DNA of 64,000 nucleotides, taken from positions 4,898,001 to 4,962,000 of the forward strand of contig OX359191.1 in NCBI GenBank assembly GCA_947172415.1, written 5' to 3'. The position numbers and the translations under genes were made by a program. Shown here in pieces: positions 1 through 64,000 of this stretch (positions are counted from its first letter, which is position 1; every line of letters begins with the position of its first letter). A model generated the notes under the pieces. That model had not been told where the DNA came from and did no database searches. It saw nothing but the letters and a program-made list of their open reading frames with translations. This stretch comes from Chondrosia reniformis. Its lineage: Eukaryota; Porifera; Demospongiae; Chondrillida; Chondrillidae.

Positions 1-105
1 AACGAATTGAGGAGGAGACTCCACAAAGTGTGGCACTCTCACCTCAATGGTAAGAATGCTGCAGAAGCCTCTAACATGTTGTGTGCCTCTCTTTTGAGAT
101 ACTCT
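1..105 (+). mobile_element. R2/R4-type LINE fragment (reverse transcriptase C-terminal side), copy A
   Basis: These bases match the LINE copy at 60832-64000 (around 63594-63698) and the reverse complement of 19578-19682 almost base for base. The encoded stretch begins RRRLHKVW and runs through NGKNAAEASNML to LLRYS, which lies downstream of the YMDD motif in the other copies. Homology stops at position 105, where Gypsy sequence begins. The 3' tail of the same LINE reappears at 3839-3982, so this is the left half of a forward copy split by the Gypsy element. About 1.4 kb of LINE sequence between the halves is missing. The element continues left of the window. Confidence 0.85.
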
Positions 106-290
106 TTATACTATTATTCGACGATAGTCCGCAATACAGACAGTTCACACAAGTCTCAATTAATTATCTCTACAATGACCTTACAATAAAAAGATAAAAA
201 CTATTGTTCTCTCAGGAAGTTATGTCATCCCAATATTTAACTATCACTAAATAATAAACAGCTAGCTAAGCAGTTCTAGATCACGCCACA
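106..290 (-). repeat. 3' LTR of the Gypsy element (probably partial)
   Basis: On the minus strand this segment starts TGTGGCGTGATC directly after a purine-rich tract, as an LTR should, and runs 185 bp to the LINE junction at 105/106. It contains AGTATAAAG near its end, a possible TATA box. The far end does not finish in the expected CA, and there is no second LTR to compare, so it may be truncated. The start is well placed by the polypurine tract; the end is an inference from where LINE homology stops. Confidence 0.6.
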
Positions 291-1551
291 TCTCCCTTTC
301 TCCAGTAATTGAGGCGATCAGGAGGGCCAACAAAAGTTCCTGTGCGAGAACGGGTATTGTGGCTTTGTGTTTCTTGAGTTTGTGGGCCATCATCATTTTG
401 TGTGTTGACTTCTGCTCTCGCGTTTAAATGAAAGCAGTTTCTTCTTACTTGTCCAGTAGGGGTTTCGACCAGGTAAAACCCAGGAGCAATATCTCACTGT
501 ATCACACGTCCTGGCACCTGTTCATCATTGGTGCGCACCCATACCGCCTGTTCATCAGACAACGGGTCTGAGGATCTTGTGCAATGTCGAACATCATAGT
601 TGTCTTTTTGTTTTTCTTAAATTAGATATCTTTAAACTTGAAAGAATTGAGATATGACCACTGAGGCACTAGATTGAGTGTAGGTTGAGGAATGTCAGTG
701 CGCAACTTCCTTCCCATGAGCAATTCCGCTGGACTAAGTCCACACCAGGGGAAAGGTGTTGTCCTATAGCTAAGTAGAGCTATGTAAGGGTCAGCTGACT
801 TATCTAACAGGGATTTGACTGTCTTCACTGATTTCTCGGCTAACCCATTGCTTTGAGGGTAATGTGGGCTGCTTGTGTTGTGCTGAAATCTATATTGATC
901 TGCAAATTTTTGCATTTCTTTAGAACTGTATTGTGGACCATTGTCTGAAACAAGGGCAGCAGGGATTCCATGTCGTGAAAATAAAGTCTTGAGACTAGCA
1001 ATGACCTCCTTGGATGTAGTCCCGTTCATCTTTTGAACTTCAATGTATCTTGAAAAGTAATCTACAACAAGCAGGTAAACTTTTCCGTGAAGCTCAAAGA
1101 GATCTGTGCCTATTTTCTCCCATGGAAATTTAGGTAATGGGGACAAAATCATGGGTTCCCTATGAGGTGTAGCAGCTGCCATACAAGTAGGACAAGCTTT
1201 GATATAATCTTCCACCTGCCGAGATACCCCTGGCCACCAAACTGATGAATTAACACGAAGGCGACGTTTTTGAATGCCTTGGTGACCACAATGAATCTTC
1301 TCTAAGATCTGTTTTTGCATGATTTTGGGAATCACTATGTGTCCCTCATAAAGAAGAAGATTGTCAGAAAGGGTAAGGGCATTTCGCTCTGGCCAAAACC
1401 TGAGAGTTTTCCCCTTTAATCTATCACGACTAGGCCATCCATTTTTGCAAAAGGTGATCAGTTGAGAACAGGTTTCATCTGCATGTTGGGCCTCCTTGTA
1501 TGTCTCCAATGTAGACCTTTTTGCTGGTAGGAAAGATGTCATTGACTCCAT
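281..1551 (-). pseudogene. Gypsy integrase with C-terminal tail (broken)
   Basis: The open part, 622-1551, holds an HHCC zinc-binding region (HCGHQGIQKRR, then CPTC) followed by the integrase core: DLFELHGKVYLLVVDYFSRY carries the first Asp, LVSDNGPQY the second Asp, and HYPQSNGLAEKSVK the Glu. These residues catalyse 3'-end processing and strand transfer of the retroelement cDNA. A stop at 622 follows FKFKDI, but the protein resumes in another frame (around 618 downwards: DNYDVRHC, then VWVRTNDEQVPGRVIQ). A TGA follows near 497, and the frame is then open (GFYLVETPTGQVRRNCFHL) to a stop at about 281, overlapping the LTR. The start given is an in-frame ATG within a polyprotein, not a real initiation site. 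Confidence 0.9.
291..303 (-). other. Polypurine tract of the Gypsy element
   Basis: Minus strand GGAGAAAGGGAGA lies immediately upstream of the LTR start TGTGG. A purine run at this position primes plus-strand DNA synthesis in LTR retrotransposons. Confidence 0.6.
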
Positions 1552-1587
1552 AAAAGAATCTGTTTTTATGGCTTCTCCATTGTCCTT

Positions 1588-1935
1588 TTAATCTGCTGCT
1601 GACACAGGAGCCAGTGATAGAGTGTCTGCTGTGTATAAATGTTTTCCAGGTACATGACTAACCGTGTAGGCAAATCTAGCTAGCCTCAGTCTGAAGCGAA
1701 GAACTCTAGGTGGTAATGTATCCAGGTCCTTCTTGTTCAAAATTGCCACCAAGGGCTTGTGGTCTGTCTCCAGTTGGATATGTTTTCCTAAGATGTAGGT
1801 TGCAAATTTCTCACAGGCCCAGGTGACAGCTAAAGCTTCCTTTTTGATCTGTGCATATTGCCTCTCCACTTCCAATAAAGATCTGGAAGCATAAGAAATT
1901 GGCTTCCATTCATTCTGCTTTGATTGCTGCATCAA
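1588..1935 (-). pseudogene. Gypsy RNase H domain
   Basis: Residues show the Gypsy RNase H core: PISYASRSLLEVERQYAQIK, KEALAVTWACEKF and LETDHKPLVAI, with Glu and Asp metal ligands in place. The domain degrades the RNA strand of the RNA/DNA hybrid. A TAA at 1588-1590 is the only break before the integrase frame resumes, so one nonsense change separates the two. The upstream end of the domain (DASAYGIGAVL) is encoded before 1935 in the same frame; the junction to reverse transcriptase is frameshifted at about 1996-2005. Confidence 0.88.
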
Positions 1936-1975
1936 TACAGCTCCAATACCATATGCAGAGGCATCTGCACTTATC

Positions 1976-2953
1976 TTAGTTGGTGCCTCTGGATTGTATA
2001 TAGATAGCTAACACTGTAGGTTTAGTTAGCTCCTCTTTTAGTCTTCCAAACGCTATTTCTTGAGCAGAATCCCACATCCGCATCTTCTTATTACTGAGGA
2101 TTTCACGGAGTGGTTGACTCAGCTCCGCCACCTTGGGTGTAAATTTACTCAGCTGGTTGACCATGCCTAAGAATCTCCTCAACTCTGTCGTGGTCTTGGG
2201 TTGTTTCATCTGTATTATTGCAGTGGTCTTGTGAGGGTCTTGAGAGATGCCCTTTTCATCAATCACATGACCAAGGAAGTTAATATGTTTTTTGTTAAAC
2301 TCACACTTTTCCTGGTTAAGTGTCGCTCCAGCAGCTGTAATTTTCTGGAGTACCGAATGTAGCCTTTTATCATGCTCCTCTTGGTTGCCCCCAAAGATCA
2401 GTATGTCATCCATTTGGCATAATACTCCTTCCTGTCCATCCAGAATTTGATTCATCTGCTTCTGGAAGTGTTCTGGGGTGCTACTGATCCCAAAAGGTAG
2501 CCTGTTGAACTGGTATTTCCCAAAGGGTGTTATGAACGTAGTAAGATGGCATGAATGTTTGCCTAGGGGTACCTGCCAGAATCCTGAGTTGGCATCAAGC
2601 TTGCTGAAGATCGTTGCTCCTGTCAGTTTAGCCAGGGTGTCTTCCACTTTAGGTAAGGGGTGTAACTCCCTTAAAACACTTTCATTCAGTGGACGGAAAT
2701 CAACACAGATGCGAATAGCTCCTGGAACAACTACCATCCCTGCACACCATTCTATTGGTTCATTGACTTTGGCAATGACTCCAAGTGCTTCCATTCGTTG
2801 AAGCTCTGTTTGGATCCTTTTTAGCATAGGCAATGGGACATTTATTGGAGTAAAAAGAGCAAATGGCTTAGCATCTGGTTTCAACTTGATTTCGTATTCA
2901 TTGGGAAATGTACCTAGCCCATTGAACAGGACTGGGTATTGCTCTGGAATGGA
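1976..2953 (-). pseudogene. Gypsy reverse transcriptase
   Basis: The domain has the finger motif ICVDFRPLNES, palm motif A (IFSKLDANSGFWQVPL, catalytic Asp), motif B (FNRLPFGISSTPEHFQ) and motif C (QMDDILIFG). Motif C reads CQMDD where YxDD is usual, so the Tyr is replaced by Gln. The frame extends upstream of the ATG at 2884 to about 2953 (FNGLGTFPNEYEIKL). There it leaves the protease frame at a run of five T on the plus strand (2954-2958), which looks like a one-base slip. The 3' end is frameshifted at 1996-2005 by a small TATA-like insertion. Confidence 0.9.
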
Positions 2954-3636
2954 TTTTTCCCCATACTATCAGCTTGAGCCAGCAATTGCAATGCTTGAAT
3001 GGCAGGTAAACCTAACAGGTTGTGCTGTAACTGTGCCATTACATATACAGGTTGTTGACAGGACTTACCTTTGTGGGTCAAAGTGCATGTTACCTGACCT
3101 AGAACATCTAAGGCTTTCCTGTCAGGACCACACAAAACTTTGTTGGAGGTATCTAACTGTCCAACATTAAGCTCTTCCCAGGTTTTTCTGGAGATGGCAG
3201 TCACTTCTGCTCCAGTGTCCATTTTGAAGAGGACTTCTTTCCCTTGTACTCGTATAGTTTTGGTCCATGCATTGGTTTGTTTGGATAAGACGGCATCAAG
3301 GTATGCAAAATCATTATATTCCTCAGAGTTTTCTTGTGGCTGCTCATTAGCAGCAGTAACATCTCCAATGGTCCTTGCAGTGAAGCATTGGGATTTGTAG
3401 TGGCCTTTCTTTTTGCAAGAATGACAAATTACATCTTTTGCATGGCACTGATTGCGAGGATGTTCTCCTTTTCCACAACTAGTACATTTGTTTGCTGCTG
3501 TACTTTTTGGCCTCCTAGGAAATCTGTTTTGCTGCTTCTTGGCTTCCTTGTGGTCCTGTGAGCGATGAATATATTCAAGGGTTTTCTTCTCCTTGAAATC
3601 TTTCTCCAGGAATGCTTGCTGTTCGTGTACAGCCTC
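2914..3636 (-). pseudogene. Gypsy gag zinc knuckles and aspartic protease
   Basis: Reading from 3636 down, the frame is open for about 240 codons. It holds two CX2CX4HX4C zinc knuckles (CTSCGKGEHPRNQC and CHSCKKKGHYKSQC, at 3385-3486), a linker, and a retropepsin active site MDTGAEVTAIS at 3190-3222. Knuckles bind the RNA genome during packaging; the protease cuts the polyprotein. Gag and protease share one frame, so no gag-pol frameshift is used here. The ATG at 3222 lies inside the active-site motif and is not a start. The frame is cut from the gag part upstream by a single TGA at 3637-3639. Confidence 0.88.
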
Positions 3637-3846
3637 TCATTGGCGAATTATTTTTTTCGCGCCAGCAAGCGTGAGATCTGCGTCCATTTGTAAACGTTCT
3701 GACAAGGTTGAGTCACAAATGCCGAAGACCGGACGATCTTGGATCATTTCTTCTCTAAGGTCTCCATACGCACAGTCTTCTGCCAGTTGATAGACCCAGA
3801 TGATGAATTGTTGGGCCGATTCTGCGTCAATTGTCAAAGGAGGCAA
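3637..3846 (-). pseudogene. Gypsy gag fragment
   Basis: About 65 residues, including QFIIWVYQLAEDC, DRPVFGICDSTLSERLQ and DADLTLAGAKKI, resemble the C-terminal half of the capsid part of Mag-like Gypsy gag. The frame continues into the zinc knuckles except for the TGA at 3637-3639, which would be explained by CGA to TGA. The first codons (about 3838-3846) are TTG-led and probably belong to the abutting LINE 3' UTR. The gag N-terminus is absent. Confidence 0.75.
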
Positions 3847-3982
3847 AATTAAGGCTTCTGGCTAAAAACCCAAAGGAAGGTAAACATAACTGACTAAGGG
3901 TTGTCCAAGCCAGATACTCCTTGCCTTAGTAAACTAAGGCAAGAAGTAACAAGGTTCTCCATTAAGGCTTTTGTTTCTAAAG
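3839..3982 (+). mobile_element. 3' UTR end of LINE copy A
   Basis: The sequence matches the reverse complement of 18078-18235 over about 145 bp with scattered substitutions. In that copy it is continuous with the LINE's endonuclease region, so it is the 3' terminal part of the element. It ends GTTTCTAAAG at 3982 and is followed directly by the 13-bp array. Homology stops at about 3838, where truncated Gypsy gag begins, marking a deletion or recombination joint. Confidence 0.8.
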
Positions 3983-4340
3983 TAGGTTCTAGTACTAGTT
4001 ATACTAGTTACTAGGTAGGTACTAGTTGGATGTACTAGTTGTTTGAACTAGTTGTATGAACTAGTTGTATGTACTAGTTTTTTGTACTAGTTGTATGTAC
4101 TAATTGTATATACTAGTTTTATGTAATAGCTGTATGGTCTAGTACTAGTTATATTTACTAGTTGTAGGTTCTAGTTGTATGTACTAGTTGTGTACCCGGT
4201 GTAAGTACTAATTGTATGTACTAGTTGTAATACTAGTTGTATGTACTAGTTGTATCTACTAGATGTATGTCCTAGTTGTGTGTCATAGTTATACATACTA
4301 GTTGAATGTACTAATTGTATGTTCTAACTGTTTGTACTAG

Positions 4341-5982
4341 TTGTAAGTACTAGTTGTATGTAGTTGTTGTAAGTAGAAGTTGTATGTACTAGATGTATGT
4401 TCTAATTGAATGTACTAGTTTTATGTAGTAGTTGTATGTCCTAGTTATATTTACTAGTTGTAGGCTTTAGTAGTATGTACTAGTTGTATGTACTAATTGT
4501 GTATACTTTACTAGTTGTATGTACAAGTACTTGTTATATATACTAGTTGAAGGTTCTAATTGTATTTACTAGTTGTATGCACTAGTTTTAAGGACTAGTT
4601 GCATGAACTTGTTGTATATACTAGTTGTATCTACTAGTAGTATGGTCTAATTGTAAGTACTACTTGTATATATGTACTAGTTGTACGGTCTAGTTGTAAG
4701 TACTACTTGAAAGTATTATTTATATGTACTAGTCATATTTGTATTTACCAATTATATTTTGTAGTTGTACATTCTAGTTATATGTACTAGTTGTTTGTAC
4801 TAGACGTATGCACTAGTTGTATGTACAATTTATATGTACTAGGTATATGTACTAAGGTATATGTACTAGTTGTATGAATTAGCTGTATGGACTAGTTGTA
4901 GGGTCTAGTACTAGTTATACTAGGTACTAGGAAGGTACTAGTTGGATTTACTAGTTTTTCGTACTAGTTGTATGTACTAGGTTTTTGTACTAGTTATATG
5001 TACTAGTTGTAGGTACTAGTTGTATGTACTAGTTATATGTACTAGTTGTGGGTACTAGTTGTATGTACTGATTGTATGTACTAGTTGTATGAACTAGTAC
5101 ATACAATCAGTACTATTTACATGTACTAGTTGTATATGTATGTACTAGTTATATGTACTAGTTGTAAGTACTAGTTGTATGTAGTTGTTGTAAGTAGAAG
5201 TTGTATGTACTAGATGTATGTTCTAATTGAATGTACTAGTTTTATGTAGTAGTTGTATGTCCTAGTTATATTTACTAGTTGTAGGCTTTAGTAGTATGTA
5301 CTAGTTGTATGTACTAATTGTGTATACTTTACTAGTTGTATGTACAAGTACTTGTTATATATACTAGTTGAAGGTTCTAATTGTATTTACTAGTTGTATG
5401 CACTAGTTTTAAGGACTAGTTGCATGAACTTGTTGTATATACTAGTTGTATCTACTAGTAGTATGGTCTAATTGTAAGTACTACTTGTATATATGTACTA
5501 GTTGTACGGTCTAGTTGTAAGTACTACTTGAAAGTATTATTTATATGTACTAGTCATATTTGTATTTACCAATTATATTTTGTAGTTGTACATTCTAGTT
5601 ATATGTACTAGTTGTTTGTACTAGACGTATGCACTAGTTGTATGTACAATTTATATGTACTAGGTATATGTACTAAGGTATATGTACTAGTTGTATGAAT
5701 TAGCTGTATGGACTAGTTGTAGGGTCTAGTACTAGTTATACTAGGTACTAGGAAGGTACTAGTTGGATTTACTAGTTTTTCGTACTAGTTGTATGTACTA
5801 GGTTTTTGTACTAGTTATATGTACTAGTTGTAGGTACTAGTTGTATGTACTAGTTATATGTACTAGTTGTGGGTACTAGTTGTATGTACTGATTGTATGT
5901 ACTAGTTGTATGAACTAGTACATACAATCAGTACTATTTACATGTACTAGTTGTATATGTATGTACTAGTTATATGTACTAG
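4341..5982 (+). repeat. 821-bp higher-order tandem duplication within the array
   Basis: The block 4341-5161 is repeated at 5162-5982 and I saw no difference between them over the stretches compared, including rare variants (GTAGTTGTTGTAAGTAG and CTTTACTAGTTGTATGTACAA). Because flanking 13-bp units are highly diverged, such identity marks a recent duplication of a block of about 63 units. Confidence 0.85.
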
Positions 5983-6660
5983 TTGCATGTTCTAGTTATA
6001 CTTACTAGTTGTGTGTACTAGTTGTATGTACTAATTGTAGTACTAATTGCATGTTCTAGTTGTATGTACTAGTTGTATGTATTAGTTCTATGTACTTATT
6101 GCATGTATTTTACTAGTTGTATGTACTAAAACGTCCCATATTTACTAGTTAAACGAACTAATTGTATGTACTAGTAGTATGTACTAGTTGTATGGACTAG
6201 TTTTATGGACTAGTTTTATTTTCTAGTTGTATGTACTAGGACTCGATAAATTTACTAGTTTTAGGTACTAGTTGTATGTACTAGTTGTATGCACTAGTTG
6301 TATGCACTAGTTGTATGAACCAGTTACTAGATGTATGTACTACTTCTGTTTTCTAGATGTATATACTAGTTAATTGTACTAGCTTTATGGACTAGTCATA
6401 TGTACTAGTTGTTTGAACTAGTTGTATGTACTTATTGTATATACTCGTTACTAGTTGTATTAACTAGTTGAAGGTACTAGTTGTATGTACTATACTAGCT
6501 CTATTTACTAGTTGTACGTACTTCTTGAATGTACAAGTTGTATTTACTAGTTGTATGTACTAGTTGTTTTTATTAGTTGTATGTAGTTTGTGTATGTACT
6601 CCTTACTAGTTGAATGTACTAGTGGTATGTATTAGTTATATGAACTAATAGTATGTGTTA

Positions 6661-7059
6661 TACCATGCCGCTGAGGTTTATATGGGTTTTATACGTATGA
6701 GTCACGATGGCGAGTACGTATTTAAACCCATATACACCGAAACGCCGTGGTTTTAGTGATATATACTCCGTCATTTCTTATCATTATTTTGGAGGGACTT
6801 TCAGGATGGCTCATCTAGCATCTGGTTAGTTTTGCTTAAATGCTGACGACTTTATAGAATGCTCTTGTCCTGACTACTCCAATTGTCCTAAATGTAAGGA
6901 GAATTGTCCACCCTCCAAGTAGAAACATCTTGGTTTGTCATATTTGGGGAGGGATATAACAGAAATTAAGAAACCGATGGCAGTATATAGCATCTTAAAT
7001 TCTGTAATATCCCAGTTAGGAAATATATACACAGTCGGTTGCCCTGACAACGGGGTATA
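6661..7059. mobile_element. Foldback (hairpin) element, copy 1
   Basis: A non-array insertion whose sequence recurs at 42890-43241, in the same orientation, with about 80-85 % similarity by eye. The left part pairs with itself (ATACCATGCCGCTGAGG against CCGTGGTTT on the far side, and TATATGGGTTT against AAACCCATATA). A second hairpin near the right end pairs GGGATATAACAG with its inverse around GATGGCAGTATATAGC. No coding capacity is seen. It is a non-autonomous DNA element; no superfamily is assigned. Confidence 0.7.
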
Positions 7060-8960
7060 TGTACTCGTTATATTTACTAGTTGTAGGTACTAGTTATATT
7101 TACTGTTTGTATGTACTAGTACAAGTTATATTTACTATCTGTGGATACTAGTTGCATGTACTAGGACAAGTAATATTTTCTATTTCTATGTACTAGTTGT
7201 ATGTACTAGTTGTATATTCTAGTTGTATGTTCCAGTTATATGTACTACTTGTATGCACTAGTTGTACCTACTAGTTGTATGTACTAGATGTATGGACTAG
7301 TTTTATGTACTAGTTGTATGTTCTAGATGCATGTACTAGTTATATTTACTACTTGTATGTACTAGTTGTACGTACTAGTTGTATATACAAGTTTTATGGA
7401 CTAGTTTTATGGACTCGTTGTATGTACTAGTTGTATGTACTAGTTGTAGGTACTAGTTGTATGTACTAGTTTTATATCCTAGTTGTAAGAAGTAGTTGTA
7501 TATACTAGTTGTATGTACTCGTTGTAAGTACTACTTGTATGTACTAAATATATCTACTAGTTTTATGCACTAGTACTAGTTATATTTACTAGTTGTAGGT
7601 ACTAGTTGTATGTATTAGATGTAGGTACTATTTACTAGTTGTGTTACTAGTTGTATGTGCTAGTTGAATGCACTAGTACTAGTTATATTACTATCTTTAG
7701 GAACTAGTTGTATGTACTTGTTGTTTGTACTAGTTGTATGTATGAATTATATGTACTAGTTATATCTACTAGTTGTATGTACTATTTGTATGTAACAGTT
7801 CTGGTTATATTTATTATTTGTAGATACTTGTTGTATGCACTAGTTATAGCACTAGTTGCATGTACTAGTTCAATGTACCTGTTTTATGTACTAGTACTAG
7901 TTATATTTGCAATTTGTAGGTACGAGTTGTATGTACTAGTTGTACTTACTACTTACTAGTTGCATGGACTCGTTGTCTATAGTAGTTTTATGCACTAGTA
8001 GTAGGTACTAGTTGTTTGTACTCGTTACTAGTTGTATGTAGTAGTTGTATGTACGTGTTGTGTATATTAGATATATGTACTATTTGTATGTACTATTTGT
8101 ATACTAGTTTTATATACTAGTTGTAGTACTGGTGATATTTACTAGTTGCATGTACTAGCTGTAAGTACTAGGTGTAGGTACTGGTTGTATATATGTACAA
8201 GGACTGGTTATATTTACCAGTTGTAGGTAATAGTTGTATGTACTAGTTGTATGTACTCTTCACTACTTTAATGTAGTAGTTGTAGGTACTAGTTATATAT
8301 ACTAGCTGTATGTTCTAGTTGTATGTACTTGTTGTGTGTACTTGTTGTATATACTATTTGTATGTACTAGTTGTATGTATTAATTGTATTAACTAGTTCT
8401 CTGTCCTAGTTGTATGTACTAGTGGTACATACTAGTTGAAAGTACTAGTTGTATGTGCCAATTGCATGTACTAGTTGTATGTACTAGTTGTGTGGACTCG
8501 GTACTTTTGTAAGTACTAGATATTTGAACTAGTTGTATGTATTAGTTGTATGTACTAGAACTAGTTATATTTACTATTATTAAGTACTTGTTGTATGTAT
8601 TAGTTGTATGTATTAGTTGTATGTACTAGTTGTATGTACTAGTCGTACTTACTACTTACTAGTTGTATATACTAATTTCATGTACCAGTAATATGTACTA
8701 CTTGTATGTATTAGTTGAATGTATCACCTCTCTGTACTAGTTGTGTGTACTAGTTGTATGTACTCGTATTACGTACTAGTTGTATGCACTAGTTGTATGT
8801 ACTTGTTACTAGTTGTGTGTACTAGTTGTGTGTACTAGTTTTATGTTCAAGTTGTATTTCCCAGTTTTATGAAGTAGTTGTAGTTCTAGGTGTATGTACT
8901 AATTGTTTACCCTAGTTGAATGTACTAATTGTATATACTAGTTGTGTGTACTAGGTCTAT

Positions 8961-9419
8961 GATAAGCAAAAGTATTCACTGGAAGATATTATGGCAGACC
9001 AGCGAAGTAACTGAAGTCTAATCTTGGCTGGGGGACCAAAGTCCTATTAAAAATGGCAACTAGTGATTGCCTCCTAGTCATCCAAGAAGGAAAAATTCAT
9101 CAAAGAACCACAGACAGCTCTTTCTCCCTCATTTGGGCTCATCAATGTGGTACACTTCAATGATGGTGAGTTGGCTGACTTTCTTCACTTATTAATCTGC
9201 CACAAGTGAAACACTTGTGGTTTCGTAACAGGCAAAAAAGAAGGGCTACATTCTAAGCGAGACCAGGCGCTCACAACGAAAAAGGGGAATTAATTGCACT
9301 GAGCTAGGATGATAAGCAAAAGCATTCACTGGAAGATATTACGCCAGACCAGCCAAGTGACTGAAGTCTAATATTGGCTGGTGGACCGAAGTTCTATTAA
9401 ATATGTAGTTTTGAACTTT
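8961..9419 (-). mobile_element. Hammerhead-ribozyme repeat (retrozyme-like), 1.3 monomers, degenerate
   Basis: A 350-bp unit begins GATAAGCAAAAG at 8961, and its first ~108 bp recurs directly at 9311-9419. The minus strand carries a damaged hammerhead (9107-9153). The unit is related to the element at 24749-25309, sharing the CACAAGTGAAACACTTGTGG hairpin and the ATTGCACTGAGC / CTGAAGTCTAAT segments. Direct tandem monomers of about 350 bp with one hammerhead each are the layout described for metazoan retrozymes. It has no protein-coding capacity. The family assignment is an inference. Confidence 0.65.
9107..9153 (-). ncRNA. Degenerate hammerhead ribozyme
   Basis: On the minus strand stem I (GTACCACA with TGTGGTT), stem II (GCCC-AAATGA-GGG) and the GCTGTC cleavage region match the intact copy at 25123-25170. 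The core has changed from CTGATGAG to TTGATGAG and from CGAAAC to AGAAAG. Loss of core C3 should abolish self-cleavage. Confidence 0.65.
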
Positions 9420-11704
9420 AGTTTTAGCTTTCAAAAAGAATTGAATGTAGTTGTTGTATGTAGTACTTGTATGTACAAGTTATATGTACTAGTTGGATGT
9501 ACTAGTAACTGGTTGTATGTACTAGTTCTATATACTAGTTGTCAGTACTAGTTAAATGTTCTAGTTATATGTACTAGTAACTAGTTGCATATACTAATTG
9601 TATGTACTAGTTGTATGTACTACTTGCATGACCTAGCTGTATGTTCTAGTAGTAGTTATACTTGGTACTAGGTAGGCAATAGTTGTATGTACTAGATACT
9701 ATATAGTTGTTTCTATTAGTTGTATGTTCTAGTTATATTTACTAGTTGTAATTACTAGTTGTATGTAGTATTTGTATGTACTACCTGAATGTACCATATG
9801 TATGAACTAGTTTTACGTACTACTTGTATGTACTTGGTCCATGTACTATATAGTCGTAATGCTAGTTTAATGTACTAGTTGTAATACTGGTTTAATGTAC
9901 TAGTTGTATGACCTGGCTGTATGTACTATCTGTATGTACTAGTTGTATGTTCTAGTTGGATGAACTAGTTGTGTGTACTAGTGGTTTGTACTAGTTGTAT
10001 GTACTAGTTGTATGTAATATTTGTATGTAAAAGTTATGTACTAGTTGTGTGTCCTAGTTGTATGTACTAGTTCTTTGTACTAGTTGTATGTACTTGTTGT
10101 AGGTACTTGTTACTAGTTGTATGTACTAGTTGCATGTACTAGTTGAAATTCTAGTTTGATGTACTAGTTGCATGACCTAGTTGTATGTACTAGCTGTATG
10201 TACTATTTGTAGCACTAATATAATGTACTAGTTGAAAGAACTAGACGTATGTAGTACTATTTATATGTACTAGTTATATGTACTTGCTGTATTTATTAGT
10301 TGTTGATTCTAGGTTTAGTAGGTACTCAATAGGTACTAGTTGTATGTACTAGTTGTATGTACTTGTTGTATGTACTCCATTCTAGCAGTAGTTACTAGTT
10401 TTATGTACTTTCTGTATGCACTAGTACTGGGTATATTTACTAGTTGTAGGTGCTAGTTATATTTACTATTTGAATGTTCTAGTTCTAGTTGTAGGTACTA
10501 GTTGTATATATGTACTAATTGTTTGAACTTGTTGTATGTAGTAATTGTATGTACTAGTTTTATGTACTGGTTGTAAGAATTAGTTGTATGTACTAGTTGT
10601 TTGTCCTAGTTGTATGAACTAGCTGTATGTACTAGTTGTTTATACTAGTTGTATGTAGTAGTGGTAGGTACTAGTTATGTACTAGTTGTATGACGTAACT
10701 GTATATACTTGGTGTATGTACTAGTTGTATCTACTAGTTGTAATACTAGATTAGTGGACAAGTTGTATGAACTTGTTGTAAGTACCATCAGTATGTATTA
10801 GTTGTATGTACTAGTTGTTTGTACTAAATCCATGTACTAGTTGTAATACAAGTATAATGTACTAGTTGTATGTACTAGTTGTATATACTAGTTATGTACT
10901 AGTTGTGTGTACTAGTTGTATGTACTTGTTCTTTGTACTAGTTGTATGTACTTATTGAATGTACTCGTTACTAGTTGTATGTACTAGTTGCATGTACTGG
11001 ATACTACTTGTATGTACTAGTTACTAGTTGTATGTACTATATAGTTGTTTGTTCTAGCTGCATGTACTTGTTGTATATACTAGTAGTATGTACTAGTTGT
11101 ATGTTCTAGTTATGTACTAGTTGCATGAACTAGTTGTATGAACTGGATGAATGTACTAGGTGTATGTACTAGTTGTGTGTTCTAGTTATGTACTAGTTGC
11201 ATGAACTAGTTGTATGAACTAGATGATTGTACTGGTTGTATGTACTAGTTGTATGTACTAGTTTTGTGTACTAGTGATATGCACCAGTTGTATGTACTAG
11301 TTGTGTGTATAGGTGATATGTACTAGTTGTATGTACTAGTTGTGTGTATAGGTTATATGTACTAGCTTTATGTACTAGTTGTATGTACTAGTTCCATGTA
11401 CTAGTTGTAGGTACTTGTTGTATGTAGTAGTAATAATTATATTTACTAATTGTGTATTCTAGTTGTATGTCCTAGTTGTATATACTAGTTTTATGGACTA
11501 GTTTTATGGACTAGTTCTATGAACTGGTTGTGGAACTATATAGTATAATGTACTAGATATATGTACTAGTCGCATGTAGTAGTTGCATGTACAATATATA
11601 TGAACTTCTTCTGTGAACTAGTTGCAGTACTAGTATAATGTACTAGTTGTATGTACTAGTCGTATGTAGAAGTGGCATGTACTATATATATGTATATTTA
11701 CATA
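9420..11704 (+). repeat. 13-bp minisatellite array, forward orientation
   Basis: This continues the array after the ribozyme element, with the same TACTAGTTGTATG consensus. It includes related blocks such as GTTGATTCTAGG...TAGGTACTCAATAGGTACTAG near 10301, which recurs at about 13026. No coding sequence. Confidence 0.95.
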
Positions 11705-11711
11705 TTATGCA

Positions 11712-12427
11712 TGTTTAATTACAATCAAGTACTACACAGTGCAAGTTACAAATTTATACACAGATGCAAGTGACTCCCAAAATAATCACACTGAGGTATA
11801 AATTATAATACAGTTGCAAATGAATTCCAAAGTAATCACAATCAGGTATATTAAACGCTACAAGATTTTAGCCACAATGAAATTCTCAATTTCTGAACAC
11901 AGAGTAGTAGTCTCTGCAAATCATAGAAGGTTAAACACATGGCCTTCCAATTACCTTTTCACACCTTAGTATAGACTGAAGATGATGCATTTGCTTGCCA
12001 TTATCAGCAAAATTCCAGTCTCATGCAGGGGGTCTCAGCCAATTATCACTGCAGATTTGACTTGAGTGTGAGCTAGGAGTACCGTTGGTACCGTTGGTTG
12101 CATTTACATAAACAACAGGGTTAGAGACAATTTGGTAACTTGTACACAAGTAACATTGTTCATGAAATAAATTAAAGGCTCCCGTCTTTATGTCTGAATT
12201 TATTCTGACATCACATATCATTCCCTGTCACACACAGGGAGTGTTTTCTTTCAGTTGTTTCAGTTTGTTTTTTATACCTGTTGAGAAGGGTCCTCAGATC
12301 TGGAAATCCTGGAATTTAAGTGAATTGTTCATTGCGTATTCCAGTTGCTGCGATTACGTTCAATAACTAACTATAACCAGTACCCTCCATGCAGCAATGA
12401 GCCTTTACAGTATCATGAGCCTTTACA
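11712..12427. mobile_element. 716-bp insertion in the array flanked by TTATGCAT
   Basis: Unique AT-rich sequence flanked by direct copies of TTATGCAT (11705-11712 and 12428-12435). It starts TGTTTAATTAC and ends TTTACA, so TG...CA ends would suit a solo LTR, though a 7-8 bp target duplication is longer than usual for LTR elements and closer to hAT. No terminal inverted repeat or domain was found. It contains a small hairpin (TCCCTGTCACACACAGGGA, around 12222). Identity unresolved. Confidence 0.5.
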
Positions 12428-12435
12428 TTATGCAT

Positions 12436-13340
12436 ATTTACTAGTTGTATGTACTCGTTATATGAACTAGTTGTATGTACTAGCTTTATGTGCTAGTTGT
12501 AGGTTCTAGTACTAGCTATACTATGTACTATGTAGTTATCAGTTGTATGTATTAGTTGTTTGTCCTAGTTGCATGTACAAGTTGTATGTACTAGTTATAT
12601 GAACTAGAAGTATGTACTAGAACTAGTTATATTTCTTAGTTGTAGGTACTAGTTGTATGTACTAGTTGTGATGTAGTGGTTTTATGTACTAATTGTAGGT
12701 ATTAGTTGTATGTACTAGTTGTATGAACTAGTTATGTATTAGTAGTTTGTAATAGTTCTATGAACTAGTTGAAAATACTAGTTATGTACTAGTTGTATGT
12801 ACTAGTTGTATGTATTAGTTGTATTTACAAGTTATTTGTATTAGTTCTATGTACTAGTTCTATGTACTAGTTGTAGTACTAGTTTAATGTACTAGTAGTA
12901 TGTATTAGTTGTATGTACTAGTTCTATGCACTAGTTGTAGCACTAATATAATGTACTAGTTGAAAGTACTAGTCGTATGTAGTACTATTTATGTACTAGT
13001 TATATGTACTAGCTGTATGTACTAGTTGTTGATTCTAGGACTAGTTTTAGTAGGTACTCAATAGGTACTAGTTGTATATACTATTTGTTTGTACTAGCTG
13101 TATGTACTAGCTGTATGTACTAGTTGTGTGTACTTGTTGTATGTACTTGTTTTATGTACTCCATTCTAGCAGTAGTTACTAGTTTCATGTACTTTCTGTA
13201 TGCACTAGTCCTGGGTATATTTACTAGTTGTAGGTGCTAGTTATATTTACTATTTGTATGTTCTAACACTAGTTGTATATGGGTACTAATTGTTTGAACT
13301 TGTTGTATGTAGTAATTGTATGTACTAGTATTATGTACTG
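12436..13340 (+). repeat. 13-bp minisatellite array, forward orientation
   Basis: Same unit and orientation as 3983-11704, including another TAGGTTCTAGTACTAG block at 12501. It ends at the left inverted repeat of the Penelope-like element; beyond that element the array runs in the opposite direction. Confidence 0.93.
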
Positions 13341-13707
13341 GAATAAGGATTTCTTCTAACTGCGTCGAACTTATCTTTGTAAAGGTTCATCTTTCGACTT
13401 TTAGAGCGTCTAGAGACGCAGTTTTTTCGATTCTTCTGTCTGCCAAACGTTTCGACCCTGGGGGTCTTCTTCAGTGACTGGTGTTGGTCTTCAAGGTGTC
13501 TTCCTTTATAGGCATCTTTTCCCGCCATTTTCAATTACCTCATCAGTGATGTCATCGGTTACATCATTTCCGGAGGAAGGAGAGACGAAGGGAGTATTCA
13601 TAAAAAAGGGTTTCCAACCACTTCTTAGTACAATTCCTTGATCTAAGTTCATTCTTACCTGACATTGTTGGATCTTCAGGGCTTCCTTAATTCTTCTTCT
13701 GTACCAG
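13341..13707 (-). repeat. Left terminal repeat of the Penelope-like element
   Basis: 367 bp nearly identical to the reverse complement of 15642-16010; the outer ends are GGAATAAGGATTTC (left) and GAAATCCTTATTCC (right). It covers the end of the GIY-YIG ORF (from WYRRRIKEALK) and the 3' UTR, including a strong hairpin GACCC-CCA-GGGTC followed by GAAACG (13440-13474) that is usual near Penelope-like termini. Confidence 0.85.
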
Positions 13708-13907
13708 TTCTCTTCCCTCTCCACCACTCTGGCTTGGCTCCACTCAATTGGATGGCCAGTTTTTAGGGAGTGAACAGCTAAGCCATTGTTCACATCTCCC
13801 ATCCTGACGGCACGTTTGTGCTCCGCCATCCTGACTTTTAGTGTTCTTCCCGTTTCTCCAGTGTACACTGCAGGGCAACTAGAACAGGGTGATCTGGTAA
13901 ACGACAC
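13506..13907 (-). pseudogene. Penelope-like element GIY-YIG endonuclease domain
   Basis: The domain reads SSCPAVYTGETGRTLKVRMA, EHKRAVRMGD and VHSLKTGHPIEW, with RRRIKEALKI downstream. CPAVYTGETGRT and the Arg/Glu/His positions match the GIY-YIG type that Penelope-like elements use to nick target DNA. This ORF is intact over about 130 codons and continues past the domain into an acidic tail. It overlaps the upstream thumb ORF in another frame near 13880-13907, so a frameshift separates endonuclease from reverse transcriptase. The first residues (before SSCPA) belong to the shifted frame. Confidence 0.88.
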
Positions 13908-14325
13908 CTTTAATATCCATAGTAGGCTGGGGTTGTTTAGGCCTAGATAGGATACTCCTCAGTGATCTCTGCTTTGTGAAGATGGTTTCGATGTTCATCT
14001 TCCGGCATGTTCTGGAGATCCTTTCACTGAGGCCTTTCACATATGGAATAAAAAGTTTACGTTTACCATCTACCCTACTTCCCTGGTTCCGTTGTCTCTT
14101 CTTCATGTGCCTAGCAGCAACCTTACTGGGGTATCCCTTGGCCTGGAGTACCCCTTTCAGGTGCTCTTTTTCCTCTTGGAGGACACTGGATCCAGTACCA
14201 CAGATCTTCTCCACTCTGTCCCTGAGGCAAAGGGCAATGCCAGCTTTCACCCTAGGATGGTGATGAGATGAGAAGTGAAGGTATCTATCTGTGTGGATTG
14301 GTTTTCTGTACACGGATGTACTCAA
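13879..14325 (-). pseudogene. Penelope-like RT thumb and linker
   Basis: Begins STSVYRKPIHTDRYLHFSS, the conserved segment that follows the catalytic palm in Penelope-like RTs, then SHHHPRVKAGIALCLRDR, a basic region, and a linker FIPYVKGLSERISRTCRK leading to the endonuclease. It is in a different frame from the palm fragment upstream. At 14322-14326 the upstream frame (…ENEALKEV) stops at TGA and this frame starts, with roughly 90 residues that should lie between them missing. Confidence 0.85.
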
Positions 14326-15056
14326 ACTTCCTTGAGGGCTTCGTTTTCAAACTCTTCCATGAAGATGTTTGCCACCACTGGAGAGAGAGGAGAGCCCATG
14401 GCTGCCCCATCCTTCTGCTCAAAGAACTCGTTACCGTACTGGAAGTACGTTGTCCTAAGACAGAGTTCTGTGAGCATTGTAATGGGTGAGGGTCCAGAGT
14501 GGTCCGGTCTGATTGGGTGCTGTCTTCCCTCAGCCTCCTATCAATGATCTGTAAGGAGAGATCTATAGGTACCTTCGTAAACAAGCTCTTCACATCAAAA
14601 CTTATTGACTTATCTTCATTCTCTACTTGTAATCCCCTGATTTTCTTCACCAAGTCCTCTGAGTTCCTCACAAAGTGAGGAGTGTTCCCCCACAGGGGTG
14701 ACAGGATATTCGCCAGATACCTGGATAGGTGGTAGGTAGGGGAGTTTATAGAGGAAACCATAGGTCTTAAAGGGGCAACTGGCCTTATGGATCTTTGGGA
14801 GTCCATATAACTGGGGGGTGGAGCTCTGTTGGTTCTGAACCCTCTTCCTCAGATCATTGGGGAGTTTGCCATTCTTTTCCAGTGACCGGAGAACTTCAGT
14901 TACCTTCCGTTCTATTTTCAATGTTGGGTTCTTTTTGATTGGTTGATAGCTTGTATCACCCAAAAGTTCCCTTACTTTGCAGTCGTACTCTTCTTTGTCC
15001 AGGAGGACTGTGGCATTTCCCTTGTCTGCTGGAAAAATGATGGTATCAGAGTCCAC
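14285..15056 (-). pseudogene. Penelope-like RT fingers and palm (motifs up to B), frame-broken
   Basis: Two overlapping frames cover the region. The 5' one gives DTIIFPADKGNATVLLDKEE and STPQLYGLPKIHK; the other gives RPMVSSINSPTYHLSRYLAN, then SFDVKSLFTKVPID (motif A, catalytic Asp). A third frame, about 14322-14460, gives DGAAMGSPLSPVVANIFMEE (motif B and following helix). LPKIHK and SPTYHLSRYLA are hallmarks of Penelope-like RTs. Motif C (YxDD) is absent: the sequence jumps from ENEALKEV to LSTSVYRKP. At least two frameshifts and one large deletion are present. Confidence 0.87.
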
Positions 15057-15158
15057 CTTGAGTTCCTTGATGGCTGCTGTCTGAGGTTTGGTCAGATTAG
15101 GGCTCGGGACCCCAGCTTTTGACAGGCATCGTTGGAATTCACTCCTGAATTGTTCTCC

Positions 15159-15635
15159 CTAGTGACCAGATAAGTAACGAGCTAAGGATTCTGTCCCCGC
15201 AATGATGTCAACCTGTGGAATGTGACGAGGAGTTGGTATAAAAATAAGGCCAACGGTAAGAACCTGTCTCTGTTGTGGTGTCAACTCCCTCTTAGAAAGG
15301 TTGATGATCACTTTTTCTGGGTCAATGGGAGTGAACCTGTTGACCTCGATGTTCCTGTTTAGCTGAGACTGGAACTTCACCCTATGCCTCTCCTTGGTTT
15401 CCTGAATGGTCCTTTCAGCAATGTTGTCACTCCATTCCTTCAGTTTAGAGAAGGATTCCCTGCTGACCAACTTCATTAAGGAAGTTTCACAGGATTCCAA
15501 CAGCATTCGTGAGTGATGTAATGTCCTACGAGCCGCGCCAATACGTTCACGTACTAAAGCCATTGACGTGCGAAACGCTAATCGTTTAGCCTTTTCCGTG
15601 ACGATTGGGAGCCATATTCGAAGTCCTTTTGGCAC
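15159..15635 (-). pseudogene. Penelope-like element N-terminal region
   Basis: About 158 codons upstream of the RT. The C-terminal part, TPQQRQVLTVGLIFIPTPRH then VDIIAGTES, matches the conserved segment before the RT core in Penelope-like proteins (…LS..Q..VL..GL.F..TPR.IP..D). The N-terminal part is charged and probably coiled coil. The frame ends at a TGA/TAG near 15159; the linker to the fingers (15057-15158) continues in frame with breaks. The start is uncertain because the upstream sequence passes into the inverted terminal repeat at 15642. Confidence 0.75.
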
Positions 15636-15641
15636 AATCTT

Positions 15642-16010
15642 CTGGTACAGAAGAAGAATTAAGGAAGCCCTGAAGATCCAACAATGTCAGGTAAGAATGA
15701 ACTTAGATCAAGGAATTGTACTAAGAAGTGGTTGGAAACCCTTTTTTATGAATACTCCCTTCACCTCTCCTTCCTCCGGAAATGATGTAACCGATGACAT
15801 CACTGATGAGGTAATCGAAAATGGTGGGAAAAGATGCCTATAAAGGAAGACACCTTGAAGACCAACACCAGTCACTGAAGAAGACCCCCAGGGTCGAAAC
15901 GTTTGGCAGACAGAATAATTGAAAAAAACTGCGCCTCTAGACTCTCTAAAAGTCAAAAGATGAACCTTTACAAAGATACGTTCGACGCAGTTAGAAGAAA
16001 TCCTTATTCC
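15642..16010 (+). repeat. Right terminal repeat of the Penelope-like element (inverted)
   Basis: A forward copy of the element's own 3' end, encoding WYRRRIKEALKI and the acidic tail to 15843 and then the 3' UTR hairpin (15875-15909), lies head-to-head with the element's 5' region. The few differences from the left repeat suggest that the two arose together. Confidence 0.85.
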
Positions 16011-18069
16011 ATTATTACATACAACTAGTACAAACAACTAGTAACTACAGCTAGTTAATATAACTATTACATACAATAATTACACACAATTAGTACATAC
16101 AAGTATTACATATAACTACATAAAACTAGTACATGCAACTAGTACATACAATTAGTACATACAAATAGTTACTAGAACAAAAAACTAGTACATACAAATA
16201 GTACATACAACTAGTAAGTACAACTAGTCCATATAACTAGTACATACAGCTAGTACATACAATTAGTACATACAAATAGGTACTTGTACATACAACTAGT
16301 ACATACAAATTGAACCTACAACTAGTACGTACAACTAGTCAATAAAATTAGCACATACAACTATTACATAAACCTAGTACCTTCAACTAGTATATAGAAC
16401 TAGTACATAGAAACTAATACCTACAACTAGTACAAAAAACTAGTACATAGAACTAGTACCTACAAATAGTACATACAACTAGTACATACAACTAGTAAAT
16501 ACAGATTATTATTAGTACATACAACTAGTACATATAACTAGAACATATAACTAGTTACTAGTACATACAACTAGTACATACAGCTAGTACGTACAACTAG
16601 TACACGCAACTAGTTACTAGTACATACATCTAGTACATACTACTAGTACATTCAACAAGTTACTTGTTAATACAACTAGTAACTGCAACTATAAAATATA
16701 ACTACTCCATACGACAATTGCACACAACTAGTTCACACAACTAGTCCATATAACTAGTACATTCATCTACTACATAAAACTAGTACCTACAACTAGTTAC
16801 TAGTAGATACAGCTAGTACATGAAAGTAGTGCATACAACTATTACATACAAATAGTACATGCAACTAGTACCTATACATACAACTAGTTACTAGTACATA
16901 CAATAAGCACATACAGCTAGTCCATACAACTAGTAACTACAACTAGTAAATATAACTAGTACCTACAACAATTCCACACAATAAGTATGTATAACTAGTA
17001 CATATAACTAGGACATACAACTAGTATATACAATAAGTATCTAGTAAATAATACCAGTATATACAAATAATAAATACAACTACTGCATACAACTAGTTTA
17101 TTCATCTAGTTACCAGTAAATACAACTAGAACATACAACTAGTACATAAAAACAGTTAATACAACTAGTAAATATAACTAGTACAAACAACAATTACACA
17201 CAACTAGTACATACAAGTAGTATTTATAGCTACATACAACTAGTACATACAACTAGTACATAAAATTTGTACCTTCAGATAGTTACTAGTACATACAACT
17301 AGTACATACAAATAATACATACAACTAGTACGTATAACTAGTCCATATAACCAGTAATTACAAGTACCCCATAAAACTAGAACCTACAACTAGTACAGAG
17401 AACTACTACATAAAATTAGTACATAGAACTAGTACATAGAACTGGTACATAGAACTAGTACATTCAACTAGTAACTACAACTAGTAAATAAAACTAATAC
17501 ATACAACAATTACATTCAACTAGTACAAACAACTAGAACATATAGTACATACAACTAGTACATTACAACTAGTACATACAACTAATAAATACAGATTATT
17601 ACTATTACATACAACTGGTACCTATAACTAGTACATATAACTAGTTTCTAGTACATTCAACTAGTACAAACAACTAGTCCATACAACAAATACATACAAC
17701 TAGTACATACAACTAGTACATACAACTAGTACATCCAAATAGTTACTAGTACATACAACTAGTACATACTACAAGTACATACAACCAGTGACTAGTACAT
17801 AGAACTAGTAACTACAACTAGTACATAGTACTAGTACACACAACTAGTAACTAAGACTAGTTAATATTACTGCTACATTCAACTAGTACATACTACTAGT
17901 ACATACAACAACATGCAGCTAAGACCAAAATGTGTAAATAGAACTAGTGCAGAGATCTAGCACCTACAACTAGTACATAGAACTAGTACATACAATCAGT
18001 ATATACAATCAGTACGTACGACTAGTACATACAACTAGTACATTAAACTAATGCATACAACTAGAACTA
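16011..18069 (-). repeat. 13-bp minisatellite array, reverse orientation
   Basis: The plus strand reads ACATACAACTAGTA, the reverse complement of the unit at 3983-13340. The array is uninterrupted to the A-rich 3' tail of the LINE at 18070-18077. No coding sequence. Confidence 0.95.
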
Positions 18070-18077
18070 TTTTTTTT

Positions 18078-18351
18078 CTTTAGAAACAAAAACCTTAACG
18101 GAGAACCTTGTTACTTTTTGCCGTAGTTTACTAAGGTAAGGAGTATCTGGCTTGCATGGACAACCCTCAGTCAGTTATGTTTTCCCTTCTTTGGATTTTT
18201 AGCCAGAAGCCTCGGATTTGCCTCCTTCCGGCAGCAGCAGACAGGTGCATGTCGGGCCAAAGTTGCCCATCATAATAGGAGGGAGTACCTCCATACACCA
18301 ATTTACCACTACTTTCCAGAGGTCTACAGGCAAGGACTGGGACAGGACTAC
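18078..18351 (-). other. LINE copy B 3' UTR
   Basis: Non-coding sequence after the endonuclease frame. Its last 157 bp is shared with 3839-3982 and ends GTTTCTAAAG, then eight A. The segment nearest the ORF is shared with no other part of the window, because copy A has lost it and copy C is cut by the window end. Confidence 0.75.
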
Positions 18352-18949
18352 TTATCGTCCAGGTCCCAATCCCTCAACAGATAGATGTCGCCTCAATATC
18401 CTTACAGCCGAGCAGAGAACAGTTCTCTGCATCGCTCTCATCACCTCTACAGCACCTTTTGACAGCTTTGGAATTCCCCTTAGGTCTTCCAGGAGCATGT
18501 CCACTGTCCCCAAAGCCCCAATTATCATCGGGACTATCTTAATTCCGGAGCTCCTAAATTGTTTCCTCATATCAGCCCCCAGCTTGTGGTACTTTTGGAA
18601 CTTCTCTTGCCATCTTCCATTAAGATTGCTGTCAGGAGTGACTGACATCTCAATAAATGAAGATAGACTTACATAGCCGATCCTCAACCACTAAGTCTGG
18701 CCTTCTTTCTGTCATTTCATCATCTGTAGGGATACTAGGATCCCCCAAAATTTTGACAGCCCTATTCTCATAGACTGGTTTTGCTTCTAGTTTGTACCAG
18801 GGCTCTTCCTGCTTGAATCCATATTCTTTCAACAGTCTCCACAACACTATCAGTATTGCCCGGTCATGTCTCTCTTTGTAGAGAGAAAATCCCTTGGACT
18901 CACACATGTTTATATAGTATGTGTTTGACCGTTTCCATAGCCTTGCCAC
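18352..18949 (-). pseudogene. LINE restriction-like endonuclease domain
   Basis: Two overlapping frames. The first (18650-18949) gives SLYKERHDRAILIVLWRLL and ERRPDLVVEDRLCKS. The second (18352-18687) resumes FIEMSVTPDSNLNGRWQEKF, QKYHKL and then KIVPMIIGALGTV. RPD, about a dozen residues and a hydrophobic-Glu/Asp with V.PD.N and EK..KY is the catalytic core of the restriction-like endonuclease that nicks the target for priming. A one-base frameshift lies at about 18655-18665. The domain sits at the C-terminus, as expected for R2/R4-type elements. Confidence 0.85.
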
Positions 18950-19547
18950 ATTCTCTGCACATTAGGAGGCTAGAATTCCTCAGAATCCTATTTTGGTACC
19001 ACCTAGTGTCCAGCACATTATCTTGGGCTGCGAGAATCAGAGCCTCAGTTTGAGGTCTGAGTCTCCCCTCACAAAGCCACACATATGACTCCCTATTTGT
19101 GACTTGTCTGTGGTATGAGCCTTGGTGAGACCTTTTGGCTAGGTTACTTTTTAACCTTTCAGTCTGAGCCTCCCGGAGCTCACGTGCCAATCTCCTCCAT
19201 TCTCTTACACTATTTTGTGGGGGATCTGTCTTCAGCCACATTTCCGGTTCTAGTTCTATTCCGTGGCTTCTCAGTATCAATCTGGCTTCTTTCAAGACAG
19301 TCCTCCTCTGCTTTGAGCACTCCAGCCACTTTTGGTGTTTAACCACAACAGCTATGATTGGATCATTGGCCGTATGGAGGTATCTTGCCAGATTGACAAC
19401 AGCCCTGTCGTGATCAAAAGGAAAATTACAGAGCTCTCTACCACCTTGAGAGCGAAGCAAGTTCACTCTCTCAATGGCAGAGTTGTAGTGATGACACTGG
19501 TACTTTCTCATGATCTTTCTCACCATTCTGTCCAGTTTTGGGCTCAC
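18900..19547 (-). pseudogene. LINE RT C-terminal region with CCHC knuckle
   Basis: Follows the palm: LDRMVRKIMRKYQCHHYNSA, LARYLHTANDP, a helical region SVREWRRLARELREAQTERL, then CRECGKAMETVKHILYKH with the last Cys (CESKGF) supplied in a shifted frame at about 18900. C-X2-C-X7-H-X4-C before the endonuclease is conserved in R2/R4-type proteins. The frame changes at about 19550 (from the YMDD ORF) and at about 18910 (to the endonuclease). Confidence 0.82.
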
Positions 19548-20231
19548 TTTGAGTCCACCTCAAAACTGGGTAAGAGTATCTCAATAGAGAGGGACACAAC
19601 ATGTTAGAGGCTTCTGCAGCATTCTTACCATTGAGGTGAGAGCCCCACACTTTGTGGAGTCTCCTCCTCAATTCATTGATCAAGCAAGCTTTGACCTTGC
19701 TGTCATCTACCTCAAACAGTTGTTCTAGCCCTAGGTACTTATAAGTAGTACCTTTTTCAAGGCTCCTTATAGATTCCTCACTGCGTTCAGGGTTGTCTGG
19801 GCCAGCTAGAACTTTCCCCTTTTGCATGTGAGCTGTTCCACACTTTCTCACTCCAAACCTCATGCCAATGGCATTTGAGGTTTTCTCCACACATTCCATG
19901 GCTTCCCTGAGTTGATCAGGCCCTCCGGCATATATCTTAAGGTCATCCATGTACAACAAGTGTGATATGGTGTTCCTTTCCCCATTATACCAGAGGGTAT
20001 ATCCCTTGGTTCTGTTAAGAACTTGGGATATGGTAGCTATGGCAAGACAAAAGAGGAGTAGCGATAAGGAGTCTCCTTGGAAGAGTCCCTGTTATATTTA
20101 ACAGGGGTGCTCCTAACCACCTTCCCCGCAGTCCTCAACTCAAGCACAGTAGCCCAGTGTTTTGAGAAGAGCTCTATAGACCTCCCGATCCAACCTGGGC
20201 ACTTGATGGTTTTTGCACCTTCATCACCCAC
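19471..20231 (-). pseudogene. LINE reverse transcriptase palm (YMDD) and connection
   Basis: The segment 19471-19959 starts at LYMDDLKIYAGG (motif C, two catalytic Asp, 19942-19953), followed by NAIGMRFGVRKCGTAHMQKG (motif D region) and YKYLGLEQL, then RRRLHKVWGSHLNGKNAAEA. The part upstream (20037-20231, other frames) carries the remains of motif B, clear in copy C as GLFQGDSLSPLLF. YMDD.K.Y, with IGM.FG..KC downstream, is typical of R2-like RTs. Several frameshifts lie between 19960 and 20310. Confidence 0.88.
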
Positions 20232-20307
20232 CTGTGAGGGACTCTGTCATATGCCTTTACATAATCGATCCAAGCCACACTAAGTGGCTTGCCCATAATT
20301 TTGGCAT

Positions 20308-21013
20308 CTAGACCGATTGTTTGATCCAGCAGAAGACAGTACACACAGCCCCACCTCCTTTTCTCATGGCCCTTTGGGCCATAGGCAAAAGATCATTACT
20401 GTAGATGTAAGTGAGTAGTTCTGATGCAATGAATGTTGTGACCGCCTTGTACATTGTGTTGAGACATGCAATAGGTCGGTGGTTGGCCACACTTTTCGTG
20501 TCACCTTTTTGGGAATGAGTAGAGTGCGACCCCTTGTAAGCCAGTCTGGGACTGACAGATCTCCGCTCACCACCCTCCGTAATACATCTGCCAAGGCAGA
20601 CTGTGCAGAGGGGAGTGCTTTCCACCAAAAAGTGTGGATCCCATCCGGCCCAGGGGCTGACCAGCTTTTTACCTTTTTCAAGGCTGTCCTCAGTTTGGTC
20701 TCATCAATGCTATCGGCACCTTCAGAGGAGGTTCTACCAACCCTCTTTTTGGTTTCCTTTAGCCATTCTTTCACCCTGGGTCGTCTTTGTTGACCTTACC
20801 AACAGTACCTACAATCTTTGTACAAGAGTCTCTTACTACCTCAATTGAGGGAGCTTCATTGGAGGTTGGAACATTGCCATTCATCCGGAACTTCCTTTGG
20901 GTATACCAAAGGTGGCTTTGTTCCTGGAATTTCCTGCATTCAGCCGATCTTCGCTCTTGCAGAGTCCAGACCCTGAGTTTCCCCAGTGTCTGTTCTCGAG
21001 CTCTGATCAGCAC
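20308..21013 (-). pseudogene. LINE reverse transcriptase N-terminal part and fingers
   Basis: The ORF from 21013 (LIRAREQTLGKLRVW, ERRSAECRKFQEQ) leads to APSIEVVRDSCTKI, SWSAPGPDGIHTFWWKALPS and LTRGRTLLIPKK (RT motifs 0-2). A frameshift at about 20510 moves to RPIACLNTMYKAVTTFIASE and NDLLPMAQRAMRK (motifs 2a-3). PGPDGI and RPI.CL...YK are conserved in R2-like RTs. Copy C preserves the same segment as one longer ORF, which supports the reading. Confidence 0.85.
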
Positions 21014-21021
21014 ATTCAGGT

Positions 21022-22113
21022 TTAATGAATGGAACTCCCTCCTAAGCTTTCTTCTTCTTTCTTCAAAGGATTATTATTCTGTTGACACGCTATTTCCACA
21101 TCCAACCAGGCAAGCAGTCTTCTAAACCTAAGGCCCTTGGCCTTTCTGTCACTTATGTGACCTTCCCGTCTCTTACTTCCCTTCTGATTGTCTGATTTCC
21201 TTCCCTGGTTACATGGCTGCAATTCGTAGGTTGTTTTTCCCCTCACAGCCATGGCAACAGAGTAGACCAGGCAGTTAAGGTGCAAGGCCGACCTAGGGCC
21301 TTTCTGCCACTCTTTCTCCACCCAATCATTGGCCTCCTGAAGCAGTGCCGTATCAACATGGTTGAACCGCACCGCCCCACAGGGTGTTCTATCAGAGAAA
21401 TCTCCAGGTTGCTTTCGGAGACCGGCATCTTTTGCTTTGCCTAAAAGTTGCATAAGTTGACCAGTGCCACTTGTCCTGGGACTAGGATGATCAGTTGTAG
21501 GAGTTTCAAAAGGGGCTGCAGGCAGTTTACCATTTTGTTCAGTCCCAGCCTGAACTTGGTGAAACTCCCCTTGCCCCTGGGCTCCCACACCTTCCTCCAC
21601 AGTCTCAGTTAGTGTGGCTAAACCACGAGAGTCAGGTTCCACAAGGTTTAGTCTCGAGAGACCTTGACCTCTTCGGATTCTACTAATTCTCGTAATTAGC
21701 GCTACCTTTGTGGTTTTATGGTCTGGCATTGCAGCATTCCAAGCCTGATACAACTGCTCGGCATACCCCTTTTTCATGGGCTTACTTTCTCGGTAGAGCT
21801 CCATGAGTATATTATCCCTCTGAAAGTTCCAGATCAACCCTTGGATCCTTCTCCTTCTAGAGGCACCTTGCGGTGCATCATTAACCAAATGTAAATCTCG
21901 GCTACCCGTTACTTGCAGTACTCCGTCTCCTACCAAGTTCCTTTTGGCTTGGAAGGCAAGGGTTCAACCGGTCTGAGGCAAATGTGGGAACTTGCTCAGC
22001 CATTCCCGCTCTAAACGCTTCTGATAGCCACCCATTTTGGGTAGAGATCGCTCATAGCAATCAATTAGTGCCCTAACGATTTCCTCGGTCCAGAGGGCTG
22101 GTTGGCCCATCAT
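21022..22113 (-). pseudogene. LINE ORF N-terminus with two SANT/trihelix-like domains
   Basis: The start ATG is at 22111-22113. Residues 1-48 read QPALWTEEIVRALIDCYERS, then GGYQKRLEREWLSKFPHLP; about 70 residues later NILMELYRESKP, KGYAEQLYQAWNAAMPDHK and TKVALITRISRIRRG follow. Each has the Trp/Tyr-rich W..E....L..CY..S.P..gY..rL...W pattern of SANT/trihelix DNA-binding domains, so there appear to be two in tandem. A linker rich in Pro, Gly and Gln follows, then a basic stretch to the RT. A TGA at 21964-21966 (CGA in copy C) breaks the frame between the domains. Binding of the 13-bp target by these domains is an inference. Confidence 0.75.
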
Positions 22114-22430
22114 GGGGACTGAAGAAAGGCTATTACATTCAGGTACATCTACATGTTAAGCACCAGTGGAATCACCTATTCTGGTTGATCCAGGGTTTTC
22201 TTCATCACTAGTGCACCTAGGCCATAGTCTGTCTTGAAACGTTTGATTCTCGTGACGCAACGTAACCCAGTGAAGCTGCGAGACGGTGGGTTAGCCCATA
22301 CTGGCTAGGAGGCCGTTTTAGCCACAGGATGTCACATGAAGGGCTAAGCACCCTGCTCCGTCGGGGGGTTGAACTGGACAATACCCATCCTCTTGTCAGC
22401 TCAGAACCACAGCCTCCAATTCCCTTGACA
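22114..22430 (-). other. LINE copy B 5' leader
   Basis: About 317 bp between the array junction and the first ATG, strongly conserved with 60832-61147: GAGGCTGTGGTTCTGAGC, GGATGGGTATTGTCCAG and GGGTTACGTTG are shared. It is GC-richer than the surroundings and could form a structured RNA. R2-type elements often start with a self-cleaving ribozyme, but I could not fold one with confidence here. Confidence 0.65.
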
Positions 22431-24748
22431 ACTAGTACTATATATAACTACTAAATAGAACTACTTAATAATACCAGAACATATAACTTGCACATACAAC
22501 TAGTTACTATTACATACAACTAGTACATAAAACTAGTAACTGCAACTAGTAAATATAACTAGTTCATACAAAAATTACTCACAACTACTACATACAAATA
22601 GTACATACAAATAGAACATACTACTAGTCCATATACCTAGTCCATATAAATAGTAAATTCAACTAGTACATACAACTAGTAATTATACCAAGTATATACA
22701 ACAAGTACCTACAACTAGTACATAACTATTATATAGAATTAGCAGATACAACTGGAACATACAGCTAGCATATAACTAGTATTTACAACTAGTACATACA
22801 ACTGGGACTACAACTAGTACATATAACCAGTGCATACGCATATAACTAGTACATATAAATAGTAAATTCAACTAGTACACACAACTAGTACATACAACTA
22901 GTACATACAACTAGTACATGCCCCTAGTTACTAGTACATACAACTAATTACAAGTACATACAACTAGGACATACAACTAGTACGTAAAACTAGTCACTAC
23001 AACTAGTACATATAACTTGTATATACAACAATTACACAAAACTACTACATACAAGTAGTCCATACAACTAGAACACACTACTAGTACATATAAATAGTAC
23101 ATATAAATAGTACATTAAACTAGTACATACAACTAGTACATATAAAAAGAACATACAACCAGTACCTACAACTAGTACATAACAATTACATAGAATTAGT
23201 ACATACAACTCGAACATACAACTAGCACATAACTAGACATACAACTAGTACATACAACTAGGACTACAACAAGTAACTAGTACATAATACTAATACATAC
23301 AAATAGTACATACAACTAGTAACTACAGCTAGTAAGTATAACTAGTACAAACAACTAGTACATACAACTATTATATACAAGTAGTACATAAAACTAGTAA
23401 CTACAACTAGTAAATATAACTAGTACATACAACTAGTACATACAACTACTACATACAATTAGTACATACAACTAGTAACTACAACTAGTAAATATAACTA
23501 GTACATAAAACTAGTACATACAACTACTACGTACAATTAGTACATTAAACTAGTAACTACAACTTGTACATACACTAGTACAAATAACTTCATACAATTA
23601 GGACATACAGATAGTTAGAAGTCCATATAACTAGTACATACAACTAGTACATACAATTATTACATGCAACTAGTATTAGTGTATACAATTATAACATACA
23701 ACTAGTAACGAATACTTACAACTAGTACATTCAACTAGTACATACAATTAGTACATACAACTACATCATACAATTAGTACTTACAACTAGTACTAGAACT
23801 AGTACATATAACCAGTACAAACAGATATAACTAGTACACATAACTAGTACATACAACTAAACTACATACAACTAAAACCTAGTACATACAACTACTACAT
23901 AAACCTAGTACTAGGACATACAACTAATACATACAACTACTATATACAATTAGTGCACACAACTAAAACATTAAATTTGTACATATAGCTAGTACAGACA
24001 ACTACTACATACAAATAGTAAATATAACTAGTACATTCAACAATTACAAACAACTATTACATATACTGGTACATTTAACTACAAACAACTAGTACATACA
24101 GCTAGAACAAACAACTAGTACATACAACTAATACCTACACTTATAACAAGTTACTCATACAGACAACTAGTACATACAACTAATACATACAACTAGTAAC
24201 TACAACTAGTTAATATAACTAGGACATTCAACAATTACACCCAAGTAGTACGTACAACTAGGACAAATAACTAGTACATACAAGAAGTATATTCTGCTAG
24301 TATCTAGTACATAAAACTAGTACATACAATTAGTACATACATCTAATTACTAGTACAAACAACTAGTATATAAAACTAGTACACATAACTAGTACATATA
24401 ACTTGTAACTAAAACTTGTAACTAAAACTAGTAAATATAACTAGTCCATACAACAATTAAATACAACTAGTAAATTCAACTAATACCCTTAACTACATAC
24501 AACTAGTACATATAACTAGAACATATAGATAGTTACTAGTACAAACAACTAGTACATACAACTAGTACATGCAACTAATTACTAGTACATACAACTAGTA
24601 CCTATACATAAAACTAGTTACTAGTACATACAAATAGTACATACAACTAGTACATACAACTGATATATGAAACTAGTATCTAGTATATAAATTAGTACAT
24701 ACAACTAGTACATAAAAGCAGTCACTACAACTAGTAAATATAACTATT
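22431..24748 (-). repeat. 13-bp minisatellite array, reverse orientation
   Basis: ACATACAACTAGTA-type repeats on the plus strand continue the reverse array interrupted by the LINE. A segment from about 22563 to 22930 recurs with changes at about 25323-25700 (shared rare variants such as ATAGAACATACTACTAG and TAGAATTAGCAGATACAACTGG), so a block of about 2.7 kb was duplicated. Confidence 0.93.
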
Positions 24749-25309
24749 AAAAGGGAGTTAATTGCACTAAGCCTGTGCAAGGGCTAAAATGATCAAAAAT
24801 AATCGCTGGAAATTATTACACCAAGCCAGCCAAGTGACCGAAGTCTTATCTTGGCTGGGAGACCGAAGTCCTATTAAGTTAGCAACCAGTGATCGCCCCC
24901 CAGTCATCCAAAGATGAAAAAATTGGTGTAATAATTTCGAGTGATTATTTTTGATCATTTTAGCCCTTGCACAAGCTTAGTGCAATTAACTCCCTTTTAA
25001 TTGTGAGTGCTCAGTCTCACTTAGACTCTAGCCTCCATCCTCACTTAAAATGAAACCACAAGTGTTTCACTTGTGGTGTATTTATTAGTGAGGGCGGTCA
25101 TCCAATTTACCATCATTGAAGTGTACCACACTGATGAGCCCAAATGAGGGCGAAACAGCTGTCTGTGGTTCTTTGATGAATTTTTTCATTTTTGGATGAC
25201 TGGGAGCCGATCACTGGTTGCTAACTTAATAGGACTTCGGTCTCCCAGCCAAGATAAGACTTCAGTCACTTGGCTGGTTTGGTGTAATAATTTCCAGTAA
25301 TTATTTTTA
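24749..25309 (+). mobile_element. Hammerhead-ribozyme element (retrozyme-like) with inverted partial copy
   Basis: A complete unit runs from GGTGTAATAATTTC at 24925 to its direct recurrence at 25281, giving a 356-bp monomer. It carries an intact hammerhead at 25123-25170 and a CACAAGTGTTTCACTTGTGG hairpin. The left part, 24749-24924, is an inverted partial copy, so arms pair across the element (AAGGGAGTTAATTGCAC with its inverse; CCAAGCCAGCCAAGTGACCG with its inverse). No protein is encoded. The monomer size, single type I hammerhead and lack of ORF match animal retrozymes. Confidence 0.72.
25123..25170 (+). ncRNA. Hammerhead ribozyme (type I, minimal stem III)
   Basis: All conserved positions are present. 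Stem I is ACCACA pairing TGTGGT. The core is CTGATGA (25131-25137). Stem II is GCCC-AAATGA-GGGC. The second core is GAA (25152-25154). A15.1 pairs with U16.1 in a 2-bp stem III with loop AGCT, and the cleavage-site H17 is C at 25163. The predicted product is self-cleavage after 25163, giving a 2',3'-cyclic phosphate end. Stem III is self-complementary (ACAGCTGT), so a dimeric double hammerhead is more likely to be active, as for other animal hammerheads with very short stem III. Confidence 0.88.
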
Positions 25310-28300
25310 AATACAACTAGTACATACATAAATTACCCACAACTACTACATACAAATAGTACATACAAATAGAACATACTACTAGCACATTTAACTATTA
25401 CATATAAATAGTAAATTCAATTAGTACATACAACTAGTAATTATACAAAATAAATACAACTAGTACCTACAACTAGTACATAACTATTACATAGAATTAG
25501 CAGATACAACTGGAACATACAACTAGCATATAACTAGTATATACAACTGGTACATACAACTAGGACTACAATTAGTACATATAACCAGTATATATATACG
25601 CATATAACTAGTACATATAAATAGTAAATTCAACTAGTACATACAACTAGTACATACAACTAGTACATGCACCTAGTTACTAGTACATACAACTAGTTAC
25701 AATTACATACAACTAGGACATACAACTAGTACATACAACGAGTATATAGTGCTAGTATCTACTACATAAAACTGGTACATACAACTAGTACATACAACAA
25801 GTTCACACAACTACAACATACAACTAGTTCGTACAACTAGTACATACATCTAATTACTAGGACAAACAACTAGTACATAAAACTAGTACATTCAACTAAT
25901 TACTAGTAAATACAACTAGTAGCTATCCACACAACTAGTTACTAGTACATACAAATAGTACATACAACTAGTACATAAAACTAGTGACTACAACTAGTAA
26001 ATGTAACTAGTACATACAACTACCATATGAAACTAGTATCTAGTGCATAAAATTAGTACATACAACTAGTACATACAATTATTACAAACAACTAGTACAT
26101 ACATTAAGGTACTAGTGCATACAACTAGTACATACAACTAGTACATACAACTAGAACATACAACTAGTACAAAACAATTACATAGAATTAGTACATACAA
26201 CTGGAACATACAACTAGCACATAACTAATACATACAACTAGTACATACAATTAGGACTACAACTAGTAACCAGTACATACAACTAATACATACAACTAGT
26301 ATATACAATTATTACATGCAACTAGTACTAGTTCATACAATTATAACATACAACTATTAACGAATACTTACAATTAGTACATACAACTAGTACATTCAAC
26401 TAGTACATACAATTAGTACATACAACTACATTACACAATTGGTACTTACAACTAGTACTACAACTAAGACATATAACCAGTACACATTACTTGTACATAC
26501 AACTAAACTACATACAACTAAAACCTAGTACATACAACTACATTCAACTAGTGCACACAACTAGAACAATAAATTTGTACATAAAGCTAGTACAGACAAC
26601 TACTATATACAAATAGTAAATATAACTAGTACATACAACAATTACAAACAACTAATACCTATACATATAACAAGTTACTAGTACAGACAACTAGTACATA
26701 CAACTAGTACATACAACTAGAACATACAACTAGCACATAACTAATACATACAACTAGTACATACAATTAGGACTACAACTAGTAACCAGTACATACAACT
26801 AATACATACAACTAGTATATACAATTATTACATGCAACTAGTACTAGTTCATACAATTATAACATACAACTAGTAACGAATACTTACAATTAGTACAAAC
26901 AACTAGTACATTCAACTAGTACATACAATTAGTACATACAACTACATCACACAATTGGTACTTACAACTAGTACTACAACTAAGACATATAACCAGTACA
27001 AACACATATAACCAGTACACATTACTTGTACATACAACTAAACTACATACAACTAAAACCTAGTACATACAACTACTACATTCAACTAGTGCACACAACT
27101 AGAACAATAAATTTGTACATAAAGCTAGTACAGACAACTACTATATACAAAGAGTAAATATAACTAGTACATACAACAATTACAAACAACTAATACCTAT
27201 ACATATAACAAGTTACTAGTACAGACAACTAGTACATACAACTAGTACATACAACTAGTAACTACAACTAGTAAATATAACTAGTACATTCAACAATTAC
27301 ACACAAGTAGTTCGTACAAGTAGTACAAATAACTAGTACATACAACAAGTATATAGTGCTAGTATATAGTACATAAAACTAGTACATACAACCAGTACAT
27401 ACAACAAGTTCACACAACTAGAACATACAACTAGTTCATACAACTAGTACATACATCTAATTACTAGTACAAACAACTAGTACATAAAACTAGTACATGT
27501 AACTAGTACATATAACTTGTAACTAAAACTAGTAAATATAACTAGTCCATACAACAATTAAACACAATTAGTAAATTCAACTAATACCCTTAACTACATA
27601 CAACTAGTACATACAACTAGTACATACAACTAGGACATACAGAGAGTTACTAGTACAAACAACTAGTACACAACTAGTACATACAACTAATTACTAGTAC
27701 ATACAACTAGTGCATACAATCAGTACATACAACTAGTACCCATACATACAACTAGTTACAAGTGCAGATGAATAGTACATACAACTAGTACATACAACTA
27801 GTGACTACAACTAGTAAATATAACTAGTACAGACAACTAGTATATTAAACTAGTATATAGTACAAAAAATTAGTACATAACACAAGTACATACAACCAGA
27901 ATGTACAACTAGTACTATAACTACTACATAGAACTAGTTCATATAACAAGTTCATATAAGTCACTTTCAACCAGTACATATAACTAGTAATACATAGTAC
28001 TAGTATATAGGACTAGTAACTACAAGTAGTAAATATAACTAGTACATACAACAATTACACACAACTAGTACATACAACTTGAACATATAACTACATACAA
28101 CTAGTACATACAGATTGTTGGTTGTACAAAGCACTAGTACATAAAAGTAAAACATAAAACTAGTCCATATAAATAGTATATACAACTATTTACTAGTACA
28201 AACAATTAGTACATACAATTAGTACAAACAACTATTACATACACCTAGTACATACAACTAGTAACTACAACTAGTAAATATAACAAGTACAGACAACAAT

Positions 28301-30300
28301 TACAAAGAACTTGTTCAAAAAGCTAGTACTTACAACTAGTGCATATTAGTAGTACATACATGTATTACATAAAACTAGGACATGCACATATAACTAAAAC
28401 ATACACATATAACTAGTACATAGAAAGAGTACATACAATTAGTACACACAACTAGTTACATCTAGTACATGCAACTAGTACATACAACTAGTATATACAA
28501 CTCGGGAATATGATTAGTACATACATCTATTTACTAGTACATACAACTAGTACACACAGCTAGTACATAAAACTAGTACATACAACAATTACCCACAATT
28601 ATTACATACAACTAGTACATATAACTAGTACATAAAACTACTATATATAACTAGTATATAGTACATAAAACTAACACATACAACTAGAACCGACAACAAG
28701 TAACTACAACTAGTAAATATAACTAGTACATAAAAGAATTACGCACAACTCGTACATACATGTATTACATATAACTACATACAACTAGAACATACAACTA
28801 GCACATACAATTAGTACATGCAGATGGTTACTAGTACATACAACTATTACATACCATCGTACCACAACTAGTACTTAGAAATGGTACATAGAACTAGTAC
28901 CTAAAACTAGTACATAAAAGTAGTAAATTCAATTAGTTGAACTAGTTCAAATATACAACTATTACATACAACTAAGTACATACAACTAGTTCATACAACT
29001 AGTACATAAAACTTGGGCATACAATTAGTACATACAACTACTACATACAACAAGTATACATAAGTCGCACAAATAACTAGTACATCCAAGTAGTACACAT
29101 AACTAGGATATATATGTATATAACTAAAACATACACATATAACTAGTACATAGAAAGAGTCCATACAATTAGTACATACAACCAGTGCATACAACTAAAA
29201 CATACAACTAGTTCATACAACTAGTACATAACTAGGAAATATACTAGTACATTAAACTAGTAGATAGAAAGTGTTCATACAACTAGTACATACAACTAGT
29301 ACATACAACTAGTACATACAACTAGTACATAAAAGTAGTACATACAGCTAGTACATACAACTATTACATACAACTAATTCATAACTAATATATACATACA
29401 ACTAGTACCTAAATTGAGGCAACACAACTAGTACATTCTACTAGTACGTAAAACTAATACATACAAATAGTACATACAACTAGTAACGAGCACATACAAC
29501 AAGTGCATAAAACTAGTACAAATAAATAATACATAAAGGTAGTACCTACTAGTAGTACATATAACTAGTACATATAACTAATACAGACAATTAGAACATA
29601 CAAGAAGTACATACAAATAGTTACTAGTATATACAACTATGACACTCAACTAGTACCTACAAGTAGTAAATATAAATTGTACTAGTACATACAACTAGTA
29701 CATACAACTAGTATATACATACAACTAGTAGTTATAACTAGTAAATATAAGTAATAGATGCAACCAGAACATAAAACTAGTACCTAGAACTAGTAAGCAG
29801 TACATACAATTAGTTTCTTGTAGATACAACTAGTACATATCCCTAATACCTACAATTAGTATATATAACCGGTACTAGTACATGCAAATAGCACATACAA
29901 CTAGTACATAAAACTAGCACCTACAAGTACTACATACAGCTAGTACATACCACTAATACATAGAACTAGTTAATAACTAATGTATACATACAATTAGTAC
30001 ATACAACTAGTCCATACAACTAGTACTTACAACTAGTACATATAATTAGTACATATTACTAGTACATACAACTAGAACACACAATTAGTACATACAACTA
30101 GTAACTAGCACATGCAACTTGTATCTACTACATACAACTAGTGCCTACAACTAGTAAATATTACCAGTAGTAGTACATACAAATAGTACCTACAACTAGT
30201 ACATAGAAATAAAATTATATACAACTTTTTATATAGATAAAGTACATACAACTAGATCAAACAACTAGTCCATACAACTATTTCATACAACTAATACATA
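25310..30300 (-). repeat. 13-bp minisatellite array, reverse orientation
   Basis: Reverse-oriented units up to the head-to-head junction at about 30300. It includes the duplicated block at 26205-27255. Apparent ORFs (for example near 29000) translate to Tyr/Val/Cys/Leu-rich repeats and are artefacts. Confidence 0.93.
26205..27255 (-). repeat. Higher-order tandem duplication of about 0.52 kb
   Basis: Sequence from 26205 (AACATACAACTAGCACATAA) recurs from 26721 with only small indels, sharing rare variants such as GGTACTTACAACTAGTACTA and AACAATAAATTTGTACATAA. The offset is 516 bp. Confidence 0.8.
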
Positions 30301-30305
30301 TATCT

Positions 30306-33300
30306 ATGTTCTAGTTGTATTAACTGGTTGTATGTACTACTGTGTAAACTGGTTATATGTACTAATTGTATGTACTAGTTTTATGTACTAGTTATGTACT
30401 AGTTGTATGTACTAGTTGTAATCACTAGTTAGAGGTACTAGTGATATGTACTAGTTGGATGTCCTATTTGTATGTACTAGTTGTACATTCTAGTTGTATA
30501 TGCTAGTTATATGTGCTTGTTGTATATATGGACTAGTTATCTGTATTAGTTATGTATGTATGTATTAGTTATATGTACAAGTTGTATGTACTAGTTATAT
30601 GTACAAGTTGTATGTACTAGTGGTAAGTACTAGTTTTAATCACTTGTTATAAGCAATAGTTATATGTACTAGTTATAGCTGTATGTACTTGTTTTATGTT
30701 CTAGTTTATGTACTGCTTGTATGTAGTAGTGTATGTACTGGTTATATGTAATAATTGCATGTTGGATTAATATGTACTTGTTATGTATTAGTTGTATGTA
30801 CTATTTATTTGCACAAGTTATACGTGTATGTTCTAGTTATCTGTACTAGCTGAATGTACAAGTTGTTTGTAATAGTTGTATGTACTAGTTGTATGAACTA
30901 GTTATATGTACTTGGTGTACCAAGTAGTTGTATGTATTAGTTGTAAGCACTAGTTATAGTGAACCAGTTATATGTACTATTTTTATGCACTAGTTGTATG
31001 TTCTGACATATGTACTGCTTGTAAGGACTAGTGTGTGTACTAGTTATAGGTACTAGTTTTATGTACTAGTTATGTACGAGTTGTATGTATTAGGTGTATG
31101 TACTGGTTGAATGTACTGGTAGTATGTTCTAGTAATAAGTATTAGAAGAATGTACTAGTTATATGTACTAGTTGCATGTACTAGTTGTAATCACTAGTTA
31201 TAGATACTAGTGATATGTACCAGTTGTACATACTAGTTGTATATTCTATTTGTAAGTACTAGCTACATGTACTACTAATATGTACTAGTTGCATGAACTA
31301 GTTATATGTACTTGTTGTATGTACTAGGTATATGTACTAGTTGAATGTACTAGTGGTAAGCATTAGTTTTAATCACTTGTTATAGGTACTAGTTGTATGT
31401 ACTGGTTTTGTGTACAGGTGTATGCCCTGGTTATATGTACCAGTTATATGTAATAGTTATGTATTAGTTGTATGTACTATTTATCTGTACTAGTTACATG
31501 TGCATGTTCTAGTTATATGTACCAGGTGTATGTACAATTTGTATGTACTAGAGGTATGTACCAGTTGAATGTTCCAGTTGCATGTTCCAGTTGCATGTAC
31601 TAGTTATATGTACCAGTTGCAGGTACTAGTTGTATTTACAAGTTGCATGTACTAATTTTATATACCAGTTGCATGTACTAATCTGTATGTACTAGTTATA
31701 TGTGTATGTTCCAGTTATCCTTACTAGTTTAATGTTCAAGTTGTATGTATGAGTTGTATGTACTAGTTGTATGAACTAGTCAAATGTACTAATTGTATGT
31801 CTTAGTTTTATGCACTAGTTGCATTTACTAGTTATGTACTAGTTGTATGGACTAGTTGTATGTACTATTATATGTACTAGTTGTATGTACCAGTAGCATG
31901 AACTAGTTGTATGTATTAGTTGTATGTACTGTTTATATGTACAGGTTTTATGTGTACGTACTAGTTATCCTTACTAGTTATTTGAACAAGTTGTATGCAC
32001 GACTTGTATGTCCTAGTTGTATATACTAATTCTATGGACTAGCTGTATGTAGTAGGTGTATGTTCTAGTTGTATGTACTACAATTTTTACATTCTAGTTG
32101 TAAGAACTGGTTGTATGGACTAATGTGAATACTGGTTATATTTACTAAGTTATCCTAACTAGTTCTATGTACAAGTTGTATGTTTATGCTTTTGTTATCC
32201 TTACTAGTTCTATGTACAAGTTGTATGTAGGACTTGTATGTACTAATTGTATATACTGGTTCTATATACCAGTTGAATGTACTAGTTGTATGTACCAGTT
32301 GCAGGTACTAGTTGTATGTACCAGTTGTTTGTAGTAATTGTATGTGCCATTTGCATGTACTAGTTGTATGGACTACATGTATGTACTATTCTGTATGTAC
32401 AAGTTATACGTGTATGTTCTAGTTATCCTTCCTCGTTCTATGTACAAGTTGTATGTACGAGTTGTATATAATAGTTGTATGTACTGGTTGTATGTACTGG
32501 TTATATGTACAAGTTGTATGTACTAGTTGTATATACTAGGTACACATACTGGTTGTTAATATGCACTAGTTATCTATACTAGCTGTATGCACTAGCTATA
32601 TGTACTACTAATATGTACTAGTTACATGAACTAATTATATTTACTTGTTGTAAGTACTATTTATATGTACTAGTTGTAGGTACTAGTGGTGAGTACTAGT
32701 TTTAATCACCTATTATAGGTTTTAGTTATAAGTACTAGTTATATGTTCTAGTTGTATTTACTAGTTGTATGTACTAATGGTAATCACTAGTTATAGGTAC
32801 TAGATCTATATACTAGCTGTATGTAGTAGGTGTATGTACTAGCTGTATGAACTACTAATATATTAATTGTATGTATTAATTATATGTACTAGTTGAAATC
32901 AGTAGTTATGGGTACTAGTTGTACGGACTAGTTATATTGTACCAGATGAATGTACTAGTTGTATGTGCTAGTTTTATGTACTATTTATATGTAAAAGTTA
33001 TATTTGTATGTTCTAGTTATCCTTACTAGTTCTATGTACAAGTTTATGTACGTGTTGTATGTCCTAGCTGTGTAAACTAGTTAAATGTAGTAGTTGTATG
33101 TACTAGTTGTTTGTACTAGGGGTAATCACTCGTTGTAGGTGCTAGTTATTTGTACAAGTTTTATGTTCTAGTTGTACGTACAAGTTGTATATTCTAGTGG
33201 TATGTACTAGTAATTTGGACTGGTTGTATGTACTAGTTATATGTACTAGTTGTATGTACTAGTTGTATGTACTAGTTGGATGTACTTTTTGTAGGTACTA

Positions 33301-36300
33301 GTTGTATCTACTATTGATTTATAATAGTTATATTTGTATGTTCTAGTTATATGGACTAATTGAATGTATTAGTTCTATGTACTAGTTGTAAGTACAGGTT
33401 GTATGTACTAGTTGTATGAACTAGTTATACTTCTTATTTAAAATACTTGTTATACTAGTCATTTGAACAAGTTGTATGCACGACTTGTATGTCCTAGTTG
33501 TATATACTAGTTCTATGGACTAGCTGTATGTAGTAGGTGTATGTTCTAGTTGTATGTACTAGTTGTAATTACAATTTTTACGTTCTAGTTGTAAGAATTG
33601 GTTGTATATACTAGTGTGAATAGTGGTTATATGTACTAATTATAAGTACCAGTTATATGTGTGTTTTTAGTTATCCTAACTAGTTCTATGTACAAGTTGT
33701 ATGTACGACTTATATGTACTGGTTGTATGAACTTGTTATATGCACTAGTTGTATGCACTAGTTGTATATACTAGTTTTATTTACTAATTGTATGTGCTAA
33801 TTGCATAGACTGGTTCTATACACCAGTTGCATGTACTAGTTGAATGTACCAGTTGCAGGTACTAGTTGTATGCACCAGTTGTTTGTACTAATTGTATGTA
33901 CAAGTATTATGAGTATGTTCTAGTTATCCTTACTGGTTCTATGTACAAGTTGTATGTACAAGTTTTATATACTAGTTGTATATACTGGTTGTATGTACTG
34001 GGTGTATGTACAATTTGTATGTACTAGTTGTATATATTATATAGTTATACATACTGGTTGTAAATATGTACTAGTTATCTGTACTATTTGTATGAACTAG
34101 CTATATGTACTACTAATATGTACTAGTTGCATGAACTAATTATATTTACTTGTTTTAAGTACTAGTTATATGTACTAGTTGTAGGTACTAGTGGTAAGTA
34201 CTAGTTTTAATCACTTGTTATAGGTTTTAGTTATAAGTACTAGTTATATGTTCTAGTTGTATGTACCAGTTGTATGCAGTAGCTGTTTGTACTAATTATA
34301 TGTACAAGTTTTATGAGTTATGTTCTAGTTATCCTTACTAGTTCTATGTACAAGCTTTATGTACGAGTGGTGTGTATTAGTTGTATGAACTAGTTAAATG
34401 TACGATTTGCATGAACTATTTGTAGCTACTAATGGTAATCACTAGTTATAGGTACTAGTTGTACATACTAGTGTATATTCTAGTTTTGTATACTTGAAAT
34501 ACGTACTGGTTGGATGTTCTTGTCATTTGTACTATATAGTTGTATGTACTAGTTAAATGTGTATGTTCGAGTTATATGTACTTGGTGTATGTACAATTTG
34601 TATGTACTAGATGTATGTACCAGTTGTATGTATCAGTTCTATGTACAAGTTTTATGTACGAGTTGTATGTACTAGTTGTATGAACTAGTTAAATGTACTA
34701 TTTGCATGAACTAGTTGTAGCTACTAGTGGTAATCACTAATTATAGGTACTAGTTATAGGTACTAGTTGTAAATACTAGTGTATATTCTAGGTTTGTATA
34801 CTAGAAATATGTACTGGTTGGATGTACTAGTTATATGTACTATTTGTATGCACTGTTTGTATGGTTTAGACATGTGTACTGGTTGTAAGGACTAGTGTAT
34901 GTACTACTTATATTAGTTGTTTGTACTAGCTATATGTACTGGTTGAATGTACTAGTAGTAATAACTAGTTATAGGTACTAGTTCTATATACTACCTGAGT
35001 GTAGTAGGTGTATGTACTAGTTGTATTAAGTACTTATATATTAATTGTATGTATTAATTATATGTACCAGTTGTAACCTCTAGTTATTTGGACTAGTTGT
35101 ACGGAATCCTTATATGTACCAGTTGCATATACTAGTTGTATGTACTAGTTTTATGTATTAGTTTTATGTACTATTCATATGTAAACGGTATATGTGTATG
35201 TTCTAGTTTTCCTTACTAGTTTTATGTACAAGTTTTATGTACGAGTTGTATGTACTCGCTGAATGAACTAGTTAAGTATACTGGTTGTATATACTAGTTG
35301 TTTGTACCAGTGCTAATCACTCATTATAGGTACTAGTTATTTGTACAAGTTTTATGTACTATTTGAACGTACAAGTTGTATATTCTAGTTGTATGTACTA
35401 GTAATTTGTACTGGTTGTATTTACTACTTGTATGTTCTAGTTGTATGTCCTAGTTGTATGTTCTAGTTATATGTACTCTTTATATGAACTAGTTATATTT
35501 ACTATTTATATGTACTAATTATATGTGTGTGTTCTAGTCATTTGTACTATATAGTTGCATGTATTAGTTGTACGTAATGGTTGAATGTGCGGTTTGTATG
35601 TACTAGTTGTATGTACTAGTTATATGTGTATGTTCGAGTTATATGTACTAAGTGTATGTACAATTTGTATGTACTAGATGTATGTACTAGTTGTATGTAC
35701 TAGTTGTATGTACCAGTTGTATGTACTAGTTGTATGTACTAATTATATGTACAAGTTTTATGTGTATGGTCTAGTTATCCTTACTAGCTCTATGTACAAG
35801 TTTTATGTACGAGTTGTATGTACTAGTTGTATGAACTAGTTAAATGTACTATTTGCATGAAATAGTTGTAGCTACTAGTGGTAATCACTAGTTATAGGTA
35901 CTAATTCTATGTATTAGCTGTATGTAGTAGGTGTATGTACTAGTTTTATGAACTACTTAGTTGTATGTATTAGTTATATGTGCTAGTTGTAATCACTAGT
36001 TATGGGTACTAGTTGTACGGACTTGTTACAAATACCAGTTGTTTGTACTAGTTGTATGTACCAGTTCCTTGTACTAGTTGTATGTACTATTTATATCTAA
36101 AAGTTAAAGGTGTATGTTCTAGTTATACTTACTAGTTCTATGTACAAGTTGTATGAATGAGTTGTATATACTAATTGTATGAACTAGTTAAATGTACTAG
36201 TTGTACATACTAGTTGTATATTCTAGTTGTATATACTGGTTATGTACTAGTTGTATGAACTAGTTATATGTACTGGTTGTATATACTATTTATATGTACT

Positions 36301-37740
36301 AGTTGTATGTACTCTTTATATGTACTAGTTATATGTGTATATTTTAGTTATATGTATTAGTTGAATGTACAAATTGTATATATGTAATAGTTATATGTAC
36401 TTGTTGTATGTACTCGTTGCATGGACTAGTTGTATACTCTGGTTCTATGTACTAGTTGGATTCTAGTTGTATGTACAACTTGTATGAACTAGTTCTATGA
36501 ACTATTTGCATGAACTATATGTAGTTCTTATTTAAAATACAAGTTGTATGTTCTAGTTGTATAAACTGGTTGTATGTACCAGTGTATATACTGGTTATAT
36601 GTACTAATTGTATGTACTAGGTTTATGTACTAGTTATGTACTAGTTGTATCCACTACTTGTATGTACTCGTTGAATGTACTAGTAGTATGTACTAGTAAT
36701 ATGTACTAGTTGCATATACTAGTTGTAATCAACTAGTTATAGGTACCAGTGATATGTACTAGTTGTGTGTGTTAGTTGTACGAACTAGTTGTACATTCTT
36801 GTTGTATATACTAGTTATATGTACTTGTTGTATATATGTACTAGTTATCTGTACTAGTTGTATGTACTACCTATATATACTACTAACATGTTCTAGTTGC
36901 TTGAACTAGTTAAATGTACTTGTTATAAGCACTAGTTATTTGTACTAGTTATATGTTCAAGTTTAATGTACTTGTTTTATGTTCTAGTTGTATGTACTTG
37001 TTGTATGTACAAGTGTATGTACTGGTTATATGTACTAATTGTATGTTGCAGTTATATGTATATACTTGCAATGTATTAGTTGTATGTACTATTTATAAGT
37101 ACTAGATGTATGTGTAAGTTCTAGTTATATGTTACAGGGGTATGTGCAAGTTGTATGTACTAATGGTAATCACTAGTTATAGGTACAATTTATATGTACT
37201 AGTTGAATGTACTAGTGGTAATGACTAGTTATAAGTGATAGTTATATATACTAATTGAATGTACTAGTGGTAATCACTACTTTTAGGGACTAGTTCTATG
37301 TACTAGCTGTATGTAGTAGGTGTATGTATTAGTTGTAAGAACTACCTATATAGATTAGTTATATGTATTAATTATATTTACTAGTAGTAATCACTAGTTA
37401 TGGGTACTAGTTTTACGGACTCCTTATATGTACCAGTTGTTTGTACTAGTTGTATGTACCAGTTGCATGTACTACTTGTATGTACCAGTTGCATGTACTA
37501 GTTGTATATACTAGTTGTATGTACTGGTTGTATGTACTATTTAAATGTACTAGTTGTATGTACTAGTTATATGTACTATTTATCTGTACTAGTTATATGT
37601 ACCATTTATATGTACTAATTATATGTGTATGTTCTAATGATATGTACTAGTTGTATGTACAAGTTGTATGTACTAATTTTATGTACTAGTTGTACATATT
37701 GCTTGAATGTTCTGTTTGTATGTACTAGTTGTATGTACTA
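30306..37740 (+). repeat. 13-bp minisatellite array, forward orientation, divergent subfamily
   Basis: Forward units again, with family-specific variants: GTTCTAGTTATCCTTACTAG followed by a run ending GTATGTACGAG recurs at about 32410, 33010, 33920, 34320, 35200 and 35775, and GGTAATCACTAGTTATAGG recurs between them. These blocks are rare or absent in the forward array at 4-13 kb, so this array evolved separately. It ends at the 3' tail of a LINE at 37741. Confidence 0.93.
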
Positions 37741-38276
37741 GTTATTATTATTATTTTTGAAACACATGGATGAAGGTGCAAAAAACAGAGACAAATGCAA
37801 AATGATTAAAATGGTTACATAGTTGATGCTGAAGACACAATAATGTCTAATTCATGTTGACTGAAGTGAGGAATGACAGTGCGAGTGTGTTGGAATTCTC
37901 TTATTAGATAGCCCACAACAACATCATGAGTGGAATATAATTTACAATGCGAGTTTCCATACATATAGTTATACCCTACAAAGCTTGAATTGTAAACTTG
38001 AGAGCCGTCCCGAAATACAGAACGGATAAGTCTAGATGGGTGAGAAGATGCACTTGATAGTAGTTTCTTAAATCTAGAATAAATGATGTTATAGATCCTG
38101 GCAGTTAATCCAACAGAGTGGGCAATAGATGTATGGCAGTTATAAGGTAGCTTACAGATTCGCCTGATAACCTTGTTAAATGAAATATTTAGAGATTTGA
38201 GGTCAGGGGCATCATGTCTCCACTGATTTTGTACAAATTTTGAACAGAGATGTTCTATGTGTTTGTAAATTTGTAC
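37741..38276 (-). mobile_element. 3' end of a CR1/L2-like LINE
   Basis: The minus strand reads through the last ~150 codons of a LINE ORF2-type protein. Visible are HIEHLCSKFVQNQW, FNKVIRRICKLPYNCHTSIA, HSVGLTARIYNIIYSRF and VYNSSFVGYNYMYGN, ending in TAA at 37815-37817. A 3' UTR of about 74 bp ends in an (AAT)n tail that meets the 13-bp array. A short 3' microsatellite tail fits CR1/L2-type LINEs. The 5' side is truncated where the 45-bp minisatellite begins. The clade is tentative, because no RT or endonuclease motif is left. Confidence 0.65.
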
Positions 38277-39450
38277 GTTCTAAGTCTGTCTAAAGTTGTT
38301 AGAGTGTAACTTGGACAGAGGCCTTCTAAGTCTGTCTAAGGTTGTTCGAGTGTAGCTTAGCAGTGGGGTTCTAAGCGTGTCTAAAGTTGTTCGAGTGTAC
38401 CTTAGCAGAGGCGTTCTAAGTCTGTCTAAAGTTGTTCGAGTGTATAGCTTAGCAGAGGGGTTCTACGTGTGTCTAAAATTGTTCGAGTGTGACTTGACAT
38501 AGGCGTTCTAAGTCTGTCTAAAGTTGTTCGAGTGTACCTTAGCAGAGGGGTTCTAAGTGTGTCTAAAGTTGTTCGAGTTTAGCTTAGCAGCAGACCTGCT
38601 AAGTCTCACGCATCTGGCGTGAGACACACGCATTTGACGGTCATGTCACGCTCACACGCATATCTGTGCCAGATCTCACGCCTTTTCCTGATTCTCACTC
38701 ACTGTCACACTCACTCTAGTCTCCCCAGCAGGAAGATCAGCCATACAGGCTGATGGGGCTATTCCTTGGCTGTGGAGTATATATCTTTAAATTCTTGTCG
38801 ATGATCGATCCGTATCCCATTTATTACGACTTATAGACTCATGATCTAGCAGTAATCCGTAAGCGCAGCGGCGCTTTCTCCTCCATTTTTAATTAATGAC
38901 GTAATGTATGGTATTAGCCATCTAATGTTAACAATAAGGGTATTGAGGGAAATGTACGCGAGCGTAGCAAGCGAAATTTTTTTTTGAAATCTCACGCATT
39001 TTGGGGCAGTCTCACTCATTTCTTGAGAAAGTCGCACGCATGCTCTAAGCCTAGCTTTGGCAGGTCTGTAGCAGAGGCGTTATAAGTCTATCTAAACGGT
39101 TGTTCGAGTGTATAGCTTAGCAGAGGGGTTCTACGTGTGTCTAAAGTTGTTCGCGTGCAACTTGACAGAGGCGTTCTAAGTCTGTCTAAAGTTGTTCGAG
39201 TGTACCTTAGCACAGGCATTCTAAGTCTGTCTAAAGTTGTTCGAGTGTATAGCTTCACAGAGGCGTTCTAAGTCTATCTAAAGTTGTTCTAGTGTAGTTT
39301 AGCAGAGGAGTTCTAAGTGTGTCTAAAGGTTATGAGTATAGCTAACTTTGCTGAGGAGTTTTAAGTCTATCTAAGTTGTATGAGTGTAGCTTGACAGAAG
39401 TGTTCCACGTGTGTCTAAGGTTGTACAAGTGTAGCTTAACAGAGGCATTC
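38277..39450. repeat. 45-bp minisatellite, locus 1, split by a MITE
   Basis: About 7 copies at 38277-38590 and about 9 degenerate copies at 39069-39450 of a 45-bp unit containing TTCTAAGTGTGTCTAAAG, TTGTTCGAGTGTA and CTTAGCAGAGG. The two parts are one array separated by the insertion at 38591-39068. The same unit forms locus 2 at 45405-45800. Because 45 is divisible by 3, reading frames stay open without implying a gene. Confidence 0.9.
38591..39068. mobile_element. MITE-like DNA transposon inside the 45-bp minisatellite
   Basis: 478 bp with short terminal inverted repeats CAGACCTGCTAAG and CTTTGGCAGGTCTG, flanked by direct TAGCAG (38585-38590 and 39069-39074). Internal repeats of CTCACGCAT occur near both ends. 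It has no coding capacity, so it depends on a transposase elsewhere. The TAGCAG copies could partly reflect the minisatellite unit, which contains that word. Confidence 0.7.
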
Positions 39451-41300
39451 TACCTGTGTCTGATGTTGTCTGTAATTATAGCACTACAACTGTAACTTAT
39501 CTCATTGTACAAATTGTGTAGTCGATTATCGTCTTTACTCAACCCTTTTTAATTACATGTGACATAAAAAGTCCTGCAATGGATTTGATCTCATGCTTGT
39601 GAAAGAGAGTTGATTAGACATTAAACAACCTTAAAATTAATATTGGTTAATCGTCTTGATTATCTTTTATTTTCCCGAATCAGGTTAATTAATGAATAAT
39701 AAATTACATAAACAGTGCATGTATATGTTTATAGTTCTACTGAAAGAAAATGTTCCCCCCTCCAGAAACATTTATTGAATGGAACGTCTAAAGGAATAAA
39801 GAGAATTTTTTTTTATTTTACATATATTATACATTCAAGTGCATGTTGTTTACCATTGAACCCTTCCCCTATCTACCCACATTGCTTTTGGGGAGTTGCA
39901 TCTTTTGCACCTCCCCTTGAAGCCAAATTGTAGAACCTGCATCTACACATGGAAAAGAGATTATAATAACATACACAAAAAAATTCTTAGGACACATCTT
40001 ACGTGTTACATGTCCACCCTTTCCTGCCTGCCTTCTTTTGTGTTTGAGGGCGGGGAACTGTGTGAGAGGGTGGGGTGGTGGAGGTAGTGGGTATAGTCCT
40101 TGGAAGGGGGGTAAGTTAGTGGGAGTACTGTTGGGTGGAGGTGGAGGATTGTTGGGTGTGATAGGTGAAATATTCGGTGGGGGTGGTGTATTGGTGAGGG
40201 TGGTGGGAGTAGGGTTGGGTGGGGGTAGTGGAGTGGTGGGGGTGGTAGGATTAATGTTTGGTTGGGGGGTCGGTTTATGCTTCCTTCAAGCAAGAGTGCA
40301 TCGTCTTGTAATATATTTAAATAGAAAACGGGATCTAAACGATATTTACATAATCGTAACAGTATACCAATACTATAGAAACTACAGTATCTCTCAACTG
40401 GTTACAGGCTTACCTACGGCTAGGGTATATGGACACATTCCTATTGCAATGATATACGCTGTACAAGGATATATGTCCGTATTACGAAATATTGAGGTGT
40501 CTATAAATCAGACGTTAGTTAAATACGTACGTCTACGGGCAACAATCGAGACCTTATATTTGTGTCTGCATAATCGCAATGTCCACATTTCAGAGAGTCC
40601 AATATAAGGGGTTACACTGTATTCTTCAATAAATTCGTATGCATATGTTATACACTTCCTTTCGTTAAAATTCTTACCAATTAATAAAATAAACTTGATA
40701 ATCACTTGCATGGTTAACAGGTTTATTTTGTTTAGTTTACTTGCACCTACGGGTGGTATAGTTTACGTGTCGCTAAAACAGGGCTGAGTGAGTCCGCCAT
40801 TCTTAATTTAGAGGTATATCGTCCGGTATATCGTGCAAGAAATGAAACCCACTACTTCCATCGTATCCATTCTCGTATTCGCAAACGTCTGAAATTCTTA
40901 TCGCACAGCTAATCTGGTCCAACAGCCAAAGTTCGCTATAACGGCTGAAATTCGGCGTTTTAAGCGAGCATTTGGCGGTAACAATATTATCGATATCGCT
41001 ATAACAACCTACACTACAACGATGAACGTCGAAAAGTGGCTTTTGCTTATAACAGCGTTTTTAAACGCTACAGCTATCTATGACTCCTTTCGTGAATGCC
41101 AAACATCATCTCTAGTGAGTAAATTGATTATCTTCTACTAAGCAATAACGCTTATATGTATAAGTAGTAGACCTCCTATATTATATACGGGCTGCTTATA
41201 CATTAACTTATAATAGTTATGTAAAGACGATTTGGCCTTTGATCGCCGTCTCTAAACAAACAGTAGTGTACAATCCATATAAAGATTATTATTTACACTA
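39451..41300. other. AT-rich region with no recognised gene
   Basis: No supported coding sequence, RNA gene or transposon end was seen. Frames here (for example 40038-40607) are explained in part by the G-rich tract at 40043-40272 and show no domain. Confidence 0.6.
40043..40272 (+). repeat. G-rich GGTGG/GGGT tract
   Basis: About 230 bp of irregular G-runs on the plus strand (GGTGGGGTGGTGGAGG, GTTGGGTGGAGGTGG, GGTTGGGTGGGGG) in an otherwise AT-rich region. Many groups of four G-runs are close enough to form G-quadruplexes. Confidence 0.75.
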
Positions 41301-41691
41301 GAGTAAGAATTCAAAATTCGGCCACACCAAAATTTGGCCACCTATATCTTCAGAACTAAACAGCCTACGAACTCCAAGTAACCACCAACTAGAAGTTTAA
41401 TCATAGCCTAGTTTACTCTGTAAAGATGGTCGGCAGGCCTTTAGTAGTTGAGCTGTACGACAACTTTTTACTGAGTGTCCGATTTTTACAATGATCGGAC
41501 GATAAAATAGAAGTTTGGACAACTACTTATATCTAGGCAAAAAAGAGAGCAATCGCTACCAAATTGTGGCTAGGTACAGCTACAATCTTCTGCAAAAAGC
41601 ATTTAAATTTCTGGAAGTTTACACGTATGCATGACAGTGTAATTGTTCCCCTAAGATAACTAATTGACGTAATCAAAATTCGTACATCCCT
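41301..41691 (+). repeat. Left terminal inverted repeat of the pogo-like element
   Basis: Starts GAGTAAGAATTCAAAATTCG, followed by a repeated AATTTGGCCACC / AATTCGGCCACACC motif, and ends near TAATCAAAATTCG. It matches the reverse complement of 44543-44924 over almost its whole length with perhaps 85-90 % identity by eye. Confidence 0.9.
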
Positions 41692-41812
41692 AATTAATTG
41701 GCTGTCCGACCTGTACCCATTTCCTCAAATGTTTAATTTCTTCTTCTAAAGTGCAGGGGATATCCTATAACGAAAACGTGTTTCAAAGGCGGGAGAAGGT
41801 TTCTCTACATTA

Positions 41813-42953
41813 TTGATGTATCAATTTCCAGCTTTAAAAGAAAGAAAGCTGCCCTCCAGAAAGGCTCCAATTGTAAAGGACATATTTGTCTCTCAGCTAG
41901 GAGACTCAGTGAGTCCTACCAAGTACAAATTGTGGACAAAAGATAGTTTAGATAGGGCAATAGAAGCAGTTGACAAAGGTACAACCATAAGATGCGCATC
42001 TGAAATGTATGGAGTATCAAGATCTACTCTCAGTGATTACATCAGTTGGAAAGTATCCAAGGAAAGTAGGTCTGGTGCTCCATATTTAACTTTAGAGGAG
42101 GAAGCAGAATTAGAAAACTTTTTAGTTCAGAGTGCCGATATTGGATATCCACGTACTAGGAAAGACATACTTGGCTTGGTGCAGCAAATTTTAGACAACA
42201 AGGGGATTGGGGTTACTGTCACCACTGGATGGTTTGAGCGTTTTCGACAACGTCATCCGCATCTAGCATTTAAAACTGCAGTTCCACTGTCACACGCAAG
42301 AGCAATGGCTACTGATACCTCAGTTCTAAATCGTTACTTTGATATGCTTCTGGCTTGTCCAGAAGAAAATGATATACTTGATGATCCTTGTGCACTTTTT
42401 AATTGTGATGAAACAGGTTTACCTTTAAATCCACCAAGTGAAAAGATAATTCACTTGAAAGGTTCCAAGCATCCCAGCTACATATGTAGTGGAGATAAAG
42501 CGCAGCTAACTGTGCTATCCTGCACTTGTGCAAGTGGTACTGCTATGCCACTTTTATTGTTTTAGACAGGAAAACACTAAATCCTACATTTACAAGGGGT
42601 GAAGTGCCAGGTACATTGTTTGGTTTATCCACTAATGGGTGGATGAATCAAGGTCTTTTCCACCAATGGTTTGTTAAGCATTTTTTACAATACGCCCCAA
42701 CAAAAGACAACTAATCCTCCTTATGGATGGTCATTCTTCCCATTATTGCCCTGAAACCATCAAAATGGCTGCTGAGAATAAAGTCATTCTATTCATCTTA
42801 CCACCTAATACCACACACTTAACTCAACCTCTTGATAGGGCCTGCTTTGCCCCACTAAAGTGTGCATGGAAGCAAGAATGTCACCAGAATTATGGGTTTT
42901 ATACGTATGAGTCACGAGGGTGCGTTAACACCCGAGGGCGAGTATATATATAA
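41813..42953 (+). pseudogene. Pogo-type transposase (HTH-psq and DDE), frameshifted
   Basis: The ORF 41813-42565 has a Psq/CENP-B-like HTH (DSLDRAIEAVDKGTTIRC, ASEMYGVSRSTLSDYI), a second DNA-binding segment (VTTGWFERFRQRHPHLAFKT) and the first catalytic Asp (ALFNCDETGLPL). The frame shifts at about 42562 (to RKTLNPTFTRG, GWMNQGLFHQWF) and at about 42705 (to ILLMDGHSSHY, the second Asp). The third Asp lies in TTHLTQPLDRACFAPLKCAW, about 35 residues later. All three catalytic residues survive. The coding sequence ends at the foldback insertion at about 42890. It would cut and paste the element by recognising its inverted repeats. Confidence 0.9.
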
Positions 42954-43241
42954 ACTCATACACACCTCAGCGCCATGGTATAAGTGATATATACTCCGTT
43001 GCTTCTTATCGTTATTTTGGCGGGACTTTCAGGATGGCTCCTCTAGCATCTGGTTAGTTTTGCTTAAACACTGAGGAGAATTGTCCACCCTCCAAGTGGA
43101 GACATCTTAGTTTACCATATTTGGGTAGGGATATAACAGGATTTAAGAAGCCGATGGCAGTATATAGCTTCTTAAATCCTGTTATATCCCAGTTACGAAA
43201 TATATACACCGGCGGTTGCCCCAGCAGTGGGGTATATTTTA
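42890..43241. mobile_element. Foldback (hairpin) element, copy 2, inserted in the pogo-like transposase
   Basis: Shares sequence with 6661-7059 from GGGTTTTATACGTATGAGTC to the GGGGTATAT end. It includes a near-perfect hairpin GGGATATAACAGGATTTAAG / CTTAAATCCTGTTATATCCC (arms around 43130 and 43190) and a smaller one, GGGTGCGTTAACACCC, at about 42919. Its left boundary coincides with loss of transposase homology after CHQN. Confidence 0.75.
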
Positions 43242-43501
43242 GTATAATATCTCATTCAAGGTAACGAATTAGGTTCTTAAACTCCATACACATGTATGTA
43301 TCTAAATTAAGGGATAGTCTATACCAATTTCTTTAAAAAATGTTTTCAAGGATGGCATGCCAGTGTCTAACTTTCCATTTCTATCACGAACTATATACCA
43401 CATATATTATGTATGATCTTTATATATACGTACCTACCATATACAGTGCAAGTTATAATATATACGTATTATAGCAATCTAAATAAATAATGTATACGTA
43501 G

Positions 43502-44161
43502 TTGGTGTGGATCCGTACATTATATATATATATAGCCAAGGATTTGTGCATTTCATGCCATTGCTCTAACTGTGTTATAGGTGAATCGCACTGGCTCTGT
43601 ATATCCTGTACCTCGTCTAGTGCAGTAGACATTTTGGATAGCATGAGTTCTATGGAGCTGACACCCAATACAATCTTGCAAATTTCAAAAATTTATAAGC
43701 CTCAAACAGCCTCACTAGAGATTAAAAAATTATCTGTACAGCAACAGAAAGGTAGCCATGACTGTGGTATGTTTGCTACAGCTTTTATGGTGGAAGTCTG
43801 TAAAGGAAATGATCCAGAAACAGTCTTTTTTAATCAGGCCAAGATGAGGGCACACTTACAAAAGTGTTTTGAGACTGATTTGCTAACACCATTTCCTAGG
43901 GCAAGGAAAAGTACCAATTTTCTTAGATCACAGAACCAATTCATTACTATAGCTCTTTACTGCACATGCCGAATGCCAGATATCTATGATAAACAGATGA
44001 TTTCTTGTGACATGTGTGAAGAGTGGTTTCACTTTACTTGCCAAAAGTTGTTGAAATCAAAAAGGAAAAATTTTGGGCTTGCCCAAATTGTCTATCAAAG
44101 TCAAGAAAAAGAAAAAAAGTTTTTATACTTTAAGACTATAGCTGGAGCTTATAAACTTTGA
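43502..44161 (+). pseudogene. Ulp1-type (C48) cysteine protease with C-terminal PHD finger
   Basis: The Ulp1 core is present with all catalytic residues: His30 in GESHWLCIS, Asp46 in VDILDSM, Gln82 and Cys88 in QQKGSHDCGMFATAF. Such enzymes process SUMO or related modifiers. After about 40 residues comes a PHD finger (YCTCRMPDIYDKQMISCDMC, EEWFHFTC), which binds histone tails; its last Cys pair (WACPNC) appears only in a +1 frame at about 44072, so a frameshift truncates it. The start at 43502 is probably not native: residues 1-25 look like translated non-coding sequence and an upstream exon is likely. It lies in the same strand and inside the same inverted repeats as the transposase. Confidence 0.82.
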
Positions 44162-44542
44162 ATAACCGTTGACATTACAGCGACTATATGTATATATACT
44201 TAGTAATATATATATTTTAAAGCTGCATTTCATGATTTTAATTTAGTGATTGTTTCAATATTGTCTGAAGTGAGTTACAATTAATGTATTACATAGCTAA
44301 TATATATGCACTGTAATTAGATTCTGCTTAAACTGCGCATGCTCTATACATATAACACATTATGCAATTCAATCAATATGCTGATAAACATTTTATGCTA
44401 GTATCAGTGAAAATTATACAGCAATGGCAATATTTTTGTATACTTTATATATGTATTAATAGTATGCCCTGATTAATATGAAATAAGCCTCGCAAACTCT
44501 TTATGCAAACCAATTAGACTATACAAATCATTTTCCGAGGTG

Positions 44543-44924
44543 TCCGAATTTTGATTACGTCAATTAGTGATCTTAGGGGAACGATTACACTATCATGCGT
44601 ACGTGTAAACTTCCAGATTTGAATGCTTGTTGCTGAAGATTGTAGCTGTACCTAGCCAAAATTTGGTAGCCATTGCTCTCTTTTTCGCCTAGATAAAAGT
44701 AGTTGTCCGAACTTCAATTTTATCGTCCGATCTTTTTAAAAATCAAACACTCACTAAAACGTTGTCGTACAGCTCAACTAGTAAAGGCCTGCCGACTATC
44801 TTTATAGCGTAAACTAGGCTATGATTAAACGTCTAGTTGGTGTTTACTTGGAGTTTGTAGGTTGTTTAGTTCTGAAGATATAGGTGGCCGAATTTTGGTG
44901 TGGCCGAATTTTGATATTTTACTC
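44543..44924 (-). repeat. Right terminal inverted repeat of the pogo-like element
   Basis: Reverse complement of the left repeat, ending GGCCGAATTTTGATATTTTA then CTC, followed by TA. The ORF at 44862-45215 starts inside it and has no recognisable domain. Confidence 0.9.
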
Positions 44925-45319
44925 TACTCCATGACAAGAATCGGTGAACACAAAGACGTTGGGTGCTACACTGTGGAGGGAGGGAAACACATTATCAAAT
45001 CAAGTTATAGGAGGCAGCCCCGTGCTCGAGCTACTTGCTCATATTTCAGTATTAAGGCATCAAGCGTACATTTCACTGGTTCCAATTCGTCGTTTGAAGC
45101 CCATAAGTCTTTAATACCTTGTACGCAGGCTTTACTTTGGTTTTCATCAGTTCAGTTTTCATCAATGCCATTTTTATCAGTGACGCTACTGCAGAGAAAG
45201 CTAATTAAAGCTTAGAATAGTATGCCCAAGTTAGCCTAAGCGTTGGGCATTTTGTTTACAAGTTTTCGAAGATGGAAGCCATATCAAAATTTTATTTGAA
45301 ATACAGCATAGGGATTTCA

Positions 45320-45888
45320 CGGTGCCTCCAAATACAGACGTTTCTGTTAGTCCTATAGTCTTACGGCTCATGACTTCCCTCTACTAAAGTCTTACAGTCC
45401 ATTTAGGCGGAGGGGTTCTACATTTGTCTAAAGTTGTTCGAGTGTAGCTTAGCAGAGGCGTTCTAAGTCTGTCTAAAGTTGTACGAGTGTAGCTTAGCAG
45501 AGGGGTTCTAAGTCTTTCTAAAATTTTTCGAGTGTAGCTTAGCAGAGGGGTTCTACATTTGTCTAAAGTTATTCGAGTGTAGCTTAGCAGAGGCCTTCTA
45601 AGCGTGTCTAAAGTTGTTCGTGTGGAGCTTAGCAGAGGGGTTCTAAGTGTGTCCATAGAGTTGTTCGAGTGTAACTTGACAGAGGCGTTCTAAGTCTGTC
45701 TAAAGTTGTTCGAGTGTAGGTTAGCAGAGGGGTTCTAAGTGTGTTTAAAGTTGTACGAGTGTAGCTTAGCAAAGGGGTTCTACATTTGTATAAAGTTACG
45801 GTGCCTCCAAATATACCCTTTTCTGTTAGTCTTATAGACTTACAGCTCATGACTTCCCTTTACTAAAGTCTTACAGTACATTTAGGCT
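45320..45888. repeat. 45-bp minisatellite locus 2 with 90-bp flanking direct repeats
   Basis: About nine 45-bp units (45405-45800) of the family seen at 38277-39450. The array is bracketed by direct repeats of about 90 bp (45320-45408 and 45799-45888) that start CGGTGCCTCCAAATA and end AGTCTTACAGTCCATTTAGG (left) or its near match (right). The minus strand is open and would give a 15-residue repeat (RTPLLSYTRTTLD type), an expected effect of the period. Confidence 0.85.
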
Positions 45889-45889
45889 G

Positions 45890-47550
45890 TAAGTTTACTT
45901 CTAACTTAAATTAGATTCCCGTGTTTACAAACAGGACAGTATTTATTTATAAACTGTTTATAATAAACACTGTAATGTTTGTATCATCTATTGGTAATCA
46001 TGCTAATCAGTAATAAGAAGCATAGGGCAAAGACACCGTCGGCGCCTGCCAAATGAATACACTAGTCTTTTGCACTCTGAAGGCCTTCTTTTGATTTTTA
46101 GCCATATTACATGATATCCATAATTATGTCCGGCGCCGCACGTAATCATTTTGTCTTTGTTTAAGACAAATTACATCTATGTGGAGTAATACTTTTACTA
46201 TAACGTTTAATATACTTTTTCAAATTATCTTGTCAATAAACAAGGACAAATATTACAATGACCGTGATAAAGATGATGGTACTGTAAGGATGAGACAGTG
46301 ACGTTTAATCATAGATTATGTATACTGCGTAACGTTACGTAGTATAGATAATTAATTTATGGCTTAATGTAGGCATAATTCCTTTGGTGACGTTCCCTTG
46401 CTATGCTAAGGACGGCTGGTACCAAAGTTTTTAGCTACGTGAATGAAAAGTAAAGCTTACCCCTTTGTGTAACTCTTTGGATATGATTTAGGGATGAACA
46501 ATCACCAGTGCCCACCTCCCAAAACCTTACAGTACCGTCATCTGAACCTACAGAAATGTACACTTAGCTGTCGGTCTGTGAATGCTGACACCAATTCTCA
46601 GCTGCACATCTATCCATTCAAAAGAGTTGTATTTCTTCATTCGGATTCCCTTCCTTTTCCTCCTACTTTCTTAAGCTGCTAAGATTCATCTTAAATTATT
46701 ACTTAAATCCGACTTCTACTTAGGACGCTTTTATAAATGACTTGATACATCAAATAGCCTTTGAAGAGGGATACTATAAAGGATTTCATATGATTCTCGT
46801 ATATCAATATAGTGTAACGATATAGAACGATCAAGGTTGTTACGCTTCCAGTTGTAGAGAATAAGCTATAGATCGTTAGCAACGACGCCAAGCCTCTCAA
46901 ACTGTCAATCGAAAGGCTACCTTGCTAGGTATTGTATTATTATTGATATATACAAAGAAGCGGAAGCGCGTAAATCGTTTATGTAGCTGTAGTAGTAGCA
47001 CCACAAAGTTTTTAAATGAATGCAGCATATCCCTAATAACATGTACATGTACTAAACGGACTCTAGTAGCTAATAGTAAGAGATAGTAAAGTAGGCCATC
47101 CTCTTAGTACACTTAGGAAAAACGCTTTAGATGGGTAACTTGTCCGGCAACTTTGTGTGTCTTAATCTTAGAACATGGGGTCTCCTGATATTAATCTATT
47201 TAAGTAGAGTTACTCTCTGAACCCATTGTTACAATGTATCTCTCATTTGAATAATAAGATAAATATATGCTTTTTAAATTATAGTAATGCAAAATGCGGT
47301 TCCAGAGAATGTACGCTGTCAAACACAAACGATAAAGTGTGTCTGAATGCAACTATCTTCACACCTCCAAAACTAAAATTTGGAAGCATAACAACCCTTG
47401 CTCACATCACGTTATGCCGTTTCTAACCAATTTAATAGTCTTATACACACCTATATAATCTTATTAGGCAATACTTAATTGCCTTCTGAAAACTTACTGA
47501 CACCTTCCATATTTATTGGAATGTAGTCATTGACATACTTTATTTTACTG
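45890..47550. other. AT-rich region with no recognised gene
   Basis: No domain-bearing frame, RNA gene or clear transposon end was found. Short frames (46494, 46703, 47226) lack recognisable motifs. Confidence 0.55.
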
Positions 47551-48132
47551 CAGTGGAACCTGTATAAGACAGTCAGCCTTGGGACCTGACCAACTGGCTC
47601 TTATACAGAGGTGGCCTGCTTATAGTTTGCATCAAACATAATTACAATATATAATAATATGGCGAAACAGTATAATTTCGAAGGTGGGGATAATCAACTC
47701 CTTTGCCTTTAGAATTGCCTGCACCTGCATTTGTCCACACTTAAAAGTGTCAGCGATCTTCCTCGTTCCAATGCCAAACAGTTTCATTTTTCTTCAGGAA
47801 GGGTGAGAGCATCGCCCTCTGTGAAGTGGCTGGGGGGATGGTTAACTGTGGCCTAGAAATTCCGTGCATGTACTGATTTTACAGATGCCTGGCCTACATA
47901 GAGAGGCTCAAGAACCTCTTTCCGTAACAAAGAACTTTACTGACTGCTGTTAACAAGTGTATTATTTTGTTTGTACTCGAGCAGTGGCCGTTTAACGTAA
48001 TAGAGAGTGACCGTTACTACAGGTTAATAATGCACACAAATTAATATGTATTCATTCAGGACTTCCCATATAGTTACCGGCTTATCCTAGGATACCGCCT
48101 AACACAGGTAACTGTTGACACAGGTTCCACTG
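47551..48132 (-). mobile_element. Tigger/pogo-type deletion derivative
   Basis: 582 bp with terminal inverted repeats CAGTGGAACCTGT and ACAGGTTCCACTG; TA follows the right end. The minus strand (about 47659-47793) still encodes a CENP-B-type helix-turn-helix remnant, MKLFGIGTRKIADTFKCGQM and VQAILKAKELI. Terminal CAGTGGAACC and this HTH are both typical of Tigger elements. The catalytic domain is gone, so it is a non-autonomous relic of a second pogo-group family, unlike the one at 41301. Confidence 0.78.
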
Positions 48133-49117
48133 TATATATATATACATACATTTATAGCTTTTCCAAGGTATATAAATGAGTGAAAAACTTAATTTAGTTG
48201 CTTATGAAACTGCTTTTATGGTATGCACAGTGTAGCCAGAACTGGCTGGCTGACCAATTAATTTTATTTACAAATTGCATGCTATGTTAATACTACATCC
48301 TTTTTATCCCATGCAGCAGGAATCATCCCAAAAAACGGAACATGAAAGAAACAGTAAGAAAAGTTGCACAGAACACAAGCCAACTAAGCCATCATTGATA
48401 CCGTAAAGTGACAATATTGCATGTATGGTTTTGTTTTATCTATAATTATGCAAGGCAATGTCATAAATTTCTATTGCATTATTTAATTACAACATTTATA
48501 AAGCTCGACGACACCAAATTCAAGCAAGTCACAATGAATTCCTTTTTCAAGCGTTGATAGTAAATGTGTTCTTAGAAGAATCGACGATAGTGGCAATAAT
48601 GTTTAAGCGGCCATTTTTGAGTAAGTCAAAATCAGCACTTCCATTTACTCTATAATATAGTTATTATTAGTCCAGAATCGTGCCGTCATGTGATTCTAGA
48701 AGGCTGTGAGTGGGGCAGCTGCTTAGAAGTGATGGGTGGGGCAGCTAGCTGCTCAAGCGGTGGTGCTATATAATCTTGATAGACAAGATCGCATGCATAA
48801 AAACGCTAATATGTTTAGAGGACAAATTTTTAATAATCACAGTAATTTTTTCACATGCATGCAATTGTACCTTTACGGTAAGTTGCTCTACTCTGTGTGA
48901 CTGTGTTTTGTTGATAATCATTTCTATATATATTAGCTGCCTTTCTATTTTTTATTCCAGGCTATAGATGTCTGAAAAATGAACAATATACGGTACGTAT
49001 GCATTCTAAGACTCCATTTCCATACATCTCAAATGAACAGACTGTCATGATAGGCACTATCTACAAACATAATTACACTCAGTCTGTCAATTTTTTGCTC
49101 TGTTTCTTGAGTCAAAG

Positions 49118-49256
49118 TAAATCACCCTGTGGCTGGGGTCGATTACCCTGTGGCTGGGGTTGGTCACCCTGTGGCTGGGATCGATTACCCTGTGGCTGGG
49201 GTTGCTCACCCTGTAGCTGGGATCAATTACCCAGTAGCTGGGGTTGCTCATCCAAT
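49118..49256. repeat. 21-bp minisatellite (CCCTGTGGCTGGG)
   Basis: About seven units of TTACCCTGTGGCTGGGGTCGA type. TTACC and TCACC starts alternate, which gives a 42-bp higher-order period. The frame through it stays open (PCGWG repeats) because 21 is a multiple of 3; I do not treat it as coding. Confidence 0.88.
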
Positions 49257-49353
49257 GCACATGGCTGGTTAGGTTTGCCCTGTTTAGTGTCATTTCCAAG
49301 TTATACATTTAACTTAAAATATTATTAACCATCAAGTAGTAGAGTACACTGTA

Positions 49354-49755
49354 TTGAATGAAATAAGAATGGGCATTTTGTGTACCCTTTCTACTACTTA
49401 TGGGTGTAACAATGGGCATTACACTGCTAATTGGAATGACTGTCATCTTAATTTAAGGAACTATTATTGTGAAATGGTGCAATTGCATAAGAAATACATT
49501 CATCAAAATCATTTGCGACTTATAAATTCATTGTACCATTTGGCACGCAAAAGGAAACATTGTAAGCATAACGTTTATTTAGCATGTGTGTTAAGCTTAC
49601 TGTTATTGCTGGCCGGAGATGTTGAACTAAATCCGGGACCATATCACAATAATGAAATTTCCAGCCTTCCTGCATCGGCTGCTAAGTTGACTGATGATCA
49701 GAGTAAAAAAGAGCAGAGGGTGAACCAAGGAGGTCTTCAAGACTATCAATGCTAA
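49354..49755 (+). CDS. Helitron leader ORF with 2A-like ribosome-skipping motif
   Basis: 133 codons. Residues 75-87 are hydrophobic (YLACVLSLLLLLA) and run straight into GDVELNPGP at 88-96 (49615-49641), which matches the D(V/I)ExNPGP consensus of 2A peptides; skipping would separate Gly95 from Pro96. The hydrophobic stretch just before it could also act as a signal sequence, a pairing described for some 2A motifs in invertebrate proteins. The N-terminal 70 residues have no recognised domain and may belong to an upstream exon. Downstream the frame ends in TAA at 49753, while the repeat region continues in another frame from 49749, so a frameshift lies between 2A and the rest of the protein. 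Confidence 0.75.
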   Translation: MNEIRMGILCTLSTTYGCNNGHYTANWNDCHLNLRNYYCEMVQLHKKYIHQNHLRLINSLYHLARKRKHCKHNVYLACVLSLLLLLAGDVELNPGPYHNNEISSLPASAAKLTDDQSKKEQRVNQGGLQDYQC

Positions 49756-50909
49756 CAACATATCAGAGAAAGTGTCTAGAAAATGAAACAGGAAAAGAAT
49801 ATTCTGCAAGGCTAGCAAAAATGTCTGAAAACCAAAGACTGCACCTACAGTGTGAAACAGAACAACAACGTTCTGTAAGACTGAGTAAATACTCTGAAAA
49901 TCAAAGGAAGCGCTTTAAATCAGAAAGTGATGAGCAACATGAGGGTAGAGTTGCTAAACTTTCCGAAAATCAAAAGAAACACTTAAAATGAGAAAGTGAT
50001 GAGCAACTTGAGGCCAGAGTTGCTACACTTTCTGAGAATCAAAGGAAGCGTTTAAAGTCAGAAAGTGCTGAGCAACATGAAGCCAGAGTTGCTACACTTC
50101 GTGAAAAGCAAAAGAAGCGCTTAAAGTCACAAAGTATCGAAGAGCGTCCAGCACAGCTTGCTACTCTCTCTGTAAATCGTAAGCAAAGGCTACTGTCACA
50201 AACAGATGAAAGTCTGGAGTCAAGACTAAGTGGTATGAAGGAATGAAAAAAATCCAGAAGTGTAAAAGAATCTGAACAGGAGCGTACTCTAAGATTGAAG
50301 AGAGAAAAGGATCAAGCAAGATTAAGAATGCAGGCATTTAGAAAGCGAAAACAGGAATTGTTTACAAACCATGAGTCATTAGATGAATACCATGGAGTGC
50401 AAAAAACTGAAAATGTACAATGTGCCAGTGTTACTTCACAGGTAAATTTGGCTGTTGAAGATATAGATATTCTATCAAAAGAAGGACTACAAGGGGAACA
50501 AATATTGCTTTGCAACCATGCAGTTTTGTATGGTGCTGCTAAGCAAGATTGCACCTACCAAATGTCTGAAGAGAAAGACATGGAAGAGGATGCAGAAGTT
50601 ACTGCTATTACAGTTTCAGAATCTGTTGTTACAGTACCAACACTTCAGATTGCATTGCCATCTAATCAAGGCAAAAAATTGAGAAATAATTTGCAAAAGT
50701 TTGAAAAAGTAATTCTGGAAGGGCCTACCCACAAATGTTATTCATGTGGAACGTTGTGCTATAGACAGTTGGGTGCGACATTTAGCTTGGATGTTGCAGT
50801 TGAATTACTTTCTACGATAAATGAATCAATTCAAGATAATATTAAAACTGTTTGGTTTTGTAACAGGTGTAAGAGTTTGTTACAGCAGTGTCTCAGTTTA
50901 ATAAAATGA
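49749..50909 (+). pseudogene. Helitron N-terminal region: 23-residue repeats and CxxC domain
   Basis: One frame interrupted by TGA at 49989 and 50245. Seven repeats of 23 residues (49809-50291) follow the pattern R(L/V)A.LSENQ.KR.KSES.EQ...; they are highly charged and probably helical. A basic segment follows (RLRMQAFRKRKQEL), then an acidic linker and a cysteine pair region, HKCYSCGTLCYRQLG with WFCNRCKSLLQQC, which may bind zinc. Similar basic repeats and CxxC pairs precede the Rep domain in other animal Helitron-like proteins. A frameshift at about 50890-50909 leads into the next domain. Function is inferred from position only. Confidence 0.72.
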
Positions 50910-52042
50910 AAGTGGTGGACATCCCTTTAGTGTTAATGGGATTAAATACATTGGAGCAACGTTTGATTTCAAAGGCCACTGTTTTCATGAAAATGGTGAT
51001 AATACCAAGGGGTGGACAAAGGTCTGTCAGAGGGCAAGTGATTAACTTTCCTTCAAATGTTGACTCTGTCATTTCGGAAAGTGAAGACAAAAGTAATGGG
51101 CCTGATAAAGCTTACCATTGCTGTCGGTACTCTAGAGTTATCCAAGCATTGCAATGGCTAAAGCAGCATAACCCCTTGTATAGAGATGTCTCCATCAGCA
51201 ACATATCAGAAGGTATGCTTGTTGATGGTGAAGAAGTCACCGAAGGTGAGAACAGCTGACAGGAAGGAAATCTTGAAATGGATGAAACTGGAATTGTCAG
51301 GTTGGATGCTCTCCAGCCTAATTTAGTTGCTGTTAAATTGGTACAAGAACGTAAATCAATTGAACACCAGGTTCATGAGTTACAAAGAATAACAGCTACA
51401 CCATTGAGCATATTTGAGGATCGGGATGATCTTGAAGCAATGGCTTTTCCAACGTTATATCCTGATTGTGAAAATAGCTTTGGTAAAATCAGAGAGACCA
51501 AGGTTTCACCTCTACATTATTTCCAAGCGAGATTGCTGAGTGCTGATACAAGATGGGCCTGTCATCCTTCATACATCTTGTGGGCATGCAACATTGTGGA
51601 AGCACTGAAGTTGCAGAGCAGCATTTCAATCACTATGAGAATGCGGTCTTTCAGAGCAAGCCACTTTGATAATAAGACTGACAATGAAACTGATGATAAG
51701 CGCTTACTCACAGCTGGATTGCTTAGAGGACCATTGGATGACAATCCCGAATTGCATGAAAACTGTTACAGTTTCATGAAAGACATTCGTGGTACGCAAG
51801 CTTATTGGAACTCAGTCAAGATCCAATTATTTGCTATGTTTCGCACTCTTGGTCCTCCCACATTCTTTATTACACTGAGTGCTGATGATAATAACTGGGT
51901 AGACTTGATGATAGTTCTAAGCAAAAGTCAGGGTCAAAATCTCTCAGAGGAAGAAGCAGCCAATCTGTCATCCAGTGAAAAAAGAAACCTGATGAGGTCC
52001 AATCCGGTGGTTACAGCTAGGCATTTTGCCCATCATTTTTAG
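50888..52042 (+). pseudogene. Helitron-like N-terminal domains
   Basis: One frame with TGA at 51257. The first part, VDIPLVLMGLNTLEQRLISK and RGGQRSVRGQVINFPSNVD, resembles the DUF6570-type domain found next to Helitron proteins (name tentative). The second part, LEAMAFPTLYPDCENSFGK, SPLHYFQARLLSADTRW and QLFAMFRTLGPPTFFITLSA, is the Helitron_like_N domain that precedes the catalytic HUH site. A TAG at 52040-52042 separates it from the Rep core in the same frame, consistent with a single CAG to TAG change. Confidence 0.85.
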
Positions 52043-52090
52043 TCTTTTGTCAAGGAGATCATTAAAGGATCTGGACAACCCATTGGCGAG

Positions 52091-52687
52091 GTGGTTGATG
52101 ACTTTTGGAGAATTGAATTTCAGTTGAGGGGTTCCCCTCATGTCCATTTTATGTGTTGGATAAAGGATGCTCCCAACCTAGACACAACAGTTGGAAGGCA
52201 GATTACCCCACAGTACATTGATCGGTACATATCTGTGAACATACCAAATGAAGGTAGCAAGGATGAACAACTGCGTTCTTTGGTAATGCACGTGCAGCAA
52301 CACCATCATACAGTTACTTGCAAAAAGGCAACAAACAGACGTCCAAATGTGAAGGATTGTCGATTTGACTTTCCTCCGCCTCTCTCAGAGGTTACAAGAT
52401 TGAAAAACAATGACGATCCTGGAAACAAGTCCAGGTTTTATGTTCTGAAACGATCAGAAGGGGAGGAAAACTGCAATCCATACAATGCACACCTTCTAAA
52501 GGCTTGGAAGGCTAATATGGATATACAGTTGATTGGGTCTGTTTATGGGACAGCAGCATATGTTTGTTCATATATGCGCAAATCGGAAAGTGAGGAGGTT
52601 AGGAAAGCAATCCGGGATGCACTGGAAAGCTTCCTCCTCGGGCTACAGCACGAAAGCGCCTCTCAAAGGTTGGCAACACCATGTTGA
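52091..52687 (+). pseudogene. Helitron Rep (HUH, two-tyrosine) domain
   Basis: The HUH motif is present as GSPHVHFMCWI (HVH at 52139-52147), which binds the catalytic metal. The two-tyrosine motif is AAYVCSYMRKSE, with Tyr codons at 52559 and 52571, which form the 5'-phosphotyrosine links during rolling-circle nicking and joining. A Cys/His segment, CKK...CRFDFPPP, lies between them. All key residues survive. The frame goes off at about 52635, after IRDALES; the continuation is read in the frame of the next entry. The ATG at 52091 is internal. Confidence 0.92.
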
Positions 52688-55383
52688 CACACTGTGAATT
52701 GAGTGCCCAGGAGGCAGCATATCAATTATGTCATTTGCCTCTCAAGGAAAACTCCAGAAAAGTGGTTTTTGTTAACACCACCAAGCCAGAGAAGAGAACA
52801 CGTTTGCTAAAATGTAAAGCTGAATTGCTTCAATTAGAGGATGATTCCACTGACATTTTTGCTACTGGCATCTTTGATAGATATGCCTCACAACCAGAAT
52901 CACAACACTTTGCCAACATGACATTGGCTCACTTTGCCGTCTGGTGTGATGTGGATGGATGTGATGGTTCTGTTGGAAGTGGAGCAGGGCAGCCTTGTAG
53001 CCAACTGCAAAACAACTTGGGATGGGTGCGCCTTCGAAGGAAGCAAGCTTGCCTTCGAATACCAGTACAGACAGTAGAAAGTCATGGTGATGACTATTAC
53101 TACAGTTTGCTGCTTCTTTACATTCCTTGGAGGAAGGAACCCGTGGATCTCCTACTACACCACTCTTCAGCAATGGTGGCTTTCATTGCAAGGTAGGGAG
53201 AAATGGTTGTTCTTAATGCAGAGAACCACACTTTTGCAGACGAGGTGCAGAGAGCTGTTGTACAATTGCAAGCCTTGAAAGACGCTTATCAGGATGCAGT
53301 TGCACCTATGACACTCCAAGTTCATCGAGAGGATGCTGCCAAACCTATTGTAGAGGCTGAGGGTGGATTGATGAACCCTGAGAATTTTGCTGATCCTCAT
53401 TACTTTTAGGATGACACTGAGAGTGCAGGAAATTTAGATGAAGGGATTATAAATGATGACGACAATGCCATTGGGGCAATGATTAGATGCACCCTTCCTG
53501 ATGAGGTCTTTCGGCAACTAGTTGCAAACCTCAACACACAACAACGGGTTCCATTTGACATGGTTGTTCAGTACACTTGAGAATTACATAAGTACCAAAT
53601 GAAGCTACGCCCAAAAGCTCCAGAAGCTTTTCATCTGTTTGTGACAGGTGGAGTGGGCACTGGCAAATGACACGTAATTAGAGCAATTAAAGAGCATTTG
53701 GAGCGCTCGGTCTCCAGTGGGCCAGACAAGCATGCATGCATCTTGATGGCACCCACAGGGGTTGCAGCCTTTAATGTTGGAGGCCTAACCATCCACAGAG
53801 CCCTGAGACTGCAAGTAGAGCATGACAAGACGGCCCATCAGTTACAACTGCATGCTTTAGCATTGCATGATTTGAGAAAATTGTGGCAAGGGGTGCACAC
53901 TATCATAATTGATGAAATCAGTATGGTTTCATACCAGATATTGAAGTCTCTACACAGCCGTCTGTGTGAAATTTATGGCAATGATGAAATATTTGGTGGT
54001 TTGAATGTGATAGCTGTGGGAGACTTATACCAGCTGTCGCCTGTGAATGGGAGCCATGTTTTCAGTAAGAAACCTGGTCGTTCATCAGGCCGATTGTCTT
54101 CACACCTTTGGAGATATTTCTTCAAGGTCATTGAATTAGAAGTTAATATGCGGTAGCAAAAAGATGCTATCTTTTCAGATATCCTTAATCGTGTCAGAAT
54201 AGGCAACCACAAGGTTGAAGATGTTAAAGTTTTGAACACACGATTACTTTCCAGTGGATCTGTGGATTTACTGGCTCCCCCATTTGATACTGCCCTCAGA
54301 TTGTATCCTCGTTCAGTGGATGTAGAAGGATATAATGAAACCCAGATTACATGTTTGGCAAAAGACAATCAACTGTATAGAATTGATGCAGAACATGCAA
54401 TTCTACAGAGTCGAGGACAATTCTATGCCCATGTTAATTACAATGAGGTTCCTGAACGCCTCATTCCACAGGATGACAAAGATTGTGCTGCATTACCTCG
54501 TCAATTGAAGTTAGCAGTTGGTGCCAGAGTGATGCTTCGCCGTAACATCAACTGTGGTGATGGCCTTGTGAATGGTGCCAGAGGTATAATTGTGGGATTC
54601 AAATGGCCAGGAAAAACAAATAATCAGAGAAAACCTGGTGAAATGCCTACAGAGGTGTATGTCAAATTCTTTGATCCAAATGTGGGAAGCCTCTCCAAGG
54701 TGACAATTGCCTCTGGTGATCAGGAAGTTGTGCCGATTGCCGCAATTTCAGCATGCTTCTATGGAAAGGAAGGCACACTCTTGCAGAGAACACAGATTCC
54801 TTTGATTCTCTGCTGGGCAGCCACTGTGCATAAAGTACAAGGTTTGTCACTTGATGCAGCAGTCATGGATCTTGGTAAGGACGTTTTTGAACCTGGTATG
54901 GCCTATGTAGCTCTTAGTCGCGTGCGTACGCTAAATGGAGTGGTCCTACTGAACTTTGAGCCACAAAAGATGACAGCAAACAAGAGAGTTCATGAGGAAA
55001 TGGCAAGGCTGCGACAACAGTCTACTTGTGGTAGTGTATTGCAAAGTGACAGGCAGACATCAGATCTATTGGTTCAGAACTGCAAACATCCTGACAAATC
55101 AAACAGTGAAAACAGGGCCAATCCTTTGGTGGAGGACAACAGTGCTGCATTGCATAGTGAGAAGCAGACATTGTCTAATAAATATAGGGAGGATGAGTTA
55201 CATGGCAAGCAGAAGCCTACAGTAGTCCACATGGAAGTCAGTCAATCTGTACACTTAAATCAGATTGTTAATGTTGATGCACAGCTGGTGTCCTCACTGA
55301 AAATGGCACTAGAAGTGATAGTAAATGAAAATAGTCCAACTGTTGAGTCAATAACAAAATGGGCAAACTCTCACAGCCATTAA
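52638..55383 (+). pseudogene. Helitron Pif1-family helicase domain
   Basis: A single frame (from about 52638, PPRATARKRLSKVGN) with stops at 53194, 53407, 53578, 53668 and 54154. Motifs: LTHCELSAQEAAYQL linker; Walker A, GGVGTGK at 53648, whose next residue (Ser/Thr in the family) is a TGA; APTGVAAFNVGGLTIH; Walker B, TIIIDEISMVS; VIAVGDLYQLSPV; and motifs V and VI, TVHKVQGLSLD and AYVALSRVRTL. It unwinds DNA 5' to 3' during transposition. The C-terminal tail after 54960 is polar and unrecognised, and ends at TAA 55381-55383. Confidence 0.92.
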
Positions 55384-55401
55384 CTAGACTGTATTTTAAA
55401 A

Positions 55402-56106
55402 GTGATAAATATACCTTGCAGGGCTACATTTAGCAACTGTCATCTAGTAGATATTTTGGAAAAAGAAAAGATCTTTGCAGCTGTTACTTCTCAATATGTC
55501 CCAGTGTGCACTAAAGGAGATGGTAATTACATGTATAACATGCTTTCCCTATCACTTTCGGGTACTGAGCAGTATATGTGGCACTTGAGGTTGTTGACTG
55601 CTTATAGTATAATTGTACATCAAGAACGCATGATAAACGTCATACAACCAGTTGCAGGAATACATATACCACCAGGGGAACGAGAGCCTCTGCAGTTGCT
55701 AAAGCAGCAGAGAGACAATGGTTGGAAATCCTTTGCAGTTCAATCCACGATAAAGCATGGGGTGACCAATTTCATTTGTATGCCCTAGCTCTGATTTTAA
55801 AAAGGCCTATCTGGTTGTATGGTGTGATGTGCAACAGAAGTCTCTATCATGAAGGAGAAAGGCTTCAACCAATTAAGCATGACATTACACAAGCTGAATT
55901 AAAAGATCTTTTTTTAAATGAGAGATAAGCGATTAAATAACAATTATTGCTATTGTCCTGACTCAGTCCTGGAAGATAAAGTGCCACTTTTAGGTTTTTT
56001 GGATTCCTCTCATTTCACTGCCTTACTTCCAGTAGAATCTGCAAAGGTTTCAACCGATTTTGCTCCATTTGCCACCTTTTTGTCACAGTGTGGTCCTAAA
56101 GAATGA
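55402..56106 (+). pseudogene. OTU-like cysteine-protease region of the Helitron, catalytic Cys lost
   Basis: Three overlapping frames. The first has VCTKGDGNYMYNMLSLSLSG, matching the OTU signature GDGNC but with Tyr in place of the nucleophile Cys, then LRLLTAYSIIVHQE. The second has WGDQFHLYALALILKRPIWL, with LYG following. The third has FLDSSHFTALLPVES with the conserved His. OTU domains remove ubiquitin and occur at the end of many animal Helitron proteins. The first frame is continuous with the helicase frame apart from the TAA at 55381, so it may have been fused. At least two frameshifts are present. Confidence 0.78.
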
Positions 56107-58247
56107 TTAAAAGTAGCAGTGCAGTGGCAATGGGCCACTGCATTGGGATGTGATTAAAGACAACCGTGGTGGTGATATATACATTCACATTAATTGTCCA
56201 GCTATACAGGGTGTTGATTTAAATGCATGCCTGTTAGTGATTGTGCATATTTTGTTTGCATGTTATAAGAGGTAATATGTTTTGTATACTTTTTAATTGT
56301 ATGCATGTAGATGTGTTCACATACTTTTCTACACAGGCGCCATATGACTGTTCTGCGTGTTTTTACGTTTTTTTATAAACACTTTTAAGAGCAAGTTTCT
56401 TTCTTACAGAAACGATTTGCTACCTTAAACTGGTATACATCGAAGCGCTTATTTATATATCAGCGAAATCTAAAATTTGAGCGAGATTGAACAACCAATG
56501 TCGAAGATATAACGTGTTAAAAAGGGCCGATTTTAAAACTCTCAGACACTATGCGCTTAGTCTAGGAAAAAGTTAGAACTACGTTCTATACTTCATTGAA
56601 AAGGTTAGAGTGTATGCTAACAAAATTAAGAAGTCCGTTTCGATTCGCCCATCCGTTGAGAAGAAAACTGTGAAAATACACTTTTAATAGATTAGTAAAT
56701 GCTATTTAATCTTTCATATCTTGGGAAATAAAGCTCAGATGCCAACGGACTTCTTAATTTTTACTAAATGACACTCACTGAATCCATTGAAGCTGACTAC
56801 ATGACTATGAGGATCTTCTAACTTAAGCGCATAGGCATTTTTCCTTCACTTCTGCAATAGACGCCATTTCTCAACATTTAAATCATATTCATTAGCAAAT
56901 AAGTATATTCATGGGATGATTTACACATTTGAAACGCAAACGGTGAAATTTTATAGCCGGATGTTAATATTGCGCAAATCCTAAGTTGTGTAACTGGGAT
57001 ATTATATACAGGTATACTAAACGTTGACACAAGTGATCGAGGATCGCCGTAAGGTGTTGTTCACACTAAGGATCGCCAATTTTCGAATTTTCGTCTACAA
57101 CAGAGAAGATTATGCCCCCCAAAAAAGGCAAGAGGGATATCAGTCGATAATCAGATTGCTCTGAAGTTCAACTGCGGCTTTGCAAGAGTTGCTGCATACG
57201 AATTATTCGTTAACAAAAGGTACGTAAAAAGTAAGTGTTCGACGATAGCTAGAGAAGTGAATCCTTTTATAGCTTTACATTAATTGTATAGTACAATACG
57301 TACGAAGTGAGACGATTAAATAAAACATTAATAGGATACGAAGTGAGACGATTATAAGACAATGATACGAAGCGAGATGATTATATACGATATGTAAATC
57401 AATTAAGCCAAAGGATGCTATAACCAATTTAACAATGGATGATTTTAAATTCCTTCCGGTGTGTAACCGATAACACTAAATGACGCATTCACTCTTAACG
57501 ATTGAAAACGAAAATTCTTTATTAATTAGCGCTTGTTACGTGTTGATCGCTATAAGGCAGCCTATCCCTAAGGAACAGTCATAAGGTACCAGTGTATTTC
57601 TATTGCAAAGAAGGATAAGGAGGAGTAAAGTCACTCGTAAGCCAATTATTAATCATTTTTTAAATTGCAATGAATATTTAATCATTTCAGGGAGGTTTTC
57701 TTTAATTGCAGGTTATCCAGTTTTATAGCCACTTAAAATTTATGTCTGCACAATAAGGAAAATGTAGATAAAGTTACACTTAGTGATTCTGGAGATGTCA
57801 TGGAAAAGAAGCATTCTTTTATTGTCACATGGTAGGTAGATGCTTTACACTATTGTTGGTTTGCACACATCATACATTCAGTGTTAAAATCTCTTTCTTT
57901 ATACAGGAGAGACTAATTCTTGCAAACCCAAATTTGATAAACTGGACAAGTCATTTTGGAACCAGTCTGCTACTAATTTCTACATGGTTATAGTCACTTA
58001 CATTAACTTAACTCGGAACTTCAGGGTTCCTGATAAATTTATTTTTCTCACTAACTTTTGGTAACACTCTTTTAGAGGATGTGTTTATTAGTTCCATTTA
58101 CTGTATTCATTTCTAAGTATTTCATTTCATATCATAGATATATATGATAATAGAAGTTGCAAAAAGATAATACACATTCTACAATTTACATCTTGAGAAT
58201 ATCTTAAGCTTAGAATATGACAGTATACAAAATCATCCGAAAGCCAC
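56107..58247. other. AT-rich region with no recognised gene
   Basis: No domain-bearing frame. Two small features stand out: an inverted repeat AAATTAAGAAGTCCGTT (56623-56639) and AACGGACTTCTTAATTT (56744-56760), about 138 bp end to end and possibly a tiny MITE; and three or four short direct repeats of TACGAAG(T/C)GAGA(C/T)GATTA at about 57300-57390. Confidence 0.6.
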
Positions 58248-58308
58248 CAAGTAGTTCGAGTGCATGGGAGGCGGCAGCCCCCACGAGTTTTTTAACTCAA
58301 ACTACTTG
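58248..58308. repeat. Hairpin at the left edge of the third array block
   Basis: CAAGTAGTTCGAGT pairs with ACTCAAACTACTTG around a GC-rich loop (GGAGGCGGCAGCCCCC). It directly abuts the first 13-bp units. Confidence 0.6.
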
Positions 58309-60831
58309 TTTGTACTAGTTTTATGTAATAGTTGTATGTACTAGTTACTAGTTGTATATTCTCGTTGTATGTAGTAGTTGTATATAATTGCTTTATGTGC
58401 TACCTGTATGTATTAGTAGAATGTTCTAGTTGTATCTACTATTTGTAAGAACTAGTTGTATGTACTACTTGTATGAAGTAGTTATTTTGTACTAGTACTA
58501 GTTATATTTACTAGGTGTAGGCCCCAGTCGTATGTGTACTAGATGTATGTACTAGTAACAAGTTTTATGTACTGGTTGTATGAAGTAGTTGTTTATACTA
58601 GTTGTATGTACTAGTTGCATGTAGTTGTTGTATAGAGTAGTTTCATGTACTAGTTGTATGTACTAGTTGTATGTACTCGTTACTAGTTGTATGTACTGTT
58701 TGTATTTTCTAGTTGTATGTACTATCTGTATGTAGTAGTTGTATGTAGTAGTTTTATGCACTAGTTGTAAGTAGTAGTAACTAGTTGTATGTACTCAATA
58801 CTATTTGTATGTTCTAGACGAATGTAGTAGTTATTTGTACTAGTTCAATGTGTAAGTAGTGTGTAATTGTTGTATGTACTAGTTGGATGTACTATTGTCT
58901 AATTGTATGTACTAGTTGTATGTACTAAATGTTTGAACTAGTTTAGGTTCTACTACAAGTTATACTAGGTACTAGGAATGAACTATTTCTATGAACTACT
59001 TGTTTGTTTGTGTGAACTAGTTTTCTGTTCTAGTTGTATGTATTATATTTATGTACTATATTTATGTACTAGTTTAATGTGTATGTATTAGTCATATGTA
59101 ATAGTTATATGTACTTGTTATATGTACTAGTTGCATGTACTAGTTGTATGCACTAGTAGTATATACTAGTTGTAGGTTCTAGTCCCAATTATACCAGGTA
59201 CTAGGGAGGTACTAGTTGTATATACTAGACACTAGTTGTATGTACTAATTATATGTCCTAGTTATATGTACTAGTTGTATGTACCAGTTTTGTGTACTTG
59301 TTGCATGTAATAGTTGTGTGTACTAATTTTATGTACTAGTTGTATGTTTTAGTTGTATGTACTACTTATATGTACTCATTACATTTGTATGTACTGGGTG
59401 TATGTACTAGTTACATATATTAGTTTTACGTACTATTTATATGTACTGTATATATGTGTATGTACTAGGTCTATGTACTACTTGTATGTACTAGGTGTAT
59501 AAGCTCGTTGTATATACTAATTCTACGTACTAGTTGTGTGTACTAGTTGTGTGTACAAGATATGAACCAGTTGTATGTACAAGATGTATTCACTAGTTCT
59601 TTGTACTAGCTATATACTAGTTTTATGAACTAGTTGTATGTACTAGTGGTATGTACTAGTTGTTTGTACTAGTCGCATGTACTAGTTATATGTACTAGTT
59701 ACTAATTGTTTAAACTAGTTGTTCCTATTAATTTTATGTACTAGTTGTATGTACTAGTTGTATGTATATACCAGTTGTATGTACTAGTTAAATGCACTAA
59801 TTATATGTATATACTAGTTGCATGTACTAGTTTCTAGTTACATTTACTAGTTTTATGAACTAATTGTATGAACTATGTGAATGCACTATTTATTTGAACT
59901 AGTTATATTTTTATGTATTAGTTATTTATAGTAGATGTGTGTACTAGTTATATGTACTAGTTGAAAGTATTAGTTGTATGTCTAGAAATAGCTATATTTA
60001 CTAGTTTTAGGTAATAGTTGTATGTACTAGTTGCATGTGCTAATTGTATGAACAAGTTGTGTGTACTAGTTGTATGTATATACTAGTTGTATGTACTAGC
60101 TATGTACTAGTTGTTTGTTCTAGTTGTATGTACTAGATACTAGTTGCATGTACTATTTGCATGTACTAGTTGTACGTACTAGTTGTATCTTCTAGTTGTA
60201 TTTACTATTTGTATATACTTGTTATATGTTTGTGTACTAGTTATATGTTCTATTTATATTTTTTAGGTATATGTGCATGTACGCGTTATATGTAGTAGGT
60301 GTATGTACTAGTTAATATGTCCTAGTTGTTTGTGCTAGTTGTACGGATGAGTTGAATGTACTAGTTGTATGTTCAAGAATTATGTATTCGTTCTATGAAT
60401 TAGTTGTATGTACTAGTTTCTAGTCGTATATAATAGTTGTATTTACTAGTTTTATGTATTAGGTGTATGTACTATTTTATATATTAGTTATATGTGTATG
60501 TACTGGTTATATGTAGTAGTTCTATGTTCCAGTTGTATGTACTAGTTTCCTGTACTTGTTGTATGTGCTAGCTGTATGTACTTATTGTAGGTTCTAGTAC
60601 TAGTTATAGTAGGTACTAAGTAGGAATTAGTTGTATGTACTAGTTGTTAGTACTACTTTAACGTACTAGTTGTAGGTACTAGTTTTATGTACTAGTATTG
60701 GTTATATTTACTAGATGTAAGTACTGGTTGTATGAAGTATTTGGATGTAGTAGTTGTATGTACTAATTGTTTGTACTAGTTGTATGTACCTTGTAAGAAC
60801 TGGTTATGTACTAGTTGTATGTATATACAAC
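58309..60831 (+). repeat. 13-bp minisatellite array, forward orientation
   Basis: TACTAGTTGTATG units with TAGGTTCTA-type blocks at about 58933, 59171 and 60591, as in the array at 4-13 kb. It runs straight into the 5' end of LINE copy C. Confidence 0.94.
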
Positions 60832-61147
60832 AGTCGTGGGAATTGCAGGCTGTGGTTCCGAGCTGACAGGAGGATGGGTATTGTCCAGTTCAACCCACTG
60901 ATGGAGCAGGCTGCTTAGCCCCTCATGTGGCATACTTGGCTAAATCAGACTCCCTGTCAGCATGGGATAACCCCCCGTCTGGCAGTTTCATTGGGTTACG
61001 TTGTGCCATGAGAATAACAATTTTCAAGACAGACTGTGGCCTAGGTGCACCAGTGGTGAAATAAACCCTGGGTCAACCAGAATAGGTGATTCCACTGGTA
61101 CCTCGCAGGTAGATATACCTGAATGTAATAGCCTTTCTTCGGTCCCC
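60832..61147 (+). other. LINE copy C 5' leader
   Basis: About 316 bp, matching 22114-22430 of copy B. The array-to-element boundary lies at CAACAGTCGTGGGAATTGC; homology between the copies starts at GGGAATTG. Confidence 0.65.
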
Positions 61148-62240
61148 ATGACGGGCCAACCAGCCCTATGGACCGAGGAAATGGTTAAGGCACTAATTGA
61201 TTGCTATGAGCGATCTGAACCCAAAAGAGGTAGCTATCAGAAGTGTTTAGAGTAGGAATGGCTGAGCAAATACCCACATTTGCCTCAGACCGGTCGAACC
61301 GTTGCCTTCCAAGCCAAAAAGAACTTGGTAGGAGACGGAGTAGTGCTAGTAACTGGTAGCCGAGACCTAGATTTAGATTTGGTTAATAATGCAACGCAAG
61401 GTGCCTCTAGAAGGAGAAGGATCCAAGGGGTGATCTGGAACCTTCAGAGGGATAATATCCTCATGGAGCTCTACCGAGAAAGTAAGCCCATGGAAAAGGG
61501 TTATGCCGAGTGGTTGTACCAGGCTTGGAATGCTGCAATGCCAGACCATAAAACCACAAAGGTAGCGCTAACTACGAGAATTAGTAGAATCCGAAGAGGT
61601 CAAGGTCTCTCGAGACTAAACCTTGTGGAACCTGACTCTCGTGGTTTAGCAACCCTATCTGAGACTGTGGAGGAAAGTGTGGGAGCCCAGGGAGAGGGGG
61701 AGTTTCACCAAGTTCAGGCTGTGACTGAACAAAATGGTTAGCTGCCTGCAGCCCCTGTTCAAACTCCCTCAAATGATCATCCTAGTCCCAGGACAAGTGG
61801 CAATGATCAACTGATGCAACTTTTAGGCAAAGCAAAAGATACCTGTCTCCGAAAGAAACCTGGAGATTTCTGTGATAGAAAACCCTGTGGGGCGTGCGGT
61901 TCAACCATGTTGAAATGGCACTGCTTCAGGAGGCCAATGATTGGGTGGAGAAAGAGTGGCAGGAAGGCCCTAGGTCGGCCTTGCACCTGAACTGCCTGGT
62001 CTATTCTGTTGCTATGGCTGTGAGGGGAAAAACAACCTACGAATCGCAGCCATGCAACCAGGGAAGGAAATCAGATAATCAGAAGGGAAGTAAGAGATAG
62101 GAAGGTCATAAAAGTGACAGGAAGGCCAAGGGCCTTAGGTTTAGAAGACTACTTGCCTGGTTGCATGTGGAAATAGCGCGTCAACAGAATAATAATCCTA
62201 TGACCAACCGCCAGAAAGTAAAGGAGGGAGTTCCATTCAT
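61148..62240 (+). pseudogene. LINE copy C N-terminus with two SANT/trihelix-like domains
   Basis: ATG at 61148. First domain QPALWTEEMVKALIDCYERS, then SYQKCLE and, after a TAG at 61253, EWLSKYPHLPQTGRTVAFQ. Second domain NILMELYRESKPMEKGYAEW, then LYQAWNAAMPDHK. Further on are VRFNHVEMALLQEANDWVEK and ALHLNCLVYSVAMAVRGK, which match copy B. Stops at 61739 and 62098 and a frameshift near 61890 break it. The conserved pattern across two diverged copies supports a real protein region. Confidence 0.78.
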
Positions 62241-62251
62241 TAAACCTCAAT

Positions 62252-64000
62252 ATGCTGATCAGAGTTCGAGAACAGACACTGGGGAAACTCAGGGTCTGGA
62301 CCCTACAAGGGAGAAGATCGGCTGAACGCAGGAATTTCCAGGAACAAAACCACCTTTGGAATACTCAAAGGAAGTTCCGGATGAATGACAATGTTCCAAC
62401 CTCCAATGAAGCTCCCTCAATTGAGGTAGTAAGAGACTTTTGGACAAAGATTGTAGGTACTGTTGGTGAGGTCAACAAAGACGACCCAGGGGTGAAAGAA
62501 TGGCTAAAGGAAACCAAAAAGAGGGTGGGTAGAACCTCCTCTGAAGGTCCTGATAGCATTTATGAGACCAAACTGAGGAAAGCCTTGAAAAAGGCAAAAA
62601 GCTGGTCAGCCCTTGGGCCGGATGGCATTCACACCTTTTGGTGGAAAGCACTCCCCTCTGCACAGTCTGCCTTGGCAGTTGTACTACGGAAGGTGGTGAG
62701 CGGAGATCTGTCAGTCCCAGACTGGCTTACAAGGGGTCGCACTCTACTCATCCCCAAAAAGGGTGACCCGAAAAGTGCGGCCAACTACTGACCTATTGCG
62801 TGTCTCAACACAATGTACAAGGCTGTCACAGCATACATTGCATCAGAACTACTCACTTACACCTACACTAATGATCTTTTGCCTATTGCTCAACGAGCCA
62901 TGAGGAAAGGGAGGTGGGGCTGTGTGGACTGTCTATTGCTGGATCAATCAATCGGTCTAGATGCCAAAATTATGGGCAAGCCACTTAGTGTGGCATGAAT
63001 GGATTATGAGAAGGCATATGACAGAGTCCCTCACAAGTGGGTGATGAAGGTGCAAAAACCATCAAGTGCCCGGGTTGGATACGGAGATCTATAGAGCTCT
63101 TCTCCTAACACTGAGCTACTGTGCTTGAGTTGAGGACTGCGGGGAAGGTGGTTAGGAGCACCCTTGTTAAATATAACAGGGGACTCTTCCAAGGAGACTC
63201 CTTATCGCCACTCCTCTTTTGTCTGGCCATAGCTCCCATATCCCAAGTTCTTAACAGAACCAAGGGATATACCCTCTGGCATAATGGGGAAAGGAACACC
63301 ATGTCACAATTTTTGTACATGGATGACCTTAAGATATATGCTGGAGGGCCTGATAAACTCAGGGAAGCCATGCAATGTGCGGAGAAAGCCTCAAATGCCA
63401 TTGGCATGAGGTTTGGAGTGAGAAAATGTGGAACAGCTCACATGCAAAAGGGGAAAGTTTTGGCTGGCCCAGACAACCCTGAACACAGTGAAGAATCCAT
63501 AAGGAGCCTTGAAAAAGGTACTACTTATAAGTACCTAGGGCTAGAACAACTGTTGGAAGTAAATGACAGCAAGGTCAAAGCTTGCTTGATCAACGAATTG
63601 AGGAGGAGACTCCACAAAGTGTGGGGCTCTCACCTCAATGGTAAGAATGCTGCAGAAGCCTCTAACATGTTATGTGCCTCTCTATTGAGATACTCGTACC
63701 CAGTTTTGAGGTGGACACCAAGTGAGCTTCCAAAACTGGACCGAATGGTGAGGAAGATCATGAGAAAGTACCAGTGTCATCACTATAACTCTGCCATTGA
63801 AAGAGTGAACTTGCCTCGCACTCAAGGTGGTAGAGGGCACTGTAGTTTTCCTTTGGATCACGACAGGGCTGTTGTGAATCTGGCAAGATACCTCCATACT
63901 GCCAATGATCCACTCACAGCTGTTGTGGGTAAACACCAAAAGTGGCTGGAGTGCTCAAAGCAGAGGACAACTGTCTTGAAAGAAGCCAGATTGATACTGG
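62252..64000 (+). pseudogene. LINE copy C reverse transcriptase (partial, broken)
   Basis: Segments in order: LIRVREQTLGKLRVW; SWSALGPDGIHTFWWKALPS; LTRGRTLLIPKKGDPKS; after a TGA at 62789, PIACLNTMYKAVTAYIASEL; DYEKAYDRVPHKWVMK (motif A, catalytic Asp, after a TGA at 62996); GLFQGDSLSPLLFCLAIAP (motif B); YMDDLKIY (motif C, 63316-63327); NAIGMRFGVRKCG. These are the ordered motifs of an R2-like RT. The sequence ends in the region upstream of the CCHC knuckle. Confidence 0.87.

Follow-up and report, generated by a model that had tools for sequence, protein, structure and literature searches.

A stretch of 64,000 nucleotides from the genome of the sponge Chondrosia reniformis (hereafter the window) contains three copies of a LINE next to a 13-bp tandem array, which raises the question of whether this array is the target of the element. 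A sequence-only reading had proposed that it is, with insertion always in the same direction. Within the window, its description is accurate: copy A, which is only a fragment, adjoins the array on its 3′ side, copy C on its 5′ side, and copy B on both sides, and all three are oriented in the TACTAGTTGTATG sense, including copy B, a minus-strand copy that sits in a minus-sense array (table 1). The array, of which the window holds 689 units with at most one mismatch compared with 0.95 expected, changes direction inside the window. Copy B is approximately 94% like young copies. Because the 3′ flanks of copies A and C are similar, these two may represent a single insertion that was duplicated together with the satellite. 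Most of the beginning of the window (1–3830) belongs to a minus-strand element resembling Ty3/gypsy, recognized by eye from protease-, reverse transcriptase-, and integrase-like reading frames.

Table 1. Positions of the LINE Copies and of the 13-bp Array Segments in the Window
Feature	Position	Strand	Remarks
LINE copy A	3837..3982	+	3′-terminal fragment, 146 bp; plus-sense 13-bp array directly after
13-bp array	4015..11684	+	TACTAGTTGTATG sense on plus strand
13-bp array	12434..13339	+	Plus sense
13-bp array	16016..18064	-	Minus sense; 3′ side of copy B
LINE copy B	18078..22425	-	Near full length; reading frames interrupted; array on both sides
13-bp array	22479..30300	-	Minus sense; 5′ side of copy B
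13-bp array	30305..37743	+	Plus sense; direction switch at ~30303
13-bp array	58301..60823	+	Plus sense; 5′ side of copy C
LINE copy C	60833..64000	+	Runs past the window to ~65184; starts with GTCGTGGGAATT

The LINE Family and Its Protein

A reverse transcriptase (RT) search of the genome (117,379,552 bases in 15 contigs) returned at least 133 places, and an exact search with a 19-base pattern of the 3′ terminus identified 201 LINE 3′ ends. The full-length element measures about 4.35 kb and has one open frame of 1317 codons, the first ATG of which is codon 71 in copy L022; a frame of at least 1300 codons is found in 11 of the 40 copies sampled below, those with incomplete sequence being left out. 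The RT of this single-ORF protein is supported by a match to RVT_1 (E-value 5e-29), and its best PDB matches are R2 proteins (E-value 2e-22). Its active site is YMDD, at position 786, and the A(F/Y)ADD motif, given for all non-LTR elements (PMC3774820), is absent. With Pfam, the C-terminal region showed only a weak match, to a viral endonuclease-type domain (E-value 0.015). This region contains CRECGK...H...C at 1118 and RPDLVV at 1202, which presumably correspond to a CCHC knuckle and to an RPD...D/E endonuclease motif. Scanning the protein sequence revealed no zinc finger of the CxxC type ahead of the RT, CxxC occurring only at 654 and 1118, and residues 60–225, considered in view of the two trihelix-like domains suggested by the sequence-only reading and of a possible Myb domain, gave no Pfam match, even at an E-value of 10. 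The element is best read as an R2-type non-LTR retrotransposon with an RT and a probable restriction-like-endonuclease-type C-terminus.

Copies in the Array, in rDNA, and at Unique Sites

We sorted the 40 best-scoring RT copies (of at least 133) by their 1-kb flanks. Twenty-eight lie in the array or at its edge (23 in the sense orientation, one, L036, at a sense array edge, and 4 antisense), six at unique sites (L025, L029, L031, L032, L038, and L049), and six in rDNA loci (L013, L015, L016, L017, L021, and L023). L029 was called antisense by the 26-nt class caller and was counted as unique because its 900-nt flanks are devoid of array, and L023, whose flanks are not readable, was assigned to rDNA via its neighbors on C6. 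The 3′ windows of the next 20 RT copies, which bring to 60 the copies with at least one end read, comprise 14 sense array copies by score, two by eye (L059 and L061, unclear by score), one antisense copy, one copy outside the array that carries an 18S tail (L062), and two without a readable 3′ end (L052 and L069).

The notion that the array is the element's own target is not supported, in view also of the close match of two unique sites (L038 and L049) to general 18S, and exclusive targeting of the array is contradicted by the 12 of the 40 best copies that are located in rDNA or at unique sites, several of them full length. This goes part of the way toward the many full-length copies outside the array that would speak against array specificity. 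Copies are enriched in the array. Exact double units number 5,900 genome-wide, about equally divided between the two strands (3018 vs. 2882), with 21 in the window; extrapolation from these puts the array at 8 Mb, or 7% of the genome (a very rough estimate), to be compared with 28 of the 40 best copies. Survival bias may be a partial cause of this excess, but the orientation, phase, and unit choice described below go beyond what it explains.

Insertions at the 3′ End of 18S and the GTCGT Tag

In three rDNA copies (L013, L016, and L017), the 3′ flank is TAAAAGTCGTAACAAGGTTTCCGTAGGTGAACCTGCGGAAGGATCAT, which we take to be the end of 18S, and Rfam identified 5.8S and LSU rRNA downstream of the element in L016 and L017. 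At rDNA, the element occupies the terminal ~40 bp of 18S, and 5.8S and 28S follow downstream; the rDNA copies that could be read lie at this 18S end instead of the 28S site of R2. L015 and L021 are arranged head to tail, joined by AAGTAAAAGTCGT. Exact 18S-type junctions number six genome-wide, among them L062, in which ~17 nt of 18S follow the 3′ end and then break off at a non-array location, as if the RNA had taken a short 18S tail to another place. A tree built from 42 copies intermingles the array, rDNA, and unique-site classes, with weak inner support (7 of 37 branches); its shortest branches are those of the rDNA copies, three of which, on three chromosomes, are identical. The same termini of the element are found at 18S, in the array, and at unique sites, and its rDNA copies are nearly identical.

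The 5′ ends also bear a mark of 18S. GTCGT, the five 18S bases preceding the insertion point, stands directly before GGGAATT in 22 of the 26 distinct 5′ ends read (one junction listed twice was counted once), and exact GTCGT-tagged 5′ ends number 99 genome-wide; the start of copy C contains this 18S-like tag as well. A comparable situation is described for R2, whose RNA is often cleaved 9–36 nt upstream of the 5′ junction and so retains rRNA bases (PMC3774820). An HDV-like ribozyme with the 18S GUCG in stem P1 can be drawn for the sponge element; 476 of 2000 dinucleotide shuffles satisfy the same loose descriptor, and an Rfam search of four copies detected no ribozyme at E-values up to 5.

At the unique sites, L049 reads CATTTAGAGGGA/GTA and L038 TATTTAGAGGTA/GTA (slashes mark the cut). 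The general 18S sequence at the cut, which we take to be CATTTAGAGGAA/GTA or TATCTAGAGGAA/GTA (the ITS1-F primer string was located in the literature), is matched by the upstream 12-mer at 11 of 12 positions in L049 and 10 of 12 in L038, compared with 0 of ~5,090 background positions, this general reference being perhaps not identical to the 18S of the host. L025, L031, and L032 match it at 6, 6, and 7 of 12 positions, which 3–11% of background positions equal.

Orientation, Phase, and Unit Choice in the Array

Genome-wide, exact octamers following the 3′ end gave 112 matches in sense array, with at least 89 distinct ends among the 100 listed, and 2 in antisense array. Antisense array copies amount to 5 of the 60 read (L020, L026, L028, L042, and L055). 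Once shared flanks are collapsed, 34 independent sense insertions remain versus 5 antisense (P = 2e-6); orientation within the array is nonrandom, and the single direction initially proposed is nearly, but not always, kept. Phase was scored for 37 sense junctions, or 34 after collapsing shared flanks, leaving out L020 and L040, which have odd 3′ ends, and L042, L044, and L023, which have no usable end. One phase, TTG/TATG, is used by 18 of the 34 (P = 6e-12 against 1/13), and it is also preferred among the three phases starting with TA (P = 4e-5). An AGTYGTA core common to the array and to 18S downstream of the nick was considered and discarded, as matches at the preferred phase (2/13 and 5/20) are below those at other phases.

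Exact target site duplications (TSDs) of 9–16 bp were found in 13 of the 30 copies with both flanks readable, the clearest being at unique sites (L025, L031, L032, and L038). For 22 copies in sense array, the score cut-off is attained by 13 of the true flank pairs, 8 of them exactly, whereas 2–8 do so, 0–6 exactly, when the 3′ flanks are swapped (12 trials). Array TSDs are thus real as a group, but single ones can be due to chance, and the placement of the cut in the 13 TSD-resolved array insertions may be partly fortuitous. In these 13, which are those of 24 sense copies having a 5′ flank in which a duplication could be placed manually, TATYTA occurs exactly at −12 in 9 cases, compared with 52 of the 2377 array GTAs in the window. 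Since these cuts were placed by hand, a better test is the unselected genome count, in which 22 TATTTA versus 15 TATGTA are observed 14–22 nt before the 5′ tag (one 5′ end being entered twice), whereas the array background predicts 12–15% TATTTA (P = 8e-10 to 1e-11). The data support an insertion into the array that is sequence selective in orientation, phase, and unit variant. To this extent the minisatellite is a target, as had been suggested, but the presence of the same family at the 18S end and the GTCGT tag argue against its being the element's own, so that both the initial observation and its interpretation are borne out in part.

A Probable 18S Home Site and Its Alternatives

The explanation that we consider probable is that this R2-type LINE has its home target at the extreme 3′ terminus of 18S rDNA and that it also attacks a look-alike 13-bp satellite. 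The home target would be cut around ...GGAAG/TAAAAGTCGT/AACAAGG. We infer that the element RNA is made together with the pre-rRNA; its 5′ end would be set 5 nt upstream in 18S, and GUCGU would therefore be kept. The motif read by the protein, TATYTA or CATTTA ... GTA, would lie ~12 nt upstream of the position nicked first, the bottom strand would be nicked, and priming would take place on a short TA/GTA match. Attack on the satellite would be due to the resemblance of certain units to this recognition site. Those of the form TATTTAnnAGTTGTA would present the motif in one orientation only, and many array copies would thus be recurrent hits by the rDNA element, some having probably multiplied later along with the satellite. 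Several observations do not sit easily with an 18S home: the five antisense array copies, the far larger number of copies in the array than in the rDNA of this assembly, the preferred array phase without 18S similarity downstream of the nick, the use of a general 18S reference for the sequence upstream of the cut, the modest match of L025, L031, and L032 to this reference, the possibility that some single TSDs are fortuitous, and the weak support of the tree.

Conversely, the satellite might be the primary, selected target, with rDNA and unique-site copies as leakage. Its share of the best 40 copies and of exact 3′ ends (at least 89 of the 201 in sense array), together with the selectivity of phase and orientation, agree with this scenario, which we nonetheless regard as improbable, given that dispersed copies bear the 18S bases GTCGT, that rDNA copies are near identical, that L038 and L049 match general 18S and not the array core, and that the favored array units are the minority resembling 18S. 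It is very unlikely that there is no targeting at all and that harmless insertions merely accumulate in the array and multiply with it. Co-amplification does occur, as indicated by common flanks (L035/L043/L064/L068, L047/L058, three listed sense-array ends with one flank, and possibly copies A and C), but the orientation bias and the preferred phase persist after shared flanks are collapsed, and the TATTTA preference is not accounted for. Finally, a loose endonuclease, with orientation and phase set solely by base pairing between the RNA tail (AAGUA) and TA or GTA in the array, would fit the TA that follows AAG in 46 of 54 3′ flanks but is hardly credible, because, of the two GTA sites of the sense unit, phase 9 accounts for 18 insertions and phase 0 for a single one, because the antisense strand also contains GTA, and because the TATTTA preference is located at a distance of ~12 nt, beyond the paired tail.

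An 18S home with a look-alike satellite would make the sponge element a site-selective LINE with a readable off-target code, and its ~200 natural ends in one genome would map DNA choice by an rDNA LINE, with a bearing on the use of R2 proteins for gene insertion and on the entry of LINEs into satellites. More tentatively, the LINE could be a dual-target element, a single protein using 18S as the live source and, as a second, heritable reservoir, a satellite in mid-chromosome (perhaps at the centromere) whose units are true recognition sites mimicking 18S. In that case, the LINE and the satellite may have influenced each other.

Relation to Known Elements

Shifts of target within rDNA (R8 and R9) and repeat-targeting LINEs are already known. 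The sponge RT resembles R2 proteins best, as noted above, but R2 targets 28S whereas the sponge element is found at the 18S end and lacks a CxxC zinc finger before the RT. A close likeness is with R8 of Hydra (R8Hm-A and -B), an R2-clade LINE that also occupies a specific 18S site (PMC5035012, PMC7650587); the sponge RT has YMDD, and the accounts of R8 in these sources mention no satellite target. Other LINEs with a restriction-like endonuclease, namely Dong (TAA), Togen (TG)n, and some HERO elements, insert into simple repeats (PMC3774820, PMC4640811), but in their case the repeat itself is known as the target, whereas the 13-bp satellite of the sponge seems to imitate a site in rDNA. Among the openly accessible publications searched, none was found to describe an rDNA LINE that has a second target in a satellite. 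In Porifera, R2-homologous or Utopia-like elements encode R2-like proteins away from the R2 28S site, and a 2026 survey, the main text of which does not name C. reniformis, describes sponge R2-homologous elements with Myb as non-site-specific (PMC13188248). The C. reniformis element differs from these in having a defined 18S site together with a preference for the array.

LINE Protein and Paired Copies in rDNA

In the long open reading frame of L022, a genomic copy of the LINE, the RT active site reads YMDD (residue 786), whereas PMC3774820 gives AF/YADD for all non-LTR elements. The final 206 residues match PF15518 (L protein N-terminus) weakly in Pfam (E 0.015); a likeness between R2 and cap-snatching endonucleases is known and is mentioned in PMC7650587.

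Two LINE copies, L015 and L021, lie head to tail in rDNA (contig C6, about 7.7257 Mb), joined by an 18S piece, AAGTAAAAGTCGT; this arrangement is a second LINE insertion, at the duplicated site.

Features of the Window

The 13-bp array reverses direction abruptly at 30300-30305, with no other element in between. One terminus of the Ty3/gypsy-like retroelement lies close to copy A, a truncated LINE.

Retroelement and further tandem repeats in the window
Feature	Position	Strand	Details
Ty3/gypsy-like retroelement	1-3830	minus	protease-, RT- and integrase-like frames
Second tandem repeat, array 1 of three	38276-38606		unit about 45 bp (GTTCTAAGTCTGTCTAAAGTTGTTCGAGTGTAGC)
Second tandem repeat, array 2 of three	39069-39452		same unit
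Second tandem repeat, array 3 of three	45410-45797		same unit
Minisatellite	40122-40268		42-bp, G-rich (GGGTGGGGGTGGTGG)
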